Assembly: GCF_003634315.1 (NCBI RefSeq)
Contig: NZ_RBXL01000001.1
Span: 4,630,501 to 4,694,500, forward strand
DNA length: 64,000 nt
Source of the DNA: Thiocapsa rosea
GTDB taxonomy: Bacteria; Pseudomonadota; Gammaproteobacteria; Chromatiales; Chromatiaceae
Reading direction: 5' to 3'
Shown: positions 1-64,000 of the stretch, piece after piece
Layout: each line of letters starts with the position of its first letter
How positions within the stretch are numbered: the first letter of the stretch is position 1
Notes under the pieces: model-generated
What the model saw: the letters and a program-made list of their open reading frames with translations, nothing else
Database searches by the model: none
Told to the model about the DNA's origin: nothing
Made by a program: the position numbers and the translations under genes

Positions 1-906
1 ATAGGGGTTGATGTCGACGCCGTGGATGGCGTCGAGCGCGCGCTGGACCAGGGCGCGGGCGTTGGTGGCGGGCTCGCGCTGCTGCCAGTCGTCGAACAGA
101 CGCTGGAAGGCGCTCAGCAGGAAGTGACCCGAGCCGCAGGTGGGGTCGATCAGCTTGAGCCCCGGCAGACCGAAGGCGGCCTTGGCCGGCTCCAGGGTGT
201 GATCGAGGATGAAGCGCTCGACGAACTCGGGGGTCTGGAGCAAGGCATAGCGCTTGCGCACGCTCTCGGAAAGATCTTGGTAGAGATCGCCGAGGAAGCG
301 GGTGTCCAGGCCCCCGTCGGGGCGGGCGTCGGTGAAGTCGTGGATGATCTCGCCGGTTGCGGGGTCGAGCCGCTGGAAGAAGTCGATCAGGGCCTTCGCA
401 CCGTCGGCCGAGAGCGGGAGCTGCCAGAGCGGGTTGTGGGCGCGGTCGAGCAGCTCGGCCATCGCGGGCAGGGTCGCCAACTCCTCGAAGACGGAGAGCA
501 GATAGTCGCGCTCGGCATGGGTGGGATGTTCCGCGAAATAGACGCTCTGCCGGTCCTTTGCCTGTTGCAGGGCGCCCTGCCCCGTTCTCCTGCCCGCGCC
601 ATCGGCCGAGCCATCCCCCGAGCTGTCCGCCGGCCCCGAGATCAGCGGCGCCTCCAGCAACCGGTTGTCCTCCAGAAAGCGGATGAAGACGCCGGTCAGC
701 ACCCACGCCGCGGCGGCCTGGGTGATCTGCGCCTCGCGCCAGGCGACAAAATGCTCCGCGGTGCGGTTCGCCTCCCGCGCCTTGGCGTACTCGGCCTCGA
801 GGTGCGCCTCCAGCTCCGGTCGGGTGCGGGTGTAGGCGAGGATGTCCTGCTCCAGCCGGGGCAGCAGGGATTGGAGGTCGGCGAGGAGCCGTTGGGGTTG
901 GATCAT
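1..906 (-). CDS. pglX: BREX type 2 adenine-specific DNA methyltransferase PglX, N-terminal 302 residues (3' end outside window)
   Basis: PglX is the N6-adenine methyltransferase of BREX type 2 (phage growth limitation) systems. The frame is open from an ATG at 906 to the left edge. The visible part has the N-terminal helical region typical of BREX-2 PglX, with FIRFLEDN near residue 75, RDYLLSVFEEL near 133 and LLQTPEFVERFIL near 222. Next comes SAM-binding motif I, DPTCGSGHF, at residues 254-262, and then HGVDINPY. A Gly/Ser/Asp-rich stretch at about residues 91-110 looks like a low-complexity insertion. The paralogous kinase gene pglW lies upstream on the same strand, as expected, but about 1 kb of toxin-antitoxin remnants and a hexanucleotide repeat separate the two. 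The assignment rests on remembered family sequence, so type 2 rather than another BREX type is likely but not proved. The C-terminal target-recognition part cannot be seen. Confidence 0.85.
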   Translation of the reverse strand, partial: MIQPQRLLADLQSLLPRLEQDILAYTRTRPELEAHLEAEYAKAREANRTAEHFVAWREAQITQAAAAWVLTGVFIRFLEDNRLLEAPLISGPADSSGDGSADGAGRRTGQGALQQAKDRQSVYFAEHPTHAERDYLLSVFEELATLPAMAELLDRAHNPLWQLPLSADGAKALIDFFQRLDPATGEIIHDFTDARPDGGLDTRFLGDLYQDLSESVRKRYALLQTPEFVERFILDHTLEPAKAAFGLPGLKLIDPTCGSGHFLLSAFQRLFDDWQQREPATNARALVQRALDAIHGVDINPY

Positions 907-955
907 CTGGCTCTCACCAAGTCACGCGTCAGAATCAATCGAGCACCGACTCTAA

Positions 956-989
<34 letters not shown>

Positions 990-1002
990 ATCGGACACTC
1001 CA

Positions 1003-1149
1003 TCAAGCATTCCAGACGGCATGATCGCCACGTGCGACGGCGGCCATCAATGAGGTCGCCTGTTCCGTACCGGCTTCGCGCTCCGGATCCAGGAAGAGCC
1101 ACTTGATGATGACGCTGGCGTCGATGACCAGGATGAAGGAGGGCGTCAT
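1003..1149 (-). pseudogene. VapC-family PIN-domain toxin, N-terminal fragment
   Basis: The 48-residue frame begins with a PIN-domain first strand and acidic residue (LVIDASVIIKWLF) followed by DPEREAG and a helix ending in HAVW. This matches the first third of VapC ribonuclease toxins of about 135 residues. It stops at a TGA (1003-1005) just before the GTTGTC repeat, so the remaining two thirds, with the other catalytic acids, are missing and the protein should be inactive. Its ATG overlaps the stop of the preceding frame by 4 nt (ATGA), the arrangement of a toxin translated with its partner. The truncation point next to the repeat suggests that the repeat marks a deletion or insertion junction. 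Confidence 0.75.
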
Positions 1150-1382
1150 GGACGACCGGATTCGCGTGCCGCGCGAGCGACGGCGTCGGTCAATGCCGGA
1201 CGTGAGGGACGAGCCTCCGTGAGCTGCTCGAAGGCCGCTTGTCGACGGCGCCGCTGCTCAGCCTCGGCGATGGCCTGCTGCATCCTCTGGGTCTTCTTGA
1301 CAAAGGCCCGAACAATCACGACCCGCCGTTCCCGCACCGTGACGTCGATCGCGCGCGAGACCGGCGGATTGAGCGCGAGCAA
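1146..1382 (-). pseudogene. HigB/Gp49-like toxin remnant upstream of vapC fragment
   Basis: This is a 78-residue frame with a TTG as the only upstream start. Its middle part (RVVIVRAFVKKTQ and the following Ala/Glu/Arg helix) resembles the C-terminal strand and helix of HigB/Gp49-type RelE-fold toxins. The N-terminal half of such a toxin is absent, since an in-frame TAG lies four codons before the TTG. The C-terminal tail (about residues 45-78) does not match that family and ends in an ATGA overlap with the vapC fragment. It may therefore be a chimera made by deletion, or an unrelated VapC partner. I see no intact DNA-binding antitoxin fold. The call is tentative. Confidence 0.4.
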
Positions 1383-1442
1383 GCCAAGCGCCTACGCGGC
1401 GAGCGGGCGTCGCCGATTTGCGGTACCAACCGGACTCGAGGG

Positions 1443-1655
1443 TCAGGCGGCGACTTCCACGTATTCAACCTGGCTTTTCGGGACGGGAGGTGTGATTCCA
1501 TCTTCTCGCATACCCTCCAAGTGGAAGGCAATCGCCTCCTTGATTTCCTTCGCGGCTTCCTCGACCGTTGTCCCCGTGGCAATGCAGCCGGGAAGATCAG
1601 GAACGTAGGCGGAAAAATTGCCTGCTGCTTTTTCGATGACGATGGCATAGCGCAT
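1443..1655 (-). CDS. hicB: HicB-family antitoxin
   Basis: HicB antitoxins neutralise the HicA mRNA interferase and usually autoregulate the operon. The 70-residue protein from ATG 1655 starts with MRYAIVIEKA and continues with YVPDLPGC, the signature of the partly degraded RNase H-like HicB fold. A helix EEAAKEIKEAIAFHLEGM follows at about residues 31-48. No C-terminal helix-turn-helix or ribbon-helix-helix is evident, so this is the short HicB form. A GTG five codons upstream could also start it, but the ATG matches family N-termini. It lies directly after a broken hicA (5 nt between the hicA stop and the hicB start). It now appears to be an antitoxin without an active partner at this locus. 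Confidence 0.8.
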   Translation of the reverse strand: MRYAIVIEKAAGNFSAYVPDLPGCIATGTTVEEAAKEIKEAIAFHLEGMREDGITPPVPKSQVEYVEVAA

Positions 1656-1660
1656 GACGC

Positions 1661-1843
1661 TCACTTCCAACCTGCTTGTTTAAAAACACTGTTCTTGGTT
1701 CCCGGTGCCACATCATCGCTTGGTTTTCCGGAAACCGTCACGCGACCTGGCTTGGTCGGGTGCTTAAATTAACGATGGCTTCCCTTCGTGGCAACCAGGT
1801 ACCAGCCGTCATCTTTGAGCAGGCTCAAGATTTCGGAGAGGAA
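1661..1843 (-). pseudogene. hicA: HicA mRNA interferase pseudogene with in-frame stop
   Basis: HicA toxins are double-stranded-RNA-binding-fold mRNA interferases of about 60 residues with a catalytic His in GSH. The frame reads LLKDDGWYLVATKGSHR, then a TAA at 1769-1771, then FKHPTKPGRVTV and a typical HicA end through FKQAGWK. The TAA sits where the family usually has Gln (GSHRQFKHP), a single-base CAA-to-TAA change. The first codons are also missing, because the frame is cut at a perfect 26-nt palindrome (1844-1869). The gene therefore has two independent lesions. The intact hicB follows immediately. Confidence 0.85.
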
Positions 1844-1869
1844 GTAGGGGCGACTTAAGTCGCCCCTAC
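1844..1869. repeat. Perfect 26-nt palindrome at the broken hicA 5' end
   Basis: The sequence from GTAGGGGCGACTT to its exact reverse complement is a perfect inverted repeat centred on CTTAAG. It replaces the first codons of hicA. A related shorter pair of palindromes with a GACTGAAGTC-type core lies at 7177-7219, so this looks like one member of a dispersed palindromic repeat family. Confidence 0.85.
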
Positions 1870-1916
1870 ACGCCGGTAGATCCTTATCCTGGAAATCGCC
1901 TTAATGGCCATGCCCG

Positions 1917-4900
1917 TTACGCTGCTCCACCTTGGCGACCAATTGGATGGGGCTGCGCTTCGGCGGAAAGGAGCCAAGCACTCGGGATGCGCGCAAACTC
2001 GCGACTGCCGGCTCCGCTCGGAACGCTGACACGCTCGATCACGTCGCCGGCGGTCGCGGTGTCGTTGGCGATGAGCAGCAGCAGGGCCTGTGCCTGCGGG
2101 TCGTCCTGCAGATGGCTGCGCAGGTCGCCGAGCCAGGTGTCGATGAGGCCGTAGCGGGCCATGAGTCCGGGATCGGTGAGCAGCACCGGGCGGCGTGCTG
2201 CTTTGAGTTCATCGGCCATGGCCGGCAGGACCCGCCGCACCAGCCCTTGCAGGCGTGACCAATCGACGCTGCGCGGATCGGCGGCGTCGGCCTTGAGCAC
2301 GACCTGCCAGTCGGGAGGATTGGCCATGCCGTCGCACAGTCCGTGGAGATGGCGCAACAGCAGCGCATCGAAGCTGACGATCTGCAGCGCGAAGATCTCG
2401 GCCAGGCGCTGCTGCGCGTGCCGCCACAGCGTGGGCCGGACCGACAGGGCCAGGAAGCGGGCGGAGTCGAGTGCGTTGCGGACGATCCGATCGAACTGCG
2501 CAAGCTCACGGGCGGCGGCGATGTTGCCCGCGTCCTGCCGGGTATAGTGGACGCTGGTTGGCGTGGCGGCGATGGTGCTGCCGCCGTAGCCGAGCAAGCC
2601 GGACCGCGGCAGGCAGTAGGCACCGCGCTGGTCGCCGTGCTCGGCCTTGGCGTCCCAGACGAAGCCCAGGTCGAGGCGCTGCAGCAGGGCGTCGAGCTGC
2701 GGCCGTCCGGGCAGCGGCCGGGCATCGGGGTAGCGGCCCTGGATACGATCCTGGATCTGTGCGACGGAGAGCGCACCGCTCCCCAGCAGGGCGCTTTGGG
2801 CCAGCTCGATGCTGCGCTCGGCGGACATGCCCTTGGGATAGATCTCGGCCCGGCTCGACAGCGCGGCCGACTGCGAGGCGGCCACGGCCAGGCGCAGCAG
2901 ACGGTGGTTGCTGAGACCGGCGAAGGAGTCCGGCGCCGGGATGGCGCGGATCCGTTCCAAGGCGCGCACCGGCGAGAGCAGGGGCTGCTGCTCGGCGCAT
3001 TCGTCGGCGAGTTGGCTCAGCGCCTCGGCGTAGTCGGCCAGCTCCTCGCCCCGTCCCTGCGTGTCGTCGGCGATCAGGATGCGCTTGCCGCAACGGCGCA
3101 GGATCCAGCGCGACTGCCGACGCGCCAGCTCGGTCTCGACGGCGGCGCGCACCACGGCCCGTGCCCAGCGCTCGCGCGTTGGCGAGGGCTGGACCGAGCC
3201 GCGACGCAGCAGGATGGCCTCGGCCAGCTCGACCGCGGTCATGACGCCGCCCTGATCTTCAAGGAGCTTGGCGATGTCGTGGCGCAACTGGGTGATGTAA
3301 CGGTTCTTGCCCCACTGCGCCAAGACGCGTGTTTGCAGATCGCGGACCTGCGCGGTCTCGATGCCGATCTCGGCGCCGAGGGTGATCAGCGTGGGCCAGT
3401 GGACGGCGTCCGCGGCCCTGTCGGTGTCCGCATCGAGCCGGCCCAGGTATTCGTTGAGGAAACGCTGTCGGGCCTCGTCGGTCGATTTGGATTGGGGCGG
3501 CAGGATGCCGCGCATCAGTTGGTCGACGCTGATCGCAAGTCCATTGCCCGCCATCGGGACCGGGGCGATCGGCTCGCGGGCGTTCTCGGAGGGGGCGAGG
3601 CTGGCCTGCAGCCGGGCGATCAGCTCGGAGAGCTCGCGGCGGGTCTGGGTGCCGACGCCCGTCATACGGACCAGCTCGTTGCGCGGCAGGCGGATGAGGT
3701 CTTCGACGCGGTTGATGTTGAGCCGGGTCAGGGTATCGAGCGCTTGGGCAGAGAGCGGAAGCAGGCCGATCTGGGTGTCGAGCTGGGCGTCGTCGATCGG
3801 GCAACGCTGCGCCGTGTCGCTCGCGCCCCGGTTCGACCCGGGGTCGATGCCGGCGTGCAGCGTGACGTCGCGCTTGGCTTGATCGAAGCGTTGACGCCAG
3901 GCGCGGCGCATCTCTTCGGCGTTGCCGAAGCGCGCCTTGACATCGCGGGCCAGGGCCGTGCGGAAGAAGCCCGCCATGCCCTCGCGCAGGCTCGGATCGA
4001 AGACGGCGGGGTCGATCTCCAGGGCGCCTTCGATCAGCGAGGGCAGCCCCTCGCCTTCCGCCCACGTCGGCAGCCTGCCGGTCGCCATCTCGTAGAGCGT
4101 CAGGGCGGCGGAGAAGCGCTCGGCATAGTCGTCCCAGCGCCGGCGCCCGGGATCGCGGATGAAGGGGTCCATATAGGCCAGGGTGCCGGCGGTGAAGTTC
4201 TCGGGGCTGATGCCGGCGAGTGAGAAATCAAACAGCACCAGGTGGAGCTGGCTGCCCTGCTTCATCAGGCCGATGTTCTCGGGCTTGATGTCGCGGTGCG
4301 AAATGCCCTTGTCCTCCAGATGGCAGAGTGCGCTCAGGAGGTCGTCGCCGAAGCGCTCCAGCAGCTCGAGCTGAATGGGGCCGAGCTTACGCAGGCGCTC
4401 GGCCAGGGTGCCTTCGGCGGCATGGTCGAGGAGCAATCCGGTGTGGCCGAGGAAGTCCCGTGTCTCGTGGTAGGCGATGATGGCCTGATGCCGGAGCTTC
4501 TGCAGGGTCTCGCCTTCGTGTCGCAAACGCGGGTTGTGCTCGGCGTCGGCGGCCAGCTTGAGCACCCGTTCCTGACCCCGGTCCTGGACAACGAAGGCGA
4601 CCGCGCTGGCACCGCGCCCGAGACGTTTGGTCACCAGGATGCCGCCTTCGAAGGTGTCGCCGGGGAGCGCCGCGGCCGGATCGGCGCGGCGCTCGCTGTC
4701 GGGACGGCTCATCTCGTCCTCGACCAAATCCAGATAGTCGAGGAATTCCCCGACCGAGCCCATGCGGCTGCCGGTGTCCGGGTGGGTGGCGTACTGGATG
4801 AGGTCCTGCAGGTCGCTGCCGGCACCCTCGAGCGCGTCGGTGACCTGCAGACCCTTGCCGCGGCTGAGCTTGTCCTGCAGCTCCAGATCGTTCGCGGCGG

Positions 4901-6173
4901 GCGGCTGGCCGGTAAAGAGCAGATAGGCGATGGCGCCGAGCGAGAAGACATCGAGATAGACGCTGTCGCTCACGGCAGCCCCCGCGGCCTCGGCATGGGC
5001 CTCGAGCGCGAGATAAGGCCCGGCCTCATCCTGGATGACGCGGCTGAGATGACTCAAGGCCGTGAGTGCGTGCGTTTCGGTGTCCTGTGCGCGCCGTGCG
5101 GTCGCCCAGTTGCCGATCTTGATGCCGAGGCGACCCAAGTCGTTTTTATGGACGTAGATGCTCTGCGGGCTCAGCGCCCGGTGATAGAGCCGCTTGCCGT
5201 GGGCGAACCGCACGGCCTCGGCGATCTGGCGCATCAGGCTCAGCGCATCCAGGATCTCCAGCCGCTGTCCGGCGCCGAGTCCGACGAGAAAGTGATCCAG
5301 ACGCACCGCCGAGGGGTCGTGCTCGTAGACCAGCGCCGGCCCTTGGTCGTGCTGCTGGTAGTCGCGCGCCTGGAGGATGCCCGGATGCTCGATGCCTTCA
5401 AGGAGGCGAAACTCCAGCCGGGCGGCCTTGCGCAGGGTCTCGGCGTCCTGCTCGGATTTGCCGTGGGTGAGATAGATGCGAATGCGCCGCTGGATGCCGG
5501 TCTCGGAGTGGGTCGCGAGCCAGTCCTGGACATGATCTGCCTCGTCGAGCAGGGTGTTCAGCGCATAGAGACCGACACGCCGCGCGCGCATGCATTCCTT
5601 GATGCCGGCCTCTTCCAGGGCGCGCGCGACGGCCTTGGAGAGGGGGCGATCGAGCTGGCGATGTGTCCGGGTGCTGTCGATGCGGCGCAGCGCGTCCATG
5701 ACGGTCTTGCGGGTACAGACCTGCAGACGCGCCGGCCCTTGGAGCGTGTTGATCACGTTCTCGGCGGAGAGGAAGACGAGCGTCTCGATGAAGGGCATCC
5801 GCTCTTTCGATTGGCCGGCGCCGACATGGGCCGAGCGCTGGCTCTCGAGCAGTGATTTGAGCTTTTTGGCCTTGCGCTCGGCGAGCAGACGCGGGTTGTC
5901 GAAGACGCGGCGACGCCCCTCATGGGTCCAGATCCAGGCGCCGGCGTCGCCGCCGATCTCGCCGGGATGGGACTTGATCTCGACGAGGAAGAGCCCCTTC
6001 GGCGTGAGGACGAGGGTGTCGACCTCGTTGATGGACCCGTCCAGGGCGATGAACTCGAAGTTGGCCCAAGCCCGATAGGGCTCGTGATCGGGCAACTGTT
6101 CCTTCAGAAAGGCCAGCGCCTCGCGTTCCCAGGCGTAATCCGAGGGGGTGATCTGCTTCCAGAGCTTATTCAT
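1917..6173 (-). CDS. pglW: BREX type 2 serine/threonine kinase PglW, with NERD domain, tandem kinase domains and an alpha-CTD-like module
   Basis: PglW is the large kinase of BREX type 2. The 1418-residue product opens with a NERD nuclease-related domain (about residues 35-110: NEVDTLVLTPKGLFLVEIK, with Glu50, Asp52, Glu65 and Lys67 in PD-(D/E)xK-like positions). A first kinase-like domain (about 230-490) has HRA in place of HRD at 331-333 and GNW in place of DFG at 354-356, so it is probably a pseudokinase. A second kinase domain (about 508-770) keeps a Gly-rich loop (LGRGASAVAF, 518-527), Lys539, HRDIKPEN (626-633) and DFS (649-651). Residues about 804-857 resemble the RNA polymerase alpha C-terminal domain. 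A winged-helix-like segment follows near 965-990 and then a long C-terminal region. The ATG directly abuts the stop codon of the Uma2 stub (TGAATG). The length fits the family. Confidence 0.88.
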   Translation of the reverse strand: MNKLWKQITPSDYAWEREALAFLKEQLPDHEPYRAWANFEFIALDGSINEVDTLVLTPKGLFLVEIKSHPGEIGGDAGAWIWTHEGRRRVFDNPRLLAERKAKKLKSLLESQRSAHVGAGQSKERMPFIETLVFLSAENVINTLQGPARLQVCTRKTVMDALRRIDSTRTHRQLDRPLSKAVARALEEAGIKECMRARRVGLYALNTLLDEADHVQDWLATHSETGIQRRIRIYLTHGKSEQDAETLRKAARLEFRLLEGIEHPGILQARDYQQHDQGPALVYEHDPSAVRLDHFLVGLGAGQRLEILDALSLMRQIAEAVRFAHGKRLYHRALSPQSIYVHKNDLGRLGIKIGNWATARRAQDTETHALTALSHLSRVIQDEAGPYLALEAHAEAAGAAVSDSVYLDVFSLGAIAYLLFTGQPPAANDLELQDKLSRGKGLQVTDALEGAGSDLQDLIQYATHPDTGSRMGSVGEFLDYLDLVEDEMSRPDSERRADPAAALPGDTFEGGILVTKRLGRGASAVAFVVQDRGQERVLKLAADAEHNPRLRHEGETLQKLRHQAIIAYHETRDFLGHTGLLLDHAAEGTLAERLRKLGPIQLELLERFGDDLLSALCHLEDKGISHRDIKPENIGLMKQGSQLHLVLFDFSLAGISPENFTAGTLAYMDPFIRDPGRRRWDDYAERFSAALTLYEMATGRLPTWAEGEGLPSLIEGALEIDPAVFDPSLREGMAGFFRTALARDVKARFGNAEEMRRAWRQRFDQAKRDVTLHAGIDPGSNRGASDTAQRCPIDDAQLDTQIGLLPLSAQALDTLTRLNINRVEDLIRLPRNELVRMTGVGTQTRRELSELIARLQASLAPSENAREPIAPVPMAGNGLAISVDQLMRGILPPQSKSTDEARQRFLNEYLGRLDADTDRAADAVHWPTLITLGAEIGIETAQVRDLQTRVLAQWGKNRYITQLRHDIAKLLEDQGGVMTAVELAEAILLRRGSVQPSPTRERWARAVVRAAVETELARRQSRWILRRCGKRILIADDTQGRGEELADYAEALSQLADECAEQQPLLSPVRALERIRAIPAPDSFAGLSNHRLLRLAVAASQSAALSSRAEIYPKGMSAERSIELAQSALLGSGALSVAQIQDRIQGRYPDARPLPGRPQLDALLQRLDLGFVWDAKAEHGDQRGAYCLPRSGLLGYGGSTIAATPTSVHYTRQDAGNIAAARELAQFDRIVRNALDSARFLALSVRPTLWRHAQQRLAEIFALQIVSFDALLLRHLHGLCDGMANPPDWQVVLKADAADPRSVDWSRLQGLVRRVLPAMADELKAARRPVLLTDPGLMARYGLIDTWLGDLRSHLQDDPQAQALLLLIANDTATAGDVIERVSVPSGAGSREFARIPSAWLLSAEAQPHPIGRQGGAA

Positions 6174-6290
6174 TCAAGATGCGTCGAGTGTCCTGATCGC
6201 CAACGGCATCCCCTGAATCAGCTCCCAATCGCCCTCCCAGCGTCGGTAATCGTCGAGGCTATAGTGTTCGATCAGCGGCCGGATCGGCAT
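6174..6290 (-). pseudogene. Uma2-family (DUF820) nuclease, N-terminal stub of 38 residues
   Basis: Uma2 proteins are PD-(D/E)xK-fold putative endonucleases of about 190 residues. This frame has only the first 38: a start at 6290, then YSLDDYRRWEGDWELIQGMP, which matches the Uma2 N-terminal SYADYLxWPExxRWELIDGxP pattern. After PLAIRTLDAS it meets a TGA that is immediately followed by the pglW ATG. All catalytic residues would lie in the missing part. The stub may persist as a short leader that couples translation into pglW, but that is inference. Confidence 0.7.
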
Positions 6291-6357
6291 GAGCAGCACT
6301 CCGAAGATTCTTAACAGGCGGTTTTAGACCCGCCTGGTGGTTTTCGTCAATGTCGGA

Positions 6358-7035
6358 TCAATTGAGCATCGGACCCGGTGCGCTCGATGCCGGATCACCG
6401 CCGGTATGCTCGGCGAAGGCGCGTACCAGCTCCGAGAGCTGACGATCCCCGTACCGAACCAGCGCACGGGTGAGCTGGCGCCGACGGATGTTCTGCGTGC
6501 GGGCATCGATAAGCTCGAGGTACGCGGCCTGGGCTGCAAGATCGTCGCGCAGATCGGCAGAGGGGTCGACGGCATCGTCCGGCCAGATGACCGACGCCGC
6601 CGGGTGGTCTCCCGAGAGGGACCGAGGTGCAGCGGGTTTCTTTCGCTGATTCGCGAATCGATCGACCTCGACCAGTCGGGTCAGGGCATCGGCGAGCGCT
6701 CCTGTCGAATCGGCAAGGCGTTGCTGCAATCCGTGCAGGAGTGCCGTCTCGCGGGCGGAGTGCACCAGAATCGCTCCCTTGCGCGCGATGACGGCGAGCA
6801 GCGTTTCGACCATCTCGCGGCGCGGGTCGAGTCCCCGGGTATCGAGGAATCCGAACTGGTCGATCAGACCCTGCTCGGTCTCGACATGGCAAGACCATTG
6901 GTACGGAAGTGGCTCCGAGGGCTGGACGCCGCTCGACACCGGCAGCGGGGTGTCCAGCGTGCCGATACTCAGATAGTGGCGCGGGAAGGCAATGTCACGC
7001 GGGAAAGTGGGGTTGGAGGGCTGGCGAGTAGTCAT
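6358..7035 (-). CDS. DUF2779-like protein, divergent and lacking catalytic acids
   Basis: The 225-residue product from ATG 7035 aligns by eye with the DUF2779 domain, a predicted RNase H/DnaQ-like nuclease. It has FPRHYLSIGTLDTPLP where the family has a P-x-YLDxET-x-x-x-AIP strand, then LPYQWSCHVE, LDPRREMVETLL, and GAILVHSARETALL for GSIxVYNxxFE. At the end, LVRYGDRQLSEL stands where the family has LxYCxxDTxAM. The acidic residues of YLDxET and YCxxDT are gone, and the middle third is collapsed to about 70 residues. It is either a decaying copy or a domain adapted to a non-catalytic role. The frame stays open upstream through the GTTGTC repeat, but that part is repeat-derived. It lies upstream of pglW on the same strand. 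Confidence 0.55.
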   Translation of the reverse strand: MTTRQPSNPTFPRDIAFPRHYLSIGTLDTPLPVSSGVQPSEPLPYQWSCHVETEQGLIDQFGFLDTRGLDPRREMVETLLAVIARKGAILVHSARETALLHGLQQRLADSTGALADALTRLVEVDRFANQRKKPAAPRSLSGDHPAASVIWPDDAVDPSADLRDDLAAQAAYLELIDARTQNIRRRQLTRALVRYGDRQLSELVRAFAEHTGGDPASSAPGPMLN

Positions 7036-7176
7036 GATCCTTAGACTCCGGTCCGTTGTGCGGGGAAGTCGCGCTGGCCGCGATCCGAGACATTTTCGCT
7101 CGGCAGGCGTGCGCGATGGACCTAGAGTGCACTCATGACGCGACAGGTCTTGTCGCACGCCCGAGCGCGCCCGCGC

Positions 7177-7219
7177 GGCGGACTGAAGTCCGCCTCCCCG
7201 GGGGCCGACTGAAGTCGGC
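7177..7219. repeat. Two tandem palindromes with ACTGAAGT core
   Basis: GGCGGACTGAAGTCCGCC (7177-7194) and GCCGACTGAAGTCGGC (7204-7219) are each near-perfect palindromes separated by a C/G-rich linker. They belong with the palindrome at 1844-1869 in overall design. Confidence 0.75.
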
Positions 7220-7314
7220 GTACCCGGGCGGTCGCTGGACACTGCGGATGTGGCCAAAACGATGATCGAGGCCGGCCACCTGCCACCGTGTAAGAGGTCA
7301 GTTGAGCACCGAAC

Positions 7315-7373
7315 CGTCGTTGTCGTTGTCGTTGTCGTTGTCGTAATCGTGATCGACAACGACAACGACAACG
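7315..7373. repeat. GTTGTC hexanucleotide hairpin (copy H2)
   Basis: About four copies of GTTGTC are followed by a short spacer (TAATCGTGATC) and about four copies of the reverse complement GACAAC, ending 52 nt before the stop of the DUF2784 gene. The two arms can pair over more than 20 bp. The position is consistent with a strong RNA or DNA hairpin 3' of that gene. Confidence 0.9.
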
Positions 7374-7425
7374 ACGGTAAAGCTATCCTCTCGTCGGGTT
7401 GTTCTCCTTATTTTCGAACCCGTTC

Positions 7426-7806
7426 CTACCGGCGTCGGCTGCTGCGCCGACTGCGTTTGCGCCGGAGGTATCCGTAGATAAGCCCGTTGCCGGTTAAGAG
7501 GGCGAGTCCGAGCAGGATCTGGGTCCCGCGGGTCAGGCCGGGAGGGTAGATCAGAGGCACGATGTAATGGTCGATGAAGCCGCCGTTGTAGCCGCCCTCG
7601 CCTGCTGCAAGGCGCCATTGGATCTCGAGCGGGGTGAGCGGGCAGACGAAACCGCCGAGTTCGATGGCGATGCCCCAGAACAGACATGGCAGATGCAGGT
7701 AGGCCACGGCCGGCCACCGCAACGCCAAGAGTCCGCCGAGCGCGACGAAGGCGATGAAGAGCGCGTGCAGCAGGACGAGTCCATCGGCGACGAGGCTCGG
7801 ATTCAT
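7426..7806 (-). CDS. DUF2784 family membrane protein
   Basis: This small inner-membrane protein of unknown function has 126 residues from ATG 7806. A longer frame exists, but the chosen Met is followed at once by NPSLVADGLVLLHALFIAFVALGG, the family N-terminus. Three to four hydrophobic segments are visible, with the family motif CPLTPLEIQWRLAAGEGGY in the middle and HYIVPLIYPPGL after it. The Arg/Ser-rich C-terminal tail is probably cytoplasmic. It starts 22 nt after the stop of the cyclase gene on the same strand, so the two may be co-transcribed. Confidence 0.85.
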   Translation of the reverse strand: MNPSLVADGLVLLHALFIAFVALGGLLALRWPAVAYLHLPCLFWGIAIELGGFVCPLTPLEIQWRLAAGEGGYNGGFIDHYIVPLIYPPGLTRGTQILLGLALLTGNGLIYGYLRRKRSRRSSRRR

Positions 7807-7828
7807 GGGACCGGGACCCGCTTTTCGC

Positions 7829-8911
7829 TCAACGCCGCCAGAGGAGCTGATCAACGTATCGCTTCACGAGACGGTGCCCGGGCGTGTCGATCGTCGTGAA
7901 CTCGAGGTTGGTGCGGTGGACTCCATCGCTTGGTTGGGTTCGCAGGACCCGCGCGTAGACCTCGGTGGCCGGATCGGCACCGAACTCGGGTACGAAGGTG
8001 AGGATGACCTCAGAATAGGGCGGCAGAATCAGGGGCAGATCGGCGTTCATCCCGTAGTAGCTCAGATCGTTCGCCTTGCCCATGAAGCGTTGCGCCAGGA
8101 TGCACTTGGACTCGACCCGACGGAAGGCGATCGGGAAGTCCACCAGCACCCGCGGCGAGCGGCGGATCTCGACCTGCGGAACCACCAGGCGTCGCGGGCC
8201 TTTGACGGCGAGCAGCTCGTAGAGCGTGATCTCACGCGTCTTACCCTTCACGAAGAGCGCGTTGGCGCTGCCGATGTCGATGTAGTCGCGCGCGGAGGCA
8301 TAGCTGGAGTCGCTGAGCAGCACCTGCCCCCGCAGGCTGTAGCCCTCCATCCGTGCGGTGAGATTGACCGTGTCGCCGATCACGGTGTACTCGTTGTAAA
8401 CCCGGGAGCCGAAGCTGCCCGCCATGACGCTGCCGCTGTTCACGGCGATACCGGCATAGATGTTGGGCTCGCCGATCAGTTGGCTTTCGCGGTTGAGATC
8501 GACCATCGCCTGCTGCATCTCGACCGCACAGGAGAGCGCGCACTTGAGGTGATCGTCGCGTCGCAGCGGCGCGCCGAAGAGCGCCATGACGGCGTCGCCC
8601 ATGAATTTGTCGACGACGCCGCCATGACGCAGGACCAGCTCCGCCATCCGCTCGAAGTACCGATTGAGCAATCGGATGATGGTTTGGGGCGGATGGGTTT
8701 CGGTCAGTGCCGTGAACCCGCGGATGTCGGCGATCAGGATGCTCGCCTCGACCGCTTCGATCGGCTGCGATTCAAGCAAAAAGGCATCGAGCAGCGGGTT
8801 GAGCCGCTCGATCATCGCCTCGTGTTGCCGGTCGGGGTTCTCGGTGTCGTAGACCTGCCGCACCAGGCCGGAGATGCCCTCAACCAACGACTGTCTGTCT
8901 CCGTGCTGCAT
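7829..8911 (-). CDS. Class III nucleotide cyclase with C-terminal PilZ domain
   Basis: This soluble 360-residue protein probably makes cAMP (or cGMP). The cyclase domain (about residues 52-235) shows metal-binding Asp62 in IADIRGFT, the second metal Asp106 in DKFMGDAVM, and the transition-state pair Asn183/Arg187 in TVNLTARM. The C-terminal domain (about 245-350) has both c-di-GMP-binding PilZ motifs: RxxxR at Arg250-Arg254 (RRSPR) and DxSxxG at Asp282-Gly287 (DLSYYG). The protein would thus join c-di-GMP sensing to cyclic nucleotide synthesis. There is no membrane segment. The N-terminal 50 residues are helical and unassigned. An 85-nt class repeat lies directly upstream of the start. Confidence 0.88.
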   Translation of the reverse strand: MQHGDRQSLVEGISGLVRQVYDTENPDRQHEAMIERLNPLLDAFLLESQPIEAVEASILIADIRGFTALTETHPPQTIIRLLNRYFERMAELVLRHGGVVDKFMGDAVMALFGAPLRRDDHLKCALSCAVEMQQAMVDLNRESQLIGEPNIYAGIAVNSGSVMAGSFGSRVYNEYTVIGDTVNLTARMEGYSLRGQVLLSDSSYASARDYIDIGSANALFVKGKTREITLYELLAVKGPRRLVVPQVEIRRSPRVLVDFPIAFRRVESKCILAQRFMGKANDLSYYGMNADLPLILPPYSEVILTFVPEFGADPATEVYARVLRTQPSDGVHRTNLEFTTIDTPGHRLVKRYVDQLLWRR

Positions 8912-8927
8912 TGGACGAGACTGCCTC

Positions 8928-9030
8928 TAAACCGCACCCGGCGCGGTATGCGTCATGTGTTGGAATGGCTTGGCCGCGCCGGCTCCGCCGACTGCGTGAA
9001 AATGACGCATTTCGCTCCGGACGCGGTTTA
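8928..9030. repeat. TAAACCGC/GCGGTTTA-bounded element (copy A1, 103 nt)
   Basis: The element starts TAAACCGCACCCGG and ends GGACGCGGTTTA. Inside is a second inverted pair, TGCGTCAT and ATGACGCA. It lies 16 nt upstream of the cyclase start. The other copies are mostly about 85 nt long. Confidence 0.85.
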
Positions 9031-9202
9031 AATCCCTACTACCAAGAATGGCACAGGTTCGGTGAACGTGGGATAGAAAAAAGAGTGATTGACGTTTTTC
9101 ATGGGAGAATCGCGCCGATCCGGGCAAGCTGTGCGCTTCTCAGGGGGATATCTTCAAGCACCCCCGGCTTATCGCACGAAAATCTCAGGAGTGAGCCACC
9201 GG

Positions 9203-9631
9203 ATGGATCGTTTTACACGCAACTACAGTATCGCAATCGGCGTCATCGTGATCGGCGTCCTGGCCGTTTGGATCGGCTCGGCCTGGAAACCGCAGGTTTG
9301 GGAGCTCGACCAAGTGCTGGAGGCCGATCCTCAGGTCTCGTCCTACCCCTATCGCTTCCGGGTGGTCTCGTTCGAGAACGGGGTCGCGACGATCTCGACA
9401 CCGCGCTCGTTCGACATGCCGGCGTACCGTTTCCTCGCCATTATCCACCCGAATCTGACCAACAAGGCGGACAATGATCCGCAGGTAATCGCCGCCCAGC
9501 AGGGGCTGATCGACCACCAGAAGCGTGCCCAAGGTCTGATTCTGGCGCAACCGCAGGTCGAGTCCGTTGAATGGCAGCTGGATACTCAGTGGCTTGCTGC
9601 GCGCGGAATCAATGTCTCGCCGACGCCTTAA
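9203..9631 (+). CDS. Conserved-looking single-pass membrane protein, function unknown
   Basis: I do not recognise this family. The 142-residue product from ATG 9203 has one N-terminal membrane segment (about residues 8-27: YSIAIGVIVIGVLAVWIG) and a soluble C-terminal part, with a Pro/Tyr-rich strand region and a helix near KRAQGLILAQPQ. The start is supported by AGGAG at 9187-9191, 11 nt upstream; a GTG at 9191 is the alternative. The stop codon TAA (9629-9631) is the first three bases of repeat copy A2. Codon use matches the neighbours, so it is probably a real gene. Confidence 0.65.
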   Translation: MDRFTRNYSIAIGVIVIGVLAVWIGSAWKPQVWELDQVLEADPQVSSYPYRFRVVSFENGVATISTPRSFDMPAYRFLAIIHPNLTNKADNDPQVIAAQQGLIDHQKRAQGLILAQPQVESVEWQLDTQWLAARGINVSPTP

Positions 9632-9713
9632 ACCGCGCCGGGTGCGGTATGCGATGTTTTTGGATGGGATCGGCCCCGGCGGACTTGACGACCGTTGGAG
9701 TCGGCGCGGTTTA
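9629..9713. repeat. TAAACCGCG-bounded 85-nt element (copy A2)
   Basis: It starts TAAACCGCGCCGGGTGCGG and ends GTCGGCGCGGTTTA. The inner block TATGCGATGTTTTTGGATGG is shared with copies A5 and A8. The first TAA is the stop codon of the upstream gene. Confidence 0.9.
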
Positions 9714-9775
9714 AGAGATTAAAAAGTTTCGGCGGTTTCCGAAATATTCCGTACCCGCCGGTTGTGCCAACGGTT

Positions 9776-9842
9776 GGTTGTGCCTCGCGCGGCTCGGCAC
9801 AACCTACGGCTCGTCTCTCCTCTCTCCTCTCTCCTCTCTCCT
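9776..9842. repeat. GGTTGTGCC inverted repeat and TCTCTCC heptamer array
   Basis: GGTTGTGCC (9776-9784) pairs with GGCACAACC (9796-9804) around an 11-nt loop. About four tandem copies of the heptamer TCTCTCC follow (9814-9842). The 381-nt stretch between 9631 and 10013 holds only these repeats and copy A2, with no gene visible. Confidence 0.8.
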
Positions 9843-10012
9843 TCCCCCGATGGGCGTATCGTGCGGGAGCCGCTATACTCTTGTCCTCTCAGTCCGTCGG
9901 GCCGGTGTGGGGTCCTTCTGGATGGAGCGGAGCCGCAGGTGAATCTATCCCGGATTCAGGCAGTCAAACCTCGGTGGCCCTTCGGAAGTCGACCCTCAGC
10001 CTGGAGCACCCG

Positions 10013-10513
10013 ATGCACGGCAACATCCCCGAGCAAGACCCTCTTGTCGCAAGCGTAAGCCAAGGCCGCCGACGGGTTTACAACCTGCTGGGCTGGCTGT
10101 GCTTCGGATTGGGCTTTCTGGGGATGGTGTTGCCGTTGATGCCGACGACGGTCTTCTGGATCTGCGCGACCTGGTTGTGGCTACGCAGCTCGCCCAAACG
10201 GGTGCGCTTCCTGGTCGAGCACCCGCGCTTCGGCGCATCGATCCGCGGCTTTCTGGAGCGCGGCGAGATGTGCCGGACCGGCAAGACCGCGGCCATCGGC
10301 AGCATGGCGATCAGTTGGTCGGTCTGGTACGGGCTTGCCACCCCGGGGCCTGCGCTTGCGCTGACCGTCGCGGTCATTCTGGGTTTGGTGGCGCTCTGGC
10401 TCGGAACACGTCCGGAAGGACCCAAACCGCAAACGCAGGTTCGCGTCAGCTTGGACCTCAACAGCTTCTCGCGCGCACCGAATCCCGCAAAATCCCGGAA
10501 CCCGCCAACCTGA
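10013..10513 (+). CDS. YbaN/DUF454 family inner-membrane protein
   Basis: The 166-residue protein from ATG 10013 carries the DUF454 pattern: RVYNLLGWLCFGLGFLGMV, then LPLMPTTVFW, a typical family signature, and SPKRVRFLVEHPRFGASIRGFLERG. It closes with a second pair of hydrophobic segments. Three to four membrane helices are visible, with a short hydrophilic N-terminus and a Pro/Asn-rich tail. The role is unknown. The frame is open for 106 codons upstream, but that part is repeat-rich and unlikely to be coding. The gene appears to stand alone. Confidence 0.8.
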   Translation: MHGNIPEQDPLVASVSQGRRRVYNLLGWLCFGLGFLGMVLPLMPTTVFWICATWLWLRSSPKRVRFLVEHPRFGASIRGFLERGEMCRTGKTAAIGSMAISWSVWYGLATPGPALALTVAVILGLVALWLGTRPEGPKPQTQVRVSLDLNSFSRAPNPAKSRNPPT

Positions 10514-10518
10514 TCCGT

Positions 10519-10549
10519 AGGATGGGTAGAGCGAAGCGAAACCCATCCT
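10519..10549. repeat. AGGATGGGT palindromic repeat (family B)
   Basis: AGGATGGGT pairs with ACCCATCCT around AGAGCGAAGCGAA. The same unit occurs three times at 38132-38290. Confidence 0.85.
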
Positions 10550-10603
10550 CCCCACGCCAACACACAAGCGAGCCTGGCGGCCGAACAAGCTCCGTACTCC
10601 GTG

Positions 10604-10682
10604 GGGTGGACAAGCGAAGCGCAGTCCACCAGCACGCCCGCGAAGACCCTGGTGGACTTCGCTCTCGCTCGTCCACCCTACC
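10604..10682. repeat. GGTGGAC palindromic repeat (family C, copy 1)
   Basis: Two related hairpins (GGTGGACAAGCGAAGCGCAG with TCCACC, then GGTGGACTTCGCTCTCGCTC with GTCCACC) lie head to tail. Similar units are at 11707-11785 and 39411-39491. Confidence 0.8.
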
Positions 10683-10709
10683 CTACTTCCGTTCGGTCAA
10701 TCCCCCGCA

Positions 10710-11570
10710 TCAATCATAAATCAGCTCGGACCAACGTCCCTCGTCGATCATCTTCTGCTTGATCGCCGCCCAGGCTTCGGATGACCCGACGCGCTCCGCC
10801 ATCACCTTATCGAAGACCGCTGCAATCTTGCCCAATCCCGATAGGAAGACATGCGTGTCGGGCTCGTTGATGAGGTGCAATGCATCATCGGCGTTTTCGG
10901 TCAGACCGCGCTCCAATGCCTGCGAGGACGACATCAGGGGACGCGTACCGAGTGCACGGAACGCCTTGAAGGTCTTCTCGTCGTAATAGTTGGCGAGATC
11001 GGTGGTCTCGTCGTTGGTGTACATGAGATCCAGGCCGCTGCGACCGCCGTAATACAGCCGAACCTGCCCCTTCCAATCGCCGCGCCGCTCGTAGATCAGC
11101 TGTGCGAAGGCTCGGAACGGGGCAATGCCGGTCCCGGTCCCGATCATGAGCAGGTTGGCGCGATTGTCCAACGGCATCTTGAAGGGACTCAGATAGGGGC
11201 CGCCGATGGTCAAGGAGGCACCCGGCTTCGCATCGCACAGATAGTTCGAGGCGATACCCGGATAGCGTTCTCCGCTGACCTCGTCGATATAGAAGCAGCG
11301 ACGCACCAAAAGATCGAGTTCGACCCCGGTGTCGATCGGAACGCTGCGCGCGTTGGCAATCGAATAACGGCGGACATGGTAGGCATTGCCGAACGGGTGC
11401 GGCCCGGGAATCACCACGCCGATGCTTTGGCCTTCGACGAACTGAAACGCCGGATCGGCGACCTGAAGGGTGATATGGCGAATCTCTTCGGTGCTCTCGG
11501 GTGTGATGCGTCTGGAATCCTTGATGAACGCCTGAGTCGTCGGACCCACATCGGCCGGGGCTTCACTCAT
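10710..11570 (-). CDS. Ferredoxin/flavodoxin-NADP+ reductase
   Basis: This FAD enzyme moves electrons between reduced ferredoxin or flavodoxin and NADP(H). The 286-residue product shows the FAD-binding RYSIA motif near residue 88 and the NADP-binding pocket motif GTGTGIAPFR near 162. Near the C-terminus are VFLSGLGK and a terminal region ending SELIYD, consistent with plant-type or photosynthetic FNRs rather than the short bacterial Fpr. It is the last gene of the rnf cluster, 228 nt after the Cys-rich gene with a family C repeat between them. It may have its own promoter. The link to PFOR and Rnf suggests that it draws on the same ferredoxin pool. Confidence 0.85.
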   Translation of the reverse strand: MSEAPADVGPTTQAFIKDSRRITPESTEEIRHITLQVADPAFQFVEGQSIGVVIPGPHPFGNAYHVRRYSIANARSVPIDTGVELDLLVRRCFYIDEVSGERYPGIASNYLCDAKPGASLTIGGPYLSPFKMPLDNRANLLMIGTGTGIAPFRAFAQLIYERRGDWKGQVRLYYGGRSGLDLMYTNDETTDLANYYDEKTFKAFRALGTRPLMSSSQALERGLTENADDALHLINEPDTHVFLSGLGKIAAVFDKVMAERVGSSEAWAAIKQKMIDEGRWSELIYD

Positions 11571-11706
11571 GGTTTAGGTGCTCCTATGATCTTCCGGCTC
11601 CATCGGAGCCGATACGCGATGGATGTGATGATTCGCCGTCGCGCGAGCAACGACGAAGCTGAAAAATCGCCCGCTTTCGCGCCGGCCTCGCTCATCAAGC
11701 CGGACG

Positions 11707-11785
11707 GTAGGGTGGACGAGCGAGAGCGAAGTCCACCGAGGTTTGCGCCGGCGTTGGTGGACTGCGCTGCGCTTGTCTACCCTAC
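11707..11785. repeat. GGTGGAC palindromic repeat (family C, copy 2)
   Basis: GTAGGGTGGACGAGCGAGAG with its inverted half, then TGGACTGCGCTGCGCTTG, ending CTACCCTAC. It fills most of the gap between the Cys-rich gene and the FNR gene. Confidence 0.8.
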
Positions 11786-11797
11786 GGGGATGCCCGA

Positions 11798-11965
11798 TCA
11801 GCGTCGCTCGCAGCTTCCGCTGCAGCACGAGCAGCTGCCGTCGTTGCGTCGGAAGGGTCCGAGCTCGGGATGACGGGTCGCAAAGGCGGCATAGAGGTGC
11901 TCCACCAGGACCCACGCCGCGAGCACCAGGAAGATGATCAGGCAGGCCAAGAGGACCTTAACCAT
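11798..11965 (-). CDS. Small Cys-rich single-pass membrane protein of the Rnf cluster (NqrM-like layout)
   Basis: The 55-residue protein overlaps the 3' end of rnfA by 8 nt. One membrane helix (about residues 3-22: KVLLACLIIFLVLAAWVLV) is followed by a Cys-rich tail, SCSCCSGSCER, with four cysteines in seven residues. Small membrane proteins with a Cys cluster, such as NqrM (DUF539), act in maturation of the related Na+-NQR complex, where they are thought to deliver iron to the NqrD/NqrE site that corresponds to RnfA/RnfE. An equivalent role for this protein is inference. The Cys spacing is not that of NqrM, so it may be a separate family. It is short, but coupling to rnfA and the composition make it convincing. 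Confidence 0.7.
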   Translation of the reverse strand: MVKVLLACLIIFLVLAAWVLVEHLYAAFATRHPELGPFRRNDGSCSCCSGSCERR

Positions 11966-12548
11966 GCGAGCCTCCGAGCCCGGCGAAGCCCATGAAGGCG
12001 AGTGAGAGAAGACCCGCCAGCATGAGACTCATGGCCGCGCCCTGGCTGACGCTCGGCACGCGTGCGAGCTCAAGCTTCTCGCGCAGCCCGGCCATCAGCA
12101 TCAAGGCGAGCATGAAGCCAATTCCCGCGCCGAGTGCGTAGACCAGACTCTGCACGAAGTCGTATTCCTTTGCGGTCTGAAAGAGCGCGAGACCCAGGAT
12201 GGCGCAGTTGGTCGTGATCAAGGGCAGAAAGATGCCGAGCGATCGGAACAGCGCGGGGCTGTAGCGCTTGATGAACATCTCGACCAATTGCACCGCCGAG
12301 GCGATCACCGCGATATAGCAGATCAGCCGCAGGAAGAGCAGGTCCAGCTCGGTCAGGAGCCAATTGATGGCGTAGGCGCTCATGGAACTCACCAGCATCA
12401 CGAAGATGACCGCCAGGCCCATGTTCCAGGCGGTCTCTTTCTTCGCCGAGACGCCGAGGATGGGACAAATGCCGAGAAAGAGCGCCAAGACGAAATTATT
12501 GACGACAGCGGCATTCAGAAAGATGAAATAGAGCGACTCATCCTGCAT
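11958..12548 (-). CDS. rnfA: Rnf electron transport complex subunit RnfA
   Basis: RnfA is one of the two homologous six-helix membrane subunits that hold the iron site in the membrane core of the Rnf complex. The 196-residue length is normal. It begins ESLYFIFLNAAVVNNFVLALFLGICP, with the conserved VVNNFV and GICP, and has PLITTNCAILGLAL with its conserved Cys in the second half. It overlaps rnfE by 11 nt and the small Cys-rich gene by 8 nt, so the set is probably translated together. Confidence 0.96.
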   Translation of the reverse strand: MQDESLYFIFLNAAVVNNFVLALFLGICPILGVSAKKETAWNMGLAVIFVMLVSSMSAYAINWLLTELDLLFLRLICYIAVIASAVQLVEMFIKRYSPALFRSLGIFLPLITTNCAILGLALFQTAKEYDFVQSLVYALGAGIGFMLALMLMAGLREKLELARVPSVSQGAAMSLMLAGLLSLAFMGFAGLGGSHG

Positions 12549-13200
12549 TGGCGGCGACCCCGGATTGTTCCATGACCTTGCGCTCCTTGCGCAGACGTAG
12601 CCAGTTGAAGAGCAGCAGCCAGACCCCGAGCACGAAGAAGCCGCCCGGCGGAAGAATCATCACCACCCAGGGTTGGAAGCTTTCTCCGAACAGGGCGATC
12701 CCGAGAATGCTTCCGCTGCCGAGGATCTCCCGAACGGTACCGAGTGCGAGCAGTGCGAGAGTGAAACCCGCACCCATCCCGAGACTGTTCACGAGCGTCG
12801 TGTGCAGGCGCTGTTTCGAGGCATAGGCCTCGGCACGCCCGAGGATGACGCAGTTCGCCACGATCAACTGAATGAAGGCGCCGAGTGCGGCATAGAGCTC
12901 CAGGCTGATCGCCTGAATCCCGTAGTCGACGATGGTGACGAAGGTCGCGATGATGATGATATAGCTGGCGATCCGGACCTGTTTGGGGATCCAGTTGCGC
13001 AGCAGCGAGATCAGCAGGCTTGAGCACACCAGTACGAAGGTCGTCGCCAGGCCCATCGCGATGGCGTTGATGGTCGTGTTGGTGACGGCCAGCACAGGGC
13101 ACATTCCGAGCAGCATCACGAAGACCGGATTCTCTTTCCAGAGTCCTCGGAAGAAGGTATCCGGGCTCAGTCTTTCCTGTGGATTGGGCAGTTCAGCCAT
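12538..13200 (-). CDS. rnfE: Rnf electron transport complex subunit RnfE
   Basis: This is the homologue and partner of RnfA in the membrane core. The 220-residue product shows NPVFVMLLGMCPVLAVT, the counterpart of the RnfA GICP motif, and FIQLIVANCVILGRAEAYA, with the second conserved Cys and the family's GRAEAFA-type signature. Six hydrophobic segments can be traced. It overlaps rnfA and lies 33 nt after rnfG. Confidence 0.95.
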   Translation of the reverse strand: MAELPNPQERLSPDTFFRGLWKENPVFVMLLGMCPVLAVTNTTINAIAMGLATTFVLVCSSLLISLLRNWIPKQVRIASYIIIIATFVTIVDYGIQAISLELYAALGAFIQLIVANCVILGRAEAYASKQRLHTTLVNSLGMGAGFTLALLALGTVREILGSGSILGIALFGESFQPWVVMILPPGGFFVLGVWLLLFNWLRLRKERKVMEQSGVAANAG

Positions 13201-13233
13201 GGTTCATGCCTCGGTGCGAGGAGATGGTCCCGG

Positions 13234-13938
13234 TCATGGCGCTTCCGCCGTCAGCGTGGCGAGATCGCGCTGAATCATCGGGACGAAATTGCTGGCGGCA
13301 TCCTGCAGCGCACGTGTCATCGCCTTCACGGAAATGGTCGCCCCCGAGATCCCGTCGATCTGCCAGGGCTCGGTCTTGGTGCCCTGGGCGACGTTGACGA
13401 TCGGGTTGGCCAACGCGGTGCCTTCGGGATTGAGGCTGACGTCGAGCGCCACGAAATTCTCGAGAAAGACCGGATCGGTGTCGATCTTGTCGCCCAACCC
13501 GGGCGTCTCGGTCGATCGCAAGACCTTGCTGCCGATGATGCATCGACACGCGGGATCGTAGCCGAAGAGGAATTGGATCACGTCTTGATAGCCGCGTGCC
13601 GCGCCCGGGAAGGCCACGCCGCGCAGCTGTCCGTCGGCAGCGAATCCAGCGAAGACCGAGACGCCGACGGCACCCTCGCCCGCCCGCATCAAACCCCGAT
13701 CGCTCAGCACGAAGTCGACCTTGGAGACGGCCCCCGGCAGGACCTCGAAGACCGCCTTTTCGGTCAGGATCCGCTCGTTCTCGGCGATGATGGGCTTGGT
13801 CGCCTGGTAGACCAGGACCACCAGGAGACCCGAAAGGGTCGCGATGCCGGCCAGCGTGCGCAGCATCGCCCAGCTCGGTGTGACCCGCGCGCCGGAGTCC
13901 CCTTGAGACCGGGGTTGAAGCTCGACCTTGGTGTTCAT
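13234..13938 (-). CDS. rnfG: Rnf electron transport complex subunit RnfG
   Basis: RnfG carries a covalent FMN. The 234-residue protein has one N-terminal membrane anchor (about residues 26-46) and an extracytoplasmic FMN-binding domain. This domain contains TPGLGDKI near 145 and the flavinylation motif DGISGATIS at 195-203, with Thr201 as the expected attachment residue. A flavin transferase (ApbE) is needed for this; none lies in the window. Only 3 nt separate it from the rnfD stop. The pair CRC at about 131-133 is unusual and could be an extra redox or structural feature. Confidence 0.95.
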   Translation of the reverse strand: MNTKVELQPRSQGDSGARVTPSWAMLRTLAGIATLSGLLVVLVYQATKPIIAENERILTEKAVFEVLPGAVSKVDFVLSDRGLMRAGEGAVGVSVFAGFAADGQLRGVAFPGAARGYQDVIQFLFGYDPACRCIIGSKVLRSTETPGLGDKIDTDPVFLENFVALDVSLNPEGTALANPIVNVAQGTKTEPWQIDGISGATISVKAMTRALQDAASNFVPMIQRDLATLTAEAP

Positions 13939-13941
13939 GGA

Positions 13942-14991
13942 CTACTCCGCCTCCCGCGTCTTCTTGACCGCGCCGTAGACCCGCGGCTGCGTCCAGCTCG
14001 AAATCAAGGGTCCGGCTGCGTTGGCGAGCAGGATCGCGTACATCACGCCTTCCACGAGACCTCCGAACAGACGGATCACGACCGTCACGATGCCGATGAA
14101 GAGTCCGTAGATGATCAGGCCGCTGGTGGTCACCGGCGAGGCGACCATGTCGCTGGCCATGAACCAGGCCCCGAGCATGAGTCCGCCCGAGAAGAGCACG
14201 AACCAGGGGCTCGGATAGAGACTGCTGTCGATCAGCCAAAAGGGCAGCGCCGTGAGTGCCGCGCCGGCCATTACCGCGAACGGGATGCGCCAATCCAGCA
14301 TCCGTTTGAAGGCGAGCCAGAGTCCGCAGATCAGGATCAGGAGTGCGGAGGTCTCTCCGGCGGAGCCCGCGATCATCCCGGTGAAGACATCGGTGATGGG
14401 CGGCTCGATCTGCTGGAACTTCTGCAGTGCAAGCGGTGTGGCACCGGTCCAGGCATCGAGCTGCAGACCCGCGATCCAATCCGTAACCGGGATCGGCTGC
14501 ATGAAGGGCAGCGTGAAGGTCGAGGGGATGACCTCGGTGAAGCGGCCGGGTGCAAACGCGGGTGTCCAGGTCGTGATCGGGACCGGGAAGGCCGCCTGCA
14601 CGAAGGCGCGCCCCACCAAGGCCGGATTCATGACGTTGTAACCGAGCCCGCCGAACAATGCCTTGCCCAGGGCCACGCCGACGAAGGCGGCGACCGCCGC
14701 CATCCAGAGCGGGAAGCCCGGAGGCAAGGTCAGCGCAAGCAGGATGCCGGTGATGACGACGGACCAGTCCGAGACGGTGTTGCCCCGCCCGCTCGCCCGC
14801 GCGAAAAACCACTCGGTCGCGATCGCCGCACCGGTCGTGGTGAGGATCAAGAGCAGCGCGCTCAGACCGAATTGAAAGACCGCGAAGGCACAGACCGGCA
14901 AGAGCGCAAAGACCACATTGCGCATGATGCGGTCGACGCTGAGCGCCCGCTTCAGGTGCGGAGAGGTTCGAATTTCGATCGGTTTAGGCAT
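13942..14991 (-). CDS. rnfD: Rnf electron transport complex subunit RnfD
   Basis: RnfD is a polytopic subunit with a covalent FMN. The 349-residue product starts at ATG 14991 (MPKPIEIRTSPHLKR, the family N-terminus). A longer frame upstream reads through repeat-like DNA and is rejected. It has about ten hydrophobic segments, the conserved GGLGYNVMNPALVGRAF near 114-130, and DAWTGATPLA near 179-188 with Thr185 as the likely FMN site. It is followed closely by rnfG. A 216-nt gap separates it from rnfC. Confidence 0.95.
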   Translation of the reverse strand: MPKPIEIRTSPHLKRALSVDRIMRNVVFALLPVCAFAVFQFGLSALLLILTTTGAAIATEWFFARASGRGNTVSDWSVVITGILLALTLPPGFPLWMAAVAAFVGVALGKALFGGLGYNVMNPALVGRAFVQAAFPVPITTWTPAFAPGRFTEVIPSTFTLPFMQPIPVTDWIAGLQLDAWTGATPLALQKFQQIEPPITDVFTGMIAGSAGETSALLILICGLWLAFKRMLDWRIPFAVMAGAALTALPFWLIDSSLYPSPWFVLFSGGLMLGAWFMASDMVASPVTTSGLIIYGLFIGIVTVVIRLFGGLVEGVMYAILLANAAGPLISSWTQPRVYGAVKKTREAE

Positions 14992-15207
14992 GTTTTGTGG
15001 TCCTGGGAAAAGCCTCCGGCCTCCAGCCTCCTGCCTCCTGCAATGCTTGCCCCGAGCGCGCGGCAAGGGATCCGGTGCCCTCGCACTGGGCAGGGCAAAC
15101 GGCTTGATGCCGGTAGAGTCCCGACGCCGAACCTATGCGGTCCGTGTCCGTGGCCAGAGGCTGATGGCTGACGGCTGACGGCTGAAAGCTGGAGACCCTT
15201 CCGACGC
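14992..15207. repeat. 216-nt gap inside the rnf operon with short tandem repeats
   Basis: No gene is visible between rnfC and rnfD. The gap contains a GCCTCC-rich block (about 15017-15042) and tandem GGCTGA(T/C) units at 15159-15192, ending next to the rnfC stop. An internal promoter cannot be excluded. Confidence 0.6.
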
Positions 15208-16554
15208 TCATTTCTGCCGGTCTCGGTTAATGGATTTGGCGATCCGGAAATACTGCGTCAGCGGGATATTGGACGGGCACACATAGGCGCAGCAGCCGCA
15301 TTCGAAACACTGGTCCAGATTGAATTCTTCGGCCATGCGCTCGTATTGGCGGGCAAGCGCCAGCTCGCCGAGCATGGACGGATTCAGCGAGACCGGGCAC
15401 GCCTTGAGACATTCGGCGCACTTGATGCATGGGTAGACCTTGCGCCGGTCCAGATCCGGATCTTCACGCTCCAGGGCGACGACGCCCGAGACGGCCTTGG
15501 TGACGGGCACATCAAGCGAGGCCACCGCCATGCCCATCATGGGTCCGCCGAGGATGACCTCGCCGACGCGGTCGGCTGCGAGCCCGACCTGTCCGAGCAG
15601 AAAGCGCAAAGGTGTGCCGACCGGCACCATGAAATTGCCCGGGTTGGAGACCGCTGGACCGCTCACGGTGACGACGCGCTCGATCAGACCCCTGCCCTTG
15701 GGCAACAGATCGCCCATCTGGGCGAGTGTGCCCACGTTGTAGACCGCCACACCGACATCCGCCGGCAGGCCGCCGATCGGCACCTCTTTGCGCAGCAGGC
15801 TCTTGATGAGCATCTTCTCCGCACCCTGCGGATACTTGGTCTCGACGGCCTCCGCGGTGATGGGGAGCTCCTTGGGGATGACCGCCCGCAGATGAGCGAC
15901 GGCATCGAGCTTGTTGTCCTCGACACCGATGATGGCCTGTTTGGCGCCGGTCGCCTTGAGCGCGAGCTTGATGCCGCGGATCAGGGCCTCGGTCTGCTCG
16001 AGCATGATCCGATGGTCGCAGGTCAGATAAGGCTCGCACTCGCAGCCGTTGACGATGACCGTCTCGATGACCTTGCCCGCAGGGGGCTGCATCTTCACAT
16101 GGCTCGGGAAGGCACCGCCTCCGAGGCCAACCAGCCCGGCGTCCTGCACCGCCGCAACGATCTGTGCAGGCGTCATGGCGTCGAGGTCGCGATCCAGGTC
16201 GTAGAGCACCTGCTGGCTCGCCGCGTGGTAGACCTTGAGATAGATGGCCAAGGTCTTGGGTCCGTCCGCGCTCGGCGCCAGCGCGATCGCCCGGATGACC
16301 CCGGTCGCCGGGGCATGCATCGGAACCGACACGAATCCTTCGGCACGTGCGATCGGCTCGCCGCGGACGACCTCTTGGCCGACCTTGACCAAGGGGACCG
16401 CAGGCTCACCCTTATGCTGGGCGAACGGGATCACCAGCTCGGGTGCAAAGGGAAGCCGGCGAATCGGCTTGTCCGCCGTCAGTTCCTTGTGCTCGACCGG
16501 GTAGATGCCGTGGTCGAAGGTGCGATGGCGCTGGAAGAGACTGAAAAGGCCCAT
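15208..16554 (-). CDS. rnfC: Rnf electron transport complex subunit RnfC
   Basis: RnfC is the peripheral NADH/FMN subunit that links the soluble nucleotide pool to the iron-sulfur chain. The 448-residue product starts at ATG 16554 (MGLFSLFQRHRTFDHGIYP). It shows the N-terminal barrel-sandwich region (VPMHAPATGVI), GLGGGAFPSHVK for the FMN/NAD site near residue 150, and two [4Fe-4S] motifs: CIKCAECLKACP from 376 and CFECGCCAYVCP from 416. The long Lys/Ala-rich C-terminal extension seen in some enterobacterial RnfC proteins is absent. It follows nifJ after 134 nt. Confidence 0.95.
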   Translation of the reverse strand: MGLFSLFQRHRTFDHGIYPVEHKELTADKPIRRLPFAPELVIPFAQHKGEPAVPLVKVGQEVVRGEPIARAEGFVSVPMHAPATGVIRAIALAPSADGPKTLAIYLKVYHAASQQVLYDLDRDLDAMTPAQIVAAVQDAGLVGLGGGAFPSHVKMQPPAGKVIETVIVNGCECEPYLTCDHRIMLEQTEALIRGIKLALKATGAKQAIIGVEDNKLDAVAHLRAVIPKELPITAEAVETKYPQGAEKMLIKSLLRKEVPIGGLPADVGVAVYNVGTLAQMGDLLPKGRGLIERVVTVSGPAVSNPGNFMVPVGTPLRFLLGQVGLAADRVGEVILGGPMMGMAVASLDVPVTKAVSGVVALEREDPDLDRRKVYPCIKCAECLKACPVSLNPSMLGELALARQYERMAEEFNLDQCFECGCCAYVCPSNIPLTQYFRIAKSINRDRQK

Positions 16555-16688
16555 GCGTGACTGCTGTGTTGGATTTCGATCGGGATGCGCCGCGCACCGA
16601 ACCGGAAGGGTCCGGCGCGCGGCGACGAGGCGCGCTCGACTCAATGGCGCCTCTCGGCGCGCATGACGGTGCGCATCAGGGGGCGCGC

Positions 16689-19600
16689 TTACTGATACTT
16701 CGCAGCCCGCTTGAGCAGCTTCTCCAGGCCGGCCTCTGCCGGGTTCCATGGCGTCCCCGGGTGGATGCAGCCGGCGGTGCACTTCTCGGCGGCCTTGACG
16801 ATGTCCTGATAGGTGCCGCCCTTGGGATCGATCACCTCGGCCTTTTTCTCGCCGTTGTACTTAAAAATCTTGGGGTTGATCGTGATGCACTCGTCGCAGG
16901 CGGTGCATTCCGGAGTCTCGACCCAGACCGCCTCCCAGTCCGCCGCCGCACCGTTGCCGGAGCCATTGCCGGAGCTGGCGCCGGCGCCGTTGCTGCCGGC
17001 CGCCGCCACACCGTTGCCGCCGTGGCCGTTGCCGCCCGCGAGGGACGCGAGCGCTCCCGCATCGCCGCCGGCCATGGCGAGCAGACTGCTGGTGAGCTTC
17101 TGCGCCATCTCGGCCTTGGCCTGGTTGCGCACCGCCTCGACGTCGACCTTATTGAGGTGTCCGCAGATCCCGCGCAGCTGCGTCCAGAAGGCGCGGCGCT
17201 CTTCGCAGGAGCTGACCAGCTCTTGGGAGACCAGGACCCGCATCAGGCGGTTCTTGGCGTCCACGCCCCAGACATAGGGGAAATGTCCGATGCGCGCGTC
17301 CTCGTCCATGTCCAGGAACTCGGCCATGGGGATCATGGACTCGTTCCAGGTCTCGGGCGGGGCCTTGCGGAAGTGTTTGCGGAAGCGCCCCTCGGTCATC
17401 GCGAAGTCCGCAAAGGTGAAGGGGACCGTCATCTCGGCCGGCTCGCCCTTCTCGTCGGTGTACTTCAGCGTCCAGTTGATCCAGTCCTGGTCGATGTTCG
17501 GATTGCCCTCGATGGAGCAGCACTCCTCGAAGCTGGTCCCGGCATCCGGGTCGAAACGGAACAACGGGTAGGCGCGCGACTCGATCGCCATGCGGCTCTG
17601 ATGCGTGGACATCTCGTCGCCGATGCCGTGCTCGGGCTGGCAGCTGGTGTAGATGTTGAACAGCGCCGGATGACGGGCATTGAGCCCGTCGATGAAGCCT
17701 TCGAGCAGGTGCGTGAGGTTGGCGGCCGCACCGTTGAGCACGAAGCTTGTGCGATGGGCCATGCCGATGAGACCCATCTCCTTGCGGATCTCGGACTTGC
17801 CTTTGCCGATCTTGCCGTAGGGGGCCATGTCGGCGACCTGACCGATGAAGCCGGAGGTACAGGACTGACCGCCCGTGTTGGAATAGACCTGGGTGTCGAG
17901 CACCATGATCTTCACGGGGTGACCGGACATGAGCGCACGCGAGAGGTTCTGGAAGCCGATGTCGTACATGGCGCCGTCGCCGCCGACCGCGACGACCGGC
18001 GGACACAGCAGCCATTCCTCGTCGGAGAAGTCCTTCCAGCCGAAGTAGGTCAGGGCCTCGCCGTGCTCGGCCGGGTTATAGCCGCGCTCGAGCTCCAGGC
18101 GCGCCATGCGGATCGCCTTGAAGCCCTCGCCCATCTTGCGCATGTGGCCTTCGAACAGACCGAGCGCGATCGAGGGCGAGTCCTGGAAGAGATGGTTCGA
18201 CCAGGGGAACGGATAGGGGTTGAAGGGGAAGGTCGCACCCCAGACCGAGGAGCAGCCGGTGGCGTTGACGATGCCCATGGTCGTGCGTGGCTGAGCGGCC
18301 GTGTACTGCGACTTGAGTTGACGCAGCTTGCCCAGCAGATCCGTGGCCCAGGTCAGCCACTCGGGATCGACCGGCTCGGCACTGCGATCCTGATCCAGCT
18401 CGGCCGAGAGATCCGACAGACGCAGGTCCGCGTCCTTGTGCGCGTTGACCGCCTTGCTGATGGCTGCCGTGTTGGTCAGGTCGATCTTGGCGGCAAGCTT
18501 CAACCGGATGTGGGTCTCGAGCCGGTTGATCAGGTCGTCGAGTTCGGCGAGGTGGCGCTTCACACGTCCCTGCATGAGTGCCGAGACGGTCGCCGTGAAC
18601 AGATGGATCACCGTCTTCTCGCCGCAGCCCATGCAGGAGCCGTCGCCCGAGACCATCGCCTGATAGTTCGACTTATCGAGCAGCAAGGTCTCGAGCGCGC
18701 CGATCTTGTCGTCCAGATCATCGATGCGGATGAAGTCCGGATCCGTGGTCGGCAGATCGAGCCAGAAGTCCCACTTGGCGCGCATCTCCTCGATCGTCTG
18801 CGTCGTCTGGGGCTCGGAGACGAGGGCGCCGTCGTTGCACACCTCGATACACTCGTCGCAACCCTTGCAGGTGTAGGGATTGATGGTGATGCTGAAGAGC
18901 CCGCCGCTGCCTTTCTGCTTCTTCTCGCGGTTGTTCCAATAGGGCTTGGTGACGGCGAATTGATAGTCGCCGAGGGCCTGCATCATGAGGCCGAATTCCA
19001 GCTCCATGATGGCCTTCTGCTCGGGCTCGCCCTGATAGGCGGCCAGGGTCTCGAGCACCGCGCGGTCCATCAGCTCACGCATGTCGGGGGCATCCCCGGC
19101 AGCTTCGATCAGCGTACGCAGACGCTTCTCGACGTTGCGGGTCTCGCGACGCAGATGCTGGGTGGGCATGCCGCGCTCCACACGAGCGATGGCTGCGGCG
19201 AAGATGTCGGAGACCTTGTTGACCAGCCCCGGGATGGCGCTGTCCGGACAGACCGCGAAGCAATTGCCGCAGGCGGTGCAGTTCTCGGGGACGTACTTGG
19301 GATAGGTAAAGCGGATCTGGGTCATGTCGCGATAGACGCCGCTCGAGGCCGGCATCAGCGACAGGGCCATGTGCGGATCGGCGAGATTGTCGCTGCCGCG
19401 ACCGCTGGCGTAGAAGGCGCCGGTCTGCTCCCAGAAGCGATGCACGTCGGCGATGCCGCCATCGCCCTCGGGAAGCTGTTTAAGCATGACCGGGAGACCG
19501 ACCTCTTGGCGGGGCAGGAGTTGACCGCTGATCATGGGTTTGTCGACGATCTCGACAATCTCGTCGAAGCCGCGGCGCACGATGCGCAGGTTGTCCTGCA

Positions 19601-21653
19601 CGACACGCTCGCCCTTGGCGCCGAACTTCTGGCGGATCTGCTCTTCCATCGCGGCGAAGAGTCCCACTTCATCGAGGCCGGCCCGATCCATCAGGGGCGA
19701 GGCGGCGAAGAAGGCACCTTGGAAGGCGTTGCCCTGCATGCGGAACTGAAGCTCCGGATCGGACGCCTCTTCACGGGCAATCTTGAAGCCGTCGATGTAG
19801 TAGACGCGGATCTCGTGCTCGACGATGTATTTGCGCGCGGCCGGCGGGAAGCTGGCCCAAACCTGCTCGGGGTTATCGAGGCTCGCTTGGACGATGAAGC
19901 GCCCGCCCCGATCCAGCCCGGCGAGCGGATTGGAGTGCGTGAAGACGTTCGGGTCCGGACTCAGGACCACGTCGACATAGGTGTACTCGCAGTTGAGCCG
20001 GATCGGCTCGGGTGCTGCGGAGAGGAAGTAGGTGGTCGGCTGACCCTTCTTCTCCGAGCCGTACTTGGGATTGGCGCGGATGTCGAAACCGAGCAGGTCA
20101 TAGAGGGTCATCGCCAGGTTCTTGCCTGTGGTGACCGCGCCCCAGCCACCGACCGAGTGCATGCGCACGGTAATGGCGCCCTTGGGCAGGAGGTTGGGAT
20201 TTTCGCTGCCGCGCAGGGCGAGCTCGCCGATGTGCGGATAGGCATCCTTGAGGGCCTGGATGCGGATCTCGTCTTTGGGGTCGAAGGGTTTGCGGATGAA
20301 GTCGACCGACAGATAGAAGAATTTACGGTGCGCCGCGCCGGGGAGCATATTCTCGATCGCGGCAATCAGGCCCTCGGGCTGCAGATCGCGCGAGCCCAGC
20401 CCGTAGCAACCCGAATAGAGTCGCGGCATGTCGCCTTGGCGGTAGACGGCGTAGTCCGGGTAGGGCAAGCGATCGCCCTTTTCCACGTTGCCGTTCTCCA
20501 GACACTTGGTGAGGGACGCACGAATTTCGCGCATCATGGGCAGATCTTCGGCCAGCGGCTGGTCGGTGCGCTCGAGCACCGCCACGCCCTTCCTGCCCTT
20601 GAGGATCTGCCCGATGAGATCGCCCGGGAAAGGCCGATACATGGTCAGGTTTACCACGCCGACCTTGAGCTTGCGGGTCTCGCGCAGATAGTCCGCGACC
20701 GCCTCGGCCTGGGTCAGCATGCTGCCTTGGCCGAGGATGAGGTAGTCGGCATCCTCCAACCGATAGCCGCCGACGCGCTGATAGCGCCGCCCGGTCAGCG
20801 CATGGAACTCGTCCATCACCTGCTCGGCAATCGGCTCGATGTGATCGAAGAAATACGGGCGCTGGGCGGCGACGGCCTGCATGTAGGCGTCTTGGTTCTG
20901 AACCGAGCCGGAGGACACCGGGTTGTCGACGTCCCAGACCAAGGGAACGCGGCGGCGGGTCGGTCCGTAGACCAGCTTCTGGGCCGGGGTCGGACAGGCG
21001 ATGATGTCGTCCGGGCGACCGCAGAACTCGGCGATCAACTCACGTTCGGGCACCAGCAGCGGCTCGATGAGATGGGTGGTCAAAAAGCCGTCCTGACCGA
21101 CTGCGGCGGGCGTCAAGGTCAACTCGGCGATCTTACGGGCAATGAGGTTGAGATCCGCCGCCTCTTGGGCGCTTTTGCCGAAGACCTGAATGAACCCGGT
21201 GTCGTCGATGCAGTGGTAGTCATCGTGGGCGCAGTGCACGTTCAGGCTCGACTTGGTGATCGCACGCGCGCCGATGTTCAAGATGTAGGGCAGGCGCTTG
21301 CCGACCGCCGCATAGAGCGACTCGTGCATGAAGGCCACGCCCTGGGCGGAGGAGAAGTTCACCGCACGCAGTCCGGTCATGGACATGCCGGCGGTGACGG
21401 CCGCAGCGGCATGCTCGGATTCGGGCTCGACGAAGATCAGCGGGTTTCCGGACACGTTGAGGTGGCCTTTGGCGACCTCTTCCGACCAATATTCACCCAT
21501 TTGGGTGGATGGCGTGATGGGGTAAGCGCCGGCCGCGTCGGAGGCTTCGCGCTCACACATGATGACGGCGGTGTTACCGTCCATCGCCATCCGTGTGCCG
21601 GGATACTTGACCTGCTTCTCGTCCTTATTTCCGAACATGGGCTTTCCGAACAT
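16689..21653 (-). CDS. nifJ: Pyruvate:ferredoxin (flavodoxin) oxidoreductase with extra C-terminal ferredoxin domain
   Basis: This enzyme oxidises pyruvate to acetyl-CoA and CO2, reducing ferredoxin or flavodoxin, or runs in reverse. The 1654-residue chain is far longer than usual (about 1170-1200). In order it has the alpha domain (AYPITPSTQMGEYW near 43-56), the CoA-binding domain to about 420, and the gamma domain (VRMHSVGGWGAVTTGKNL near 496-513). A ferredoxin-like part follows with CTACGNCFAVCP (792-803) and CKGCDECIEVC (929-939), with about 120 residues between the clusters, and then the TPP domain with CMGCGEK (1007-1013) and GDGAMYDIGFQN (1225-1236). A Gly/Asn/Ala-rich linker (about 1528-1572) joins a further ferredoxin domain (CTACDECITINPKIF from 1583, second Cys set near 1625-1629). 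It lies between rnfB and rnfC on the same strand, so its electrons probably feed Rnf. Confidence 0.93.
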   Translation of the reverse strand: MFGKPMFGNKDEKQVKYPGTRMAMDGNTAVIMCEREASDAAGAYPITPSTQMGEYWSEEVAKGHLNVSGNPLIFVEPESEHAAAAVTAGMSMTGLRAVNFSSAQGVAFMHESLYAAVGKRLPYILNIGARAITKSSLNVHCAHDDYHCIDDTGFIQVFGKSAQEAADLNLIARKIAELTLTPAAVGQDGFLTTHLIEPLLVPERELIAEFCGRPDDIIACPTPAQKLVYGPTRRRVPLVWDVDNPVSSGSVQNQDAYMQAVAAQRPYFFDHIEPIAEQVMDEFHALTGRRYQRVGGYRLEDADYLILGQGSMLTQAEAVADYLRETRKLKVGVVNLTMYRPFPGDLIGQILKGRKGVAVLERTDQPLAEDLPMMREIRASLTKCLENGNVEKGDRLPYPDYAVYRQGDMPRLYSGCYGLGSRDLQPEGLIAAIENMLPGAAHRKFFYLSVDFIRKPFDPKDEIRIQALKDAYPHIGELALRGSENPNLLPKGAITVRMHSVGGWGAVTTGKNLAMTLYDLLGFDIRANPKYGSEKKGQPTTYFLSAAPEPIRLNCEYTYVDVVLSPDPNVFTHSNPLAGLDRGGRFIVQASLDNPEQVWASFPPAARKYIVEHEIRVYYIDGFKIAREEASDPELQFRMQGNAFQGAFFAASPLMDRAGLDEVGLFAAMEEQIRQKFGAKGERVVQDNLRIVRRGFDEIVEIVDKPMISGQLLPRQEVGLPVMLKQLPEGDGGIADVHRFWEQTGAFYASGRGSDNLADPHMALSLMPASSGVYRDMTQIRFTYPKYVPENCTACGNCFAVCPDSAIPGLVNKVSDIFAAAIARVERGMPTQHLRRETRNVEKRLRTLIEAAGDAPDMRELMDRAVLETLAAYQGEPEQKAIMELEFGLMMQALGDYQFAVTKPYWNNREKKQKGSGGLFSITINPYTCKGCDECIEVCNDGALVSEPQTTQTIEEMRAKWDFWLDLPTTDPDFIRIDDLDDKIGALETLLLDKSNYQAMVSGDGSCMGCGEKTVIHLFTATVSALMQGRVKRHLAELDDLINRLETHIRLKLAAKIDLTNTAAISKAVNAHKDADLRLSDLSAELDQDRSAEPVDPEWLTWATDLLGKLRQLKSQYTAAQPRTTMGIVNATGCSSVWGATFPFNPYPFPWSNHLFQDSPSIALGLFEGHMRKMGEGFKAIRMARLELERGYNPAEHGEALTYFGWKDFSDEEWLLCPPVVAVGGDGAMYDIGFQNLSRALMSGHPVKIMVLDTQVYSNTGGQSCTSGFIGQVADMAPYGKIGKGKSEIRKEMGLIGMAHRTSFVLNGAAANLTHLLEGFIDGLNARHPALFNIYTSCQPEHGIGDEMSTHQSRMAIESRAYPLFRFDPDAGTSFEECCSIEGNPNIDQDWINWTLKYTDEKGEPAEMTVPFTFADFAMTEGRFRKHFRKAPPETWNESMIPMAEFLDMDEDARIGHFPYVWGVDAKNRLMRVLVSQELVSSCEERRAFWTQLRGICGHLNKVDVEAVRNQAKAEMAQKLTSSLLAMAGGDAGALASLAGGNGHGGNGVAAAGSNGAGASSGNGSGNGAAADWEAVWVETPECTACDECITINPKIFKYNGEKKAEVIDPKGGTYQDIVKAAEKCTAGCIHPGTPWNPAEAGLEKLLKRAAKYQ

Positions 21654-21796
21654 GGGGCTTCTCTGTGGTTGACCCCCGGGACCCGGCCGCCGGCGATAAG
21701 CCGGGGCGCGAGGGCGCGTCAGGGGTGTGCTTCGATTCTTCGATCCGCCGTCCTCGGGGGTTCCGATTCAGGCGGATGTCGATCCCGGCCGAGGCT

Positions 21797-22663
21797 TCAA
21801 GCCAGCGGCAATGCCTCTTTGCGGACCACCTTTTTGGCGTCCTTTCCTTTGACGATCCGACCGTCCGGTTCAAGCCAAACAATCGCGCCGGTCGGACAGC
21901 GCTCGATGGCGACCTTCGAGGCGATCGCGTTCTTGGTGTAGTCCACGACGGCCAGGTTGTCCCGAATCTCGATCAATCCCTCGGGGGAGTCCTGCGCACA
22001 GCGTCCGCAGGCCGTGCAGACGACGTCGCATTCGTGCTCGCCCTCGTCCCCGGGGTCCAGGTTCTTGCAGGCGACCCAGAGGCGATGGCTGATGACATGC
22101 AGGCTGAAGAGATCCTTCGGGCAGACGGTGACGCAATCGCCGCAGGCGGTGCACTTGGCGGCATCCACGATCGGCAGGCCGTGGCGATTGAGTCGGATCG
22201 CATCGAAGTCGCAGACCTCGGCACAATCGCCCATCCCCAGACAGCCCCAGGAGCAACCCTTGCCGCCGCCGGAGACCAAGGCGGCGGCGCGGCAGGATTG
22301 GAGACCGCCGTAGGAGGCCCGCAGGAAGGCGACGTGGGCCCCGCCGGCACAGGCCAGACGTGCGACACGCTTCTCGTCTGCGCCGAGGGCCACGCCCAGG
22401 AAGTCGGCGATGAGCGTATTCATCGCGGACGAATTGACGGTGCAGCGGCCGGGCGCGATCTCGCCCTTGACCAGCATTTCGGCGAACGGCCGACAACCCG
22501 CGATGCCGCAGGCGCCGCAGTTGGCGCGCGGCAGCAGGTCCTCGACCTGATCGATGCGTGGGTCTTCGTAGACGTAAAGTCGCCGATTCGCCAGGATCAA
22601 GATCATGGCCAGCAGAAGACCGAGCGCGGCCATGAAACCGACAGCGGTGAAGATGGATGCCAT
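21797..22663 (-). CDS. rnfB: Rnf electron transport complex subunit RnfB
   Basis: RnfB is the ferredoxin-like multi-cluster subunit that takes electrons from ferredoxin. The 288-residue product starts at ATG 22663 with a membrane anchor (about residues 5-25). A [4Fe-4S] domain follows (CGACGIAGCRPFAE near 49-62), then clusters in CSWGCLGMGDCAEVC, CTACGDCVTVCP and CTACGRCAQDSP. The last has Asp-Ser where many ferredoxins have a fourth Cys (CxxxCP). This is the first gene of the cluster, 143 nt upstream of nifJ. Its 5' region carries an AT-rich inverted repeat at 22807-22847. A longer frame with an upstream ATG at 22756 is unlikely because it lacks family similarity. Confidence 0.94.
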   Translation of the reverse strand: MASIFTAVGFMAALGLLLAMILILANRRLYVYEDPRIDQVEDLLPRANCGACGIAGCRPFAEMLVKGEIAPGRCTVNSSAMNTLIADFLGVALGADEKRVARLACAGGAHVAFLRASYGGLQSCRAAALVSGGGKGCSWGCLGMGDCAEVCDFDAIRLNRHGLPIVDAAKCTACGDCVTVCPKDLFSLHVISHRLWVACKNLDPGDEGEHECDVVCTACGRCAQDSPEGLIEIRDNLAVVDYTKNAIASKVAIERCPTGAIVWLEPDGRIVKGKDAKKVVRKEALPLA

Positions 22664-22806
22664 AAACTGCTCTATCAGGCAAAGGTCGGACGGAGAGCCG
22701 CAAGCGGTCAGGGCGCAGATTCCGATCTGCGTGTCGATCGTTTGGTCGTGCCGCATGGCCTGAACGCGAGCACGAAATGGACTGCCGTCCTAAAGACTGT
22801 GCGAAT

Positions 22807-22847
22807 TTTACGGAATTATGATCTATTAATTTTCATAATTCTGTAAA
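22807..22847. promoter_or_regulatory. AT-rich 15-bp inverted repeat upstream of rnfB
   Basis: TTTACGGAATTATGA (22807-22821) and TCATAATTCTGTAAA (22833-22847) are inverted copies with one mismatch and an 11-nt spacer, about 145 nt upstream of the rnfB start. The surrounding 60 nt are strikingly AT-rich for this genome. It looks like a regulator-binding site or a promoter region for the Rnf-PFOR operon. No named regulator motif is recognised. Confidence 0.5.
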
Positions 22848-22944
22848 TCGTTACTATTGGATATCAACAGAAGGCTTTGATCCAGATGTTTTTTTTGATC
22901 CAGCGCACGTATTTTACGAACTCTTTGGCCCTGCGCGTCACTCC

Positions 22945-23010
22945 GGCCATCGTGGCACGTGACGCGGAGCGCCAGGGGCATGCGTGACACCGCAGAGCGG
23001 GTGTCACGAG
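22945..23010. repeat. GTGACACCGC hairpin repeat (family D, copy 1)
   Basis: A 66-nt unit runs from GGCCATCGTGGCAC through GCATGCGTGACACCGC to GTGTCACGAG. It is nearly the same as 46195-46260. The 399-nt stretch between rnfB and the ClpP-like gene holds this repeat and the inverted repeat, with no gene seen. Confidence 0.85.
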
Positions 23011-23062
23011 CGACCGATGTGTTGGGTGGCCGGTCTTACGTGCGAGGCCCCGCGCTCGGTCG

Positions 23063-23980
23063 TCACTCCACGCGCTCGATCACGTCCGTGACCAGGCCGG
23101 TCTGCAGTGCATCGGTAAGAGAGATCAAAAGGATCTTATTGTTGGGCACGGAGGCGGCGGCGATGGCGACATCCGGGTCGATGCCCATCTCGCGCAGATA
23201 GAGGAAGGCGTCGGCAACATAGAGCTGTCCGCCCTCGTGGCTGCTGAAGCGCCTCGGGACCTTGCTCTGATGGATGCCCAGCTTCGCCGCGGGCGTCACG
23301 TAGCGTTCGGCGCCGCCCGCCAGCACATCGATGCAGGCCGAGGTACAGGACTGATCGACCGCGGTGCGAAGACCCATGGTACGCAGATAGCGCCCGAGCC
23401 TGCGTGCCTCGAAGACCGAGCCCCCTGGGCTGTTGATCACCAGACCGACGGCTCGCGCGCGGCGCAGCTCGCCGATGGTCTTCTCGGCGAAACCATCGGC
23501 GATCTCGATGCCGTCGATGCGCAGCCATTGCGTCCGCAAGGTGCCGTCCGGCTCGAACCGCACCAAGGTCGAGGTCATGCCGGTGGCCTCGGACACTTGC
23601 CGACAGGATTCGGTCGCGAAGGCGAGGAGTGCCGGCCCGCGCGCGCCGTACTCGACGACCAGCTGATTGGATCGTTCGATGATCGCATCGACCCGGAAGC
23701 CGTACTTGTCGGCGGCGGCGATCACGGCCGAGTCGGTTACGGCGACGTCGAGATTCTGTCCGACACGCAGCAGATGGCAGGCGGCGACCCGGCTCAACCA
23801 ATCGCCCCGGCTCATGCCTTGCGGCGGACTGGTCGAGCCGGAGATCGTATCTCGGTTTGCGCCGAAGCCTTGACCGGAGTCCTGCCCGGACCCCGGCTCG
23901 GCGATCCGGCCGGGAACGGCGCAGCCGACAAGGGCGGCGATCGAGACACATAAGAGAATACGCGCGAGCGTTCGGATCAT
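23063..23980 (-). CDS. ClpP-like (COG3904-type) periplasmic lipoprotein, putative serine protease fold
   Basis: The 305-residue protein starts at ATG 23980 with a lipoprotein signal peptide, lipobox LVGC with Cys20. The C-terminal half has the ClpP/crotonase-type core: GLVINSPGGSVFEARRLGRYL, then SCTSACIDVLAGG where the nucleophile Ser of this fold sits, then KLGIHQSK with the candidate His. The N-terminal half (about 50-170) has conserved-looking Cys residues (ACHLL, ATESCRQ) but no recognised domain. The role is unknown; related proteins are annotated only as ClpP-like periplasmic proteins. It begins 23 nt after the hisHF stop on the same strand. Confidence 0.75.
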   Translation of the reverse strand: MIRTLARILLCVSIAALVGCAVPGRIAEPGSGQDSGQGFGANRDTISGSTSPPQGMSRGDWLSRVAACHLLRVGQNLDVAVTDSAVIAAADKYGFRVDAIIERSNQLVVEYGARGPALLAFATESCRQVSEATGMTSTLVRFEPDGTLRTQWLRIDGIEIADGFAEKTIGELRRARAVGLVINSPGGSVFEARRLGRYLRTMGLRTAVDQSCTSACIDVLAGGAERYVTPAAKLGIHQSKVPRRFSSHEGGQLYVADAFLYLREMGIDPDVAIAAASVPNNKILLISLTDALQTGLVTDVIERVE

Positions 23981-24003
23981 CGGGCTGTCGTGCCCCCTTC
24001 CCA

Positions 24004-25593
24004 TCAGACCCGGATCTCGATCCCCCGGGAGAGGAGATAGGCCTTGACGGCCTGAATCGGCACCTCGCGCCGGTGAAAGATTCCCGCAGCCAGCGCGGCC
24101 TCGACACCCGTCGTCGCAAACACCTCCGCGAAGTGCTCGACACAGCCGGCGCCGCTCGAGGCGATGACCGGGATGCCGACGGCCGACCTCACGGCATGAA
24201 CCAGCTCGAGATCGAAGCCGGCGCCCGTGCCGTCGCGATCGATCGAGTTGAGCAGGATCTCGCCCGCACCCAATGCCTCGCAGGCACGCGCAAGCTCCAC
24301 GGCATCGACGTCGCGCCCTTCGCGTCCGCCCTTGACAGTACATTGGAACCAACAAAAGCGCTCGCCGTTGGGTCCCGGCGTGGCGGTCTGCACCGTGTGA
24401 TGGTGCGTCTCCTGCGCAGATCGGACATAGACGCGGCGCGGATCGATGGAGATCACGACCGCCTGGTTTCCGTAGACACCGGCAATCTGCTCGATCGCCG
24501 TACTTCCGTCCTTCGTCCCGCGCTTCAGATAGCCTTCGACGGCCTCGACCGCATCCGACCCGATCGAGATCTTGTCGGCACCTGCGCGAAAATAGGCGTC
24601 GGCCACATCCAGTGCTGAATAGTCGTGCCCGCGGGCATCGCGAAAGGCGCGGATGCCACCGCCGATGGTGAGCGGCACGAAGACGCGCTCGGAGGTCCGC
24701 TCGAGAACCTCGAGCATCGGCTGGTCCGCCAGCGGGAAATCACGGAAGGCGGTGATGTTGAGGAAGGTGATCTCGTCGGCGCCTTCCTCGTAGTAGCGCT
24801 GCGCCAGCTCGACCGGCTTGCCGAGATTGCGGACCTCGCCGGCCTCGCGCACGTCGTATTGATCGCCTTTGGTGACGACCAGATCGCCGGCGTCGTTGGT
24901 ACGCACGTCCAAGCAGGCAATGACGCGCTTGGCCAGATGCGTCGGGCTGCGATCGGTCGAGGGGGTCGTTGTGGCGAGCGGCTGCTCGTCTCCGGCGAGA
25001 AAGCGTCGCAGCAGCCGCAAGCCGGCGTTTGCGCTCTTCTCGGGATGAAACTGAACCGCGGAGATCCGTCCTCGCTCCACGGCGCTCAGAAACGGCCGGC
25101 CGTAGTCCGTCTCGGCGAGCTGCCACTCCACGTTCTCAGCGGTGGGTTCGGCAAAATAGGAATGCACGAAGTAGAGCTTCTCTCCGGCGTAGTCGGCGAA
25201 CAAGGGGGAGTCGCGCTTCGCGCGCACATCGTTCCACCCCATGTGCGGGACGGCGAGCGTGCCCGCGTCGAAGCGCCGTATCCGACCCGGGATGACCCCG
25301 AGTCCGGGCACGTCGGGGGACTCGTCGCTGCCTTCGAAGAGTGCTTGCAAACCGATACAGATCCCGAGGTACGGCCGCCCTGCGGCGAGATACTCGCGCA
25401 AGGGTTCCAGATAGCCCAGTGCCTGCAGACGCTGCATCGCTGCCCCGAAGGACCCGACGCCGGGGAAGATGAGCCGCTCCGCCTTGAGGATGTCCGCCGG
25501 GTGCTCGATCTCGGTCAATGAGAATCCCAGGGAATGGATGGCATTGCGGAGGCTACGCACATTACCGGCGCCGTAGTCGAGCAGGGAGATCAT
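24004..25593 (-). CDS. Bifunctional imidazole glycerol phosphate synthase, HisH-HisF fusion of eukaryotic type
   Basis: The fusion makes imidazole glycerol phosphate and AICAR from PRFAR and glutamine, in histidine biosynthesis. Residues 1-205 are a class I glutamine amidotransferase (HisH) with Cys79 in YLGICIGLQ and His183/Glu185 in QFHPEKS. Residues about 218-529 are the HisF barrel with Asp229 in ACLDVR and the second Asp in NSIDRDG. The HisF half carries insertions (DLVVTKGDQYDVRE, TPGPNGERFCWFQCTVKGG) and wording of the yeast HIS7 and plant enzyme, not the compact bacterial HisF of about 255 residues. Most bacteria have separate hisH and hisF genes. No other his gene is in the window, so this may be a second or an acquired copy. 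Confidence 0.92.
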   Translation of the reverse strand: MISLLDYGAGNVRSLRNAIHSLGFSLTEIEHPADILKAERLIFPGVGSFGAAMQRLQALGYLEPLREYLAAGRPYLGICIGLQALFEGSDESPDVPGLGVIPGRIRRFDAGTLAVPHMGWNDVRAKRDSPLFADYAGEKLYFVHSYFAEPTAENVEWQLAETDYGRPFLSAVERGRISAVQFHPEKSANAGLRLLRRFLAGDEQPLATTTPSTDRSPTHLAKRVIACLDVRTNDAGDLVVTKGDQYDVREAGEVRNLGKPVELAQRYYEEGADEITFLNITAFRDFPLADQPMLEVLERTSERVFVPLTIGGGIRAFRDARGHDYSALDVADAYFRAGADKISIGSDAVEAVEGYLKRGTKDGSTAIEQIAGVYGNQAVVISIDPRRVYVRSAQETHHHTVQTATPGPNGERFCWFQCTVKGGREGRDVDAVELARACEALGAGEILLNSIDRDGTGAGFDLELVHAVRSAVGIPVIASSGAGCVEHFAEVFATTGVEAALAAGIFHRREVPIQAVKAYLLSRGIEIRV

Positions 25594-25692
25594 GGGTCGA
25601 AATCCGAGGCCTTCGTGTTGATGTCGGGTACGCGGGTCGGTCGCTGGACCCGCAGACGAAAGCGCTATCTTAGCGCTATCGGGCAGTCGGGT

Positions 25693-26682
25693 TCAGATTT
25701 CTCCGTCCGAGGCGTCGAGCAGGATCCCCTCGGCCACCACCACGCGCGCCAGCGCGACCTCCATCATGGCACGCGCCTGCGCAGTCGCGGCGTGGAGGTA
25801 GGCGTGCAGTGCCGCATCCTCGGCGTTGCGATCCTCGCATTCGGCGCTGTAGTTTTCGAAGGCGTTCAGCGAGAGCACCAGCTCGACCAGATGATGCGGA
25901 CACTCGCAGCGCACGCTCGGGGAGGCGGTGGCGATCCGAAGCAGATCGGCGTCGGCAAAGCGCCGCTGCGGGATCGGCAAAGACAGGTCGAGGGCGGGCT
26001 CCTCGAGGTCCGGCGCGGGCGCCCTCGCGAATTGCCCCATGCACCATTGGCGCAGCTCCTGCAGATCGACCGGCGCGCGTTTCGGAATCAGCCTGCGGGC
26101 ATCGAGCCGCTCGATCGTGGCTCGGGTGGCAAAGGTGTAGACGACGATCGCGCGGGCCGCGCCGCATTGGGTCACCAACTCGCCGATCTCGCGCACCTGG
26201 TCGCCTTGGATCGTGGGGAATTCGAGCACCGCCACGTCCGGCGTGGGTTGCACAGACCCCGCAGCGAGAAACGCCCGGTGCGAGTCGTAGAGCCCGACAA
26301 GATCGATATTTCCATTCATCACGGGCTCGCGCCTGAAGCGCTCGGCGAGCGAAGACCCGATCACCAGCACGCGGCACGGGCGTTCCGGCGCGCCTGCAGG
26401 CTCGGGCAGATCCGTTCCGCGGACCCGCTCGCGCAATTGATCGAGGCTCAGGTTCGCGACACTACTGATCGCATCGCCGCGATCCACCAAGCGCTTGATC
26501 AGGGTCAAGCGACTCACGTCGTCCGGTCCGTAGAGACGGGTGCCCGAGTCCGAGCGAAGCGGCGCGACGACGCCGTAGCGACGCTCCCAGACGCGCAGCG
26601 TGTCGGCGGGAACCCCGGTCAACCGCGATACGGCTCCGATGCGATAGGTGTGACCCGGTAAGGCGGCATCCTGGTCGGTCAA
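25693..26682 (-). CDS. MerR-family transcriptional regulator
   Basis: This is a DNA-binding regulator of 329 residues. The N-terminal winged helix (about residues 13-85) has YRIGAVSRLTGVPADTLRVWERRYGVV and RLYGPDDVSRLTLIKRLVDRG, close to the CarA/CarH/LitR branch of MerR proteins. The following region (about 100-200) resembles a response-regulator or Rossmann-like fold but lacks the cobalamin-binding DxHxxG motif, so B12 or light sensing is not supported. A C-terminal helical domain (about 255-325) begins with CECPHHLVELVLSLNAFENYS, whose Cys and His residues could bind a metal or heme; this is speculation. It is divergent from the small gene at 27021, with a promoter and palindrome between them. 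Confidence 0.8.
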   Translation of the reverse strand: MTDQDAALPGHTYRIGAVSRLTGVPADTLRVWERRYGVVAPLRSDSGTRLYGPDDVSRLTLIKRLVDRGDAISSVANLSLDQLRERVRGTDLPEPAGAPERPCRVLVIGSSLAERFRREPVMNGNIDLVGLYDSHRAFLAAGSVQPTPDVAVLEFPTIQGDQVREIGELVTQCGAARAIVVYTFATRATIERLDARRLIPKRAPVDLQELRQWCMGQFARAPAPDLEEPALDLSLPIPQRRFADADLLRIATASPSVRCECPHHLVELVLSLNAFENYSAECEDRNAEDAALHAYLHAATAQARAMMEVALARVVVAEGILLDASDGEI

Positions 26683-26740
26683 TGCGGTCTCCTCATGGTG
26701 AGCGGGAAGCGGCTGTTCATGTTTTGTTTATTATGGAACC

Positions 26741-26769
26741 TTGACAACCATCCGATGCCTAGCTAATGT
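26741..26769 (+). promoter_or_regulatory. Sigma-70-type promoter, TTGACA-17 nt-TAATGT
   Basis: A perfect -35 box TTGACA (26741-26746) and a TAATGT -10 box (26764-26769) are spaced by 17 nt, pointing toward the small gene at 27021. The untranslated leader would be about 245 nt. The palindrome at 26769-26789 covers the expected start of transcription. Confidence 0.5.
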
Positions 26770-26789
26770 TGACCATCAAAGTTGGTCAA
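26769..26789. promoter_or_regulatory. TTGACCA/TGGTCAA inverted repeat, possible operator
   Basis: A 7-bp inverted repeat with a 7-nt spacer begins at the last base of the -10 box and covers the likely transcription start of the preceding promoter. It also lies about 90 nt upstream of the divergent merR gene. Autoregulation by that MerR protein is a reasonable guess. The rest of the 338-nt gap has no visible gene. Confidence 0.45.
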
Positions 26790-27020
26790 TAGCCGTTCAT
26801 CTGACACGTTGTTGGTACGAGTGGGGCCGGTACAGGTGGCCAGACGGCGCGTCGCGAGCCTAACCATAGCAGCGATGATGGGAGCGTGCGCGGCGACGTC
26901 CAAGTCTTGTCCATGCTCGATGTCAACACAACGGAAGCCGAACCACCTGCGCAGACGGCCAGAGCACAGCGGCTTGACCAGTTCGACCCGTCTTCCATGC
27001 GACAGCCAGGAGAGAACGCC

Positions 27021-27311
27021 ATGCATCTACAGCACACCCGAGCCCTCCGCGACACCTTTGACGTGGACATCCCGCTCCATCCGGATACCCGCTCGTGCGA
27101 GGACGTCGCGACGCTGGTCGAAGGTTTCTTGAGAAGCATCGACAGCTACCGTCGCGACGCGCAAGGTTTGGCCCAAGGCGATGTGCTCCAAGCGCTGTCG
27201 ATCGTGACCGCGGTGCAGATGGCGAAGGGCGAGGCGGCGGAGCGTTTTGGCTCCGGTCTCCAGATCCGATTACGGGGTCTGTCGATCGAGGGCGATTCTG
27301 CCCGGGCCTAA
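27021..27311 (+). CDS. Small protein of unknown function (96 residues)
   Basis: I do not recognise this family. The start at ATG 27021 has a good ribosome-binding site (AGGAGAG, 27008-27014). The product is soluble and mostly helical (TLVEGFLRSIDSYRRDAQ, VLQALSIVTAVQMAKGEAAERF), with no Cys and no signal peptide. The frame is open for 45 codons upstream, but the Shine-Dalgarno sequence favours the chosen Met. Its TAA stop (27309-27311) is the first triplet of repeat copy A3. It is divergent from the MerR gene and may be its target. Confidence 0.6.
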   Translation: MHLQHTRALRDTFDVDIPLHPDTRSCEDVATLVEGFLRSIDSYRRDAQGLAQGDVLQALSIVTAVQMAKGEAAERFGSGLQIRLRGLSIEGDSARA

Positions 27312-27392
27312 ACCGCGTCCAGAGCGAGATGCTCACCTTCGTGTGAGTTCGACGTTCGGTGCATCCACGGCCCTTAGCGGCGACGCGGTTTA
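27309..27392. repeat. TAAACCGCG-bounded 84-nt element (copy A3)
   Basis: It starts TAAACCGCGTCCAGAGCGAG and ends GGCGACGCGGTTTA. The first 20 nt are shared, inverted, with the half element next to fabH (57403-57437). The interior differs from copies A2, A5 and A8. Confidence 0.85.
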
Positions 27393-27519
27393 GTCCCCCC
27401 GTTCCACCCCGGTCCGTACGACAGGCCACGACGACACCCGGCAACGCGTCTCGTCACGCCCTTTCGACAGGTCTGGCGGGGATCGGCTGTTGCCGAAACC
27501 CGCCCGACCCTACCGAAAA

Positions 27520-27547
27520 TCGACACCCCTTGGCGTGAATCTAAAGT
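27520..27547 (+). promoter_or_regulatory. Weak candidate promoter for potFGHI
   Basis: TCGACA and TAAAGT are spaced by 16 nt, with the -10 box 65 nt upstream of the potF start. The match is moderate and rests on position. The rest of the 301-nt gap before potF holds copy A3 and nothing else recognised. Confidence 0.3.
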
Positions 27548-27612
27548 AGCATTGCAGCCCTGTCGACGCCGGCTCTCGGCGCACCCTCCAGATCATCGTC
27601 TTCGGGGACTGC

Positions 27613-28716
27613 ATGCAACGGACCTCCACCGCCCTCGCGTTTTTATTGACCGTCGGCCTGCCGACATACGCAGCCGTGTCTTCTGCAAACGAGACCCTGC
27701 ATCTCTACAATTGGAGCGATTACGTCGCCGAGGACACGCTCTCCGGATTCGCGGCAGAGACCGGGATCAAGCCGCGCTTGGATGTCTACGACTCCAACGA
27801 GGTGCTCGAGGCGAAGCTCTTCGCCGGGCGCAGCGGCTACGACTTGGTCTTTCCGACCGCCCGACCCTTTGGCGCACGCCACATCAAGGCCGAGCTGTAT
27901 CTGCCGCTGGACAAGTCCAAGCTCCCGGGCCTGGACCAGCTCGACCCGGCGATCATGAGCCAACTGGCGAGTATCGATCCCGACAACGCCCACCTGGTGC
28001 CCTACATGTGGGGAACCTCCGGTTTGGGAATCAATCGCGACAAGGTGCAGTCCGCCTTGGGCGAGACCGCCGACATCGACACCTGGGCACTGATCTTCGA
28101 TCCGGAGACCGCAGCCAAGCTCGGCGCCTGCGGGATCAGTCTCCTGGACGACCCCACGGAGGTCTACTCCGCCGCCCTCGCCTATCTGGGCAAGGATCCC
28201 AACAGCCTCGACAAGGACGACCTCGACGCCGCCTCGGCGCTCATCAAGGCGATCCATCCGTATGTGCGCTACTTTCACTCCTCGCAATACATGAGCGACC
28301 TGGCCAACGGCGATCTCTGTGTCGCGATGGGCTACTCCGGCGACGTCTTTCAGGCACAGTCGCGTGCCGAAGAGGCCGACAGGGGTGTGGTTATCGACTA
28401 TGTCCTCCCGCGCGAAGGCGCGGCGGTCTGGACCGATGTCATGGCGATCCCGAAGGATGCGCCCAACCCGGCAGCCGCGCACGCCTTCATCGCCTACATG
28501 TTGCAGCCCGCCGCCATCGCCGCGGTCTCCAACGCGGTTTACTACGCCAACCCCAACCTCGCGGCCACGCCCTTCTTGGACGAAGCCGTGCGGGAGGATC
28601 CGGCGATCTATCCGCCGGACGAGGTCAAGGCGCGTCTCTTCGTGCCCTCGGAGCGCAGCGACCGGGAGATCCGCGATCTCAACCGTCTCTGGACACGCCT
28701 CAAGGCGAATCGCTGA
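27613..28716 (+). CDS. potF: Putrescine/polyamine ABC transporter periplasmic binding protein
   Basis: This is the solute receptor for a polyamine importer. The 367-residue product has a Sec signal peptide (about residues 1-25, cut likely after SSA) followed by TLHLYNWSDYVAEDTLSGFAAETGI, the standard start of mature PotD/PotF proteins. YDLVFPTARPFGARHI, VPYMWGTSGLGIN and YSGDVFQA follow. The adjoining ATPase and two permease genes confirm the role. Whether putrescine (PotF) or spermidine (PotD) is preferred cannot be told from the sequence; the gene order SBP-ATPase-permease-permease is that of potFGHI. Confidence 0.9.
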   Translation: MQRTSTALAFLLTVGLPTYAAVSSANETLHLYNWSDYVAEDTLSGFAAETGIKPRLDVYDSNEVLEAKLFAGRSGYDLVFPTARPFGARHIKAELYLPLDKSKLPGLDQLDPAIMSQLASIDPDNAHLVPYMWGTSGLGINRDKVQSALGETADIDTWALIFDPETAAKLGACGISLLDDPTEVYSAALAYLGKDPNSLDKDDLDAASALIKAIHPYVRYFHSSQYMSDLANGDLCVAMGYSGDVFQAQSRAEEADRGVVIDYVLPREGAAVWTDVMAIPKDAPNPAAAHAFIAYMLQPAAIAAVSNAVYYANPNLAATPFLDEAVREDPAIYPPDEVKARLFVPSERSDREIRDLNRLWTRLKANR

Positions 28717-28738
28717 GCGGAATCGGGACCACTCGCCG

Positions 28739-29875
28739 ATGGCGACACTCGCCGAGCGCCGTTCGCTCGAGCCTTGGCAGGATCCCAAGGCCGTCCCCTA
28801 TCTGCGTATCGACCGGGTCACCAAGAAGTTTGGCGACGTCTACGCCGTCGACGACGTGAGTCTCGACATTTTCCAGGGAGAATTCTTCTCGCTCCTCGGG
28901 AGCTCGGGCTGCGGCAAGTCCACGCTGCTGCGCATGCTCGCCGGGCTCGAGTATCCGAGCAGCGGACGCATCTACATCGACGGCGTGGATGTCACGGATG
29001 TGCCGGCCTACTCGCGGCCGGTGAACATGATGTTCCAGTCCTACGCACTCTTCCCGCACATGAGCGTGGAGCAGAATGTCGAGTTCGGGCTCAAGCAGGA
29101 TCGGCTCTCGCGGCGCGAGCGCCACGAGCGTGTCGGCGAGATGCTGGAGCTGCTGAAGATCACCGAGCTGCGCAAACGTCGACCCGATCAGCTCTCGGGC
29201 GGACAGCGCCAGCGCGTCGCTCTCGCCCGCAGTCTGGCCAAACACCCGAAGCTCCTGCTGCTCGACGAGCCGCTCGGTGCACTCGACAAGCGGCTGCGCG
29301 AGAACACCCAGTTCGAGCTGGTCAACCTGCAGGAGCGTCTCGGCATCACCTTCGTGACCGTCACGCACGATCAGGAAGAGGCCATGACCATGTCCACGCG
29401 CATCGCCGTCATGGACGCCGGTCAGATCATGCAGGTCGACACCCCGACCGCCATCTATGAGTTCCCGACCTGTCGTCTGGTGGCCGAGTTCATCGGCTCG
29501 ATCAACCTGTTCGAAGGCAAGGTAGTCGCCACCGAGGGCGATGATGTGCTGGTCGAGACCCGCGTCGGCCGACCCATGCGGATGCGCGCCTTCCATCCGA
29601 TGGTGCTCGGCACCCCGGTCACGGTCGCGGTGCGACCGGAGAAGATGCGGCTCTGTGCGGACTTCCGGGACGACGGGGTCAATCAGCTCAAGGGGCGGGT
29701 CGAGGACATCGCCTATCTCGGCGACGTGTCCATCTATCGCATCCGTGTCGGCGACGGGGCCTTGGTCGAGATGACGCTCACCAACGTCCAACCGCGCACC
29801 GAGCAGGCCCTGACCTGGGAGCAGGAGGTCGCCATCGAGTGGTCGCCGACCAGCGGCGTGGTCCTGACCGAATAG
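28739..29875 (+). CDS. potG: Polyamine ABC transporter ATP-binding protein
   Basis: This cytoplasmic ATPase powers polyamine uptake. The 378-residue protein from ATG 28739 shows Walker A (GSSGCGKST, near residue 59), the ABC signature LSGGQRQRVALARSL, Walker B (LLLLDEPLGALD) and a switch His in VTVTHDQEEAMT. A C-terminal TOBE domain follows (from about 300). It lies 22 nt after potF. Confidence 0.95.
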   Translation: MATLAERRSLEPWQDPKAVPYLRIDRVTKKFGDVYAVDDVSLDIFQGEFFSLLGSSGCGKSTLLRMLAGLEYPSSGRIYIDGVDVTDVPAYSRPVNMMFQSYALFPHMSVEQNVEFGLKQDRLSRRERHERVGEMLELLKITELRKRRPDQLSGGQRQRVALARSLAKHPKLLLLDEPLGALDKRLRENTQFELVNLQERLGITFVTVTHDQEEAMTMSTRIAVMDAGQIMQVDTPTAIYEFPTCRLVAEFIGSINLFEGKVVATEGDDVLVETRVGRPMRMRAFHPMVLGTPVTVAVRPEKMRLCADFRDDGVNQLKGRVEDIAYLGDVSIYRIRVGDGALVEMTLTNVQPRTEQALTWEQEVAIEWSPTSGVVLTE

Positions 29876-29902
29876 TCCGCAGACCCGGACCCACCGAGCA
29901 CC

Positions 29903-30823
29903 ATGCCCGCACCGCCCCCGAATCGCGCCAAACACGCGCAGCGCACGAGCCGACTGGTCAACATCGGCATCCCCTACCTGTGGTTGGGGCTGTTTTTCTT
30001 GCTGCCCTTCGCGATCGTGCTGCAGATCAGCCTGGCGGAGCCTGCGCTCGCGCAGCCGCCCTACACGGCACTCTGGCAGTGGGTCGACGAGGGCCTGCTG
30101 CGCATCGAGATCAATCTGCGCAACTTCATGATGGTTGCGGAGGACGATCTCTATCTGAGCGCGCTGCTCAACTCGCTCCAAGTCGCCTTCATCTGCACCC
30201 TGCTCTGCCTGCTCCTGGGTTATCCGATGGCCTACGCCATCGCGACGTCACCCGAGCGTTGGCGAATCATCCTGCTGATGCTGATTGTGCTGCCCTTCTG
30301 GACCTCCTTCCTGATCCGGGTCTATGCCTGGATCGGGATCCTCAAGTCCAACGGTCTGCTCAACGATCTTCTGATCTGGCTTGGTCTGATCGACACCCCG
30401 TTGGCGATCCTGCACACCCAGACGGCCATCTATATCGGCGTCGTCTACTCCTATCTGCCCTTCATGATCCTGCCGCTCTACGCGAACCTCACGCGGCTCG
30501 ACATGAGCCTGCTCGAGGCCGCCGCGGATCTGGGCTGCCGACCCCTGCGGGCCTTCCTGCGGGTCACGTTGCCGCTGTCGATGGCCGGGATCGTCGCGGG
30601 GAGCATGCTGGTCTTCATCCCGGTCGTGGGCGAGTTCGTGATCCCGGATCTGCTCGGCGGACCCGAAACCCTCATGATCGGCAAGCTGCTCTGGACCGAG
30701 TTCTTCTCCAACAAGGATTGGCCGCTCGCCTCGGCGCTGGCGATCCTGCTGCTGGCGCTGCTGGTCGTGCCCTTCGTGATGATGCAGCGTCTGCAGCAGC
30801 GCATGGAGGGCAGCCGTCCATGA
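29903..30823 (+). CDS. potH: Polyamine ABC transporter permease PotH
   Basis: The 306-residue inner-membrane subunit has six hydrophobic segments and the permease EAA loop (LLEAAADLGCRPLRAFLRVTLPL) that contacts the ATPase. GYPMAYAIA and LPFWTSFLIRVYAWIGIL are typical of PotB/PotH. It lies 27 nt after potG, and its stop overlaps the potI start (ATGA), indicating coupled translation. Confidence 0.94.
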   Translation: MPAPPPNRAKHAQRTSRLVNIGIPYLWLGLFFLLPFAIVLQISLAEPALAQPPYTALWQWVDEGLLRIEINLRNFMMVAEDDLYLSALLNSLQVAFICTLLCLLLGYPMAYAIATSPERWRIILLMLIVLPFWTSFLIRVYAWIGILKSNGLLNDLLIWLGLIDTPLAILHTQTAIYIGVVYSYLPFMILPLYANLTRLDMSLLEAAADLGCRPLRAFLRVTLPLSMAGIVAGSMLVFIPVVGEFVIPDLLGGPETLMIGKLLWTEFFSNKDWPLASALAILLLALLVVPFVMMQRLQQRMEGSRP

Positions 30824-31623
30824 AGCCTCGACGCTGGCCGCTGCTCACCGTGCTCGCCTTCGGCTATGCCTTCTTGTATGTCCCGATCCTGCTGCTGATC
30901 ATCTATTCGTTCAACGAGTCGCGCTTGGTGACCGTGTGGACCGGATTCTCGACCAAGTGGTATGTCGAGCTCTTTCGCAACCAGCAGCTGCTCGATGCCG
31001 CCTGGCTGAGCGTACGTATTGCCGCCGTGAACGCGACCCTGGCGGTCGTGCTCGGGACCCTGGCCGCCAACGCCTTGGTGCGCCATCGCAACTTTCGGGG
31101 ACGCACCGGATTGGAGCTGCTGCTCACCGCCCCGCTGGTGATGCCGGATGTGATCATCGGGCTTTCGCTGCTGCTGCTCTTCGTGGCGATGCAACAGACG
31201 ATCGGCTGGCCCGACGGCCGCGGCTTCACGACCATCACCATCGCCCATGTCACCTTCAGCATGGCCTATGTGGCCGTGGTCGTGCGCGCGCGTCTCTCCC
31301 AGATGGACCGCTCGCTCGAGGAGGCGGCCATGGACCTGGGCGCACGCCCGCTGCGCGTGTATCTCACGATCACGCTCCCGCTGATCGCGCCCGCCCTGCT
31401 CTCGGGATGGCTGCTCGCCTTTACGCTCTCGCTCGATGACCTGGTCATCGCCAGCTTCGTCGCTGGTCCCGGCTCGACGACGCTGCCCATGGTGATCTAT
31501 TCGAGCGTGCGCATGGGGGTCTCCCCGCAGATCAATGCGCTGGCGACCATCATCGTCGCCATCGTCACGCTGGCGGTCGTGATCGCAGGTATCTCGATGC
31601 GCGCAGGCCGCGAGGCGCGTTGA
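30820..31623 (+). CDS. potI: Polyamine ABC transporter permease PotI
   Basis: The second permease, 267 residues, pairs with PotH. It starts at ATG 30820, four bases before the end of potH. YVPILLLIIYSFN at the N-terminus and the EAA loop (SLEEAAMDLGARPLRVYLTITLPL) identify the PotC/PotI family. SLDDLVIASFVAGPGSTTLPM is also typical. It is the last gene of the operon; 267 nt with no recognised signal follow. Confidence 0.94.
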   Translation: MKPRRWPLLTVLAFGYAFLYVPILLLIIYSFNESRLVTVWTGFSTKWYVELFRNQQLLDAAWLSVRIAAVNATLAVVLGTLAANALVRHRNFRGRTGLELLLTAPLVMPDVIIGLSLLLLFVAMQQTIGWPDGRGFTTITIAHVTFSMAYVAVVVRARLSQMDRSLEEAAMDLGARPLRVYLTITLPLIAPALLSGWLLAFTLSLDDLVIASFVAGPGSTTLPMVIYSSVRMGVSPQINALATIIVAIVTLAVVIAGISMRAGREAR

Positions 31624-31890
31624 GTTGATGTCCGCAGGGGGCTGTAGTAGAAATCCGGTGCCGGCAGAACCGTCGGATCACGGCGTCTCGAACCATTCGA
31701 GCGACCCCGTGCGCCGGCGCCCAAGCCGATCGGCGAATTGATTCAGGATAAGGATCGATCGTAGCGACCGGCTTTATGGTTTCGAACTGTTTCATAACGA
31801 CGGCCACACGGATCCGTCTGAACGGGCGCCTTCCGCACGATGCCCTTCAGCGACTCCCTGAATCCATCGGCCGCAGTCGAGGAGGTCATG

Positions 31891-32466
31891 ATGAATCGGC
31901 AAACACGTTACAGCACCGGATCGCTGCCCGTCGGTCAGGCTCGGTCGGATCGACTCGAGTCGCCGGTCGAGCCGCGAGTGAGCAAGCCGTCGAGGCTGCT
32001 CGAGCGTCCGGCGCAGACCCCGCTGATATGGCGGGACGAATGGTGCATGGGCATTCCCGCATTAGATGCCGACCACCGCCGGCTCGTCACGCTGGTGAAT
32101 GCGTTGCTCGCCAGTCAATCCGGCGCGGAGCATGGTCTTGGGATCACCGGCGATGACCGGGAGCCGGACATCGCCGACAGCGGGTCCCTCGCGCGTTTCG
32201 AGGACCTCTTGGATCATCTGCGGCATCATTTCGAGCGTGAGGAAGCGCTCATGCTGTCGATCGATTACGACGACTTTCAGACCCATAAATGCGAGCACAG
32301 CCTACAGCTTGCGGAACTCACGGAACTCCGGCGGCAGATGTTGCGCGAGCGCGGCGACGCCTTCACCCAAGAGTCGCTGCAATGGGTGAAGCGTTGGTGC
32401 TTCGACCATTTCATCGCCGAGGACCGGCGTCTCGCCCGGGCATATGCGGATGCGACGCGTCCATGA
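31891..32466 (+). CDS. Bacteriohemerythrin
   Basis: This non-heme di-iron oxygen-binding protein probably acts in O2 sensing, storage or delivery. The 191-residue product has an extended, disordered-looking N-terminus of about 40 residues and then the hemerythrin domain with all ligands in place: His62 (DADHRR), His113 and Glu117 (HHFEREE), His132 and His136 (THKCEH), His173 and Asp178 (DHFIAED). The start at 31891 is chosen because GAGGAGGT ends 4 nt upstream; an adjacent ATG at 31888 or one at 31840 are alternatives. It stands alone, convergent with lptF. Confidence 0.9.
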   Translation: MNRQTRYSTGSLPVGQARSDRLESPVEPRVSKPSRLLERPAQTPLIWRDEWCMGIPALDADHRRLVTLVNALLASQSGAEHGLGITGDDREPDIADSGSLARFEDLLDHLRHHFEREEALMLSIDYDDFQTHKCEHSLQLAELTELRRQMLRERGDAFTQESLQWVKRWCFDHFIAEDRRLARAYADATRP

Positions 32467-32478
32467 CCGGTTCGCGGT

Positions 32479-33609
32479 TTAACCCTGCTGCTCGCCGAGC
32501 CGCCCGTTCGCCCCGCCCGAAACGCGTGCGATCAGGCGCTTGAGCCAAAGACTCTCGGGGATCAAGACCAGATAGACGACGCCGAGAATGACGACCTGAT
32601 ACCAGAAGCTCGTCAACCAGATCGGGGTGACGCCTGTCGCGAGCCAATTCTCTGCCAAGCGCTGCAGGTTGAAGAAGCTGAAATAGGCCAGAAAGGCGAG
32701 GGAGAGGCGGCCCGAGCTGCGCTGCCGCGGAGAGAGCGCCACCAGGGGAATCGCGACGATGGTGAGGACGAGGATCGCCAGCGGCGCCGCCAACCGATGC
32801 TCGAGTTCGGCACGGTCGGGAAGCTCGGGCGACGCCAAGAGCGCGAGCGACGGCGTGGTCGAGCGCTTGGAGATCACGCCTTGCGCGGCGCCGGACGCCT
32901 GGATGCGGATCCGATACTCCTCGAACTCTCCGATCATGAAGGCGGGTGAACCCGGATTGCCGTCGAAGCGGTGCCCGGTCGAGAGTGTGACGATATGGTC
33001 GCCCGTGTCTTCCTCGATCCGATGTTGCCCGTTCTCACTCACCACCAGACGAGCGACATCCTCGCGACGGTCGAGGATAAAGACATCACCGAGCGACTGT
33101 CGGCGGTCGATGTCGCCGATATAGAGCACAAGCTCCCCGCCTTGCTCGAGATAGAACCGACCGGGCTGAAGGCCCGCGATCTGCGCGGCTTGCTCCTTCT
33201 GCTGCATCCGGATCTGATGGATCCCGGTGGCCGCCCAAGGCTGAAGGCTCAAGGAGATCCAAGCGGTGACCAAGGCGACCGGCACGGCAAGGAGGAGCAA
33301 CGCACCCAATACCCGTCGCGGACCGACGCCGCAAGCGCTCAGCGCGATCAGCTCGCTGTCGCGCGAGAATCGGCTCAGGGTCACCAGCAGCGCCAGGAAG
33401 AAGGCCGGCGGCAGCAGGTTCGGCATATCGCGCACGACCTGGAAGGCCAGAAACTTGATCACCAAGTGAACGCTCAACGCCCCGACATTCACCTCCTCGA
33501 GCGTGCGCAGAAAAAGCATGCTCGCGACGACCAGGACCAGGATCGCCACGATGGCGGCGAAGACCTTGGTCGCTTCCGAGAGCAAATAGCGATCGACGAT
33601 TCCGAGCAT
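32479..33609 (-). CDS. lptF: LPS export ABC transporter permease LptF
   Basis: LptF with LptG forms the inner-membrane permease that extracts lipopolysaccharide for transport to the outer membrane. The 376-residue protein begins GIVDRYLLSEATKVF and has three N-terminal and three C-terminal membrane helices around a periplasmic jellyroll domain. The family motif FSRDSELIALSACGVG is near residue 82. In most gammaproteobacteria lptG follows directly; here the gene is followed by a convergent hemerythrin gene. The TAA stop (32479-32481) lies in a TAAACCGCG sequence. Confidence 0.9.
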   Translation of the reverse strand: MLGIVDRYLLSEATKVFAAIVAILVLVVASMLFLRTLEEVNVGALSVHLVIKFLAFQVVRDMPNLLPPAFFLALLVTLSRFSRDSELIALSACGVGPRRVLGALLLLAVPVALVTAWISLSLQPWAATGIHQIRMQQKEQAAQIAGLQPGRFYLEQGGELVLYIGDIDRRQSLGDVFILDRREDVARLVVSENGQHRIEEDTGDHIVTLSTGHRFDGNPGSPAFMIGEFEEYRIRIQASGAAQGVISKRSTTPSLALLASPELPDRAELEHRLAAPLAILVLTIVAIPLVALSPRQRSSGRLSLAFLAYFSFFNLQRLAENWLATGVTPIWLTSFWYQVVILGVVYLVLIPESLWLKRLIARVSGGANGRLGEQQG

Positions 33610-33663
33610 GAGCTTCTCTACCGAGGCGATGCGTCATTCTGCCATGCGGATGGGGGTTCAACC

Positions 33664-33724
33664 TAAAACGCGCCCAGCGCGGTATGCGATGGCTCCGGAT
33701 GGGCTCGGCTGCCGAAACATCGAC
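33664..33724. repeat. Degenerate A-type element upstream of lptF (copy A4)
   Basis: TAAAACGCGCCCAGCGCGGT and TATGCGATG, then a TCCGGATGGGCTCGGC block, match the left half of copies A2, A5 and A8. No clear right terminus is present. Confidence 0.6.
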
Positions 33725-33812
33725 CGTCATCGCCTCGCCATCACGGGATCATCAAGGGGTCATCGGGCAGGAAGATACTCGGGCTTTGTTCCGAACGAGA
33801 GGGCAAGCCCCG

Positions 33813-34049
33813 ATGGAAAAATTTGCAGATGTGCTCGATCACGCACAAGCCCACACGGAACGTGAAACGGAGCTTCGGATCGCGGCGATCCAACGGTACT
33901 CGCGCGTTGGGCACGGCCGCGCGCTGTGCATCGATTGCGGCGATCAGATCCCGCTGAATCGCCGCAAACATGTGCCGAACGCAAAACGCTGCGCGGCGTG
34001 CCAAGCCGCGGAGGAGTCCAAGCGGGCACCGATCCCGCGGCGAGCCTGA
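33813..34049 (+). CDS. TraR/DksA-type C4 zinc-finger protein
   Basis: The 78-residue protein from ATG 33813 has a short coiled segment (FADVLDHAQAHTERETEL) and a C4 zinc finger: CIDCG, then 17 residues, then CAAC. The Asp/Ala coiled-coil tip of true DksA is not present, so it resembles the short TraR/YbiI-type members that may act on RNA polymerase. The frame is open upstream through repeat DNA; the chosen Met fits the family length. It is convergent with pepN, 17 nt away. Confidence 0.82.
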   Translation: MEKFADVLDHAQAHTERETELRIAAIQRYSRVGHGRALCIDCGDQIPLNRRKHVPNAKRCAACQAAEESKRAPIPRRA

Positions 34050-34066
34050 CCGTCCGACCGACCGCG

Positions 34067-36736
34067 TCAGGGCTCGCTTGGCCGCACCGGATGCCCGACA
34101 TCCTCCACCGCCTTGGAGGCAACCTCGAAGGTATCCCTGGAGAGCTCGTCGGCCGCGAGGATACGCTCGATCTCGGCGCGCATCAGCGTCTGACGGCCCG
34201 CGTCGTAGCGACGCCAACGGATGAGCGCCTTGAGAAGCCGTGCCGCGATCTGCGGATTGAGCGGATCCAGCTCGAGGACCCGGTCGGCAAGGAATCGATA
34301 TCCGCTGCCGTCGCCGGCATGGAAACGTGCGGGATTGGCGGTGCAGAAGGCGCCGACGAGGCTGCGCACCCGATTCGGATTGCGCAGCGAAAAATCCGGG
34401 TGCTGCAGCAGACCGATCACGACCTCCAGGGTCCCCTCTCGGCTGCTGGTCGCCTGGACGCTGAACCATTTATCGAGCACCAGCGGCTCCTTGGACCAGC
34501 GCCGGTAGAACGCCTCGAGTGCGGGCGGGCCTTCCTCGCCGCCGTGATCCACGAGCAGACGCAGCGCGGCGATCGCGTCCGTCATGTTTCCGCCATCGGC
34601 AAATTGCGCGCGACAAAGTGCAAGACCCTGCGCGTTGCCGGCCGCCATGAGGTAGCTCAGGGCGAGGTTCTTGAGCGCACGCCGGCCGATCGCATCGGGT
34701 GTCGGTGCATAGGGCTCGGTGTCGGCGTTGTCCAGATAGACGCGCAAGAGCGCCTCGGCGAGACGCTCGCCGAGCATGCGTTTGAGTGCCGTGCGTGCCC
34801 GGTGAATCCCCTCCACATCGACGGTCTCCATCTGGTCCCCGAGAAAGGACTCGGAGGGCAGCGTCAGCACCTCGGCCAGCAGTGCCTTGTCGGTCTCGGG
34901 ATCCGTCAGTGCACCGCGAAAGGCCTCGACAAACCGCCCCGGAGCCTCGGCCGCAGGATCCGCAATCATTGCCGACAGAACACGTTGCATCAGGATGCGC
35001 GCGGCATTCCAGCGGGAGTAACCATCGCTGTCGTGACGCAAAAGAAGGAGCAGGTCCGCGTCGTCGTAGTCGAACCGCGGCTGCACCGGAGCGGAGAATC
35101 CCCGCAGCAGAGACGGCACCGGCCGCACGGGAACATCCACGAAGCACAGCCGCGTCTCCCAATTGCGCAACTCCAGAATGCGCGTCCCCGGATCCCCTGC
35201 GTTCGGCTCGCCCTCGAGGCGCAGCGCCAGCTCACGTCCCTGCGGATCCAGCAGTGCAATCGCCAGCGGAAGATGCAGGGGATCCTTCTCGGGCTCTCCA
35301 GGCGTCGGCGCGATCTCTTGTCGAATCAGGAGGCTGTAGGACCCGCGCTCCGCATCGTAGGTGGCCTCGATGTGCAGACAGGGGGTCCCGGCTTGGGAAT
35401 ACCAGCGACGGAACTGCATGAGGTCGCGCCCGCTCGCATCCTCCATGCAGGCGACGAAATCATCCGTTGTCACGGCGTGGCCGTCATGGCGCGTGAAATA
35501 GAGATCGGTGGCCTTGCGGAACAGCTCCGGGCCGAGCAGCGTCGCCTGCATCCGCACCAGCTCCGCACCCTTGTTGTAAACGGTCGCGGTGTAGAAATTG
35601 TTGATCTCGACATAGGCGTCGGGCCGCACCGGATGGGCCATCGGACCGTTGTCCTCGGGGAACTGATGCGCCTGAAGCAGACGTACGTCAGCGACACGCT
35701 TCACGCCTCGCGAGCCGACATCGGCCGAGAACTCCTGATCACGATAGACGGTGAAGCCTTCCTTGAGACTGAGCTGAAACCAGTCGCGACAGGTGATGCG
35801 GTTGCCGCTCCAGTTGTGGAAATACTCGTGCGCGATGACGCCCTCGATGCCCTGAAAATCATCGTCCGTGGCGGTGTCGGGGCGAGCCAGCACGAACTTG
35901 TCGTTGAAGACATTGAGGCCCTTGTTCTCCATGGCGCCCATGTTGAAGTGACTCACCGCGACGATCATGTAAACATCGAGATCGTATTCCCGCCCGAAGC
36001 GCTCCTCGTCCCACCACATCGCCTTCTTCAGCGACTGCATCGCATGGTCGCATCGGTCCAGGTTATGCGGCTCCACGAAGATCTGCAGCACGACATCGCG
36101 GCCGGATGCCGTGGTGAAGCGATCCTCGATCGCACTCAAATCCCCCGCAATCAACGCGAAGAGATAGCTGGGCTTGGGAAAGGGGTCCTCCCAAGAGACC
36201 AGATGTCGGCCATCCTCGAGTAGACGCTCCTCGACCCGATTGCCGTTGGACAGGAGCACCGGGAAGCGATCGCGATCGGCGACGAGGGTGGTCCGATAGC
36301 GGGCCATGACATCGGGGCGATCCAGAAAATAGGTGATGCGCCGGAATCCCTCCGCCTCGCACTGGGTGCAGAGCATGTCGCCGGATTGGTATAAGCCCTC
36401 GAGGGCGGTGTTGAGGTTGGGATGGATGCGAACCCGTGTATCGAGCCGGAAACGGTCCGGAACCCGTTGCAGGGTGAGCGAATCGGGCTCCACGCGGTAC
36501 TCGGCAGGCAAGAGGCTGTGCCCGTCGATGGCCACCTCCTCCAGATCCAGTTGCTCGCCGTCGAGCCTGAGCGTGCCGTCGCCGCGGGTTGCCGCCGGAT
36601 TACGGCGCACCTGCAGGCTGGCCTCCACACGGGTGCGATCCGGGTCTAGCTCGAATCGGAGATCGACATGGTCGATCAGGAATTCGGGCGGACGATAGTC
36701 TCTGCGATGGATCGGGTGCGGCGTGTCGCGGTACAT
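34067..36736 (-). CDS. pepN: Aminopeptidase N (M1 family zinc metallopeptidase)
   Basis: PepN removes N-terminal residues from peptides in the cytoplasm. The 889-residue length fits the bacterial single-gene type. The substrate-binding GAMEN motif is at 267-271. The zinc site is HEYFH at 303-307, with Glu326 (LKEGFTVYRD) as the third ligand. The N-terminal beta domain and the C-terminal helical domain are complete. It has no signal peptide. The 104 nt between its start and the divergent grxC contain the promoters of both. Confidence 0.96.
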   Translation of the reverse strand: MYRDTPHPIHRRDYRPPEFLIDHVDLRFELDPDRTRVEASLQVRRNPAATRGDGTLRLDGEQLDLEEVAIDGHSLLPAEYRVEPDSLTLQRVPDRFRLDTRVRIHPNLNTALEGLYQSGDMLCTQCEAEGFRRITYFLDRPDVMARYRTTLVADRDRFPVLLSNGNRVEERLLEDGRHLVSWEDPFPKPSYLFALIAGDLSAIEDRFTTASGRDVVLQIFVEPHNLDRCDHAMQSLKKAMWWDEERFGREYDLDVYMIVAVSHFNMGAMENKGLNVFNDKFVLARPDTATDDDFQGIEGVIAHEYFHNWSGNRITCRDWFQLSLKEGFTVYRDQEFSADVGSRGVKRVADVRLLQAHQFPEDNGPMAHPVRPDAYVEINNFYTATVYNKGAELVRMQATLLGPELFRKATDLYFTRHDGHAVTTDDFVACMEDASGRDLMQFRRWYSQAGTPCLHIEATYDAERGSYSLLIRQEIAPTPGEPEKDPLHLPLAIALLDPQGRELALRLEGEPNAGDPGTRILELRNWETRLCFVDVPVRPVPSLLRGFSAPVQPRFDYDDADLLLLLRHDSDGYSRWNAARILMQRVLSAMIADPAAEAPGRFVEAFRGALTDPETDKALLAEVLTLPSESFLGDQMETVDVEGIHRARTALKRMLGERLAEALLRVYLDNADTEPYAPTPDAIGRRALKNLALSYLMAAGNAQGLALCRAQFADGGNMTDAIAALRLLVDHGGEEGPPALEAFYRRWSKEPLVLDKWFSVQATSSREGTLEVVIGLLQHPDFSLRNPNRVRSLVGAFCTANPARFHAGDGSGYRFLADRVLELDPLNPQIAARLLKALIRWRRYDAGRQTLMRAEIERILAADELSRDTFEVASKAVEDVGHPVRPSEP

Positions 36737-36852
36737 GATGTTCCTGCTCCAGGTTCAAGGTCGGGTTGACGGCCGGCACCCCGGACGGCGAAGCTTCGCC
36801 ATCATCTCCAAACCGTCGATAAACGTCCACCGTATGCAAGGTGAAGACCGCG

Positions 36853-37146
36853 ATGCCTCATATCACCATCTACACCACCATGATTTGCCCCTACTGCTCC
36901 CGCGCACGACACCTGCTCCAGCGCAAGGGTGTCGACTTCGAGGAGATCTCGGTCGACCGCGATCGCGAGCAGATGGAGATCATGCGCCGGCGCAGCCGCC
37001 GGCATACGGTGCCTCAGATCTTCATCGACGATCGCCATGTCGGCGGTTACGACGATCTCGCGATGCTCGATGCGCGCGGCGAACTCGATCCCTTGCTCGT
37101 TCCGGCGGATGCGCACGGGGCCGATCCGCGAGGTACCGATGAGTGA
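36853..37146 (+). CDS. grxC: Glutaredoxin 3
   Basis: This small thiol-disulfide oxidoreductase uses glutathione. The 97-residue product from ATG 36853 has the thioredoxin fold with the active site CPYC (Cys12-Cys15) and the later TVPQIFIDDRHVGGYDDL, with the cis-Pro and glutathione-binding GGYDD. The start is favoured by AAGGTGA 9 nt upstream; a GTG at 36841 is the alternative. Its 3' end overlaps hslR by 8 nt. Confidence 0.94.
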   Translation: MPHITIYTTMICPYCSRARHLLQRKGVDFEEISVDRDREQMEIMRRRSRRHTVPQIFIDDRHVGGYDDLAMLDARGELDPLLVPADAHGADPRGTDE

Positions 37147-37552
37147 GGGCAGCGGCTCGCCGGAGAGCGTTCGTCTTGATAAATGGCTCTGGGCGGCACG
37201 CTTCTTCAAGACCCGCCACCTCGCCGTCGAGGCGATCAACGGCGGCAAGATCAAGGTCAACGCTCAACGCGCCAAGCCGGCGCGGGCAATCGCGATCGGA
37301 AACCGTATCGAGATCCACAAAGGCGGTCTTGTTTGGGACATCGAGGTCCTCGGCCTGAGCAAGCAACGACGATCGGCCAGTGAAGCGGCCTTGCTCTACA
37401 GCGAAGACGAGGCGAGTCGACTCAAACGACAAGAGATCGTGCGCGAACGCCGCGACACCGGTGTCGATGCGGGCGACGCGTCCGGGCGACCCACCAAGCG
37501 CGATCGCCGCCTGATTCAGCGCTTCAAAATTCCTACCGATTCAGGGAGTTGA
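37139..37552 (+). CDS. hslR: Ribosome-associated heat shock protein Hsp15 (S4 domain)
   Basis: Hsp15 binds free 50S subunits carrying a nascent chain and helps recycle them. The 137-residue protein has an S4 RNA-binding domain at about residues 10-70 (VRLDKWLWAARFFKTRHLAVEAI, then VNAQRAKPARAIAIGNRI) and a basic C-terminal tail with PTKRDRRLIQRF, as in E. coli HslR. It overlaps grxC and is followed 7 nt later by an uncharacterised gene. Confidence 0.93.
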   Translation: MSEGSGSPESVRLDKWLWAARFFKTRHLAVEAINGGKIKVNAQRAKPARAIAIGNRIEIHKGGLVWDIEVLGLSKQRRSASEAALLYSEDEASRLKRQEIVRERRDTGVDAGDASGRPTKRDRRLIQRFKIPTDSGS

Positions 37553-37559
37553 CAGCCAC

Positions 37560-38027
37560 TTGGACAGCGATGCCTTTCGTCGAACCTATCGCGCCATCAA
37601 CGAGCGTTACTGCGCTTACGAGAAAGGCATCCTGACCAATCAGTGCAGCTGCTCGGAGGCCGAGAAGTTTTGTATCGCCGAGCGCGAGGGCGTGCATTGC
37701 CGCTCCGACGAGGCGCAGGAGACCTGTATCGCCCTGCTCGACCTCTTGCGTCGGCAAGCCAGATTCGCACTCAAGACCGACGACCGACAGCGCGCGCTAC
37801 CCCATGCGAAGGCGATGCGCCTGCAGATCGGCGGACTGCGCGGCATCGCCGTCGCACTCGACCCCGAGGCCCCTGCCCCCACCGAGATCGCCGACGTGCG
37901 CGCCCTGATCCTCGCCGCCATCGCGCGTTTCGGCGCCATCGAGCACCTACCCTTCCCCCAGATCATGCAGCAAATCGCGGCCTATCGAGCGCGCCGAAGA
38001 CGCCGAGGATCCGACACCCCCCGTTAA
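37560..38027 (+). CDS. Uncharacterised Cys-motif protein downstream of hslR
   Basis: I do not recognise this 155-residue family. The likely start is TTG 37560 (ATG 37569 is the alternative), with GGGAG about 10 nt upstream. The N-terminal third has a Cys cluster (NQCSCSEAEKFCIAEREGVHC, cysteines at about 25, 27, 34 and 43) followed by ETC near 52. This could bind a metal or an iron-sulfur cluster. The rest is helical, with a basic C-terminus. The tight spacing after grxC and hslR suggests one operon and perhaps a redox or stress role. The TAA stop is the first triplet of repeat copy A5. Confidence 0.65.
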   Translation: MDSDAFRRTYRAINERYCAYEKGILTNQCSCSEAEKFCIAEREGVHCRSDEAQETCIALLDLLRRQARFALKTDDRQRALPHAKAMRLQIGGLRGIAVALDPEAPAPTEIADVRALILAAIARFGAIEHLPFPQIMQQIAAYRARRRRRGSDTPR

Positions 38028-38109
38028 ACCGCGCCCCACGCGGCATGCAATGTTTTTGGATGGGATCCGCCCCGGCACAGTTGACGACCGCTGGAGCCGG
38101 CGCGGTTTA
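38025..38109. repeat. TAAACCGCG-bounded 85-nt element (copy A5)
   Basis: It starts TAAACCGCGCCCCACGCGG and ends GCCGGCGCGGTTTA, with ATGTTTTTGGATGGGATC inside as in A2 and A8. The first TAA is the stop of the preceding gene. Confidence 0.9.
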
Positions 38110-38131
38110 AAACCGAAAAAATAAACAACGT

Positions 38132-38290
38132 AGGATGGGTAGAGCGAAGCGAAACCCATCCTTCCCGCTCCGACGCTCAAACAAGAACGCCCGTAGAGCG
38201 AAGCGAAACCCATCCTTCCCGCTCCGACGCCAGAGCCGGGGAAGCGCTGTGTTGCAAGTTGGAGGATGGGTTTCGCTTCGCCCTACCCAT
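38132..38290. repeat. Three family B hairpin units (GGATGGGT/ACCCATCC)
   Basis: Two direct units (GAGCGAAGCGAAACCCATCC) and one inverted unit (GGATGGGTTTCGCTTCGCCC) form a compact array. The third runs into the 3' end of the L,D-transpeptidase gene, supplying its last codons. The same unit is at 10519-10549. Confidence 0.85.
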
Positions 38291-38855
38291 CGACGACGGG
38301 GCCTGTATCCGAACCGGCGAGTTCAGGCTCACCCGTACCGAACAGCAGCACATGGGTTCCGACAGGCGTGCGATCGAAGAGCTCGATCAGCTCGGGGCCA
38401 TGCATACGGATGCAGCCGTGAGAGCGCGCAACGCCCAGCGGCTCGGTCTCCGGGCAACCGTGGATATAGATAAACCGGCGCAGCGTATCCACACAGCCGC
38501 CCCGGTTGCGGCCGGGCTCGCACCCGGTCAACCAAAGGATCCGGGTTAGAATCCAATCACGGTCCGGATGCTGCGCGGCGAATGCACTGTCGTAAACCTC
38601 GCCGGTCGGTCGACGTCCCCGGAACACGGTCCCGATCAGGCATCCCTCGCCGATGCGAATCCGCACCCGGTGCAGACCCCGCGGCGTGCAGCCGCTGCCG
38701 TGCTGCTCCCCCGCACCCTTCAGTCCGGTCGATACCCGATACTCGCCCAGTCGCCGCGCCCCCTCGTAGAGACCGAGGGTCTGGCGGTCGATATCGATCA
38801 GGATGTGTCTCGAGTGCCACCACATCTCGGCGTCGCGCTGCAGCCTCTTCACCAT
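38283..38855 (-). CDS. L,D-transpeptidase (YkuD domain)
   Basis: This enzyme family forms 3-3 cross-links in peptidoglycan or attaches proteins to it through a catalytic Cys. The 190-residue product from ATG 38855 has the YkuD core: IDIDRQTLGLYEGARRLGEYRVSTG at the start and HGCPETEPLG followed by the active site SHGCIRM near 150. No signal peptide is visible, which is unusual for a periplasmic enzyme; some short LDTs (YbiS-unlike, ErfK-unlike) are also annotated without one. The start lies inside the 3' end of the CYTH gene (7-nt overlap). The last codons are repeat-derived. Confidence 0.87.
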   Translation of the reverse strand: MVKRLQRDAEMWWHSRHILIDIDRQTLGLYEGARRLGEYRVSTGLKGAGEQHGSGCTPRGLHRVRIRIGEGCLIGTVFRGRRPTGEVYDSAFAAQHPDRDWILTRILWLTGCEPGRNRGGCVDTLRRFIYIHGCPETEPLGVARSHGCIRMHGPELIELFDRTPVGTHVLLFGTGEPELAGSDTGPVVDG

Positions 38856-39316
38856 CGGCTGAACGGATGGCGCGCAAGGTTCGAGTTGAAGTAACGCGGA
38901 TCGTCCGAGACCTCTACTCCCGCCCAACCCGGCAGCTCGAACGGTTCCTCCTCGCACGTCAGCTCGATCTCCGCGAGCACCAGTCCGGCGTTCTCGCCGG
39001 CGAAGACATCGACCTCCCACAGATGGCCGCCGCACCGCACCCGATGGCGCACCTTGTCGATGACCGGCAGACTGCTCAAGGTTTCGAGCATGACCCTAGC
39101 CTCCTCGATCGGGATCTCATACTCGAATTCGGAGCGGGTCACACCCGTCGTCCTGCCCTTGATGGTCAGGAAGCCGCGATCCCCCTTCGCCCTCACCCGG
39201 ACCGTGGCACGGCCCGCCTCCGCTAGATAGCCTTGGAGAATCGGCTCGCGGTCCTCGACGCTGTCGCGCCAAGATGCGTTTTTCACCAAAAACTTACGCT
39301 CGATTTCAAGGCCCAT
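38849..39316 (-). CDS. CYTH domain protein (triphosphate tunnel metalloenzyme)
   Basis: CYTH/TTM enzymes hydrolyse inorganic triphosphate or related compounds with Mg2+. The 155-residue product starts MGLEIERKFLV, the EXEXK signature, and continues with RVRAKGDRGFLTIKG and SEFEYEIP, with alternating charged residues that line the tunnel. WEVDVFAGENAGLVLAEIEL near 100-119 supplies the later acidic residues. The length fits the NeuTTM-type class. The start codon overlaps the end of repeat copy A6. Confidence 0.9.
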   Translation of the reverse strand: MGLEIERKFLVKNASWRDSVEDREPILQGYLAEAGRATVRVRAKGDRGFLTIKGRTTGVTRSEFEYEIPIEEARVMLETLSSLPVIDKVRHRVRCGGHLWEVDVFAGENAGLVLAEIELTCEEEPFELPGWAGVEVSDDPRYFNSNLARHPFSRW

Positions 39317-39400
39317 AAACCGCGCCCGGAGTGAAAATATGAAACTGATCAGGGTTCACATGCCCCGAGCAACCAAAAGCCTTTTACTCGGCGCGGTCTA
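39316..39400. repeat. TAAACCGCG-bounded 85-nt element (copy A6)
   Basis: It starts TAAACCGCGCCCGGAGTG and ends CTCGGCGCGGTCTA (one mismatch in the right end). The interior differs from the other copies. It touches the start codon of the CYTH gene. Confidence 0.75.
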
Positions 39401-39410
39401 AAACGGACAA

Positions 39411-39491
39411 GCGCCGTATGGCCGAGCGCACCGCAGTCAACCAGCCCCGGCGCCGAGCTCGGTGGACTTCGCTCTCGCTCGTCCACCCTAC
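39411..39491. repeat. GGTGGAC palindromic repeat (family C, copy 3)
   Basis: A degenerate left half (GGCCGAGCGCACCGCAGTC) precedes the well-kept right half GGTGGACTTCGCTCTCGCTC and GTCCACCCTAC. The 297-nt gap between the CYTH gene and rlmD has no visible gene. Confidence 0.7.
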
Positions 39492-39613
39492 CGGCGGGGG
39501 ATGACCCCATTGACCCTACTAAAAATCCCTGAATCGCGTCAGCTGCGACGAACCATGGCCGGACGCACATTCGCAAGGTCCAACAACCCCAAATGCCGCG
39601 CCGAAGACGCGAT

Positions 39614-40957
39614 TCAGCCACGCTCGAACAGGGCCATCGACTCCACATGGGCCGTCTGCGGGAACATATCCATCACGCCCGCCGAAACAAGCCGATAACC
39701 AAGCGCATTCACGAGACGATCGGCGTCGCGCGCGAGGGTCGTCGGATAGCAGGACACATAAAGCACCCGCTCCACCCCGAGCCGCGGTAGCCAATCAAGC
39801 ACGGCGAGCGCGCCGCTGCGGGGCGGGTCCAGCAGCACCTTGGTGAAGCCCTCGCGCGACCAGGGCTCCTGATCGAGCGCGCCATAAAGATCAGCCGTAT
39901 AGAAACGTGCGTTCCTGATCTTGTTCAAGTCCGCGTTCGCCTGCGCGCGGGCCACCAATCCGGCATCGCCTTCCACCCCGACCACCGTCTCGGCCTGACG
40001 GGCGAGCGGCAAGGTGAAGTTGCCCACTCCGCAGAAGAGGTCCAACACACGTTCGTCGGCCTGGACATCCAGGAGTGCGAGCGCTTGGTCGAGCATCGAT
40101 CGGTTCAGCTCCAGGTTGACCTGGGTGAAGTCGGTCGGCTCGAACTCGATCCGAAGATCGTAGCGCGGCAGCCCGTAGTGCAGGGTGATCCCCTGACCGG
40201 GCAGCGGCCGGATGCTCTCCGGCCCGGCCTCCTGAAGATAGATGTGGAAACCCTCACTCTCCCCGAGCGCCTCGAGCACGCCCAAATCGGCCGCACTCGG
40301 CGGACTCAGGGCGCGGAACACCAAGACCGGCGGTGTGTCGCCCATCGCCACCTCGATCTGAGGCACCTGCTCGCGGATGCTCAGGGCATCCACTGCGGCG
40401 CCGATCGCCTGCAGATGCGCCCCGACACTCGGATGAAGCACCTCGCAACGGCCGATGTCGGTGATGAAGGCATTGCCTCGCTCGCGAAAACCGACGAGCG
40501 TTCGGCCTTTCTTGGCCACATAACGCACACCGAGCCGCGCCTTGCGCCGGTACCCCCAAGCAGCCGCCGTCAAGGGCGCAAGCCAAGTCTCCGGGGTCAC
40601 CTTCCCGATACGCGAGAGCACGTCGGCAAGGCTGTCCTGCTTGGCGCGAATCTGGGCACCTGCCTCCATGTGCTGCAGGCTGCAACCCCCGCAGACGCCG
40701 AAATGGCTGCACTTGGGCTCCACGCGCTCCGGCGACGGCCTCAACACCTCGACGACCACGCCTTCGTCGAAGCGACGCTGGATGCGCGTATACCGGAAAC
40801 GCACCCGCTCACCCGCCAGTGCACCGTCGATAAAGACCGCCTTGCCGTCGAAGTGCGCCAATCCGCGACCCTCGTGGGTGAGGCCCTCGATCTCGGCCTC
40901 GACAGGCTCCTGCGGAAGAGGTTTGCGTTTTCTCGACACGGACAGCGTCCTCGACAC
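39614..40957 (-). CDS. rlmD: 23S rRNA (uracil-1939-C5)-methyltransferase RlmD
   Basis: RlmD methylates U1939 of 23S rRNA. The 447-residue enzyme has an N-terminal TRAM domain (about residues 15-75, EAEIEGLTHEGRGLAHFDGKAVF), then an iron-sulfur site with CSHFGVCGGC and a later Cys in IGRCEVLHP. A Rossmann SAM-binding core follows (VLDLFCGVGNFTLPLA near 307-322), and the catalytic Cys is in YVSCYPTTLARD near 404. The gene appears complete and is followed closely by repeats. Confidence 0.95.
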   Translation of the reverse strand: MSRTLSVSRKRKPLPQEPVEAEIEGLTHEGRGLAHFDGKAVFIDGALAGERVRFRYTRIQRRFDEGVVVEVLRPSPERVEPKCSHFGVCGGCSLQHMEAGAQIRAKQDSLADVLSRIGKVTPETWLAPLTAAAWGYRRKARLGVRYVAKKGRTLVGFRERGNAFITDIGRCEVLHPSVGAHLQAIGAAVDALSIREQVPQIEVAMGDTPPVLVFRALSPPSAADLGVLEALGESEGFHIYLQEAGPESIRPLPGQGITLHYGLPRYDLRIEFEPTDFTQVNLELNRSMLDQALALLDVQADERVLDLFCGVGNFTLPLARQAETVVGVEGDAGLVARAQANADLNKIRNARFYTADLYGALDQEPWSREGFTKVLLDPPRSGALAVLDWLPRLGVERVLYVSCYPTTLARDADRLVNALGYRLVSAGVMDMFPQTAHVESMALFERG

Positions 40958-40991
40958 TCAAGCAACAGAACAAGAAAACCCGGGGTTCCCC

Positions 40992-41882
40992 CTAGGCCGG
41001 AAAGACCCCGGTCGACAGATACCGATCGCCGCGGTCGCACACGATCGCCACGATGACCGCGTCGTGCACCTCCCGGGAGAGCTTCAATGCCGCGGCGATG
41101 CAACCGCCGGACGAAACCCCGGCGAAAATCCCTTCCCGTGCGGCCAGCTCGCGAGCGGTCTGCTCGGAAAGCTCCTGAGAGATGTCGATGATGCGATCCA
41201 CGCCGGCAGGATCGAAGATCTTCGGCAGATAGGCCTCGGGCCACCGCCGAATCCCCGGAATGCTGGAACCCTCCTCGGGTTGAACGCCGACGATCCGGAT
41301 CGCGGGATTCCGCTCCTTCAGATATCGGCCTGTCCCCATGATGGTCCCGGTCGTCCCCATTGCACTGACGAAATGCGTGACCTCTCCGCCGGTATCGTGC
41401 CAGATCTCCGGACCTGTCGATTCGTAGTGAGCGGCAGGATTATCGGGATTCGAGAACTGATCGAGCCGTATCCCCTCCCCGCGCGCCTCCATCGCGTTCG
41501 CCAGATCGATGGCCGCCTCCATGCTCCCGGCCTTCGGCGTCAGGACGATCTCGGCCCCGAAGCTGCGCATCACGCCGCGCCGCTCGGCACTCATGTGCTC
41601 CGGCATAATCAGCACCATCCGATAACCCTTGATGGCCGCCGCCATGGCGAGCGCAATGCCCGTGTTGCCGCTGGTCGCCTCGATGAGCGTGTCGCCGGGT
41701 TTGATGGTCCCTCGCTCCTCGGCACGCCGGATCATGTTCACGGCGGGTCGGTCCTTGACCGATCCTGCGGGATTGTTGCCCTCGAGCTTGGCGAGAATGA
41801 GGTTGTCGGTGGCGCCGGGAAGGCGTTGGAGTCTCACGAGCGGCGTGTGGCCGACGAAGTCTTCGATCGTTGGATAGGGCAT
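40992..41882 (-). CDS. cysM: Cysteine synthase B (O-acetylserine sulfhydrylase, CysM)
   Basis: This PLP enzyme makes cysteine or S-sulfocysteine from O-acetylserine. The 296-residue product starts at ATG 41882 (MPYPTIEDFVGHTPLVRLQRLPG). The PLP lysine lies in NPAGSVKDRPAVNMI near residue 41. TSGNTGIALA binds the substrate carboxylate, and GTTGTIMGTGRYLK the PLP phosphate. The sequence is closer to CysM than CysK (KLEGNNPAGSVKDRPA). It is followed by rlmD, 34 nt away on the same strand. Confidence 0.94.
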   Translation of the reverse strand: MPYPTIEDFVGHTPLVRLQRLPGATDNLILAKLEGNNPAGSVKDRPAVNMIRRAEERGTIKPGDTLIEATSGNTGIALAMAAAIKGYRMVLIMPEHMSAERRGVMRSFGAEIVLTPKAGSMEAAIDLANAMEARGEGIRLDQFSNPDNPAAHYESTGPEIWHDTGGEVTHFVSAMGTTGTIMGTGRYLKERNPAIRIVGVQPEEGSSIPGIRRWPEAYLPKIFDPAGVDRIIDISQELSEQTARELAAREGIFAGVSSGGCIAAALKLSREVHDAVIVAIVCDRGDRYLSTGVFPA

Positions 41883-42055
41883 CTTCTGCTCACATCGGCA
41901 TCGCGCCGCGGGATGAGATTGGCTGTGGTCATTTTGCACCAGCATCGAACATCGACCAAGCTGCAACAGCATTCGGCCGTCTCTGCCTGGACGTTGCGGG
42001 CCGAATACCTTTAGAGTATCGGCTTGGCGGAGACCTTTTTCGGACGGCGATACGT

Positions 42056-42412
42056 ATGATCGATCAACGCTCCAAGCTCGACAGCTTACCCGCTCGAGAC
42101 GACGCCGTTGCGCTCGCGAGTGCGGGCGGAGACGCCGATCTCGCTCGTGAGTTGCTGGACGTCTTGTTGGCGGGGTTGCCGGCCGAGATCGAGGAGCTTC
42201 GCGCCTGCATTGCGGAGGCCGATTGGAGCGCGCTGGCCGAGCACGCGCATCAGGTTCGCGGGGCAACCCGATATTGCGGCGTGCCGGCGCTGGATGAGGC
42301 GATCGAAGCGCTGGAGCGTACGGCACGACGGGGCGATCCGGTACTCGTGACGGGAGACTTCGCCGCTGTCGAGTCGCAGGCGAGCCGACTCCTCGAAGCA
42401 CTGCGCGCGTGA
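42056..42412 (+). CDS. Hpt-domain phosphotransfer protein
   Basis: The stand-alone histidine phosphotransfer domain of 118 residues probably relays phosphoryl groups between a hybrid kinase and a response regulator. The predicted phospho-acceptor is His65 in HAHQVRGATRYCG. Arg68 replaces the usual Lys of the H-x-x-K-G motif. The preceding GGDADLARELLDVLLAGLPAEI is typical of Hpt domains in BarA-type pathways. The start at ATG 42056 gives the normal Hpt length. No kinase is adjacent. Confidence 0.85.
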   Translation: MIDQRSKLDSLPARDDAVALASAGGDADLARELLDVLLAGLPAEIEELRACIAEADWSALAEHAHQVRGATRYCGVPALDEAIEALERTARRGDPVLVTGDFAAVESQASRLLEALRA

Positions 42413-42735
42413 CAGAATTCACCCGCCGGATGCCTGCGGTGGAGGGAGTCGCGATCGGATCACGAAGTGACACGGTTTCGGACATACCGACGTTTTTTGG
42501 CGATCTCCAAAGCCGGAAAGAATCGTCCGGGTCAATCGGCGCAGGTCTTCAGGCACGCGGTTCGACGCCCCGCAGATGAGGTATTGCGCCGTAAAGCGGC
42601 CGCCTTAGCGTCAAAATAACCGTTTACACTCTAAATGCTCGGGTATCGCACCTCGATTTCCATCTTGGCGCAAACCTTGCGTGCAGAGGCGTATCGTTTA
42701 GAACAAGTCGATAGTCGCCCGATCCGAGGTCGATC
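42413..42735. other. 323-nt gene-free stretch before the sugar transferase gene
   Basis: No gene, repeat or firm promoter is seen. A TTTACA at about 42611-42616 followed by AT-rich DNA could be a -35 box for the downstream gene, but no good -10 box is spaced correctly. Confidence 0.4.
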
Positions 42736-44295
42736 ATGTTTCCGGAAGAACTGTCCGCGAGGTTGCTGAAGAGCGTGACTGAGGTCGACCCGAACGCAGT
42801 AAAACAAGGAAACCTCACAGGCGACGACCCAAGTCCGAAGACCCGAAAACTCTCCGATCAAGCGCTGGCGGTTGCAGAGAGTCTTAGGACGTCCACGATC
42901 TCAGCATCCGTGTTGACCGGAGTCGTCCGTTTTGTCGATGCGGTTATTGTTGCATCGCTCGGAGCACTTACGCTGCTTTTCACTTCAGATGGGCTCGCGG
43001 TCCATCCCCCCGCCGTTCTCGGGATTCTTTTCGGCGTGGTTCTAGTCACGCTGGTGTTTCAGGCGGCGGACTGCTATCAAGTCTTCATCATGCGCACGCT
43101 GCTCCCGCAGCTGACGCGAATCATGATCGGCCTCTCTCTGATCTTCGGGGCCTTCTTTGCGGTCCCGCCCCTGTTTGACTACACGCCCAGAATTCCGCCG
43201 GAATGGCTCGGGTTTTGGTTCGGCCTGACGCTTTTGGCGCTGCTCGGCATGCGGCTCGGACTCGCCCTTCTACTGCGTCACTGGACCAGAGCCGGCCGCC
43301 TGGAGCACCGTGCGGTCATCGTGGGCGGGGGCGAGGCGGCCGCCGATCTCATCCGCGATATCCAGAAGCAACCGAGCCAGGCGACACGCATCTGCGGCAT
43401 CTTCGACGACCGCAAGAACGACCGATCGCCGGCCATCGTCGCGGGATATCCGAAACTCGGCAGTGTCGCCGACTTGGTCGAGTTTGCCCGCATCGCCCAT
43501 GTCGACATGCTGATCGTGACGATTCCGATCAATGCGGAGCGGCGGCTCCTCGAATTTCTTAAACAGCTCTGGGTCTTGCCGGTGGATATCCGTCTCTCGG
43601 CGCATACCGCGAGTTTGGATTTTCGTGATCGCGCCTCCTCGTTTATCGGGGGCGTACCCTTTGTCGACGTCGTGGACAAGCCGGTCGCGGACTGGGATGC
43701 GATTGTCAAGCGGACCCTGGATCTGCTCGTCGCCAGTGTCGCCTTGATCCTCTTCTCGCCCGTCATGCTTGCCACGGCGCTCGCGATCCGGCTGGACAGT
43801 CCCGGCCCGATTTTCTTTCGTCAAAAACGCTACGGCTTCAATAACGAGGTGATCGAGGTTTTCAAGTTTCGATCGATGTATCACCACCTATCCGATCCAC
43901 TCGCCAAGCACGTCGTCACCAAGGGCGATTCACGAATTACGCGGGTCGGGCGCTTCATCCGGAAGGCATCGATCGACGAGCTTCCGCAACTCTTCAACGT
44001 CTTGAGTGGGGAGTTGTCGCTGGTCGGGCCGCGCCCTCATGCGGTGAACGCGCATACGAACGAACGTCTTTGGGAGCAAGTCGTAGATGGTTATTTCGCC
44101 CGACACAAGGTGAAACCAGGCATCACCGGATGGGCCCAGGTCAACGGCTGGCGGGGCGAGGTCGACACGCCCGAAAAGATTCACAAGCGGGTCGAGTACG
44201 ACATCTACTACATCGAGAACTGGTCGATCCTATTCGACCTTTACATCATGTTCAGGACGCCTTTCGCCCTCTTCAACACCGAAAACGCCTATTGA
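42736..44295 (+). CDS. Undecaprenyl-phosphate glucose/sugar phosphotransferase (WcaJ/WbaP type)
   Basis: This integral membrane enzyme transfers a sugar-1-phosphate to undecaprenyl phosphate to start exopolysaccharide or O-antigen synthesis. The 519-residue product has four N-terminal membrane helices (about residues 60-180) and a Rossmann-like CoA-binding-type domain (VIVGGGEAAADLIRDI near 195). The C-terminal bacterial sugar transferase domain starts at KRTLDLLVASVAL (about 330). FKFRSMY, SIDELPQLFNVLSGELSLVGPRPH and KVKPGITGWAQVNGWRGE are the catalytic signatures. No other polysaccharide genes adjoin it. Confidence 0.92.
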   Translation: MFPEELSARLLKSVTEVDPNAVKQGNLTGDDPSPKTRKLSDQALAVAESLRTSTISASVLTGVVRFVDAVIVASLGALTLLFTSDGLAVHPPAVLGILFGVVLVTLVFQAADCYQVFIMRTLLPQLTRIMIGLSLIFGAFFAVPPLFDYTPRIPPEWLGFWFGLTLLALLGMRLGLALLLRHWTRAGRLEHRAVIVGGGEAAADLIRDIQKQPSQATRICGIFDDRKNDRSPAIVAGYPKLGSVADLVEFARIAHVDMLIVTIPINAERRLLEFLKQLWVLPVDIRLSAHTASLDFRDRASSFIGGVPFVDVVDKPVADWDAIVKRTLDLLVASVALILFSPVMLATALAIRLDSPGPIFFRQKRYGFNNEVIEVFKFRSMYHHLSDPLAKHVVTKGDSRITRVGRFIRKASIDELPQLFNVLSGELSLVGPRPHAVNAHTNERLWEQVVDGYFARHKVKPGITGWAQVNGWRGEVDTPEKIHKRVEYDIYYIENWSILFDLYIMFRTPFALFNTENAY

Positions 44296-44395
44296 CCTTG
44301 CCACGTTGCCCCGGCCTTGACCGGAAAGCAGGGTCAAGAAGCTGATGGACGCCTTTCCGAGAGTCGATGCCCGAGTTGGCTCGTGTCAACCCAGC

Positions 44396-44481
44396 TAAAC
44401 CGCGCCGGCTCCGACGGTCGTCGGAGCCGGCGCGGCCAAGTCAATCCAACACACTACGCATACCGCGCCGGGCGCGGTTTA
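44396..44481. repeat. TAAACCGCG-bounded 86-nt element (copy A7, opposite orientation)
   Basis: It starts TAAACCGCGCCGGCTCCGAC and ends GCGCCGGGCGCGGTTTA. The block next to the right end (GCATACCGCGCCGGGCG) is the reverse complement of the left block of A2 and A8, so this copy is inverted. An inner hairpin CCGGCTCCGAC/GTCGGAGCCGG is present. Confidence 0.85.
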
Positions 44482-44513
44482 ACTCGCGCTATCATCGCCC
44501 CGCTTTCAGGCCC

Positions 44514-45467
44514 TCAGGGCCGCCGCGCCTCGGCCGCATCCACCGTCTGGAGTGTCTTGGCCAGTCCCGCCACGGCCGCACCGATATTACTGAGCTCCGC
44601 GGGCAAGATCAGGGTGGTCCCGGACTGGGCGATGCGGCCGAACTCGCGCACGTACTGCTCGGCGATGCGCAGACTCACGGCATCCTTCCCGCCGGGCTTC
44701 TCGATGGCCGCGGCGATCCGCTCGATCCCGATCGCGGTCGCCTCGGCGAGCATCTGAATCTCGCGGGCCTTGCCCTCGGCCTCGTTGATCTGCTTTTCCT
44801 TCTCGGCTTCCGAGAGATTGATGACCTGGATCTTCTGGCCCTCGGAGATATTGATCTTCTCCTGGCGCTCGCCCTCCGAGCGCGCCACCACCGCCCGGCG
44901 TTCGCGCTCTGCACGCATCTGCTGCTCGAGTGCGTCGGTGATGGTGCCCGGCATCACGATGTCCGCGATCTCGTAGCGCATGACTTTCACGCCCCACGGC
45001 TGCGCGGCGTCGTCCAGTGCGCTGACAACCTCTTCGTTCAGCCTGCTGCGCTCCTCGAAGGTCCGGTCCAGCTCGATCTGTCCGATGATGGAGCGCAGCG
45101 TCGTCTGCGCCAGGCTCATGGATGCGAATCGATAATCCGTAATGCCGTAGCTTGCCGACTGGGGGTCGATCACCTGAAGGTAGAGGACGCCGTCCACGCT
45201 GACGGCGATGTTGTCCTTGGTGATGCACTGCTGTTTGGGGACATCGAGCGCCTCCTCCTTGAGCGTATGCCGGTAGGCGACCCGATCCACGAAGGGAATC
45301 AGGATATGGAATCCGGCATCCAGGGTGCGCGAATAACGCCCCAAACGCTCGATGATATAGGCCGAGCGCTGTGGAACGATCTGTGCCGTCTTGGCCAGCG
45401 CGATCACGATCACGGCCACCGCGACAAGCGAAATCAGGGTGCTGATGCTGAGATACATGTCGTCCAT
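44514..45467 (-). CDS. SPFH/band 7 paraslipin (QmcA-type stomatin homologue)
   Basis: This membrane-anchored SPFH protein probably forms large ring assemblies. The 317-residue product has one N-terminal hydrophobic segment (about 8-25) and the SPFH domain (IVPQRSAYIIERLGRYSRTLDAGFH). A long charged coiled coil follows (EQQMRAERERRAVVARSEGERQ), then a C-terminal IEKPGGKDAVSLRIAEQYV region as in paraslipins. It lies downstream of an NfeD gene, the classic SPFH partner, with repeat copy A8 between. Confidence 0.92.
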   Translation of the reverse strand: MDDMYLSISTLISLVAVAVIVIALAKTAQIVPQRSAYIIERLGRYSRTLDAGFHILIPFVDRVAYRHTLKEEALDVPKQQCITKDNIAVSVDGVLYLQVIDPQSASYGITDYRFASMSLAQTTLRSIIGQIELDRTFEERSRLNEEVVSALDDAAQPWGVKVMRYEIADIVMPGTITDALEQQMRAERERRAVVARSEGERQEKINISEGQKIQVINLSEAEKEKQINEAEGKAREIQMLAEATAIGIERIAAAIEKPGGKDAVSLRIAEQYVREFGRIAQSGTTLILPAELSNIGAAVAGLAKTLQTVDAAEARRP

Positions 45468-45483
45468 CGTGCCGTTTCTCCTC

Positions 45484-45568
45484 TAAACCGCGCCCGGCGC
45501 GGTATGCGATGTTTTTGGATGGGATCGGCCGCGGCAGACTCGACGATTGCTCGAGCTGGCGCGGTTTA
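45484..45568. repeat. TAAACCGCG-bounded 85-nt element (copy A8) inside the nfeD-paraslipin pair
   Basis: It starts TAAACCGCGCCCGGCGCGG and ends GCTGGCGCGGTTTA, with TATGCGATGTTTTTGGATGG inside as in A2. It fills most of the 152-nt gap between nfeD and the paraslipin gene. Confidence 0.9.
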
Positions 45569-45619
45569 GACGAAAAAGGCAAAACCGATTCTTCCGAACA
45601 ACGCACCGCGCGGCCGGAC

Positions 45620-46087
45620 TCAGGGCTCGGACGTGCTCGGAGGCGTTGCGCTGACGTGCAGGACAAGCCCTCGCCGGCCGATGAGCCAGACCGTGTCGCC
45701 CGCGTGGACGGGATCCGCCGACTCGGCATTCCAGCGCACACCGTTGAGGGTCACGAGACCCGCGCCACGGACAAAATCGGTCTGTGCCCGTGCGCGCGTG
45801 CCTTCGGGCAACACCTCGCTGCCGCTCCCGCCCGTCTCCACTTGACCCCGGAACCAGGGTTTGAGGCGATGACGCGCGAGCAACAAGAGCGCCGCACCGA
45901 GCACACCGAACAGGAGGATCTGGGCGGGCGGATCGATCGGGACCTCAAGAAACAGCAGCAGTCCGATCAGTAGCGCGGCGATCCCGAAGAAGACCGCAAT
46001 CACGCCGGGCAGCGCAAGCTCGGACAGGATCAGCAGGACGCCGATCAGGGTCCAAAGGGAGGCAGGGGTAAAGGTCCAGTCGATCAT
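45620..46087 (-). CDS. NfeD-family membrane protein
   Basis: NfeD proteins work with SPFH proteins in membrane organisation. The 155-residue product from ATG 46087 has three hydrophobic segments (about residues 10-85). A C-terminal soluble OB-fold domain follows (GTRARAQTDFVRGAGLVTLNGVRWNAESADPVHAGDTVWLI), the standard NfeD end. The N-terminal protease domain of long NfeD forms is absent, so this is the short form. The start is chosen because the frame upstream has no family similarity. Confidence 0.9.
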   Translation of the reverse strand: MIDWTFTPASLWTLIGVLLILSELALPGVIAVFFGIAALLIGLLLFLEVPIDPPAQILLFGVLGAALLLLARHRLKPWFRGQVETGGSGSEVLPEGTRARAQTDFVRGAGLVTLNGVRWNAESADPVHAGDTVWLIGRRGLVLHVSATPPSTSEP

Positions 46088-46194
46088 GGGCAAGGCTCGG
46101 GCCGATCGCTCCATCCGTTGTACCGAGCGAACTCTACCATCCGGACGAGTGCTTGGCATACGTCGATGCCCAATCAGGCATCATTCGTCATTTC

Positions 46195-46260
46195 GGCCAT
46201 CGTGGCACTTGGCACGGAGCGCAAGGGGCATGCGTGACACCGCGGAGCGGATGTCACGAG
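46195..46260. repeat. GTGACACCGC hairpin repeat (family D, copy 2)
   Basis: A 66-nt unit nearly the same as 22945-23010, with GTGACACCGC and the inverted GATGTCACGAG. The 317-nt gap between nfeD and phoU holds this and the GTTGTC hairpin H3, with no gene seen. Confidence 0.85.
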
Positions 46261-46327
46261 GCTCTTGAGGTTTGTGTGGCCCGTCTAGTGGAAACATTCA
46301 GACATTCCGAGACCCTCCGAGACCATA

Positions 46328-46387
46328 GTCGTTGTCGTTGTCGTAATCGTCCATCGATACGATTACGACAACGACAACGACAACGAC
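46328..46387. repeat. GTTGTC hexanucleotide hairpin (copy H3), perfect 22-bp stem
   Basis: The arm 46328-46349, ending GTCGTAATCG, and the arm 46360-46381, starting CGATTACGAC, are exact reverse complements with a 10-nt loop. One extra hexamer follows. The hairpin begins 18 nt after the phoU stop and might act as a terminator or mRNA-stabilising structure. Confidence 0.92.
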
Positions 46388-46404
46388 AGCGAATGGTTCG
46401 CAGA

Positions 46405-47070
46405 TCAATCGAGATCCGGTGTCTGGCCTGTCGCGATGTAGACGACACGCTCGGCGAGATTGGTGGCTCGATCCGCAACCCGCTCGTAGTTGTGGGCGAT
46501 CGACAGAAGCGACACGCCGACCTGCGCGTCGTCCGGATTGGAGCGAATCCAGTCGAGGATCTCTTCGATCAGGACCCGCTCCGCGTTGTCGACCTCGGTG
46601 TCACGCCCCGCAGCGGCACGCGCCATCGCCTCGTCGGCGTCTCGGGCATAGGCCGTCATTGCCGCGACGAACATCGCAGTCGCCGCATCGCCGAGATCCA
46701 CGCAACGCGCCACCGCCCCCTCGGGAAGCGATCGCGCCTCGCAGCGCATCAGGATGCGCGCGATGTCGGCGGCATAATCCGCGATGCGCTCCATCTCCGA
46801 GATCATCTCCAAAGATGCACCGATCACGCGAAGATCCGATCCGGCCGGTCTGTAGGCCGCCAAGACGACGAGCGCCTGCTGCTCGAGTGCACGGCGCTCG
46901 TGATTGATCTCGGCATCCCCGGAAACGATCGTGCGTGCCAAGTCGAGGTCATGTCGACGCAGGACGTCTAGCGAGCGCTCCAGTGCCTCTCGGACCTGTT
47001 CGCCGAGGGAAAGGATGCCCGCCTTTAATGCCTCGCGCTTCTTGTCCAACAACAGGTTGGAATTCGACAT
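46405..47070 (-). CDS. phoU: Phosphate-specific transport system accessory protein PhoU
   Basis: PhoU is a negative regulator of the Pho regulon and phosphate uptake. The 221-residue product from ATG 47070 has two tandem three-helix PhoU domains with acidic metal-binding motifs: the first with RPAGSDLRVIGASLEMISEMERIADYA, the second with LLSIAHNYERVADRATNLAERVVYIATG. The pst genes are not adjacent. It is divergent from a polyphosphate kinase 2-type gene, so both may respond to phosphate. A longer upstream frame has no family match. Confidence 0.93.
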   Translation of the reverse strand: MSNSNLLLDKKREALKAGILSLGEQVREALERSLDVLRRHDLDLARTIVSGDAEINHERRALEQQALVVLAAYRPAGSDLRVIGASLEMISEMERIADYAADIARILMRCEARSLPEGAVARCVDLGDAATAMFVAAMTAYARDADEAMARAAAGRDTEVDNAERVLIEEILDWIRSNPDDAQVGVSLLSIAHNYERVADRATNLAERVVYIATGQTPDLD

Positions 47071-47359
47071 GGTCAAGTCTCCGTCAGGGTTCGATCGGGT
47101 CGTGCGCCGGTGGCGCGTCCCGAATCTACCCGGAAAATCTGACGATTTCGTGACCGCAAGCAACTCATTGTATTTTCTCTATCTGAAGCGCGTCCCCCAC
47201 ACCGTCTGTCAAGCAGCACACGTCGGAGCCAGCTCGTATGGCGTATTTACCCTGTTGGAGGCGGTTTAGAACGCTTGCTCGATCGGCCCCATGCGAAGAC
47301 CATAGCCCCGAAGTCGGCCGTTTCGTGGAAGCGGATCCCGCATCATGAGGAAATGACGC

Positions 47360-48937
47360 ATGTTCGAATCGACAAAGGTGGGGCGCTCGGTCAGCAAGGA
47401 TGACTTCAAAGAGCAGCAGGAGGAGCTGCGCACCGAGCTGCTTTCGGCGCAACGCGACCTGAAGGACTCCGATATCCCGGTCGTCGTTCTCATCTCCGGC
47501 GTCGAGGCCGCAGGCAAGGGCGAGGTGGTGAATCGACTGAACGAATGGCTGGATACGCGCGGCGTTCAAACCTTCGCCTTCTGGGACGAGACCGACGAGG
47601 AGCGCGCACGTCCACGCTATTGGCGCTTTTGGCGCTCCATGCCGCCCCGTGGGGAGATCTCGATCCTCTTCGGCGGTTGGTATCAGACCCCGATCGAGCA
47701 TCGGTTCCAGGGACATTGCAGCGACGCGGAGCTCGACGGGGAGCTCAACCGCATCGTGGACTTCGAGCGCATGCTCATCCAGGACGGCGCACTCATCCTG
47801 AAGTTCTGGTTCCACATGTCCGAAGAGGACCAGAAAGCGCGTCTGAAGGAACTCTCGCGCGACGACAAGAGCCGCTGGAAGATGCTCCCCGACAAGAGCA
47901 AATTCTCCGAGCAGTATGCCGCCTTCGAGCAGGTTGCAGAGCGGGTCATCCGCTACACCGACCGGGGTGTTTGCCCCTGGTATCTGGTGGAGGCCGAGGA
48001 CCGGCGCTACCGCGATTTGACCGTCGGCAAGACCCTACTGCACGCCATCCGTTCGCGCCTGGGCGATAACCCGCCGGACGAGCGCAAGACCAGCGGCGGC
48101 AGTCCGGAGCTGCCGAGCGGTGCGAACGCACAGATCACGCTCCTGGATCAACTGGATCTCTCGCTCGCCTTGGACAAGGACACCTACAAGGCGGAGATGA
48201 AGCGTCTGCAGACCGAGATCAACGAGCTGGCCTGGAGCGCTTACAACCAGAAGCGCTCGACCGTTCTGGTGTTCGAGGGTGTCGACGCCGGGGGCAAGGG
48301 CGGCGCGATCCGCCGGATCACGACCGCGATCGATGCGCGCCTCTATCGCGCCATTCCGGTCGCCGCGCCCACCGACGAGGAGAAGTCACACCACTATCTT
48401 TGGCGTTTCTGGCGCCACATCCCGCGCGCGGGCTACATCACACTCTACGATCGATCCTGGTACGGACGGGTTCTGGTCGAGCGAGTCGAGGGCTTTGCCG
48501 GCGATGCCGAATGGCGACGCGCCTACTCGGAGATCAACCGCTTCGAGGAGCAGCTGGTGGACAGCGGCGTGATCCTGCTCAAATTCTGGATCCACATCAG
48601 CCAGGACGAGCAGCTCAGACGCTTCAAGGATCGCGAGAGTGTCCCGTACAAACAGTACAAGATCACCGACGAAGACTGGCGCAACCGCGAGAAATGGCCG
48701 CAATACAAGGATGCGATCAACGAGATGGTGGTGCGCACCAGCACCAAGCATGCGGCTTGGACCCTGGTGGAGGGCAACGACAAACCCTATGCGCGGATCA
48801 AGGTGCTCAAGACTGTGTGCGACACCGTGCGGGAGGCGCTCAAGCACGACCCGGAACCGACGGCCGGTTATCTACCCTGCGGCGATAAACGGCCCGAGCA
48901 GATGAAGAAGGGGGCGAACGGCAAGTCCGATTCGTGA
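47360..48937 (+). CDS. pap: Polyphosphate:AMP phosphotransferase (two-domain PPK2)
   Basis: The enzyme makes ADP from AMP with polyphosphate. The 525-residue length and two tandem PPK2 domains mark the class II (PAP) type. The first domain has Walker A GVEAAGKG (residues 47-54) but GGWYQTPIEHR where the second has DRSWYGRVLVERVEG. The second has GVDAGGKGGAIRR near residue 308 and is probably the active one, as known for PAP of Acinetobacter and Pseudomonas. The start has a good ribosome-binding site (GAGGAA, 7 nt upstream). It is divergent from phoU. Confidence 0.93.
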   Translation: MFESTKVGRSVSKDDFKEQQEELRTELLSAQRDLKDSDIPVVVLISGVEAAGKGEVVNRLNEWLDTRGVQTFAFWDETDEERARPRYWRFWRSMPPRGEISILFGGWYQTPIEHRFQGHCSDAELDGELNRIVDFERMLIQDGALILKFWFHMSEEDQKARLKELSRDDKSRWKMLPDKSKFSEQYAAFEQVAERVIRYTDRGVCPWYLVEAEDRRYRDLTVGKTLLHAIRSRLGDNPPDERKTSGGSPELPSGANAQITLLDQLDLSLALDKDTYKAEMKRLQTEINELAWSAYNQKRSTVLVFEGVDAGGKGGAIRRITTAIDARLYRAIPVAAPTDEEKSHHYLWRFWRHIPRAGYITLYDRSWYGRVLVERVEGFAGDAEWRRAYSEINRFEEQLVDSGVILLKFWIHISQDEQLRRFKDRESVPYKQYKITDEDWRNREKWPQYKDAINEMVVRTSTKHAAWTLVEGNDKPYARIKVLKTVCDTVREALKHDPEPTAGYLPCGDKRPEQMKKGANGKSDS

Positions 48938-48971
48938 GCCTTTGTGACGCGTAGGGCTCGGCACTGCGGCC

Positions 48972-49745
48972 CTACGCGATGGCGAACAGCCGGAAGTAAT
49001 TCGCGCGTGTGACCGCGGCAATCTCCGCCGGATCCATTCCGCGCAGCTCGGCAATCCGGTCTGCGACATGGGTGACCATCTTTGGCTCGTTGGGTTTGCC
49101 GCGATGGGGCATGGGCGCGAGGTAGGGCGAATCGGTTTCGATGAGCAGGCGATCGAGCGGGACGCGGCGCGCAACCTCGCGCAGCTCCTCGGCGTTCTTG
49201 AAGGTGACGATCCCGGAAAAAGAGACATAAAAACCCAGATCCATGCCGGCCTTCGCCATCTCCCAATTCTCGGTGAAGCAGTGCAGTACCCCGCCGACGG
49301 CATCGGCACCCTCCTCCCGCAAGATCTCGATCGTATCCTCGCGGGCATCGCGCGTGTGGATAATCAGCGGCTTGCCGCACGCGCGCGCCGCGGCAATGTG
49401 GACGCGGAAACGCTCGCGCTGCCGAGCCGGATCCAGATCGCGATGGAAATAGTCAAGTCCGGTCTCGCCAATGGCGACGTTTCGCGGATCGGCCGCCAAC
49501 GACACCAACCGTTCCGCGGTCGGTTCTTCGCCATGCTCCTGGTTCGGATGCACGCCCACCGAGACGGCGACCTGCTCGAAGGGATCGACCAGGCGTCGCA
49601 TGTCCGGGTAGTGCTCCAGATCGATCGAGACGCAGAGCATGTGCGTGACGCCCGCATCGGCGGTCGCCTGCATGAGCCCGGTGAAGTCGCCCTCGTATCG
49701 ACGAAGATCCACTCGATCGAGGTGACAATGGGAATCGACGAGCAT
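48972..49745 (-). CDS. tatD: TatD-family metal-dependent hydrolase (DNase)
   Basis: TatD-type enzymes are TIM-barrel 3'-5' exonucleases. The 257-residue protein shows all metal ligands: SHCHLD at 5-10, GETGLD near 93-98, IIHTRDA near 128, LHCFT near 154 and ETDSPYLAP near 203. It is closest to the YcfH paralogue, which sits after holB in E. coli. Here pilZ and a GTTGTC hairpin intervene between holB and it. Confidence 0.94.
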   Translation of the reverse strand: MLVDSHCHLDRVDLRRYEGDFTGLMQATADAGVTHMLCVSIDLEHYPDMRRLVDPFEQVAVSVGVHPNQEHGEEPTAERLVSLAADPRNVAIGETGLDYFHRDLDPARQRERFRVHIAAARACGKPLIIHTRDAREDTIEILREEGADAVGGVLHCFTENWEMAKAGMDLGFYVSFSGIVTFKNAEELREVARRVPLDRLLIETDSPYLAPMPHRGKPNEPKMVTHVADRIAELRGMDPAEIAAVTRANYFRLFAIA

Positions 49746-49785
49746 TCGCTCTCCTGGTGCAGTGCGGCAGATGTGTCGAGGCCGT

Positions 49786-49866
49786 TCGTTGTCGTTGTCG
49801 TTGTCGTTGTCGTAATCGTGGTCGTTGTCCTATCGATGGTCGACTACGAAAACGACAACGACGATG
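49786..49866. repeat. GTTGTC hexanucleotide hairpin (copy H4)
   Basis: A left arm of about four GTTGTC units ends in GTCGTAATCGTGGTC, as in H2 and H3. The right arm (ACGAAAACGACAACGACGATG) is less perfect. It fills the gap between pilZ and tatD. Confidence 0.88.
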
Positions 49867-49915
49867 ATCTCGGACGGTCTCGGAATCTCTGCACCGCTAC
49901 ACCACATGGTGTGGC

Positions 49916-50287
49916 CTACATGGTGTGAGTGGGACGATCCGAGTTGAGCGCGCCGACGAGATAGTCCTCGATCTTGCGGCGCGCCATGCCCTTGTCCTGG
50001 TCGCTGAACTGCACGCCGACCCCGATCGCACGGCTGCCCTCGGCACCCGGCGGCGTGACCCAGACCACCTTGCCGGCGACAGGGATGCGCTCGGTCTCCT
50101 CCATCAACTGCAGCAGGAGAAAAATCTCGTCGCCGAGCTGATAGCGTTTCGTCGTCGGGATGAAGAGTCCCCCGTTTTTGACGAACGGCATGAAGGCGGC
50201 ATAGAGCGCAGCCTTATCCTTGATCGCGAAGCTGAGGATACGCTGCTGTCCCGCAAGGGATCCGGTGGATGCGCCCGGTATCGCCAT
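49916..50287 (-). CDS. pilZ: PilZ-domain protein of the type IV pilus biogenesis type
   Basis: PilZ in this position is needed for type IV pilus assembly in Pseudomonas and relatives. The 123-residue protein has RILSFAIKDKAALYAAFMPFVKNGGLFIPT and GVGVQFSDQD. It lacks the RxxxR motif, so like P. aeruginosa PilZ it should not bind c-di-GMP. It starts 3 nt after holB. The gene order holB-pilZ-tatD is the usual gammaproteobacterial one. Confidence 0.92.
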   Translation of the reverse strand: MAIPGASTGSLAGQQRILSFAIKDKAALYAAFMPFVKNGGLFIPTTKRYQLGDEIFLLLQLMEETERIPVAGKVVWVTPPGAEGSRAIGVGVQFSDQDKGMARRKIEDYLVGALNSDRPTHTM

Positions 50288-50290
50288 GGG

Positions 50291-53011
<2,721 letters not shown>

Positions 53012-53015
<4 letters not shown>

Positions 53016-53944
53016 GGATCCGGCCATTCAGGTGTCTGCGCCGCTCGACGGACGGCGCTCAAAAAATCGAGCGGAAGGCGCTCGGTGTCGAACCGCCGAT
53101 CTGCAAGACGCGACACCGGCCAGACGCCGATCCGCGCATTCGTCAGGAAGAGCCCGGCCGCCTCCTCGAGCATCCTGCGCGTGACCGGTCGCTCGACACA
53201 GGCGATCCCGGCCCGAGCGGCGGATTCGAGGACGAGCGCGCGCACCGTTCCGGCGATCCCGCTGCGCGACACCGACGGGGTGACGAGCGCGACACCGTCC
53301 CAAACGAAGAGATTCGTCATCGTCCCGCCCACCAGGTTCCCGACCTCGTCGCACATGAGACCCTCGGCGATCTGCGGATCATCCCATTCCCGACGGGCAA
53401 GCACCGCATCCAAGCGGTTGAGATGTTTGATCCCGGCCAGACAGGGATTCACGGATGCGGGGGTTTCGCAATAGCGGATCGCGACACCGCCGTTGACACC
53501 GTCGTTGACATCGTCGTTGACACAGGCGTCGGCAGTCGGTGACGAGGCATAGGACAGCAGGATGCGACGGGGGTGCGGCGAGGCGGGAGGCCGGTAACCG
53601 CGACCGCCGACGCCGCGGGTGAGGATCAGTTTCAAAACGCCGTTATCGAGTTCGGTGCCGATCCGGACGGCCTCCTCACGCAACACCGATGGAGGTGGCC
53701 TCGGGAGCCCCAGCCGATCGGCGCCGAGCGCGAGACGCGCCATATGACGATCCCAGAGACAGGGCATGCCGTCGCGAATGAGAATGGTCTCGAACAGTCC
53801 GTCGCCGTAGTGCAGTCCGCGATCCCCGACGGGGATCCGGTCGTGCTCGCGCCCGTCCACCAAGACGCGCCGGAAACCGGCCCCAGCGACGCCCTCGTCA
53901 TCCGACGGATCGGCAATCGGAGACGAAGGCAACGAGCCGACCAA
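53012..53944 (-). CDS. pabC: Aminodeoxychorismate lyase (PabC, fold-type IV PLP enzyme)
   Basis: PabC releases 4-aminobenzoate from 4-amino-4-deoxychorismate for folate. The 310-residue product has RGLHYGDGLFETILI near 43, the PLP Lys in GIKHLNRLDAVLARRE, CDEVGNLVGGTMTNLF and a C-terminal LTNARIGVWPV. It is about 35-40 residues longer than usual: an extended N-terminus and an in-frame insertion NDDVNDGVNGGV near residues 142-153 encoded by 12-nt repeats. It overlaps mltG by ATGA and lies 18 nt after fabF. Confidence 0.9.
53491..53525. repeat. 12-nt tandem repeat inside pabC (CGTTGACAYCGT, three copies)
   Basis: Copies at 53491-53502, 53503-53514 and a partial one from 53515 keep the pabC frame and encode a repeating Asp-Val-Asn-Asp/Gly pattern. 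The insertion sits between two core strands, probably in a surface loop. Confidence 0.8.
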
Positions 53945-53962
53945 GCGACCTCGAGGTCGACC

Positions 53963-55201
53963 TTAAAGTCGACGAAAGGCCAGGGTGCCGTTGGTGCCGC
54001 CGAACCCGAACGAGTTGGTCAATGCGAGATCGATTCGCATCTCTCGGGCGGTATTGGGGACGTAATCGAGATCGCAATCCGGATCCGGCGTCTCGTAGTT
54101 GATGGTCGGCGGTGCGGTCTGATCGCGCAGAGCGAGGATCGTGAAGATGGCCTCGGCGCCCCCGGCAGCACCCAACATGTGCCCGGTCATGGATTTGGTC
54201 GAGCTCACCGGGATCTCGTAGGCGCGCTGGCCGAACGCACGTTTGATCGCCATGGTTTCGGCGACATCGCCGGCCGGCGTCGAGGTGCCGTGCGCGTTGA
54301 TGTAGTTCACCTGCTCCTTGTCGAGACCGGCATCCGCGAGTGCGAGCAGCATGCAGTCGCAGGCACCTTCGCCGTTCTCCGACGGCGCGGTCATGTGATA
54401 GGCATCGGAGTTCATGCCGACGCCGACCAGCTCGGCATAGATGACGGCGCCGCGCGCCTTGGCGCGCTCGTACTCCTCGAGCACCACGACGCCCGCACCG
54501 TCGCTGAGGACGAAGCCGTCGCGATCGCGATCGAACGGCCGGCTGGCGGCCTCCGGGGCGTCGTTGCGGGTGGAGAGCGCGCGGGCTGCGGCAAAGCCGC
54601 CGAGTCCGACCGGCGAGGTCGCCATCTCGGCGCCGCCCGCGATCATGACGTCCACATAGCCGTGGCGGATCATGATCGCCGCCTCGCCGATGTTGTGCGT
54701 CGCCGTGCTGCACGCGGAAACGATCGAGTAGTTCGGCCCCTTGAGCCCGAACTTGATCGAGAGGTTTCCGGCAACCATGTTAATGATGTTGGCCGGCACG
54801 AAGAACGGCGAGATCCGACGCGGTCCCTTCGTTCGATAGGCCTCGTAGTTGTTCTCGATGCCCGTGATCCCGCCGATCCCCGAACCGATCGCCACGCCGA
54901 TGCGGCGACGGTTGGAATCATCGATCTCCAGCCCGGCGTCGGCAATCGCCTGACAGCCCGCAGCCATGCCGTAGTGGATGAACTTATCCATTTTCTTGGC
55001 TTCTTTTTCAGCGATGTAATCACTGATTTCGAAGCCATAGATCGGGCCGCCGAAGCGAGTGCTGAACGGCTCGATATCGAAGTGGGTGATGGGTTTGATC
55101 CCGCTTTTGCCGGCGAGGATGTTGTCCCAGGAGGACTTGACGTCCAAACCGACCGGCGCCACGAGGCCCAAACCGGTGACCACTACCCTTCTGCCTGACA
55201 T
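53963..55201 (-). CDS. fabF: 3-oxoacyl-[acyl-carrier-protein] synthase II
   Basis: FabF extends the acyl chain in fatty acid synthesis. The 412-residue length is normal. The Cys-His-His triad is visible: Cys in [14 protein letters not shown] near 165, His in [13 protein letters not shown] near 304, and His in [15 protein letters not shown] near 340. [16 protein letters not shown] closes the protein. It lies 118 nt after acpP. Confidence 0.97.
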
Positions 55202-55319
55202 TGCCTACCCCTTTCGTTCGAAACGCGATATTCGGCGCTCGCCGCCGCACCGGCATCCATCTGCGGCCGACGGCCCTCGAGCCTCGGAGCACCCGACGAG
55301 CCGGGTGCCGGACACCCGC

Positions 55320-55556
55320 CTAGGCTTGGTGCTGGTTGATGTAGTTGATGGCCTGCTGGACGGTGGTGATCTTCTCCGCGTCCTCGTCCGGGATCTCGGT
55401 TTCGAACTCTTCTTCGAGGGCCATGACCAACTCAACCGTGTCGAGTGAGTCCGCGCCCAGATCGTCGACGAAAGACGCCTCCGAGGTCACTTCCTCTTCC
55501 TTGACGCCAAGTTGCTCGACAACGATTTTGCGGACTCGATCTTCAACGCTGCTCAT
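55320..55556 (-). CDS. acpP: Acyl carrier protein
   Basis: This is the carrier of growing acyl chains. The 78-residue acidic protein has the phosphopantetheine attachment Ser37 in [19 protein letters not shown] strong ribosome-binding site (GGAGGAA) lies 9 nt upstream of the ATG, fitting high expression. It stands between fabG and fabF. Confidence 0.98.
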
Positions 55557-55709
55557 GGGACTGGTTCCTCCGGATGAATAAAGGTGGCCCTCGCTGGACC
55601 AGGCGGTATTCTAGTGACAATCGACGGCCGATGAAAGCCGCATCAGTCCTCGACAAAAAAGACAAGGATCTGATTTAGTTGATCTTAATCATATCGGCGA
55701 CGACGCCTT

Positions 55710-56450
55710 TCATGCCATGTGCATGCCACCGTTCACGTGCAGGGTCTCGCCGGTGATGTAAGCCGCTGCGGGAGAGGCCAAAAAGACCACGGCGCCCGCA
55801 ATCTCCTCGGGCTGTCCGAGACGTCCCAAGGGAATTCCGCCGATCAATGCCTGGCGTTGCGCCTCGGGCAAGGTCCGGGTCATATCGGTGTCGATGAATC
55901 CGGGTGCGACACAGTTGACCGTGATCGCGCGTGATCCGACCTCGCGTGCCAACGCCTTGGTGAAGCCCATCATGCCTGCCTTGGCAGCCGCATAATTGGT
56001 TTGACCGGCGTTCCCCATGGCGCCCACGACGGAGGCAATATTGATGATCCGGCCTTTGCGCGCCTTCGTCATCGGGCGCAGACATGCCTTGGTGACGCGG
56101 TACAGCGAGCTGAGGTTGGTCTCGATCACCGAGTCCCACTCTTCGTCCTTCATCCGCATCAGGAGGTTGTCGCGTGTAATTCCGGCGTTGTTCACGAGAA
56201 TCCCCGGTGCACCGAGGCGCTCGGTGATCTCCCCGACGGCAGCCTCGACCGAAGCCTGATCGGAGACGTCGAGCACGACCCCGATGCCCTGGTAACCGGC
56301 CTCGTTCAATGCCTCCTCGATCGAGCGCGCGCCGGCCGCCGTCGTTGCGGTTCCCGCCACGGCGGCGCCTTGCTCGGCCAACGCCATCGCGATGGACCGA
56401 CCGATCCCGCGCGATGCGCCCGTTACGAGCGCGATTTCATCATTCAGCAT
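55710..56450 (-). CDS. fabG: 3-oxoacyl-[acyl-carrier-protein] reductase
   Basis: This NADPH-dependent short-chain dehydrogenase acts in fatty acid elongation. The 246-residue protein has the cofactor motif TGASRGIGRSIA (near 11-22), NNAG (near 87), the catalytic Ser in INIASVVGAMGNAGQTNYAAAKAG and YxxxK there. Its start overlaps the end of fabD by 11 nt. Confidence 0.97.
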   Translation of the reverse strand: MLNDEIALVTGASRGIGRSIAMALAEQGAAVAGTATTAAGARSIEEALNEAGYQGIGVVLDVSDQASVEAAVGEITERLGAPGILVNNAGITRDNLLMRMKDEEWDSVIETNLSSLYRVTKACLRPMTKARKGRIINIASVVGAMGNAGQTNYAAAKAGMMGFTKALAREVGSRAITVNCVAPGFIDTDMTRTLPEAQRQALIGGIPLGRLGQPEEIAGAVVFLASPAAAYITGETLHVNGGMHMA

Positions 56451-57387
56451 GCGCTATCGCCTCCAGTGCCGCTTCGAGTGACTTCGGGTCGAAGACCGGC
56501 AGTGTCATCAGATTGTCGTCGATTCGTTTGTTCAGACCGGTCAGCACTTTGCCCGGACCGCACTCGATCGCGATCCGAACACCTTCGGCGGCGACGGCAT
56601 GCACCGTCTCCACCCAGCGTACCGGGCGAAAGAGCTGTTGGACCAGTTGATCGCGCAGCACGTCGCTGTCGTCGGCGCTCTGCACACTGGCGTTGTGCAG
56701 GACCGCAACCTCAGGGACCCGGATCTCGATTGCAGCCAACCGCTCGGCAAGGCGATCCGCGGCAGGGCGCATCAATGCGCAATGCGAAGGGACACTGACG
56801 GGCAAGGTCAGCGCACGCTTCGCACCGGCGCCCTTCGCTGCATCGATCGCGCGGTTCACTGCGGCAGCATCGCCTGCGATCACCACCTGACCGGGCGCGT
56901 TGAAATTCACGGCCTCGAGCACGGCGCCTTGCGCCTGCTCTGCGCAGAGTGCGATGACCTCGGGGTCGGAGAGCCCCAGCACGGCCGCCATAGCACCCTC
57001 TCCGGCCGGTACGGCCTCCTGCATGAAGCGCGCACGCTCGGCAGCCAAACGCACGCCGTCGGCGAAGCTCAGCGCTCCGGCGGCCACCAAGGCCGAATAC
57101 TCGCCCAGACTGTGACCGGCCATCACGCCCGCGGACGGCCCGCCGGCCTGCAGCCAGGCGCGCCAGACTGCAATACCGGCGCTCAGCACGACGGGTTGGG
57201 TATTCCGGGTGAGATCGAGATCTTCCTTGGGACCTTCGTGGACCAAACGCCAAAGGTCGACACCCAAGGCGTCCGAGGCTTCATCGAAGGTCCTGCGCAC
57301 ATCCGGACAGGACTCCGCGAGGACGTCGAGCATCCCGATCGACTGGGAGCCTTGGCCGGGAAAGAAAGCGGCAATCATGTGTGTCAT
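56440..57387 (-). CDS. fabD: Malonyl-CoA:acyl carrier protein transacylase
   Basis: FabD loads malonyl groups onto ACP. The product is 315 residues from ATG 57387 (ATG 57378 is the alternative). It begins with AAFFPGQGSQSIGML and has the nucleophile Ser in GHSLGEYSALVAAGAL near 90-105. The catalytic His is in VSVPSHCALM near 198. It lies between fabH and fabG in the usual order. Confidence 0.96.
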   Translation of the reverse strand: MTHMIAAFFPGQGSQSIGMLDVLAESCPDVRRTFDEASDALGVDLWRLVHEGPKEDLDLTRNTQPVVLSAGIAVWRAWLQAGGPSAGVMAGHSLGEYSALVAAGALSFADGVRLAAERARFMQEAVPAGEGAMAAVLGLSDPEVIALCAEQAQGAVLEAVNFNAPGQVVIAGDAAAVNRAIDAAKGAGAKRALTLPVSVPSHCALMRPAADRLAERLAAIEIRVPEVAVLHNASVQSADDSDVLRDQLVQQLFRPVRWVETVHAVAAEGVRIAIECGPGKVLTGLNKRIDDNLMTLPVFDPKSLEAALEAIAHAE

Positions 57388-57402
57388 CCGTATCGGCAAC
57401 GA

Positions 57403-57437
57403 TCCAGGAGCGAGTATCTCGCTCTGGACGCGGTTTA
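57403..57437. repeat. Half A-type element at the fabH 3' end (copy A9)
   Basis: The inner palindrome GAGCGAGTATCTCGCTC is followed by TGGACGCGGTTTA. It matches, inverted, the left 20 nt of copy A3. Read on the minus strand, its TAA is the fabH stop. Confidence 0.75.
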
Positions 57438-58391
57438 GTAACGAACCAAGACGGAACCCCAGGTGAAACCGCCCCCGAAGGCTTCCATCAGGAGAAGCTC
57501 GCCGCGTTGAATACGCCCGTCGCGCACCGCTTGATCGAAGGCCAGCGGAATGGATGCGGCGGAGGTGTTGCCGTGCTCGGCCACCGTGACCACGACACGC
57601 TCCATCGGCAGATCCAGCTTACGCGCGGTCGCCTGGATGATCCGGATATTCGCCTGGTGCGGGATCAACCAGTCGATGTCCGACTTGGCTAGACCGGCGG
57701 CCTCGAGGGTCTCGTCGACGATCCGTCCGAGCGTGGTCACGGCAACCCGGAACACCTCGTTGCCCTTCATCTCGATGAATCGGGCATCGGGGTGACCGTT
57801 GCCGAGGCCGCCCGGAACCTGAAGCAGATCCTTGTAGGCACCGTCGGCGTGCAGATGCGTGGAAATGATGCCCGGCTCGTCCGCGGCCTCCAAGACCACC
57901 GCGCCCGCGCCGTCTCCGAAGAGCACGCAGGTCCCGCGATCCTCCCAGTTGAGGATGCGCGAAAGGGTCTCGGCCCCGACGACCAGCGCCCGTTTCGCGG
58001 CACCGGTTCGGATGAATTTATCGGCAACCCCGACCGCATAGACAAAACCCGTGCAGACCGCCTGAAGATCGAAGGCCGGACAGCCGCGCACGCCGAGGCG
58101 CTGCTGCAGAAGACAGGCGGTGCTCGGAAAGAACTGGTCAGGCGTGGTCGTGGCGACGATGATCAGGTCGATGTCGGACGGCTGGAGGCCGGCCGCATCG
58201 AGCGCCCGGCGTGCGGCAACCTCGGCAAGATCGCAACAGGTCTCGCCCTCGGCAACCAGATGACGCTTCTCGATGCCGGTGCGCTCGAAGATCCAGGTGG
58301 CCGTGGTGTCGACGATCGCCTCGAGATCGGCATTCGTCACCGTCCGGGCCGGGAGATGGCTCCCGGTCCCCAGGATACGCGAGTAAATCAT
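57435..58391 (-). CDS. fabH: 3-oxoacyl-[acyl-carrier-protein] synthase III
   Basis: FabH starts fatty acid synthesis by condensing acetyl-CoA with malonyl-ACP. The 318-residue product has the Cys in [13 protein letters not shown] near 113. [11 protein letters not shown] near 245 carries His, and [13 protein letters not shown] near 275 carries Asn. The ATG overlaps the plsX stop (TGATG). The stop codon is part of the A9 repeat. Confidence 0.97.
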
Positions 58392-59419
58392 CAGGCAATC
58401 GCCTTGTATTGTTCGCTGTCGAGATGCCGGCCGACTTGTTCGCCGATCCGCTTGGGGATGTTTGCGTGGATCTCTTTCAGTGCGATGTGGATCGCGTTCT
58501 CGAACGCGATCTCGTCCGCCCCGCCGTGGCTCTTGATCACGATTCCGCGCAGGCCCAAAAGACTGGCACCGTTATAGCGGCGGGGGTCCATCGTGCGGCG
58601 GAACTGCTTGAGAATCGGCATCGCGGCAAGGCCGGCCAGTCGGCTGAACCAGGTCCGCTTAAACTGCGTGCTCAAGGAATGCCGGACAAACTTGGCAACC
58701 CCTTCGCTGCATTTGAGGGCCACATTCCCGACGAATCCGTCGGCAACGACCACGTCGATGTCGTCGAGAAAGATCCCGTCGCCCTCGATGTAGCCGACAT
58801 AATTCAAGCCGCTGCGCAACAGCAGCTCGTTGGCCTGCTTGACCTGCTCGTTGCCTTTGATCTCTTCCTGACCGATGTTCAGGAGCGCGACACGCGGTGC
58901 TGCGACACCTTCGACCGCGGTCACCAGTTCGCTGCCCATCACCGCAAACTGGAACAGATGCTCGGCCGTACAATCCACGTTCGCACCCAAATCGAGCATG
59001 TGGGTGTGCCCGTGCAGGGAGGGTACGGCTGTGATGATCGCCGGGCGATCGACACTCGGCAGGGTCTTGAGGACAAAACGCGCGGTCGCCATGAGCGCCC
59101 CGGTGTTGCCGGCACTGACGCACGCGTCGGCGTCGCCGCTCTTCACCAGATCGATGGCCACGCGCATCGAGGAGTCTTTTTTTCCTCTCAGCGCCTTGGA
59201 GGGTGCCTCGTCCATCCCGACTTCCTGAGTCGTCGGTCGGATCCTCAGCCGTGTGCGATCGGCGTTTCCGAGGTGCTCGGCGATCTTGGTCTCATCGCCG
59301 ACGAGGATCAGATCGACGCGCTCGGAGGCTGCGAGGAAACGCAGCGCCGCTGCAACCACGACGTCTGGCCCATGATCACCGCCCATGGCATCGAGCGCGA
59401 TTGTCGAGATAGATCCCAT
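58391..59419 (-). CDS. plsX: Phosphate acyltransferase PlsX
   Basis: PlsX makes acyl-phosphate from acyl-ACP for phospholipid synthesis. The 342-residue product from ATG 59419 shows [28 protein letters not shown] and [19 protein letters not shown], all family signatures. A longer upstream frame is not supported. It lies 65 nt after rpmF. Confidence 0.96.
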
Positions 59420-59484
59420 CCCTAGAACGTTCGAGCTGCGGATATGCGTTGGCTTGAGAGTTGCCTCGAGGCGACCGCGTGCGG

Positions 59485-59661
59485 TCACTCAGAGCGATCC
59501 AGAACCTTACGGCCGCGGTAGAAACCGTCCGGCGTCACGTGGTGGCGAAGATGCGTCTCGCCGCTGGTGGGGTCCACCGACAAGGTCGGCTTACTCAAGG
59601 CGTCATGGGAGCGACGCATGCCGCGCTTGGACGGGGTTTTTCGATTTTGTTGAACGGCCAT
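59485..59661 (-). CDS. rpmF: 50S ribosomal protein L32
   Basis: The 58-residue product starts [20 protein letters not shown], the usual L32 N-terminus, and ends [12 protein letters not shown]. No zinc-binding Cys residues are present, so it is the C-minus form. It lies between yceD and plsX, the conserved order. Confidence 0.97.
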
Positions 59662-59804
59662 CTTAGATCTCCGATATGAAGCGCGGCCGCCGCTTGAGCG
59701 GGAGCGCGATCTGTTTTCCAATCCATCAATCGTATCGTCGAGCGCCGCACACGGTTCGACCCTCGCATGTCTGTCCGAGCATGCCGTGGTCCCGTATCAC
59801 GGGC

Positions 59805-60395
59805 TCATGTCTGCGGCGGTCGTTTGAGTGCCGCCAACATCTCGAAGGGCCGGCGTTTCCCATCCGATCCAGCGGCTCCTACTCCTGCCGATGCGGCCGC
59901 GTCGTCACCCTCGATCGGCCCCGCGCTGCAGGCTCCGAGAGGATGGCGCGGGATTGCGGGGACCGCCAACAGCAGTTCGTCCTCGACGAACTCCATCGGG
60001 TCGACCCGCTCATCGACGACCATCCAGGGGTCAAGATCCTCGGGCAGCTCAAGGGCGTCTTCGTCCCGGCGGATCAGGGCCAGCGCGATCGGCGCGTCGA
60101 CCGGAACCTCGACCTCGTCGAGGCAACGCTGACAACGCATCTTCAGGGTTGCACGCACGCGCCCCGTCACGATGCACCGGCCCTCGCGATCCCGTGCGAA
60201 CAACAGCTCGTAGTGCGCAGCGTCGGCGGCCACGGTCTGGGCGTTTGCCGAATCGGCCTCCGTCGGGGCGCGCTCCAGAGCGTCCATGGCGGCAGCAAGC
60301 CGCGGCATCGCGCTCAACAACACATCGCCGTTGAAGGCCATTTCACGGCGACACGCTCGCCAAGGGTCGATCAGATCAAGAGGTGCGCCCGACAT
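59805..60395 (-). CDS. yceD: YceD/DUF177 family protein (23S rRNA accumulation protein)
   Basis: YceD has been linked to 23S rRNA accumulation. The 196-residue product from ATG 60395 has the family metal-like site CQRCLDEVEVPVDAPIALALI and VDPMEFVEDELLLAVPAIPRH. Its C-terminus is RPFEMLAALKRP, as in E. coli YceD. An Ala/Gly-rich insertion is present near residue 170. It lies 143 nt upstream of rpmF. Confidence 0.9.
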   Translation of the reverse strand: MSGAPLDLIDPWRACRREMAFNGDVLLSAMPRLAAAMDALERAPTEADSANAQTVAADAAHYELLFARDREGRCIVTGRVRATLKMRCQRCLDEVEVPVDAPIALALIRRDEDALELPEDLDPWMVVDERVDPMEFVEDELLLAVPAIPRHPLGACSAGPIEGDDAAASAGVGAAGSDGKRRPFEMLAALKRPPQT

Positions 60396-60404
60396 AAGCG
60401 CGCA

Positions 60405-60434
60405 AAAGTAGCGCAAATAGACTCGCAGCGTCAA
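60405..60434 (-). promoter_or_regulatory. Candidate promoter for yceD-rpmF-fab cluster, TTGACG-18 nt-TACTTT
   Basis: On the minus strand, TTGACG (60434-60429) and TACTTT (60410-60405) are spaced by 18 nt. The -10 box is only 9 nt upstream of the yceD ATG, so the mRNA would be nearly leaderless if this is used. The -35 box lies right beside repeat copy A10. Confidence 0.4.
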
Positions 60435-60436
60435 CC

Positions 60437-60520
60437 TAAACCGCGTCTCACCGAGATCGAGAACATCTCCGAAGGCAAAAGCGAAATGACCATGACGCAT
60501 GTCGCCCTGGACGCGGTTTA
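60437..60520. repeat. TAAACCGCG-bounded 84-nt element (copy A10)
   Basis: It starts TAAACCGCGTCTCACCGAG and ends CCTGGACGCGGTTTA. Read on the minus strand, the end TAA is the stop of oadB. The interior is unlike A2, A5 and A8. Confidence 0.85.
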
Positions 60521-61651
60521 GGAACCCACGAGGGCGAGCAAGACGCCGGCGGCGACCGCCGAGCCGATGACGCCGGCGACATTCGGGCCCATCGCGTGCA
60601 TCAGCAGGAAATTATGGTGGTTTTCCTCCAGTCCGACCTTGTTCACGACCCGCGCGGCCATGGGTACCGCCGAGACGCCTGCTGCACCGATCAACGGGTT
60701 CACCTTTCCTCCGGTCAGACGACACATGATCTTGCCCATGATGACGCCGGCGGCCGTCCCGATGCTGAAGGCAACGGCACCGAGCACCAGAATCCCCAGC
60801 GTCTGCGTCGTGAGAAAAAGCTCGCCCGAGAGCTTGGAGCCGATCGCCAGACCCAACAGGATCGTGACGACATTGATGATCTCGTTCTGCGCCGCCCGAC
60901 TGAGACGCTCCACGACGCCGCTCTCACGCAGAAGATTCCCCAAGGTCAGCATCCCGATCAGCGGCGCTGCCGCAGGCAACAACAGGGCGCAGAGACAGAG
61001 CACGACGAGAGGGAAGAGGATCCGCTCCAGGCGCGAGACGGGGCGCAGCTGCTCCATCACGACGTTGCGCTCGGCCTTGGTCGTCAAGGCACGCATGATC
61101 GGCGGCTGAATAATCGGTACCAGCGCCATGTAGGAATAGGCGGCGACCGCGATCGCGCCGAGGAGATCGGGCGCGAGACGCGAGGCCAGAAAGATGGCGG
61201 TCGGCCCGTCCGCCCCGCCGATGATGCCGATTGCGGCGGCATCCGCCAGACTGAAGTCGAACCCCGGCAAGAAGTTCAGGGCAAGCGCACCGAGGAGGGT
61301 CGCGAAGATCCCGAACTGCGCCGCGGCCCCGAGGATCAGGGTCGAGGGCCTGGCGATCAGGGCGCTGAAGTCGGTCAAGGCGCCGACCCCAAGGAAGATG
61401 AGCAAGGGAAAGATCCCAGTCTCGACGCCGAAGTGATAGATCATCCCGAGCATCCCGTCCGGCCCGGCCATGCCGGCGACCGGGATGTTGGACAGGAGCG
61501 CACCGAAGCCGATCGGCAACAGCAAGAGCGGCTCGAAGCGCTTGGCGATCGCCAGGTAAATCAGGCCGCCCCCGACCAGGAGCATGAGCAGCTCGCGCCA
61601 GGTCACGTTGGCGATGCCGGTGGACTGCCACAGGGTAAGAAGCGCCTCCAT
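60518..61651 (-). CDS. oadB: Oxaloacetate decarboxylase sodium pump, beta subunit
   Basis: OadB is the membrane subunit that decarboxylates carboxybiotin and exports Na+. The 377-residue protein has about nine membrane segments and the conserved Asp in [21 protein letters not shown], which corresponds to the coupling Asp203 of Klebsiella. IGSKLSGE and [18 protein letters not shown] follow. It lies 5 nt after oadA. The TAA stop falls in repeat copy A10. Confidence 0.95.
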
Positions 61652-61656
61652 GTCGC

Positions 61657-63444
61657 TCAGCCCAGCGTCAGGAGCGTCTGGCCGACTTGGAGGCTGTCGC
61701 CCTCCTTCACCGAGACCGCAAGCACGGTGCCGGCTTCAGGCGAGCGGACCTCGGTCTCCATCTTCATCGCCTCGAGCACCATGATCAGCTCCCCGGAGGC
61801 GATGACCTGCCCCGGTTTGACCTTGACCGCCACGACGGTCCCGGCGAGCGGGGCAGGCACGTCCCGGCCGGCAGCGGGGGGCGGCAAAGCGGCGCTCGGC
61901 ACGGCGGCGAGCTGCTCGACCGCGCCTTCCGCAGAGACCACGACCTGGTAGCTGCGACCGTCGACATCCACCCGATAGCGCTCGGCGACGGCAGCGACCG
62001 CAAGCGGCGCCGGTGCGGTCTCCGCGACGCTCGGGCGAGCCGGCTCCATCCACGGCGGCGGCTCGAACACACTCGGATTTCCGCGATTTTCCAGGAACTT
62101 CAGGCCGACCTGCGGAAACAGCGCATAGGTCAGCACATCGTCCACGACATCCGAGGCAAGCGCGATGGTGCGCTCCTCGGCCAGGCGCTGGAGTTCCGTG
62201 GTGAGGACATCGAGCTCAGGCATGAGATTGTCGGCAGGACGGCAGGTGATCGGCACCTCGCCCTCGCCCAAGACGCGCTGTTGGAGTTCGACATTGACCG
62301 GAGCCGGAGTCGCACCGTACTCGCCCTTGAGGACGCCGGCGGTCTCGTTGGTGATGCTCTTGTAACGCTCGCCCATCAGGACGTTGAGCACGGCCTGGCT
62401 GCCGACGATCTGGGAGGTCGGCGTCACCAGCGGGATGAACCCCAGTTCCTCGCGCACCCTGGGGATCTCGGCAAGCACTTCGTCGAGACGGTCGGTGGCC
62501 CCCTGCTCGCGCAGCTGGTTCTCCATGTTGGTGAGCATGCCGCCGGGCACCTGAGCGACCAGGATGCGCGAGTCCACGCCCTTGAGCGCACCTTCGAACT
62601 TGGCGTATTTCTTACGGACCTCGCGGAAATAGGCCGCGATTTCTTCGAGCAGGAGGAGATTCAATCCGGTCGAGCGGTCCGTGTCTTCCAAGATGGCGAC
62701 CACCGATTCGGTCGGCGAGTGGCCATAGGTCATGCTCATCGAGGAGATGGAGGTATCGACCATGTCGATGCCCGCCTCGGCCGCCTTCAAGATCGTGCAG
62801 GTGCTCATGCCGGTCGTGGCGTGGCTCTGCATGGCGATCGGGACGCTGCAGGTCGCCTTCAACCGGGTGACCAGGGCCTCGGCGACATAGGGCTTGAGCA
62901 GACCCGCCATGTCCTTGATGCAGATCGAATGGCAACCCATGTCCTCGAGGCGGCGACCCATGTCGACCCAGTACTCCAGATCATGCACCGGGCTGACAGT
63001 ATAGGACATGGTGCCTTGAGCGTGCTTGCCGGTCGCCAAGGCGGCCTTCACCGAGGTCTCGAGGTTGCGCACGTCGTTCATGGCATCGAAGATGCGGAAG
63101 ACGTCGATCCCGTTGAGGGCGGCGCGCTCCACGAAGGTCTCGACCAGATCGTCGGCATAGTGACGGTAGCCGAGCAGGTTTTGACCGCGCAGCAGCATCT
63201 GCTGAGGCGTTTTCGGCATCGCCGCCTTCATCAGTCGCAGCCGCTCCCAGGGGTCTTCGCCGAGATAGCGGATACAGGCATCGAAGGTCGCCCCGCCCCA
63301 GCTCTCGAGCGACCAATAGCCGACCTCGTCCAGCTTGGGTGCGATGGGGAGCATGTCCTCGATGCGCAGACGGGTCGCGAGCAGTGACTGGTGAGCGTCG
63401 CGCAAGACGACATCGGTAATCGCAAGTCGGTTGGATGGCTTCAT
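61657..63444 (-). CDS. oadA: Oxaloacetate decarboxylase sodium pump, alpha subunit (carboxyltransferase with biotin domain)
   Basis: The 595-residue subunit moves the carboxyl group of oxaloacetate to biotin. It has an HMGL-like carboxyltransferase barrel ([16 protein letters not shown] near 9-24, metal His in [10 protein letters not shown]) and a conserved C-terminal helical domain. A Pro/Ala-rich linker leads to a biotinyl domain with the target Lys in [11 protein letters not shown] near 565. It lies between oadG and oadB. Confidence 0.95.
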
Positions 63445-63621
63445 GCGGGACTCGATCTCGGGGTTGGGTGATACGCGATCAGCGAAGCGTGCGCCGATCG
63501 ACGCACCGGCGCGATGCCTGCGCGACGGGGAGGCCCGTCGCGCTCACGCAGGAGCCGAGCCGATCGGCAGGAAACGGGGAGCGAGCGCAAGGACGCGCGC
63601 ACGGCACGACAGGCATCGGTG

Positions 63622-63882
63622 TCAAGGACGATGACGTCGTCGATGCGCCTGGATCGCCGCGCCGATGACTGCGATCAGTCGCGCGTCATCCTTCGGGGGC
63701 GCGACCGCATGGACCCCGGCCGTCGTCGCCGGGAGCGTCTCCTCTGGGCCCCAGCGAGCAACCGCCTTCGACATCAGCACGAGCAGGCCGACCAGCGTCA
63801 CGAGGAAGGTAAAGACGATGCCCAGGCCGATGGCCATCAGCCAGAGGCCCTCGATCAAGAGATCCGCGACGGCAGTATCCAT
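63622..63882 (-). CDS. oadG: Oxaloacetate decarboxylase sodium pump, gamma subunit
   Basis: OadG holds the alpha and beta subunits together. The 86-residue protein has one N-terminal membrane helix (about residues 10-36: GLWLMAIGLGIVFTFLVTL), a Pro/Ala-rich linker and a short end (LIAVIGAAIQAHRRRHRP), as in other gamma subunits. It lies 177 nt upstream of oadA, an unusually wide gap for this operon. Confidence 0.87.
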   Translation of the reverse strand: MDTAVADLLIEGLWLMAIGLGIVFTFLVTLVGLLVLMSKAVARWGPEETLPATTAGVHAVAPPKDDARLIAVIGAAIQAHRRRHRP

Positions 63883-63897
63883 AACATTAGGAAGGCA

Positions 63898-64000
63898 TCA
63901 GACGTCGAAGGGGTGACGACGGACCAGGGTCTCGACCCGGTCGGGACCCGTGGAGACGAGGTCGATCGGGACCCCGCCAAGCTGCTCGATGGTCTCCAGA
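63898..64000 (-). CDS. purA: Adenylosuccinate synthetase, last 33 codons (5' end outside window)
   Basis: PurA makes adenylosuccinate from IMP and aspartate with GTP. The visible end reads [20 protein letters not shown] and VRRHPFDV before a TGA at 63898-63900. This is the standard PurA C-terminus with STGPDR, the guanine-binding end. It precedes oadG on the same strand by 15 nt. Confidence 0.9.

Follow-up and report, generated by a model that had tools for sequence, protein, structure and literature searches.

RUP is tied to IS630-Spn1, and IS630 itself reportedly prefers a TA within CTAG. The IESs of Paramecium, which are excised during development, are bounded by TA; they are short, their ends are conserved and their lengths restricted. 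The terminal inverted repeats, target duplications and TA termini of RUP, ERIC and Correia elements have been tabulated in a review (PMC2229807, in excerpt), and IS630/Tc1-mariner elements duplicate TA (PMC2170065, in excerpt). As far as the available part of PMC10969869 extends, ERIC of Yersinia, found at gene 3' ends, alters transcript levels by way of an RNase E site located in the terminal repeat, the ends of Correia elements are cut by RNase III, and QMITE2 of Coxiella is mainly located in 3' UTRs. REPs are described, in the excerpt of PMC3733652, as 20-40-nt palindromes with a GTAG or CGTC tag that form inverted dimers, with heterodimers preferred in most families, and whose termini often supply stop codons.

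In the 64,000-nt stretch of Thiocapsa DNA that was analysed (the window), TAAACCGCG was found 17 times as compared with 0.17 expected from shuffles. The genome-wide count yielded 579 exact TAAACCGCG-N40-70-CGCGGTTTA pairs and 0 for the reversed control, so that the pair is enriched and the family of elements first described in the earlier note is real. The length distribution peaks at 84-86 bp, the terminal inverted repeat is of 11 nt (TAAACCGCGYC, TA counted), and the unit can be written as TA-[AACCGCGYC ... GRCGCGGTT]-TA. Besides the 84-86-bp single, an inverted heterodimer of approximately 191 bp is present, formed by an X half, an AT-rich spacer of approximately 23 nt and an inverted Y half (X+ spacer Y- in 144 of 173 adjacent pairs), and empty sites were found for both forms. 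The hundreds of dispersed copies belong to few subfamilies, the four main ones being X1, X2, Y1 and Y2, and their interior is not AT-rich. The elements share with MITEs the short size, the terminal inverted repeats, the high number of copies (579 exact ones) and the non-coding nature, the latter judged by size alone. No Rfam family matched above the gathering score within the window, and no title among the literature matches listed for the 9-mers, Thiocapsa, Chromatiaceae and purple sulfur bacteria describes such a repeat. Matches to the pattern were also observed in Laspinema and in one Chitinophagaceae MAG, where tens of chance matches are expected from a hand calculation.

For seven copies of the window (the full singles listed below), located where the earlier note had placed them, the mismatches of the two ends together do not exceed 2, and three others were redefined: that at 8928-9030 is a chimera, that at 33664 is decayed and that at 57403-57437 is an outer end only. 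The gene stops assigned to the elements at 9631 (+), 27311 (+), 38027 (+), 57435 (-) and 60518 (-) are those of the ORF list, which also places the lptF stop at 32479 (-) inside an isolated TAAACCGCG. The three copies recognized as having ATGTTTTTGGATGG in common (9629, 38025 and 45484) belong to one subfamily, X2. The features are as follows:

8928..9030, plus strand: deletion chimera of a doublet, 103 nt, in which outer ends of X1 and Y type are joined (interior HMM match to X1 at 8941-9000; 1 mismatch in the left end)
9629..9713, plus strand: full single, X2, alpha end left; TAA 9629-9631 is the stop of the plus-strand gene ending at 9631 (RNA fold -37.5 kcal/mol, z -1.8)
27309..27392, plus strand: full single, Y2, alpha end left; the plus-strand gene ending at 27311 has this TAA as its stop (RNA fold z -2.8)
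28533..28541, minus strand: isolated TAAACCGCG 9-mer, no partner end
32473..32481, minus strand: isolated TAAACCGCG over the stop of lptF (PF03739), where no element was detected; may be a relic or due to chance
33664..33750, plus strand: decayed X2, right end lost (interior HMM 25 bits; mismatches, 1 on the left and at least 4 on the right)
38025..38109, plus strand: full single, X2; TAA is the stop of the plus-strand gene ending at 38027 (RNA fold z -1.9); site empty in relative G003 (L198), with a gap of 3 and TAA at the same codon
39316..39400, plus strand: full single outside the four main subfamilies, one mismatch in the right end (RNA fold z -4.0); left TA plus flank read ATG on the minus strand, the predicted start of a CYTH-domain gene (38849-39316)
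44396..44481, minus strand: full single, X1, alpha end right (RNA fold -54.8 kcal/mol, z -5.5)
45484..45568, plus strand: full single, X2; three relatives (L199, L208, L202) have a copy at this site, 81-89% identical
57403..57437, minus strand: Y2 outer-end remnant; the minus-strand FabH-like gene (PF08541/PF08545), ending at 57435, takes its stop from the terminal TAA
60437..60520, minus strand: full single, Y1, alpha end right; the minus-strand OAD-beta gene (PF03977), ending at 60518, takes its stop from the terminal TAA (RNA fold z -2.4)

The suggestion that these are small mobile elements is supported by the empty sites of relatives. Of 29 close comparisons, 18 had a gap of exactly 2 nt and 11 a gap of another length; in a further set, overlapping with the 29, it was exactly 2 nt in 13 of 18. 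Such 2-nt footprints cover both singles and doublets, as exemplified by the CTAG of G001 at the site of the doublet at 848960 of G000. In the 18 two-nt empty sites the dinucleotide was TA (9), TG (3), CG (2), CA (2), AA (1) or GA (1), and empty sites include CTAG, CTAA and TTAG. We infer a TA target with later mutation, or else some sites never were TA. Y..R flanks were found in 218 of 226 copies (doublets' inner ends counted), and YTAR at 135 of the 142 insertion units of 1.26 Mb of the own genome (TTAA, 48; CTAG, 33; TTAG, 28; CTAA, 26; others, 7). Both the target duplication with empty sites typical of MITEs and the TA target with CTAG-like preference of IS630/Tc1-mariner elements are thus observed, and the footprint appears similar to that of an IS630/Tc1-mariner-type insertion at YTAR. 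Moreover, the same TA site holds unlike elements in different species (identity 0.48-0.68), with flanks up to 97% identical. A structural 3'-end signal evolved by the host, terminator-like, never mobile and spread by duplication, would fit the conservation of the ends at resident sites, the 3'-end bias and the orientation at stops presented below. However, it is largely refuted by the empty sites with 2-nt footprints for singles and doublets alike, unlike elements occupy one TA site, and hundreds of dispersed copies of few subfamilies require transposition, so that its probability is minimal.

The terminal TA of the unit is part of a gene stop in 68 of the 142 insertion units; of the 1106 empty YTAR sites that are non-coding or at a stop, 144 overlap a stop (Fisher p 3e-20). 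The overlap with stop codons, the count of which had been proposed in the earlier note, is therefore above chance, and 68 of the 212 eligible stops of the 1.26 Mb are filled. None of the 142 units lies inside a gene and 3 run into one. The filled share of YTAR sites is.32 at the stop,.39 at 1-10 nt after it,.14 at 11-25 nt and.11 at 26-50 nt, and farther away.085 (51-100 nt),.063 (101-200 nt) and.042 (>200 nt). The stop is not special with respect to the following 1-10 nt (68/212 versus 14/36, p 0.45). Thus, the proposed preference for stop codons is real, but not specific to the stop as such: it reflects the YTAR target, because every TAA/TAG stop is itself TAR, combined with a steep bias towards gene 3' ends. 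The element enters an existing stop and rebuilds one, the gene keeping its end because the target TA and the first base of the element, A, make TAA; in all 11 comparisons, which cover 8 sites, the codon concerned is already a stop in the empty relative. An element is present in 9 of 18 cases of convergent genes 0-30 nt apart and in 0 of 176 cases of overlapping tandem genes.

Selection against insertions elsewhere could generate the 3'-end bias without any use by the host. The elements would then be purely selfish TA-target MITEs, placed at 3' ends and stops by purging from other locations and with constant ends since only intact copies spread. The absence of units inside genes (0/142), the TAA/TAG stops being YTAR targets, the decay of filling with distance from the stop, with no excess at the stop over the next 1-10 nt, and the unlike elements found at the same TA site across species, which imply that good sites refill, all agree with this explanation. 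We nevertheless regard it as rather unlikely by taking into account the behaviour of the ends in copies already resident at a given site and the orientation of singles at stops (29 to 7).

In same-site copies of different species, identified by the interior HMM only, changes amounted to 20/726 in the ends, 277/2068 in the interior and 210/1716 in the flanks, in agreement with the early notion that the ends are under stronger constraint than the centre. The corresponding values at shared sites were 11/462, 250/1319 and 179/1260 for singles, and 6/198, 229/1533 and 38/540 for doublets. The rate of change in the ends is lower by a factor of 5 to 8 than that in the interior and by a factor of 2 to 6 than that in the flanks. 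In doublets, the difference between flanks (38/540) and outer ends (6/198) is only approximately twofold. The rate edge falls between positions 11 and 12 (0/42 versus 16/42 in shared-site copies; 3/66 versus 12/66 in the interior-HMM-only copies). Both 9-nt ends are perfect in 130 of 199 paralogues found by the interior, and positions 1-9 carry the same letters in nearly all copies of a search that required the first six letters of both ends. Selection seems to act on the ends after insertion, because resident copies change less there than in the interior or flanks, which counts against selfish elements since selection for spreading cannot act in this way once insertion has occurred. The slow change suggests a present use of the ends by the host.

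Position 10 covaries across all copies (n=353; C:G 175, T:A 148), being complementary in 92% versus 49% of shuffled pairs, and in X2 the counts are T:A 21, C:A 3 and T:G 1. These values would fit template switching between the arms that repairs one from the other, keeping them alike with no selection on sequence. This process, however, would keep complementarity and not letters, and positions 1-9 are constant in nearly all copies and in the shared ones. In Y1 and Y2 single changes are more frequent (T:G 17, C:A 7) than the double change (C:G 3), so that much of the covariation separates subfamilies. Furthermore, the nearest neighbour is T:A in 9 of the 21 T:A copies of X2, and no paired double change at position 10 was detected in shared copies among 21 singles. 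Template switching is thus highly improbable. These subfamily counts and nearest neighbours also weaken the case for compensatory evolution at position 10.

With respect to the structural 3'-end signal considered in the earlier note, the conservation of the arms at resident sites and the orientation of singles exactly at stops (alpha end beside the stop in 29, beta in 7; p 3e-4) are in favour, but singles between tandem genes, all together, have no orientation (26 to 24). For doublets between tandem genes Y is first in 24 and X in 10 (p 0.024), the values exactly at stops being 19 and 14. An ordinary intrinsic (Rho-independent) terminator is not favoured: of 102 flanks, the 30 inspected do not show a consistent U-run after the hairpin, and the stem of the element ends in UUUA only. 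In each of the five groups the alpha-first strand has the lower raw fold energy, which was put down to the G/T-rich composition; shuffle-normalized energies gave no consistent strand difference and hence no RNA strand preference.

No autonomous copy or full-length element with these ends was found in 1.26 Mb of the own genome, approximately 21% of it, where three unpartnered end pairs are 250-4000 nt apart; two enclose host genes and the third spans 980912-984758. A possible composite transposon at 652937-653703 was dropped, the elements flanking a host ORF. At 32 of 41 IS630-domain (PF13358) loci, namely 30 and two more of G000 (L307, L310), so that all 7 of G000 are included, no matching IS630 transposase lies between these ends; those with recognizable ends carry others, e.g. 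TAGTG... and TATACC.... Membership among IS630/Tc1-mariner-derived MITEs is not claimed, as no transposase with matching ends is present at the loci inspected.

The palindromic hairpins, the inverted dimers of unlike halves and the termini giving stops, as in REPs (excerpt of PMC3733652), could also indicate a REP/REPIN-type element moved as single-stranded DNA by a RAYT (Y1 tyrosine transposase) that recognizes the ends as hairpins. The genome contains 9 Y1 matches and, with TA on both borders, one TA could belong to the element rather than to a duplication. All 9 were inspected, with flanks of approximately 1.3 kb or more on each side for seven and 3 kb for two, and none lies between an outward pair of element ends. 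One has a full element copy approximately 1.3 kb away on one side, and another is bordered on either side by unpartnered end-like 9-mers of the same orientation. Y1 matches were also found in three genomes of the genus that have no exact element copies (14, 4 and 4), and the unit is of 85 nt instead of 20-40, ends in TAAACC and has no GTAG/CGTC tag. Among the features of REPs and REPINs, inverted dimers are present, and the tagged 20-40-nt palindrome and a RAYT flanked by repeats are absent. Mobilization by a RAYT is therefore improbable, and the term REP-like holds for behaviour (palindromic, intergenic, biased to 3' ends, in inverted dimers), but not for membership (size, tag, TA borders, no outward pair of ends around any of the 9 Y1 matches).

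Overall, we favour a new TA-target MITE family of purple sulfur bacteria that has probably been recruited to form hairpins at mRNA 3' ends, a use suggested by the conservation and position of the copies. The outer TAs of the unit would be the duplicated target of a YTAR site, and movement would have been catalysed in trans by an IS630/Tc1-mariner-type DDE transposase, now lost or not recognized. TAA/TAG stops following a pyrimidine are natural YTAR targets, with insertion restoring the stop. The retention of copies at 3' ends would be due to a role of the folded end, most likely that of an mRNA 3' hairpin limiting decay or read-through and recognized by a factor that reads the end sequence. 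A bolder version, which we put forward tentatively, is that the host has turned a transposon family into an mRNA 3'-end signal used across the genome, occupying approximately one-third of eligible stops in the part read (68/212), in which TAAACCGCGYC is selected at resident sites and read by a putative factor, the interior is free to vary, and rebuilding of the stop made transposition an almost harmless way to install the signal. The system offers a clean natural case in which insertion into a stop codon is nearly harmless by construction (target TA plus the A of the element). Same-site copies across species allow selection for spreading to be distinguished from selection for host use, and the role of REP-like 3' hairpins becomes testable in culturable purple sulfur bacteria. 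Should the ends bind a factor, one protein would act at hundreds of transcript ends.

As compared with known systems, the Thiocapsa element resembles Paramecium IESs in being short, TA-bounded, with conserved ends and restricted lengths, but nothing in it shows excision, which IESs undergo in development. Similarity with the TA-ended MITEs RUP of pneumococcus, ERIC and Correia/NEMIS, as far as the excerpted sources describe them, includes the short size, the TA-starting terminal inverted repeats, the target duplication, the mostly intergenic location and the many copies. Unlike RUP, ERIC and Correia, from which it is set apart by description, it has another end sequence, an interior that is not AT-rich, two modular half-types in ordered heterodimers and an end constraint measured at resident sites; unlike RUP with its IS630-Spn1, its parent IS was not found among the loci inspected. 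For ERIC and Correia the effect on transcripts was tested by experiment, according to the same excerpts, whereas a function of the Thiocapsa element is suggested by conservation and position. With respect to the REP/REPIN description in the excerpt, the unit differs in its 85 nt, the absence of a GTAG/CGTC tag, the TA at both borders and the absence of a RAYT between its ends (9 checked), yet it shares with REP, REPIN and BIME the palindromes in inverted dimers, the preference for unlike halves and the termini giving stop codons. With ERIC of Yersinia and QMITE2 of Coxiella, as described in part of their source, it has in common the location of a MITE 3' of genes.

The pairing of element ends extends well beyond the window, in which TAAACCGCG is found 17 times (0.17 expected). 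Across the Thiocapsa rosea genome (G000, 6.11 Mb on two contigs, with 5.89 Mb in the chromosome containing the window), 579 pairs at 40-70 nt spacing were counted against none for the reversed control, confirming the genome-wide enrichment on which the earlier note depended. In a 1.264 Mb sample of this genome (the window plus the initial 1.2 Mb of the chromosome, with 5 kb masked as N), 147 exact pairs and, allowing at most two end mismatches in all, 241 copies were identified; lengths peak at 84, 85 and 86 (82, 75 and 43 pairs, respectively, in the 1.2 Mb when each end may carry no more than one mismatch). Exact pairs number 119-579 per genome in eight of the 11 genomes of the genus, T. rosea included, and no exact copy was found in the other three (G006, G007 and G010), which nevertheless contain Y1 transposases; the family may have been lost there or may never have invaded. 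The pattern is present in 12 of 116 sampled genomes of the family Chromatiaceae: beyond the genus two genera are rich in it (264 and 80 matches) and six genomes have 1-3, with Thiobaca, Thiocystis and Lamprocystis as carriers among the matches listed. Outside Chromatiaceae, Laspinema sp. D2d (L050) and a Chitinophagaceae MAG (L087) yielded one end-pair match each, through either chance or transfer. No description of the family was found among the titles listed for the literature on Thiocapsa, purple sulfur bacteria and such repeats.

Across 353 distinct copies, each selected for a TAAACC end, a GGTTTA end and an exact 9-mer at one end or both, the arms are complementary through position 11, which yields the end repeat TAAACCGCGYC; past that position the two ends diverge in a fixed manner; the end carrying ..CRGWGCGRYATGCG is termed alpha, the opposite one beta. 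Subfamilies X2 (190), Y1 (101), Y2 (97) and X1 (92) were distinguished among 592 copies from T. rosea and its relatives' sequences, while 112 fit none well. In 144 of 173 adjacent pairs an X half is followed by an inverted Y half with alpha ends outward (X2-Y2, 65; X1-Y1, 40; X2-Y1, 30; X1-Y2, 9), forming a doublet; the spacer measures 21-24 nt in 151 of the 173 (23 nt in 89) and is 83% AT in own-genome doublets. Because such an AT-rich stretch is retained on the beta side of 18 of 102 own singles (on the alpha side, 1/102), some singles are worn doublets; others show clean empty sites of their own. Of the window's seven full copies, six were folded; five close with a terminal stem of 11-13 bp and the sixth with one of 8 bp, at z-scores from −1.8 to −5.5. 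Position 10 covaries across all copies, although much of that signal separates subfamilies.

That the family is mobile is well supported. Y..R flanks surround 218 of 226 copies and, when insertion units are counted instead, 135 of 142; the gap in relatives' orthologous stretches is exactly 2 nt in 13 of 18 comparisons, or in 18 of 29 in a larger, overlapping set, several of the comparisons sharing a site. The bases at the 18 two-nucleotide empty sites are TA (9), TG (3), CG (2), CA (2), AA (1) and GA (1); a relative that has lost TA would be likelier to be empty, which may account for part of the non-TA sites. Single and doublet each behave as one insertion, as in the doublet at G000 848960-849150, opposite CTAG in G001. 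A TA occupied by a single in one species can also carry a doublet in a different one. In three such cases the single resembles one doublet half (identity 0.75-0.91), and other shared TA sites contain unlike elements (identity 0.48-0.68) between flanks up to 97% identical; this occupation of one TA by unlike elements points to good sites having been filled repeatedly.

Genes were called with a purpose-built, simple codon-usage caller (1077 genes in 1.264 Mb). Among the 142 insertion units whose ends each have no more than one mismatch, the terminal TA forms part of a called gene's stop codon in 68; three are run into by a gene and none lies inside one. The null set comprised 1106 empty YTAR sites that are either non-coding or at a stop (144 of the latter kind). 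The fraction filled was 68/212 exactly at the stop, 14/36 at 1-10 nt past it, 7/49 at 11-25 nt, 6/54 at 26-50 nt, 11/129 at 51-100 nt, 12/190 at 101-200 nt and 24/577 farther away, this last bin being possibly diluted by genes that the caller missed. The frequent coincidence with stop codons reported earlier therefore stands, but the filling at 1-10 nt recasts the supposed preference for stops as a gene 3'-end bias of a YTAR-targeting element. Stops serve as targets because TAA and TAG are themselves TAR, the element adding the next A. Where an own copy at a stop was compared with a relative having a 1-3-nt gap, the empty relative has its stop at the identical codon in 11 of 11 comparisons (eight sites; TAG 5, TAA 5, TGA 1), so that insertion preserves the protein end and often converts TAG to TAA; in one of the eight, copy 1096067, the stop is now TGA through a change within the copy's own end. 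Such rebuilding of the stop codon is well founded. An element is present in nine of 18 convergent gene pairs 0-30 nt apart and in none of 176 overlapping tandem pairs. On the minus strand at window position 39316, the terminal TA and flank form the ATG predicted to start a CYTH-domain gene (38849-39316), whose start codon the element may have shifted.

The ends were also proposed to be more constrained than the centre, and a comparison of copies that two species share at one site bears this out. In a first set, picked by ends (33 pairs, three dropped as different elements at <72% identity), changes in singles were 11/462 at the ends, 250/1319 in the interior and 179/1260 in the flanks; the values for doublets, with inner ends tallied as interior, were 6/198 (outer ends), 229/1533 and 38/540. 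The rate of change at the ends is thus lower than in the interior by a factor of 5 to 8, and lower than in the flanks by a factor of 2 to 6; picking one partner by its ends could at most halve the expected end changes. Since end-based choice may bias the end counts, the test was repeated with copies found by an interior-only HMM (33 pairs kept, three dropped at <70% interior identity; 30 distinct query copies, some in more than one pair), giving 20/726, 277/2068 and 210/1716 for ends, interior and flanks. The rate edge lies at positions 11|12 (0/42 versus 16/42 in the first test, 3/66 versus 12/66 in the second). Of 199 own-genome copies detected with an interior HMM built from other genomes, 130 are perfect at both 9-nt ends, and in 14 an end carries at least three mismatches; end-chosen copies differ from their subfamily consensus by 13-18% in the interior and 2-4% at the ends. 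Slower change of the ends is well supported.

Because selection for spreading no longer acts on a copy once it has inserted, the slow ends of shared copies call for a use where those copies reside. The orientation data agree in part: singles exactly at a stop have alpha toward it in 29 cases and beta in 7 (p = 3e-4), and copies outside the four subfamilies, oriented by weak similarity only, do so 14 to 0, while singles between tandem genes overall show no orientation (26 to 24). At positions 1-9 the letters themselves are retained, not the pairing alone, which argues for a factor reading the sequence; the element may work either as an RNA hairpin or as a DNA site. Judging from these sequence patterns, co-option as a 3'-end signal would most likely be the reason for the slow ends.

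Transposition by IS630/Tc1-mariner elements duplicates TA, as described in PMC2170065, and the 2-nt footprints and YTAR sites would match the expected action of such a transposase. None with the element's ends was found among the IS630-domain loci inspected or in the 1.264 Mb searched for long elements. IS630-type loci with other ends (TATACC..., approx. 1.17 kb; TAGTG..., approx. 1.3 kb) do occur in the genus.

Candidate trans-acting sources
L217, L225, L231, L233, L238, L242; L216, L228, L230: IS630-type loci with other ends

Three further loci of T. rosea were noted. The Y1 transposase match at 584460-584783 (G000 584109-584880) has 35-nt inverted flanks of its own (GGAATTACGGTGACACTGTACC...) that show no relation to the element. 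At L308 (G000:C1 5825000-5828100) a Y1 match is bracketed by end-like 9-mers, one exact and one with a mismatch, which run in the same direction with no partner end and are probably chance or relics. The stretch G000:C1 652937-653703 has one host ORF (653042-653588) bracketed by two degenerate elements whose alpha ends face outward, possibly a composite or a coincidence.

As to the REP-like nature put forward in the earlier note, no match in G000 to the Y1 tyrosine transposase (RAYT) domain, distinct from subfamily Y1, sits between an outward pair of element ends, so that the likeness holds for behaviour and not for an associated RAYT. The elements form a large, real family of TA-targeting, palindromic, MITE-like units that behave in a REP-like manner.
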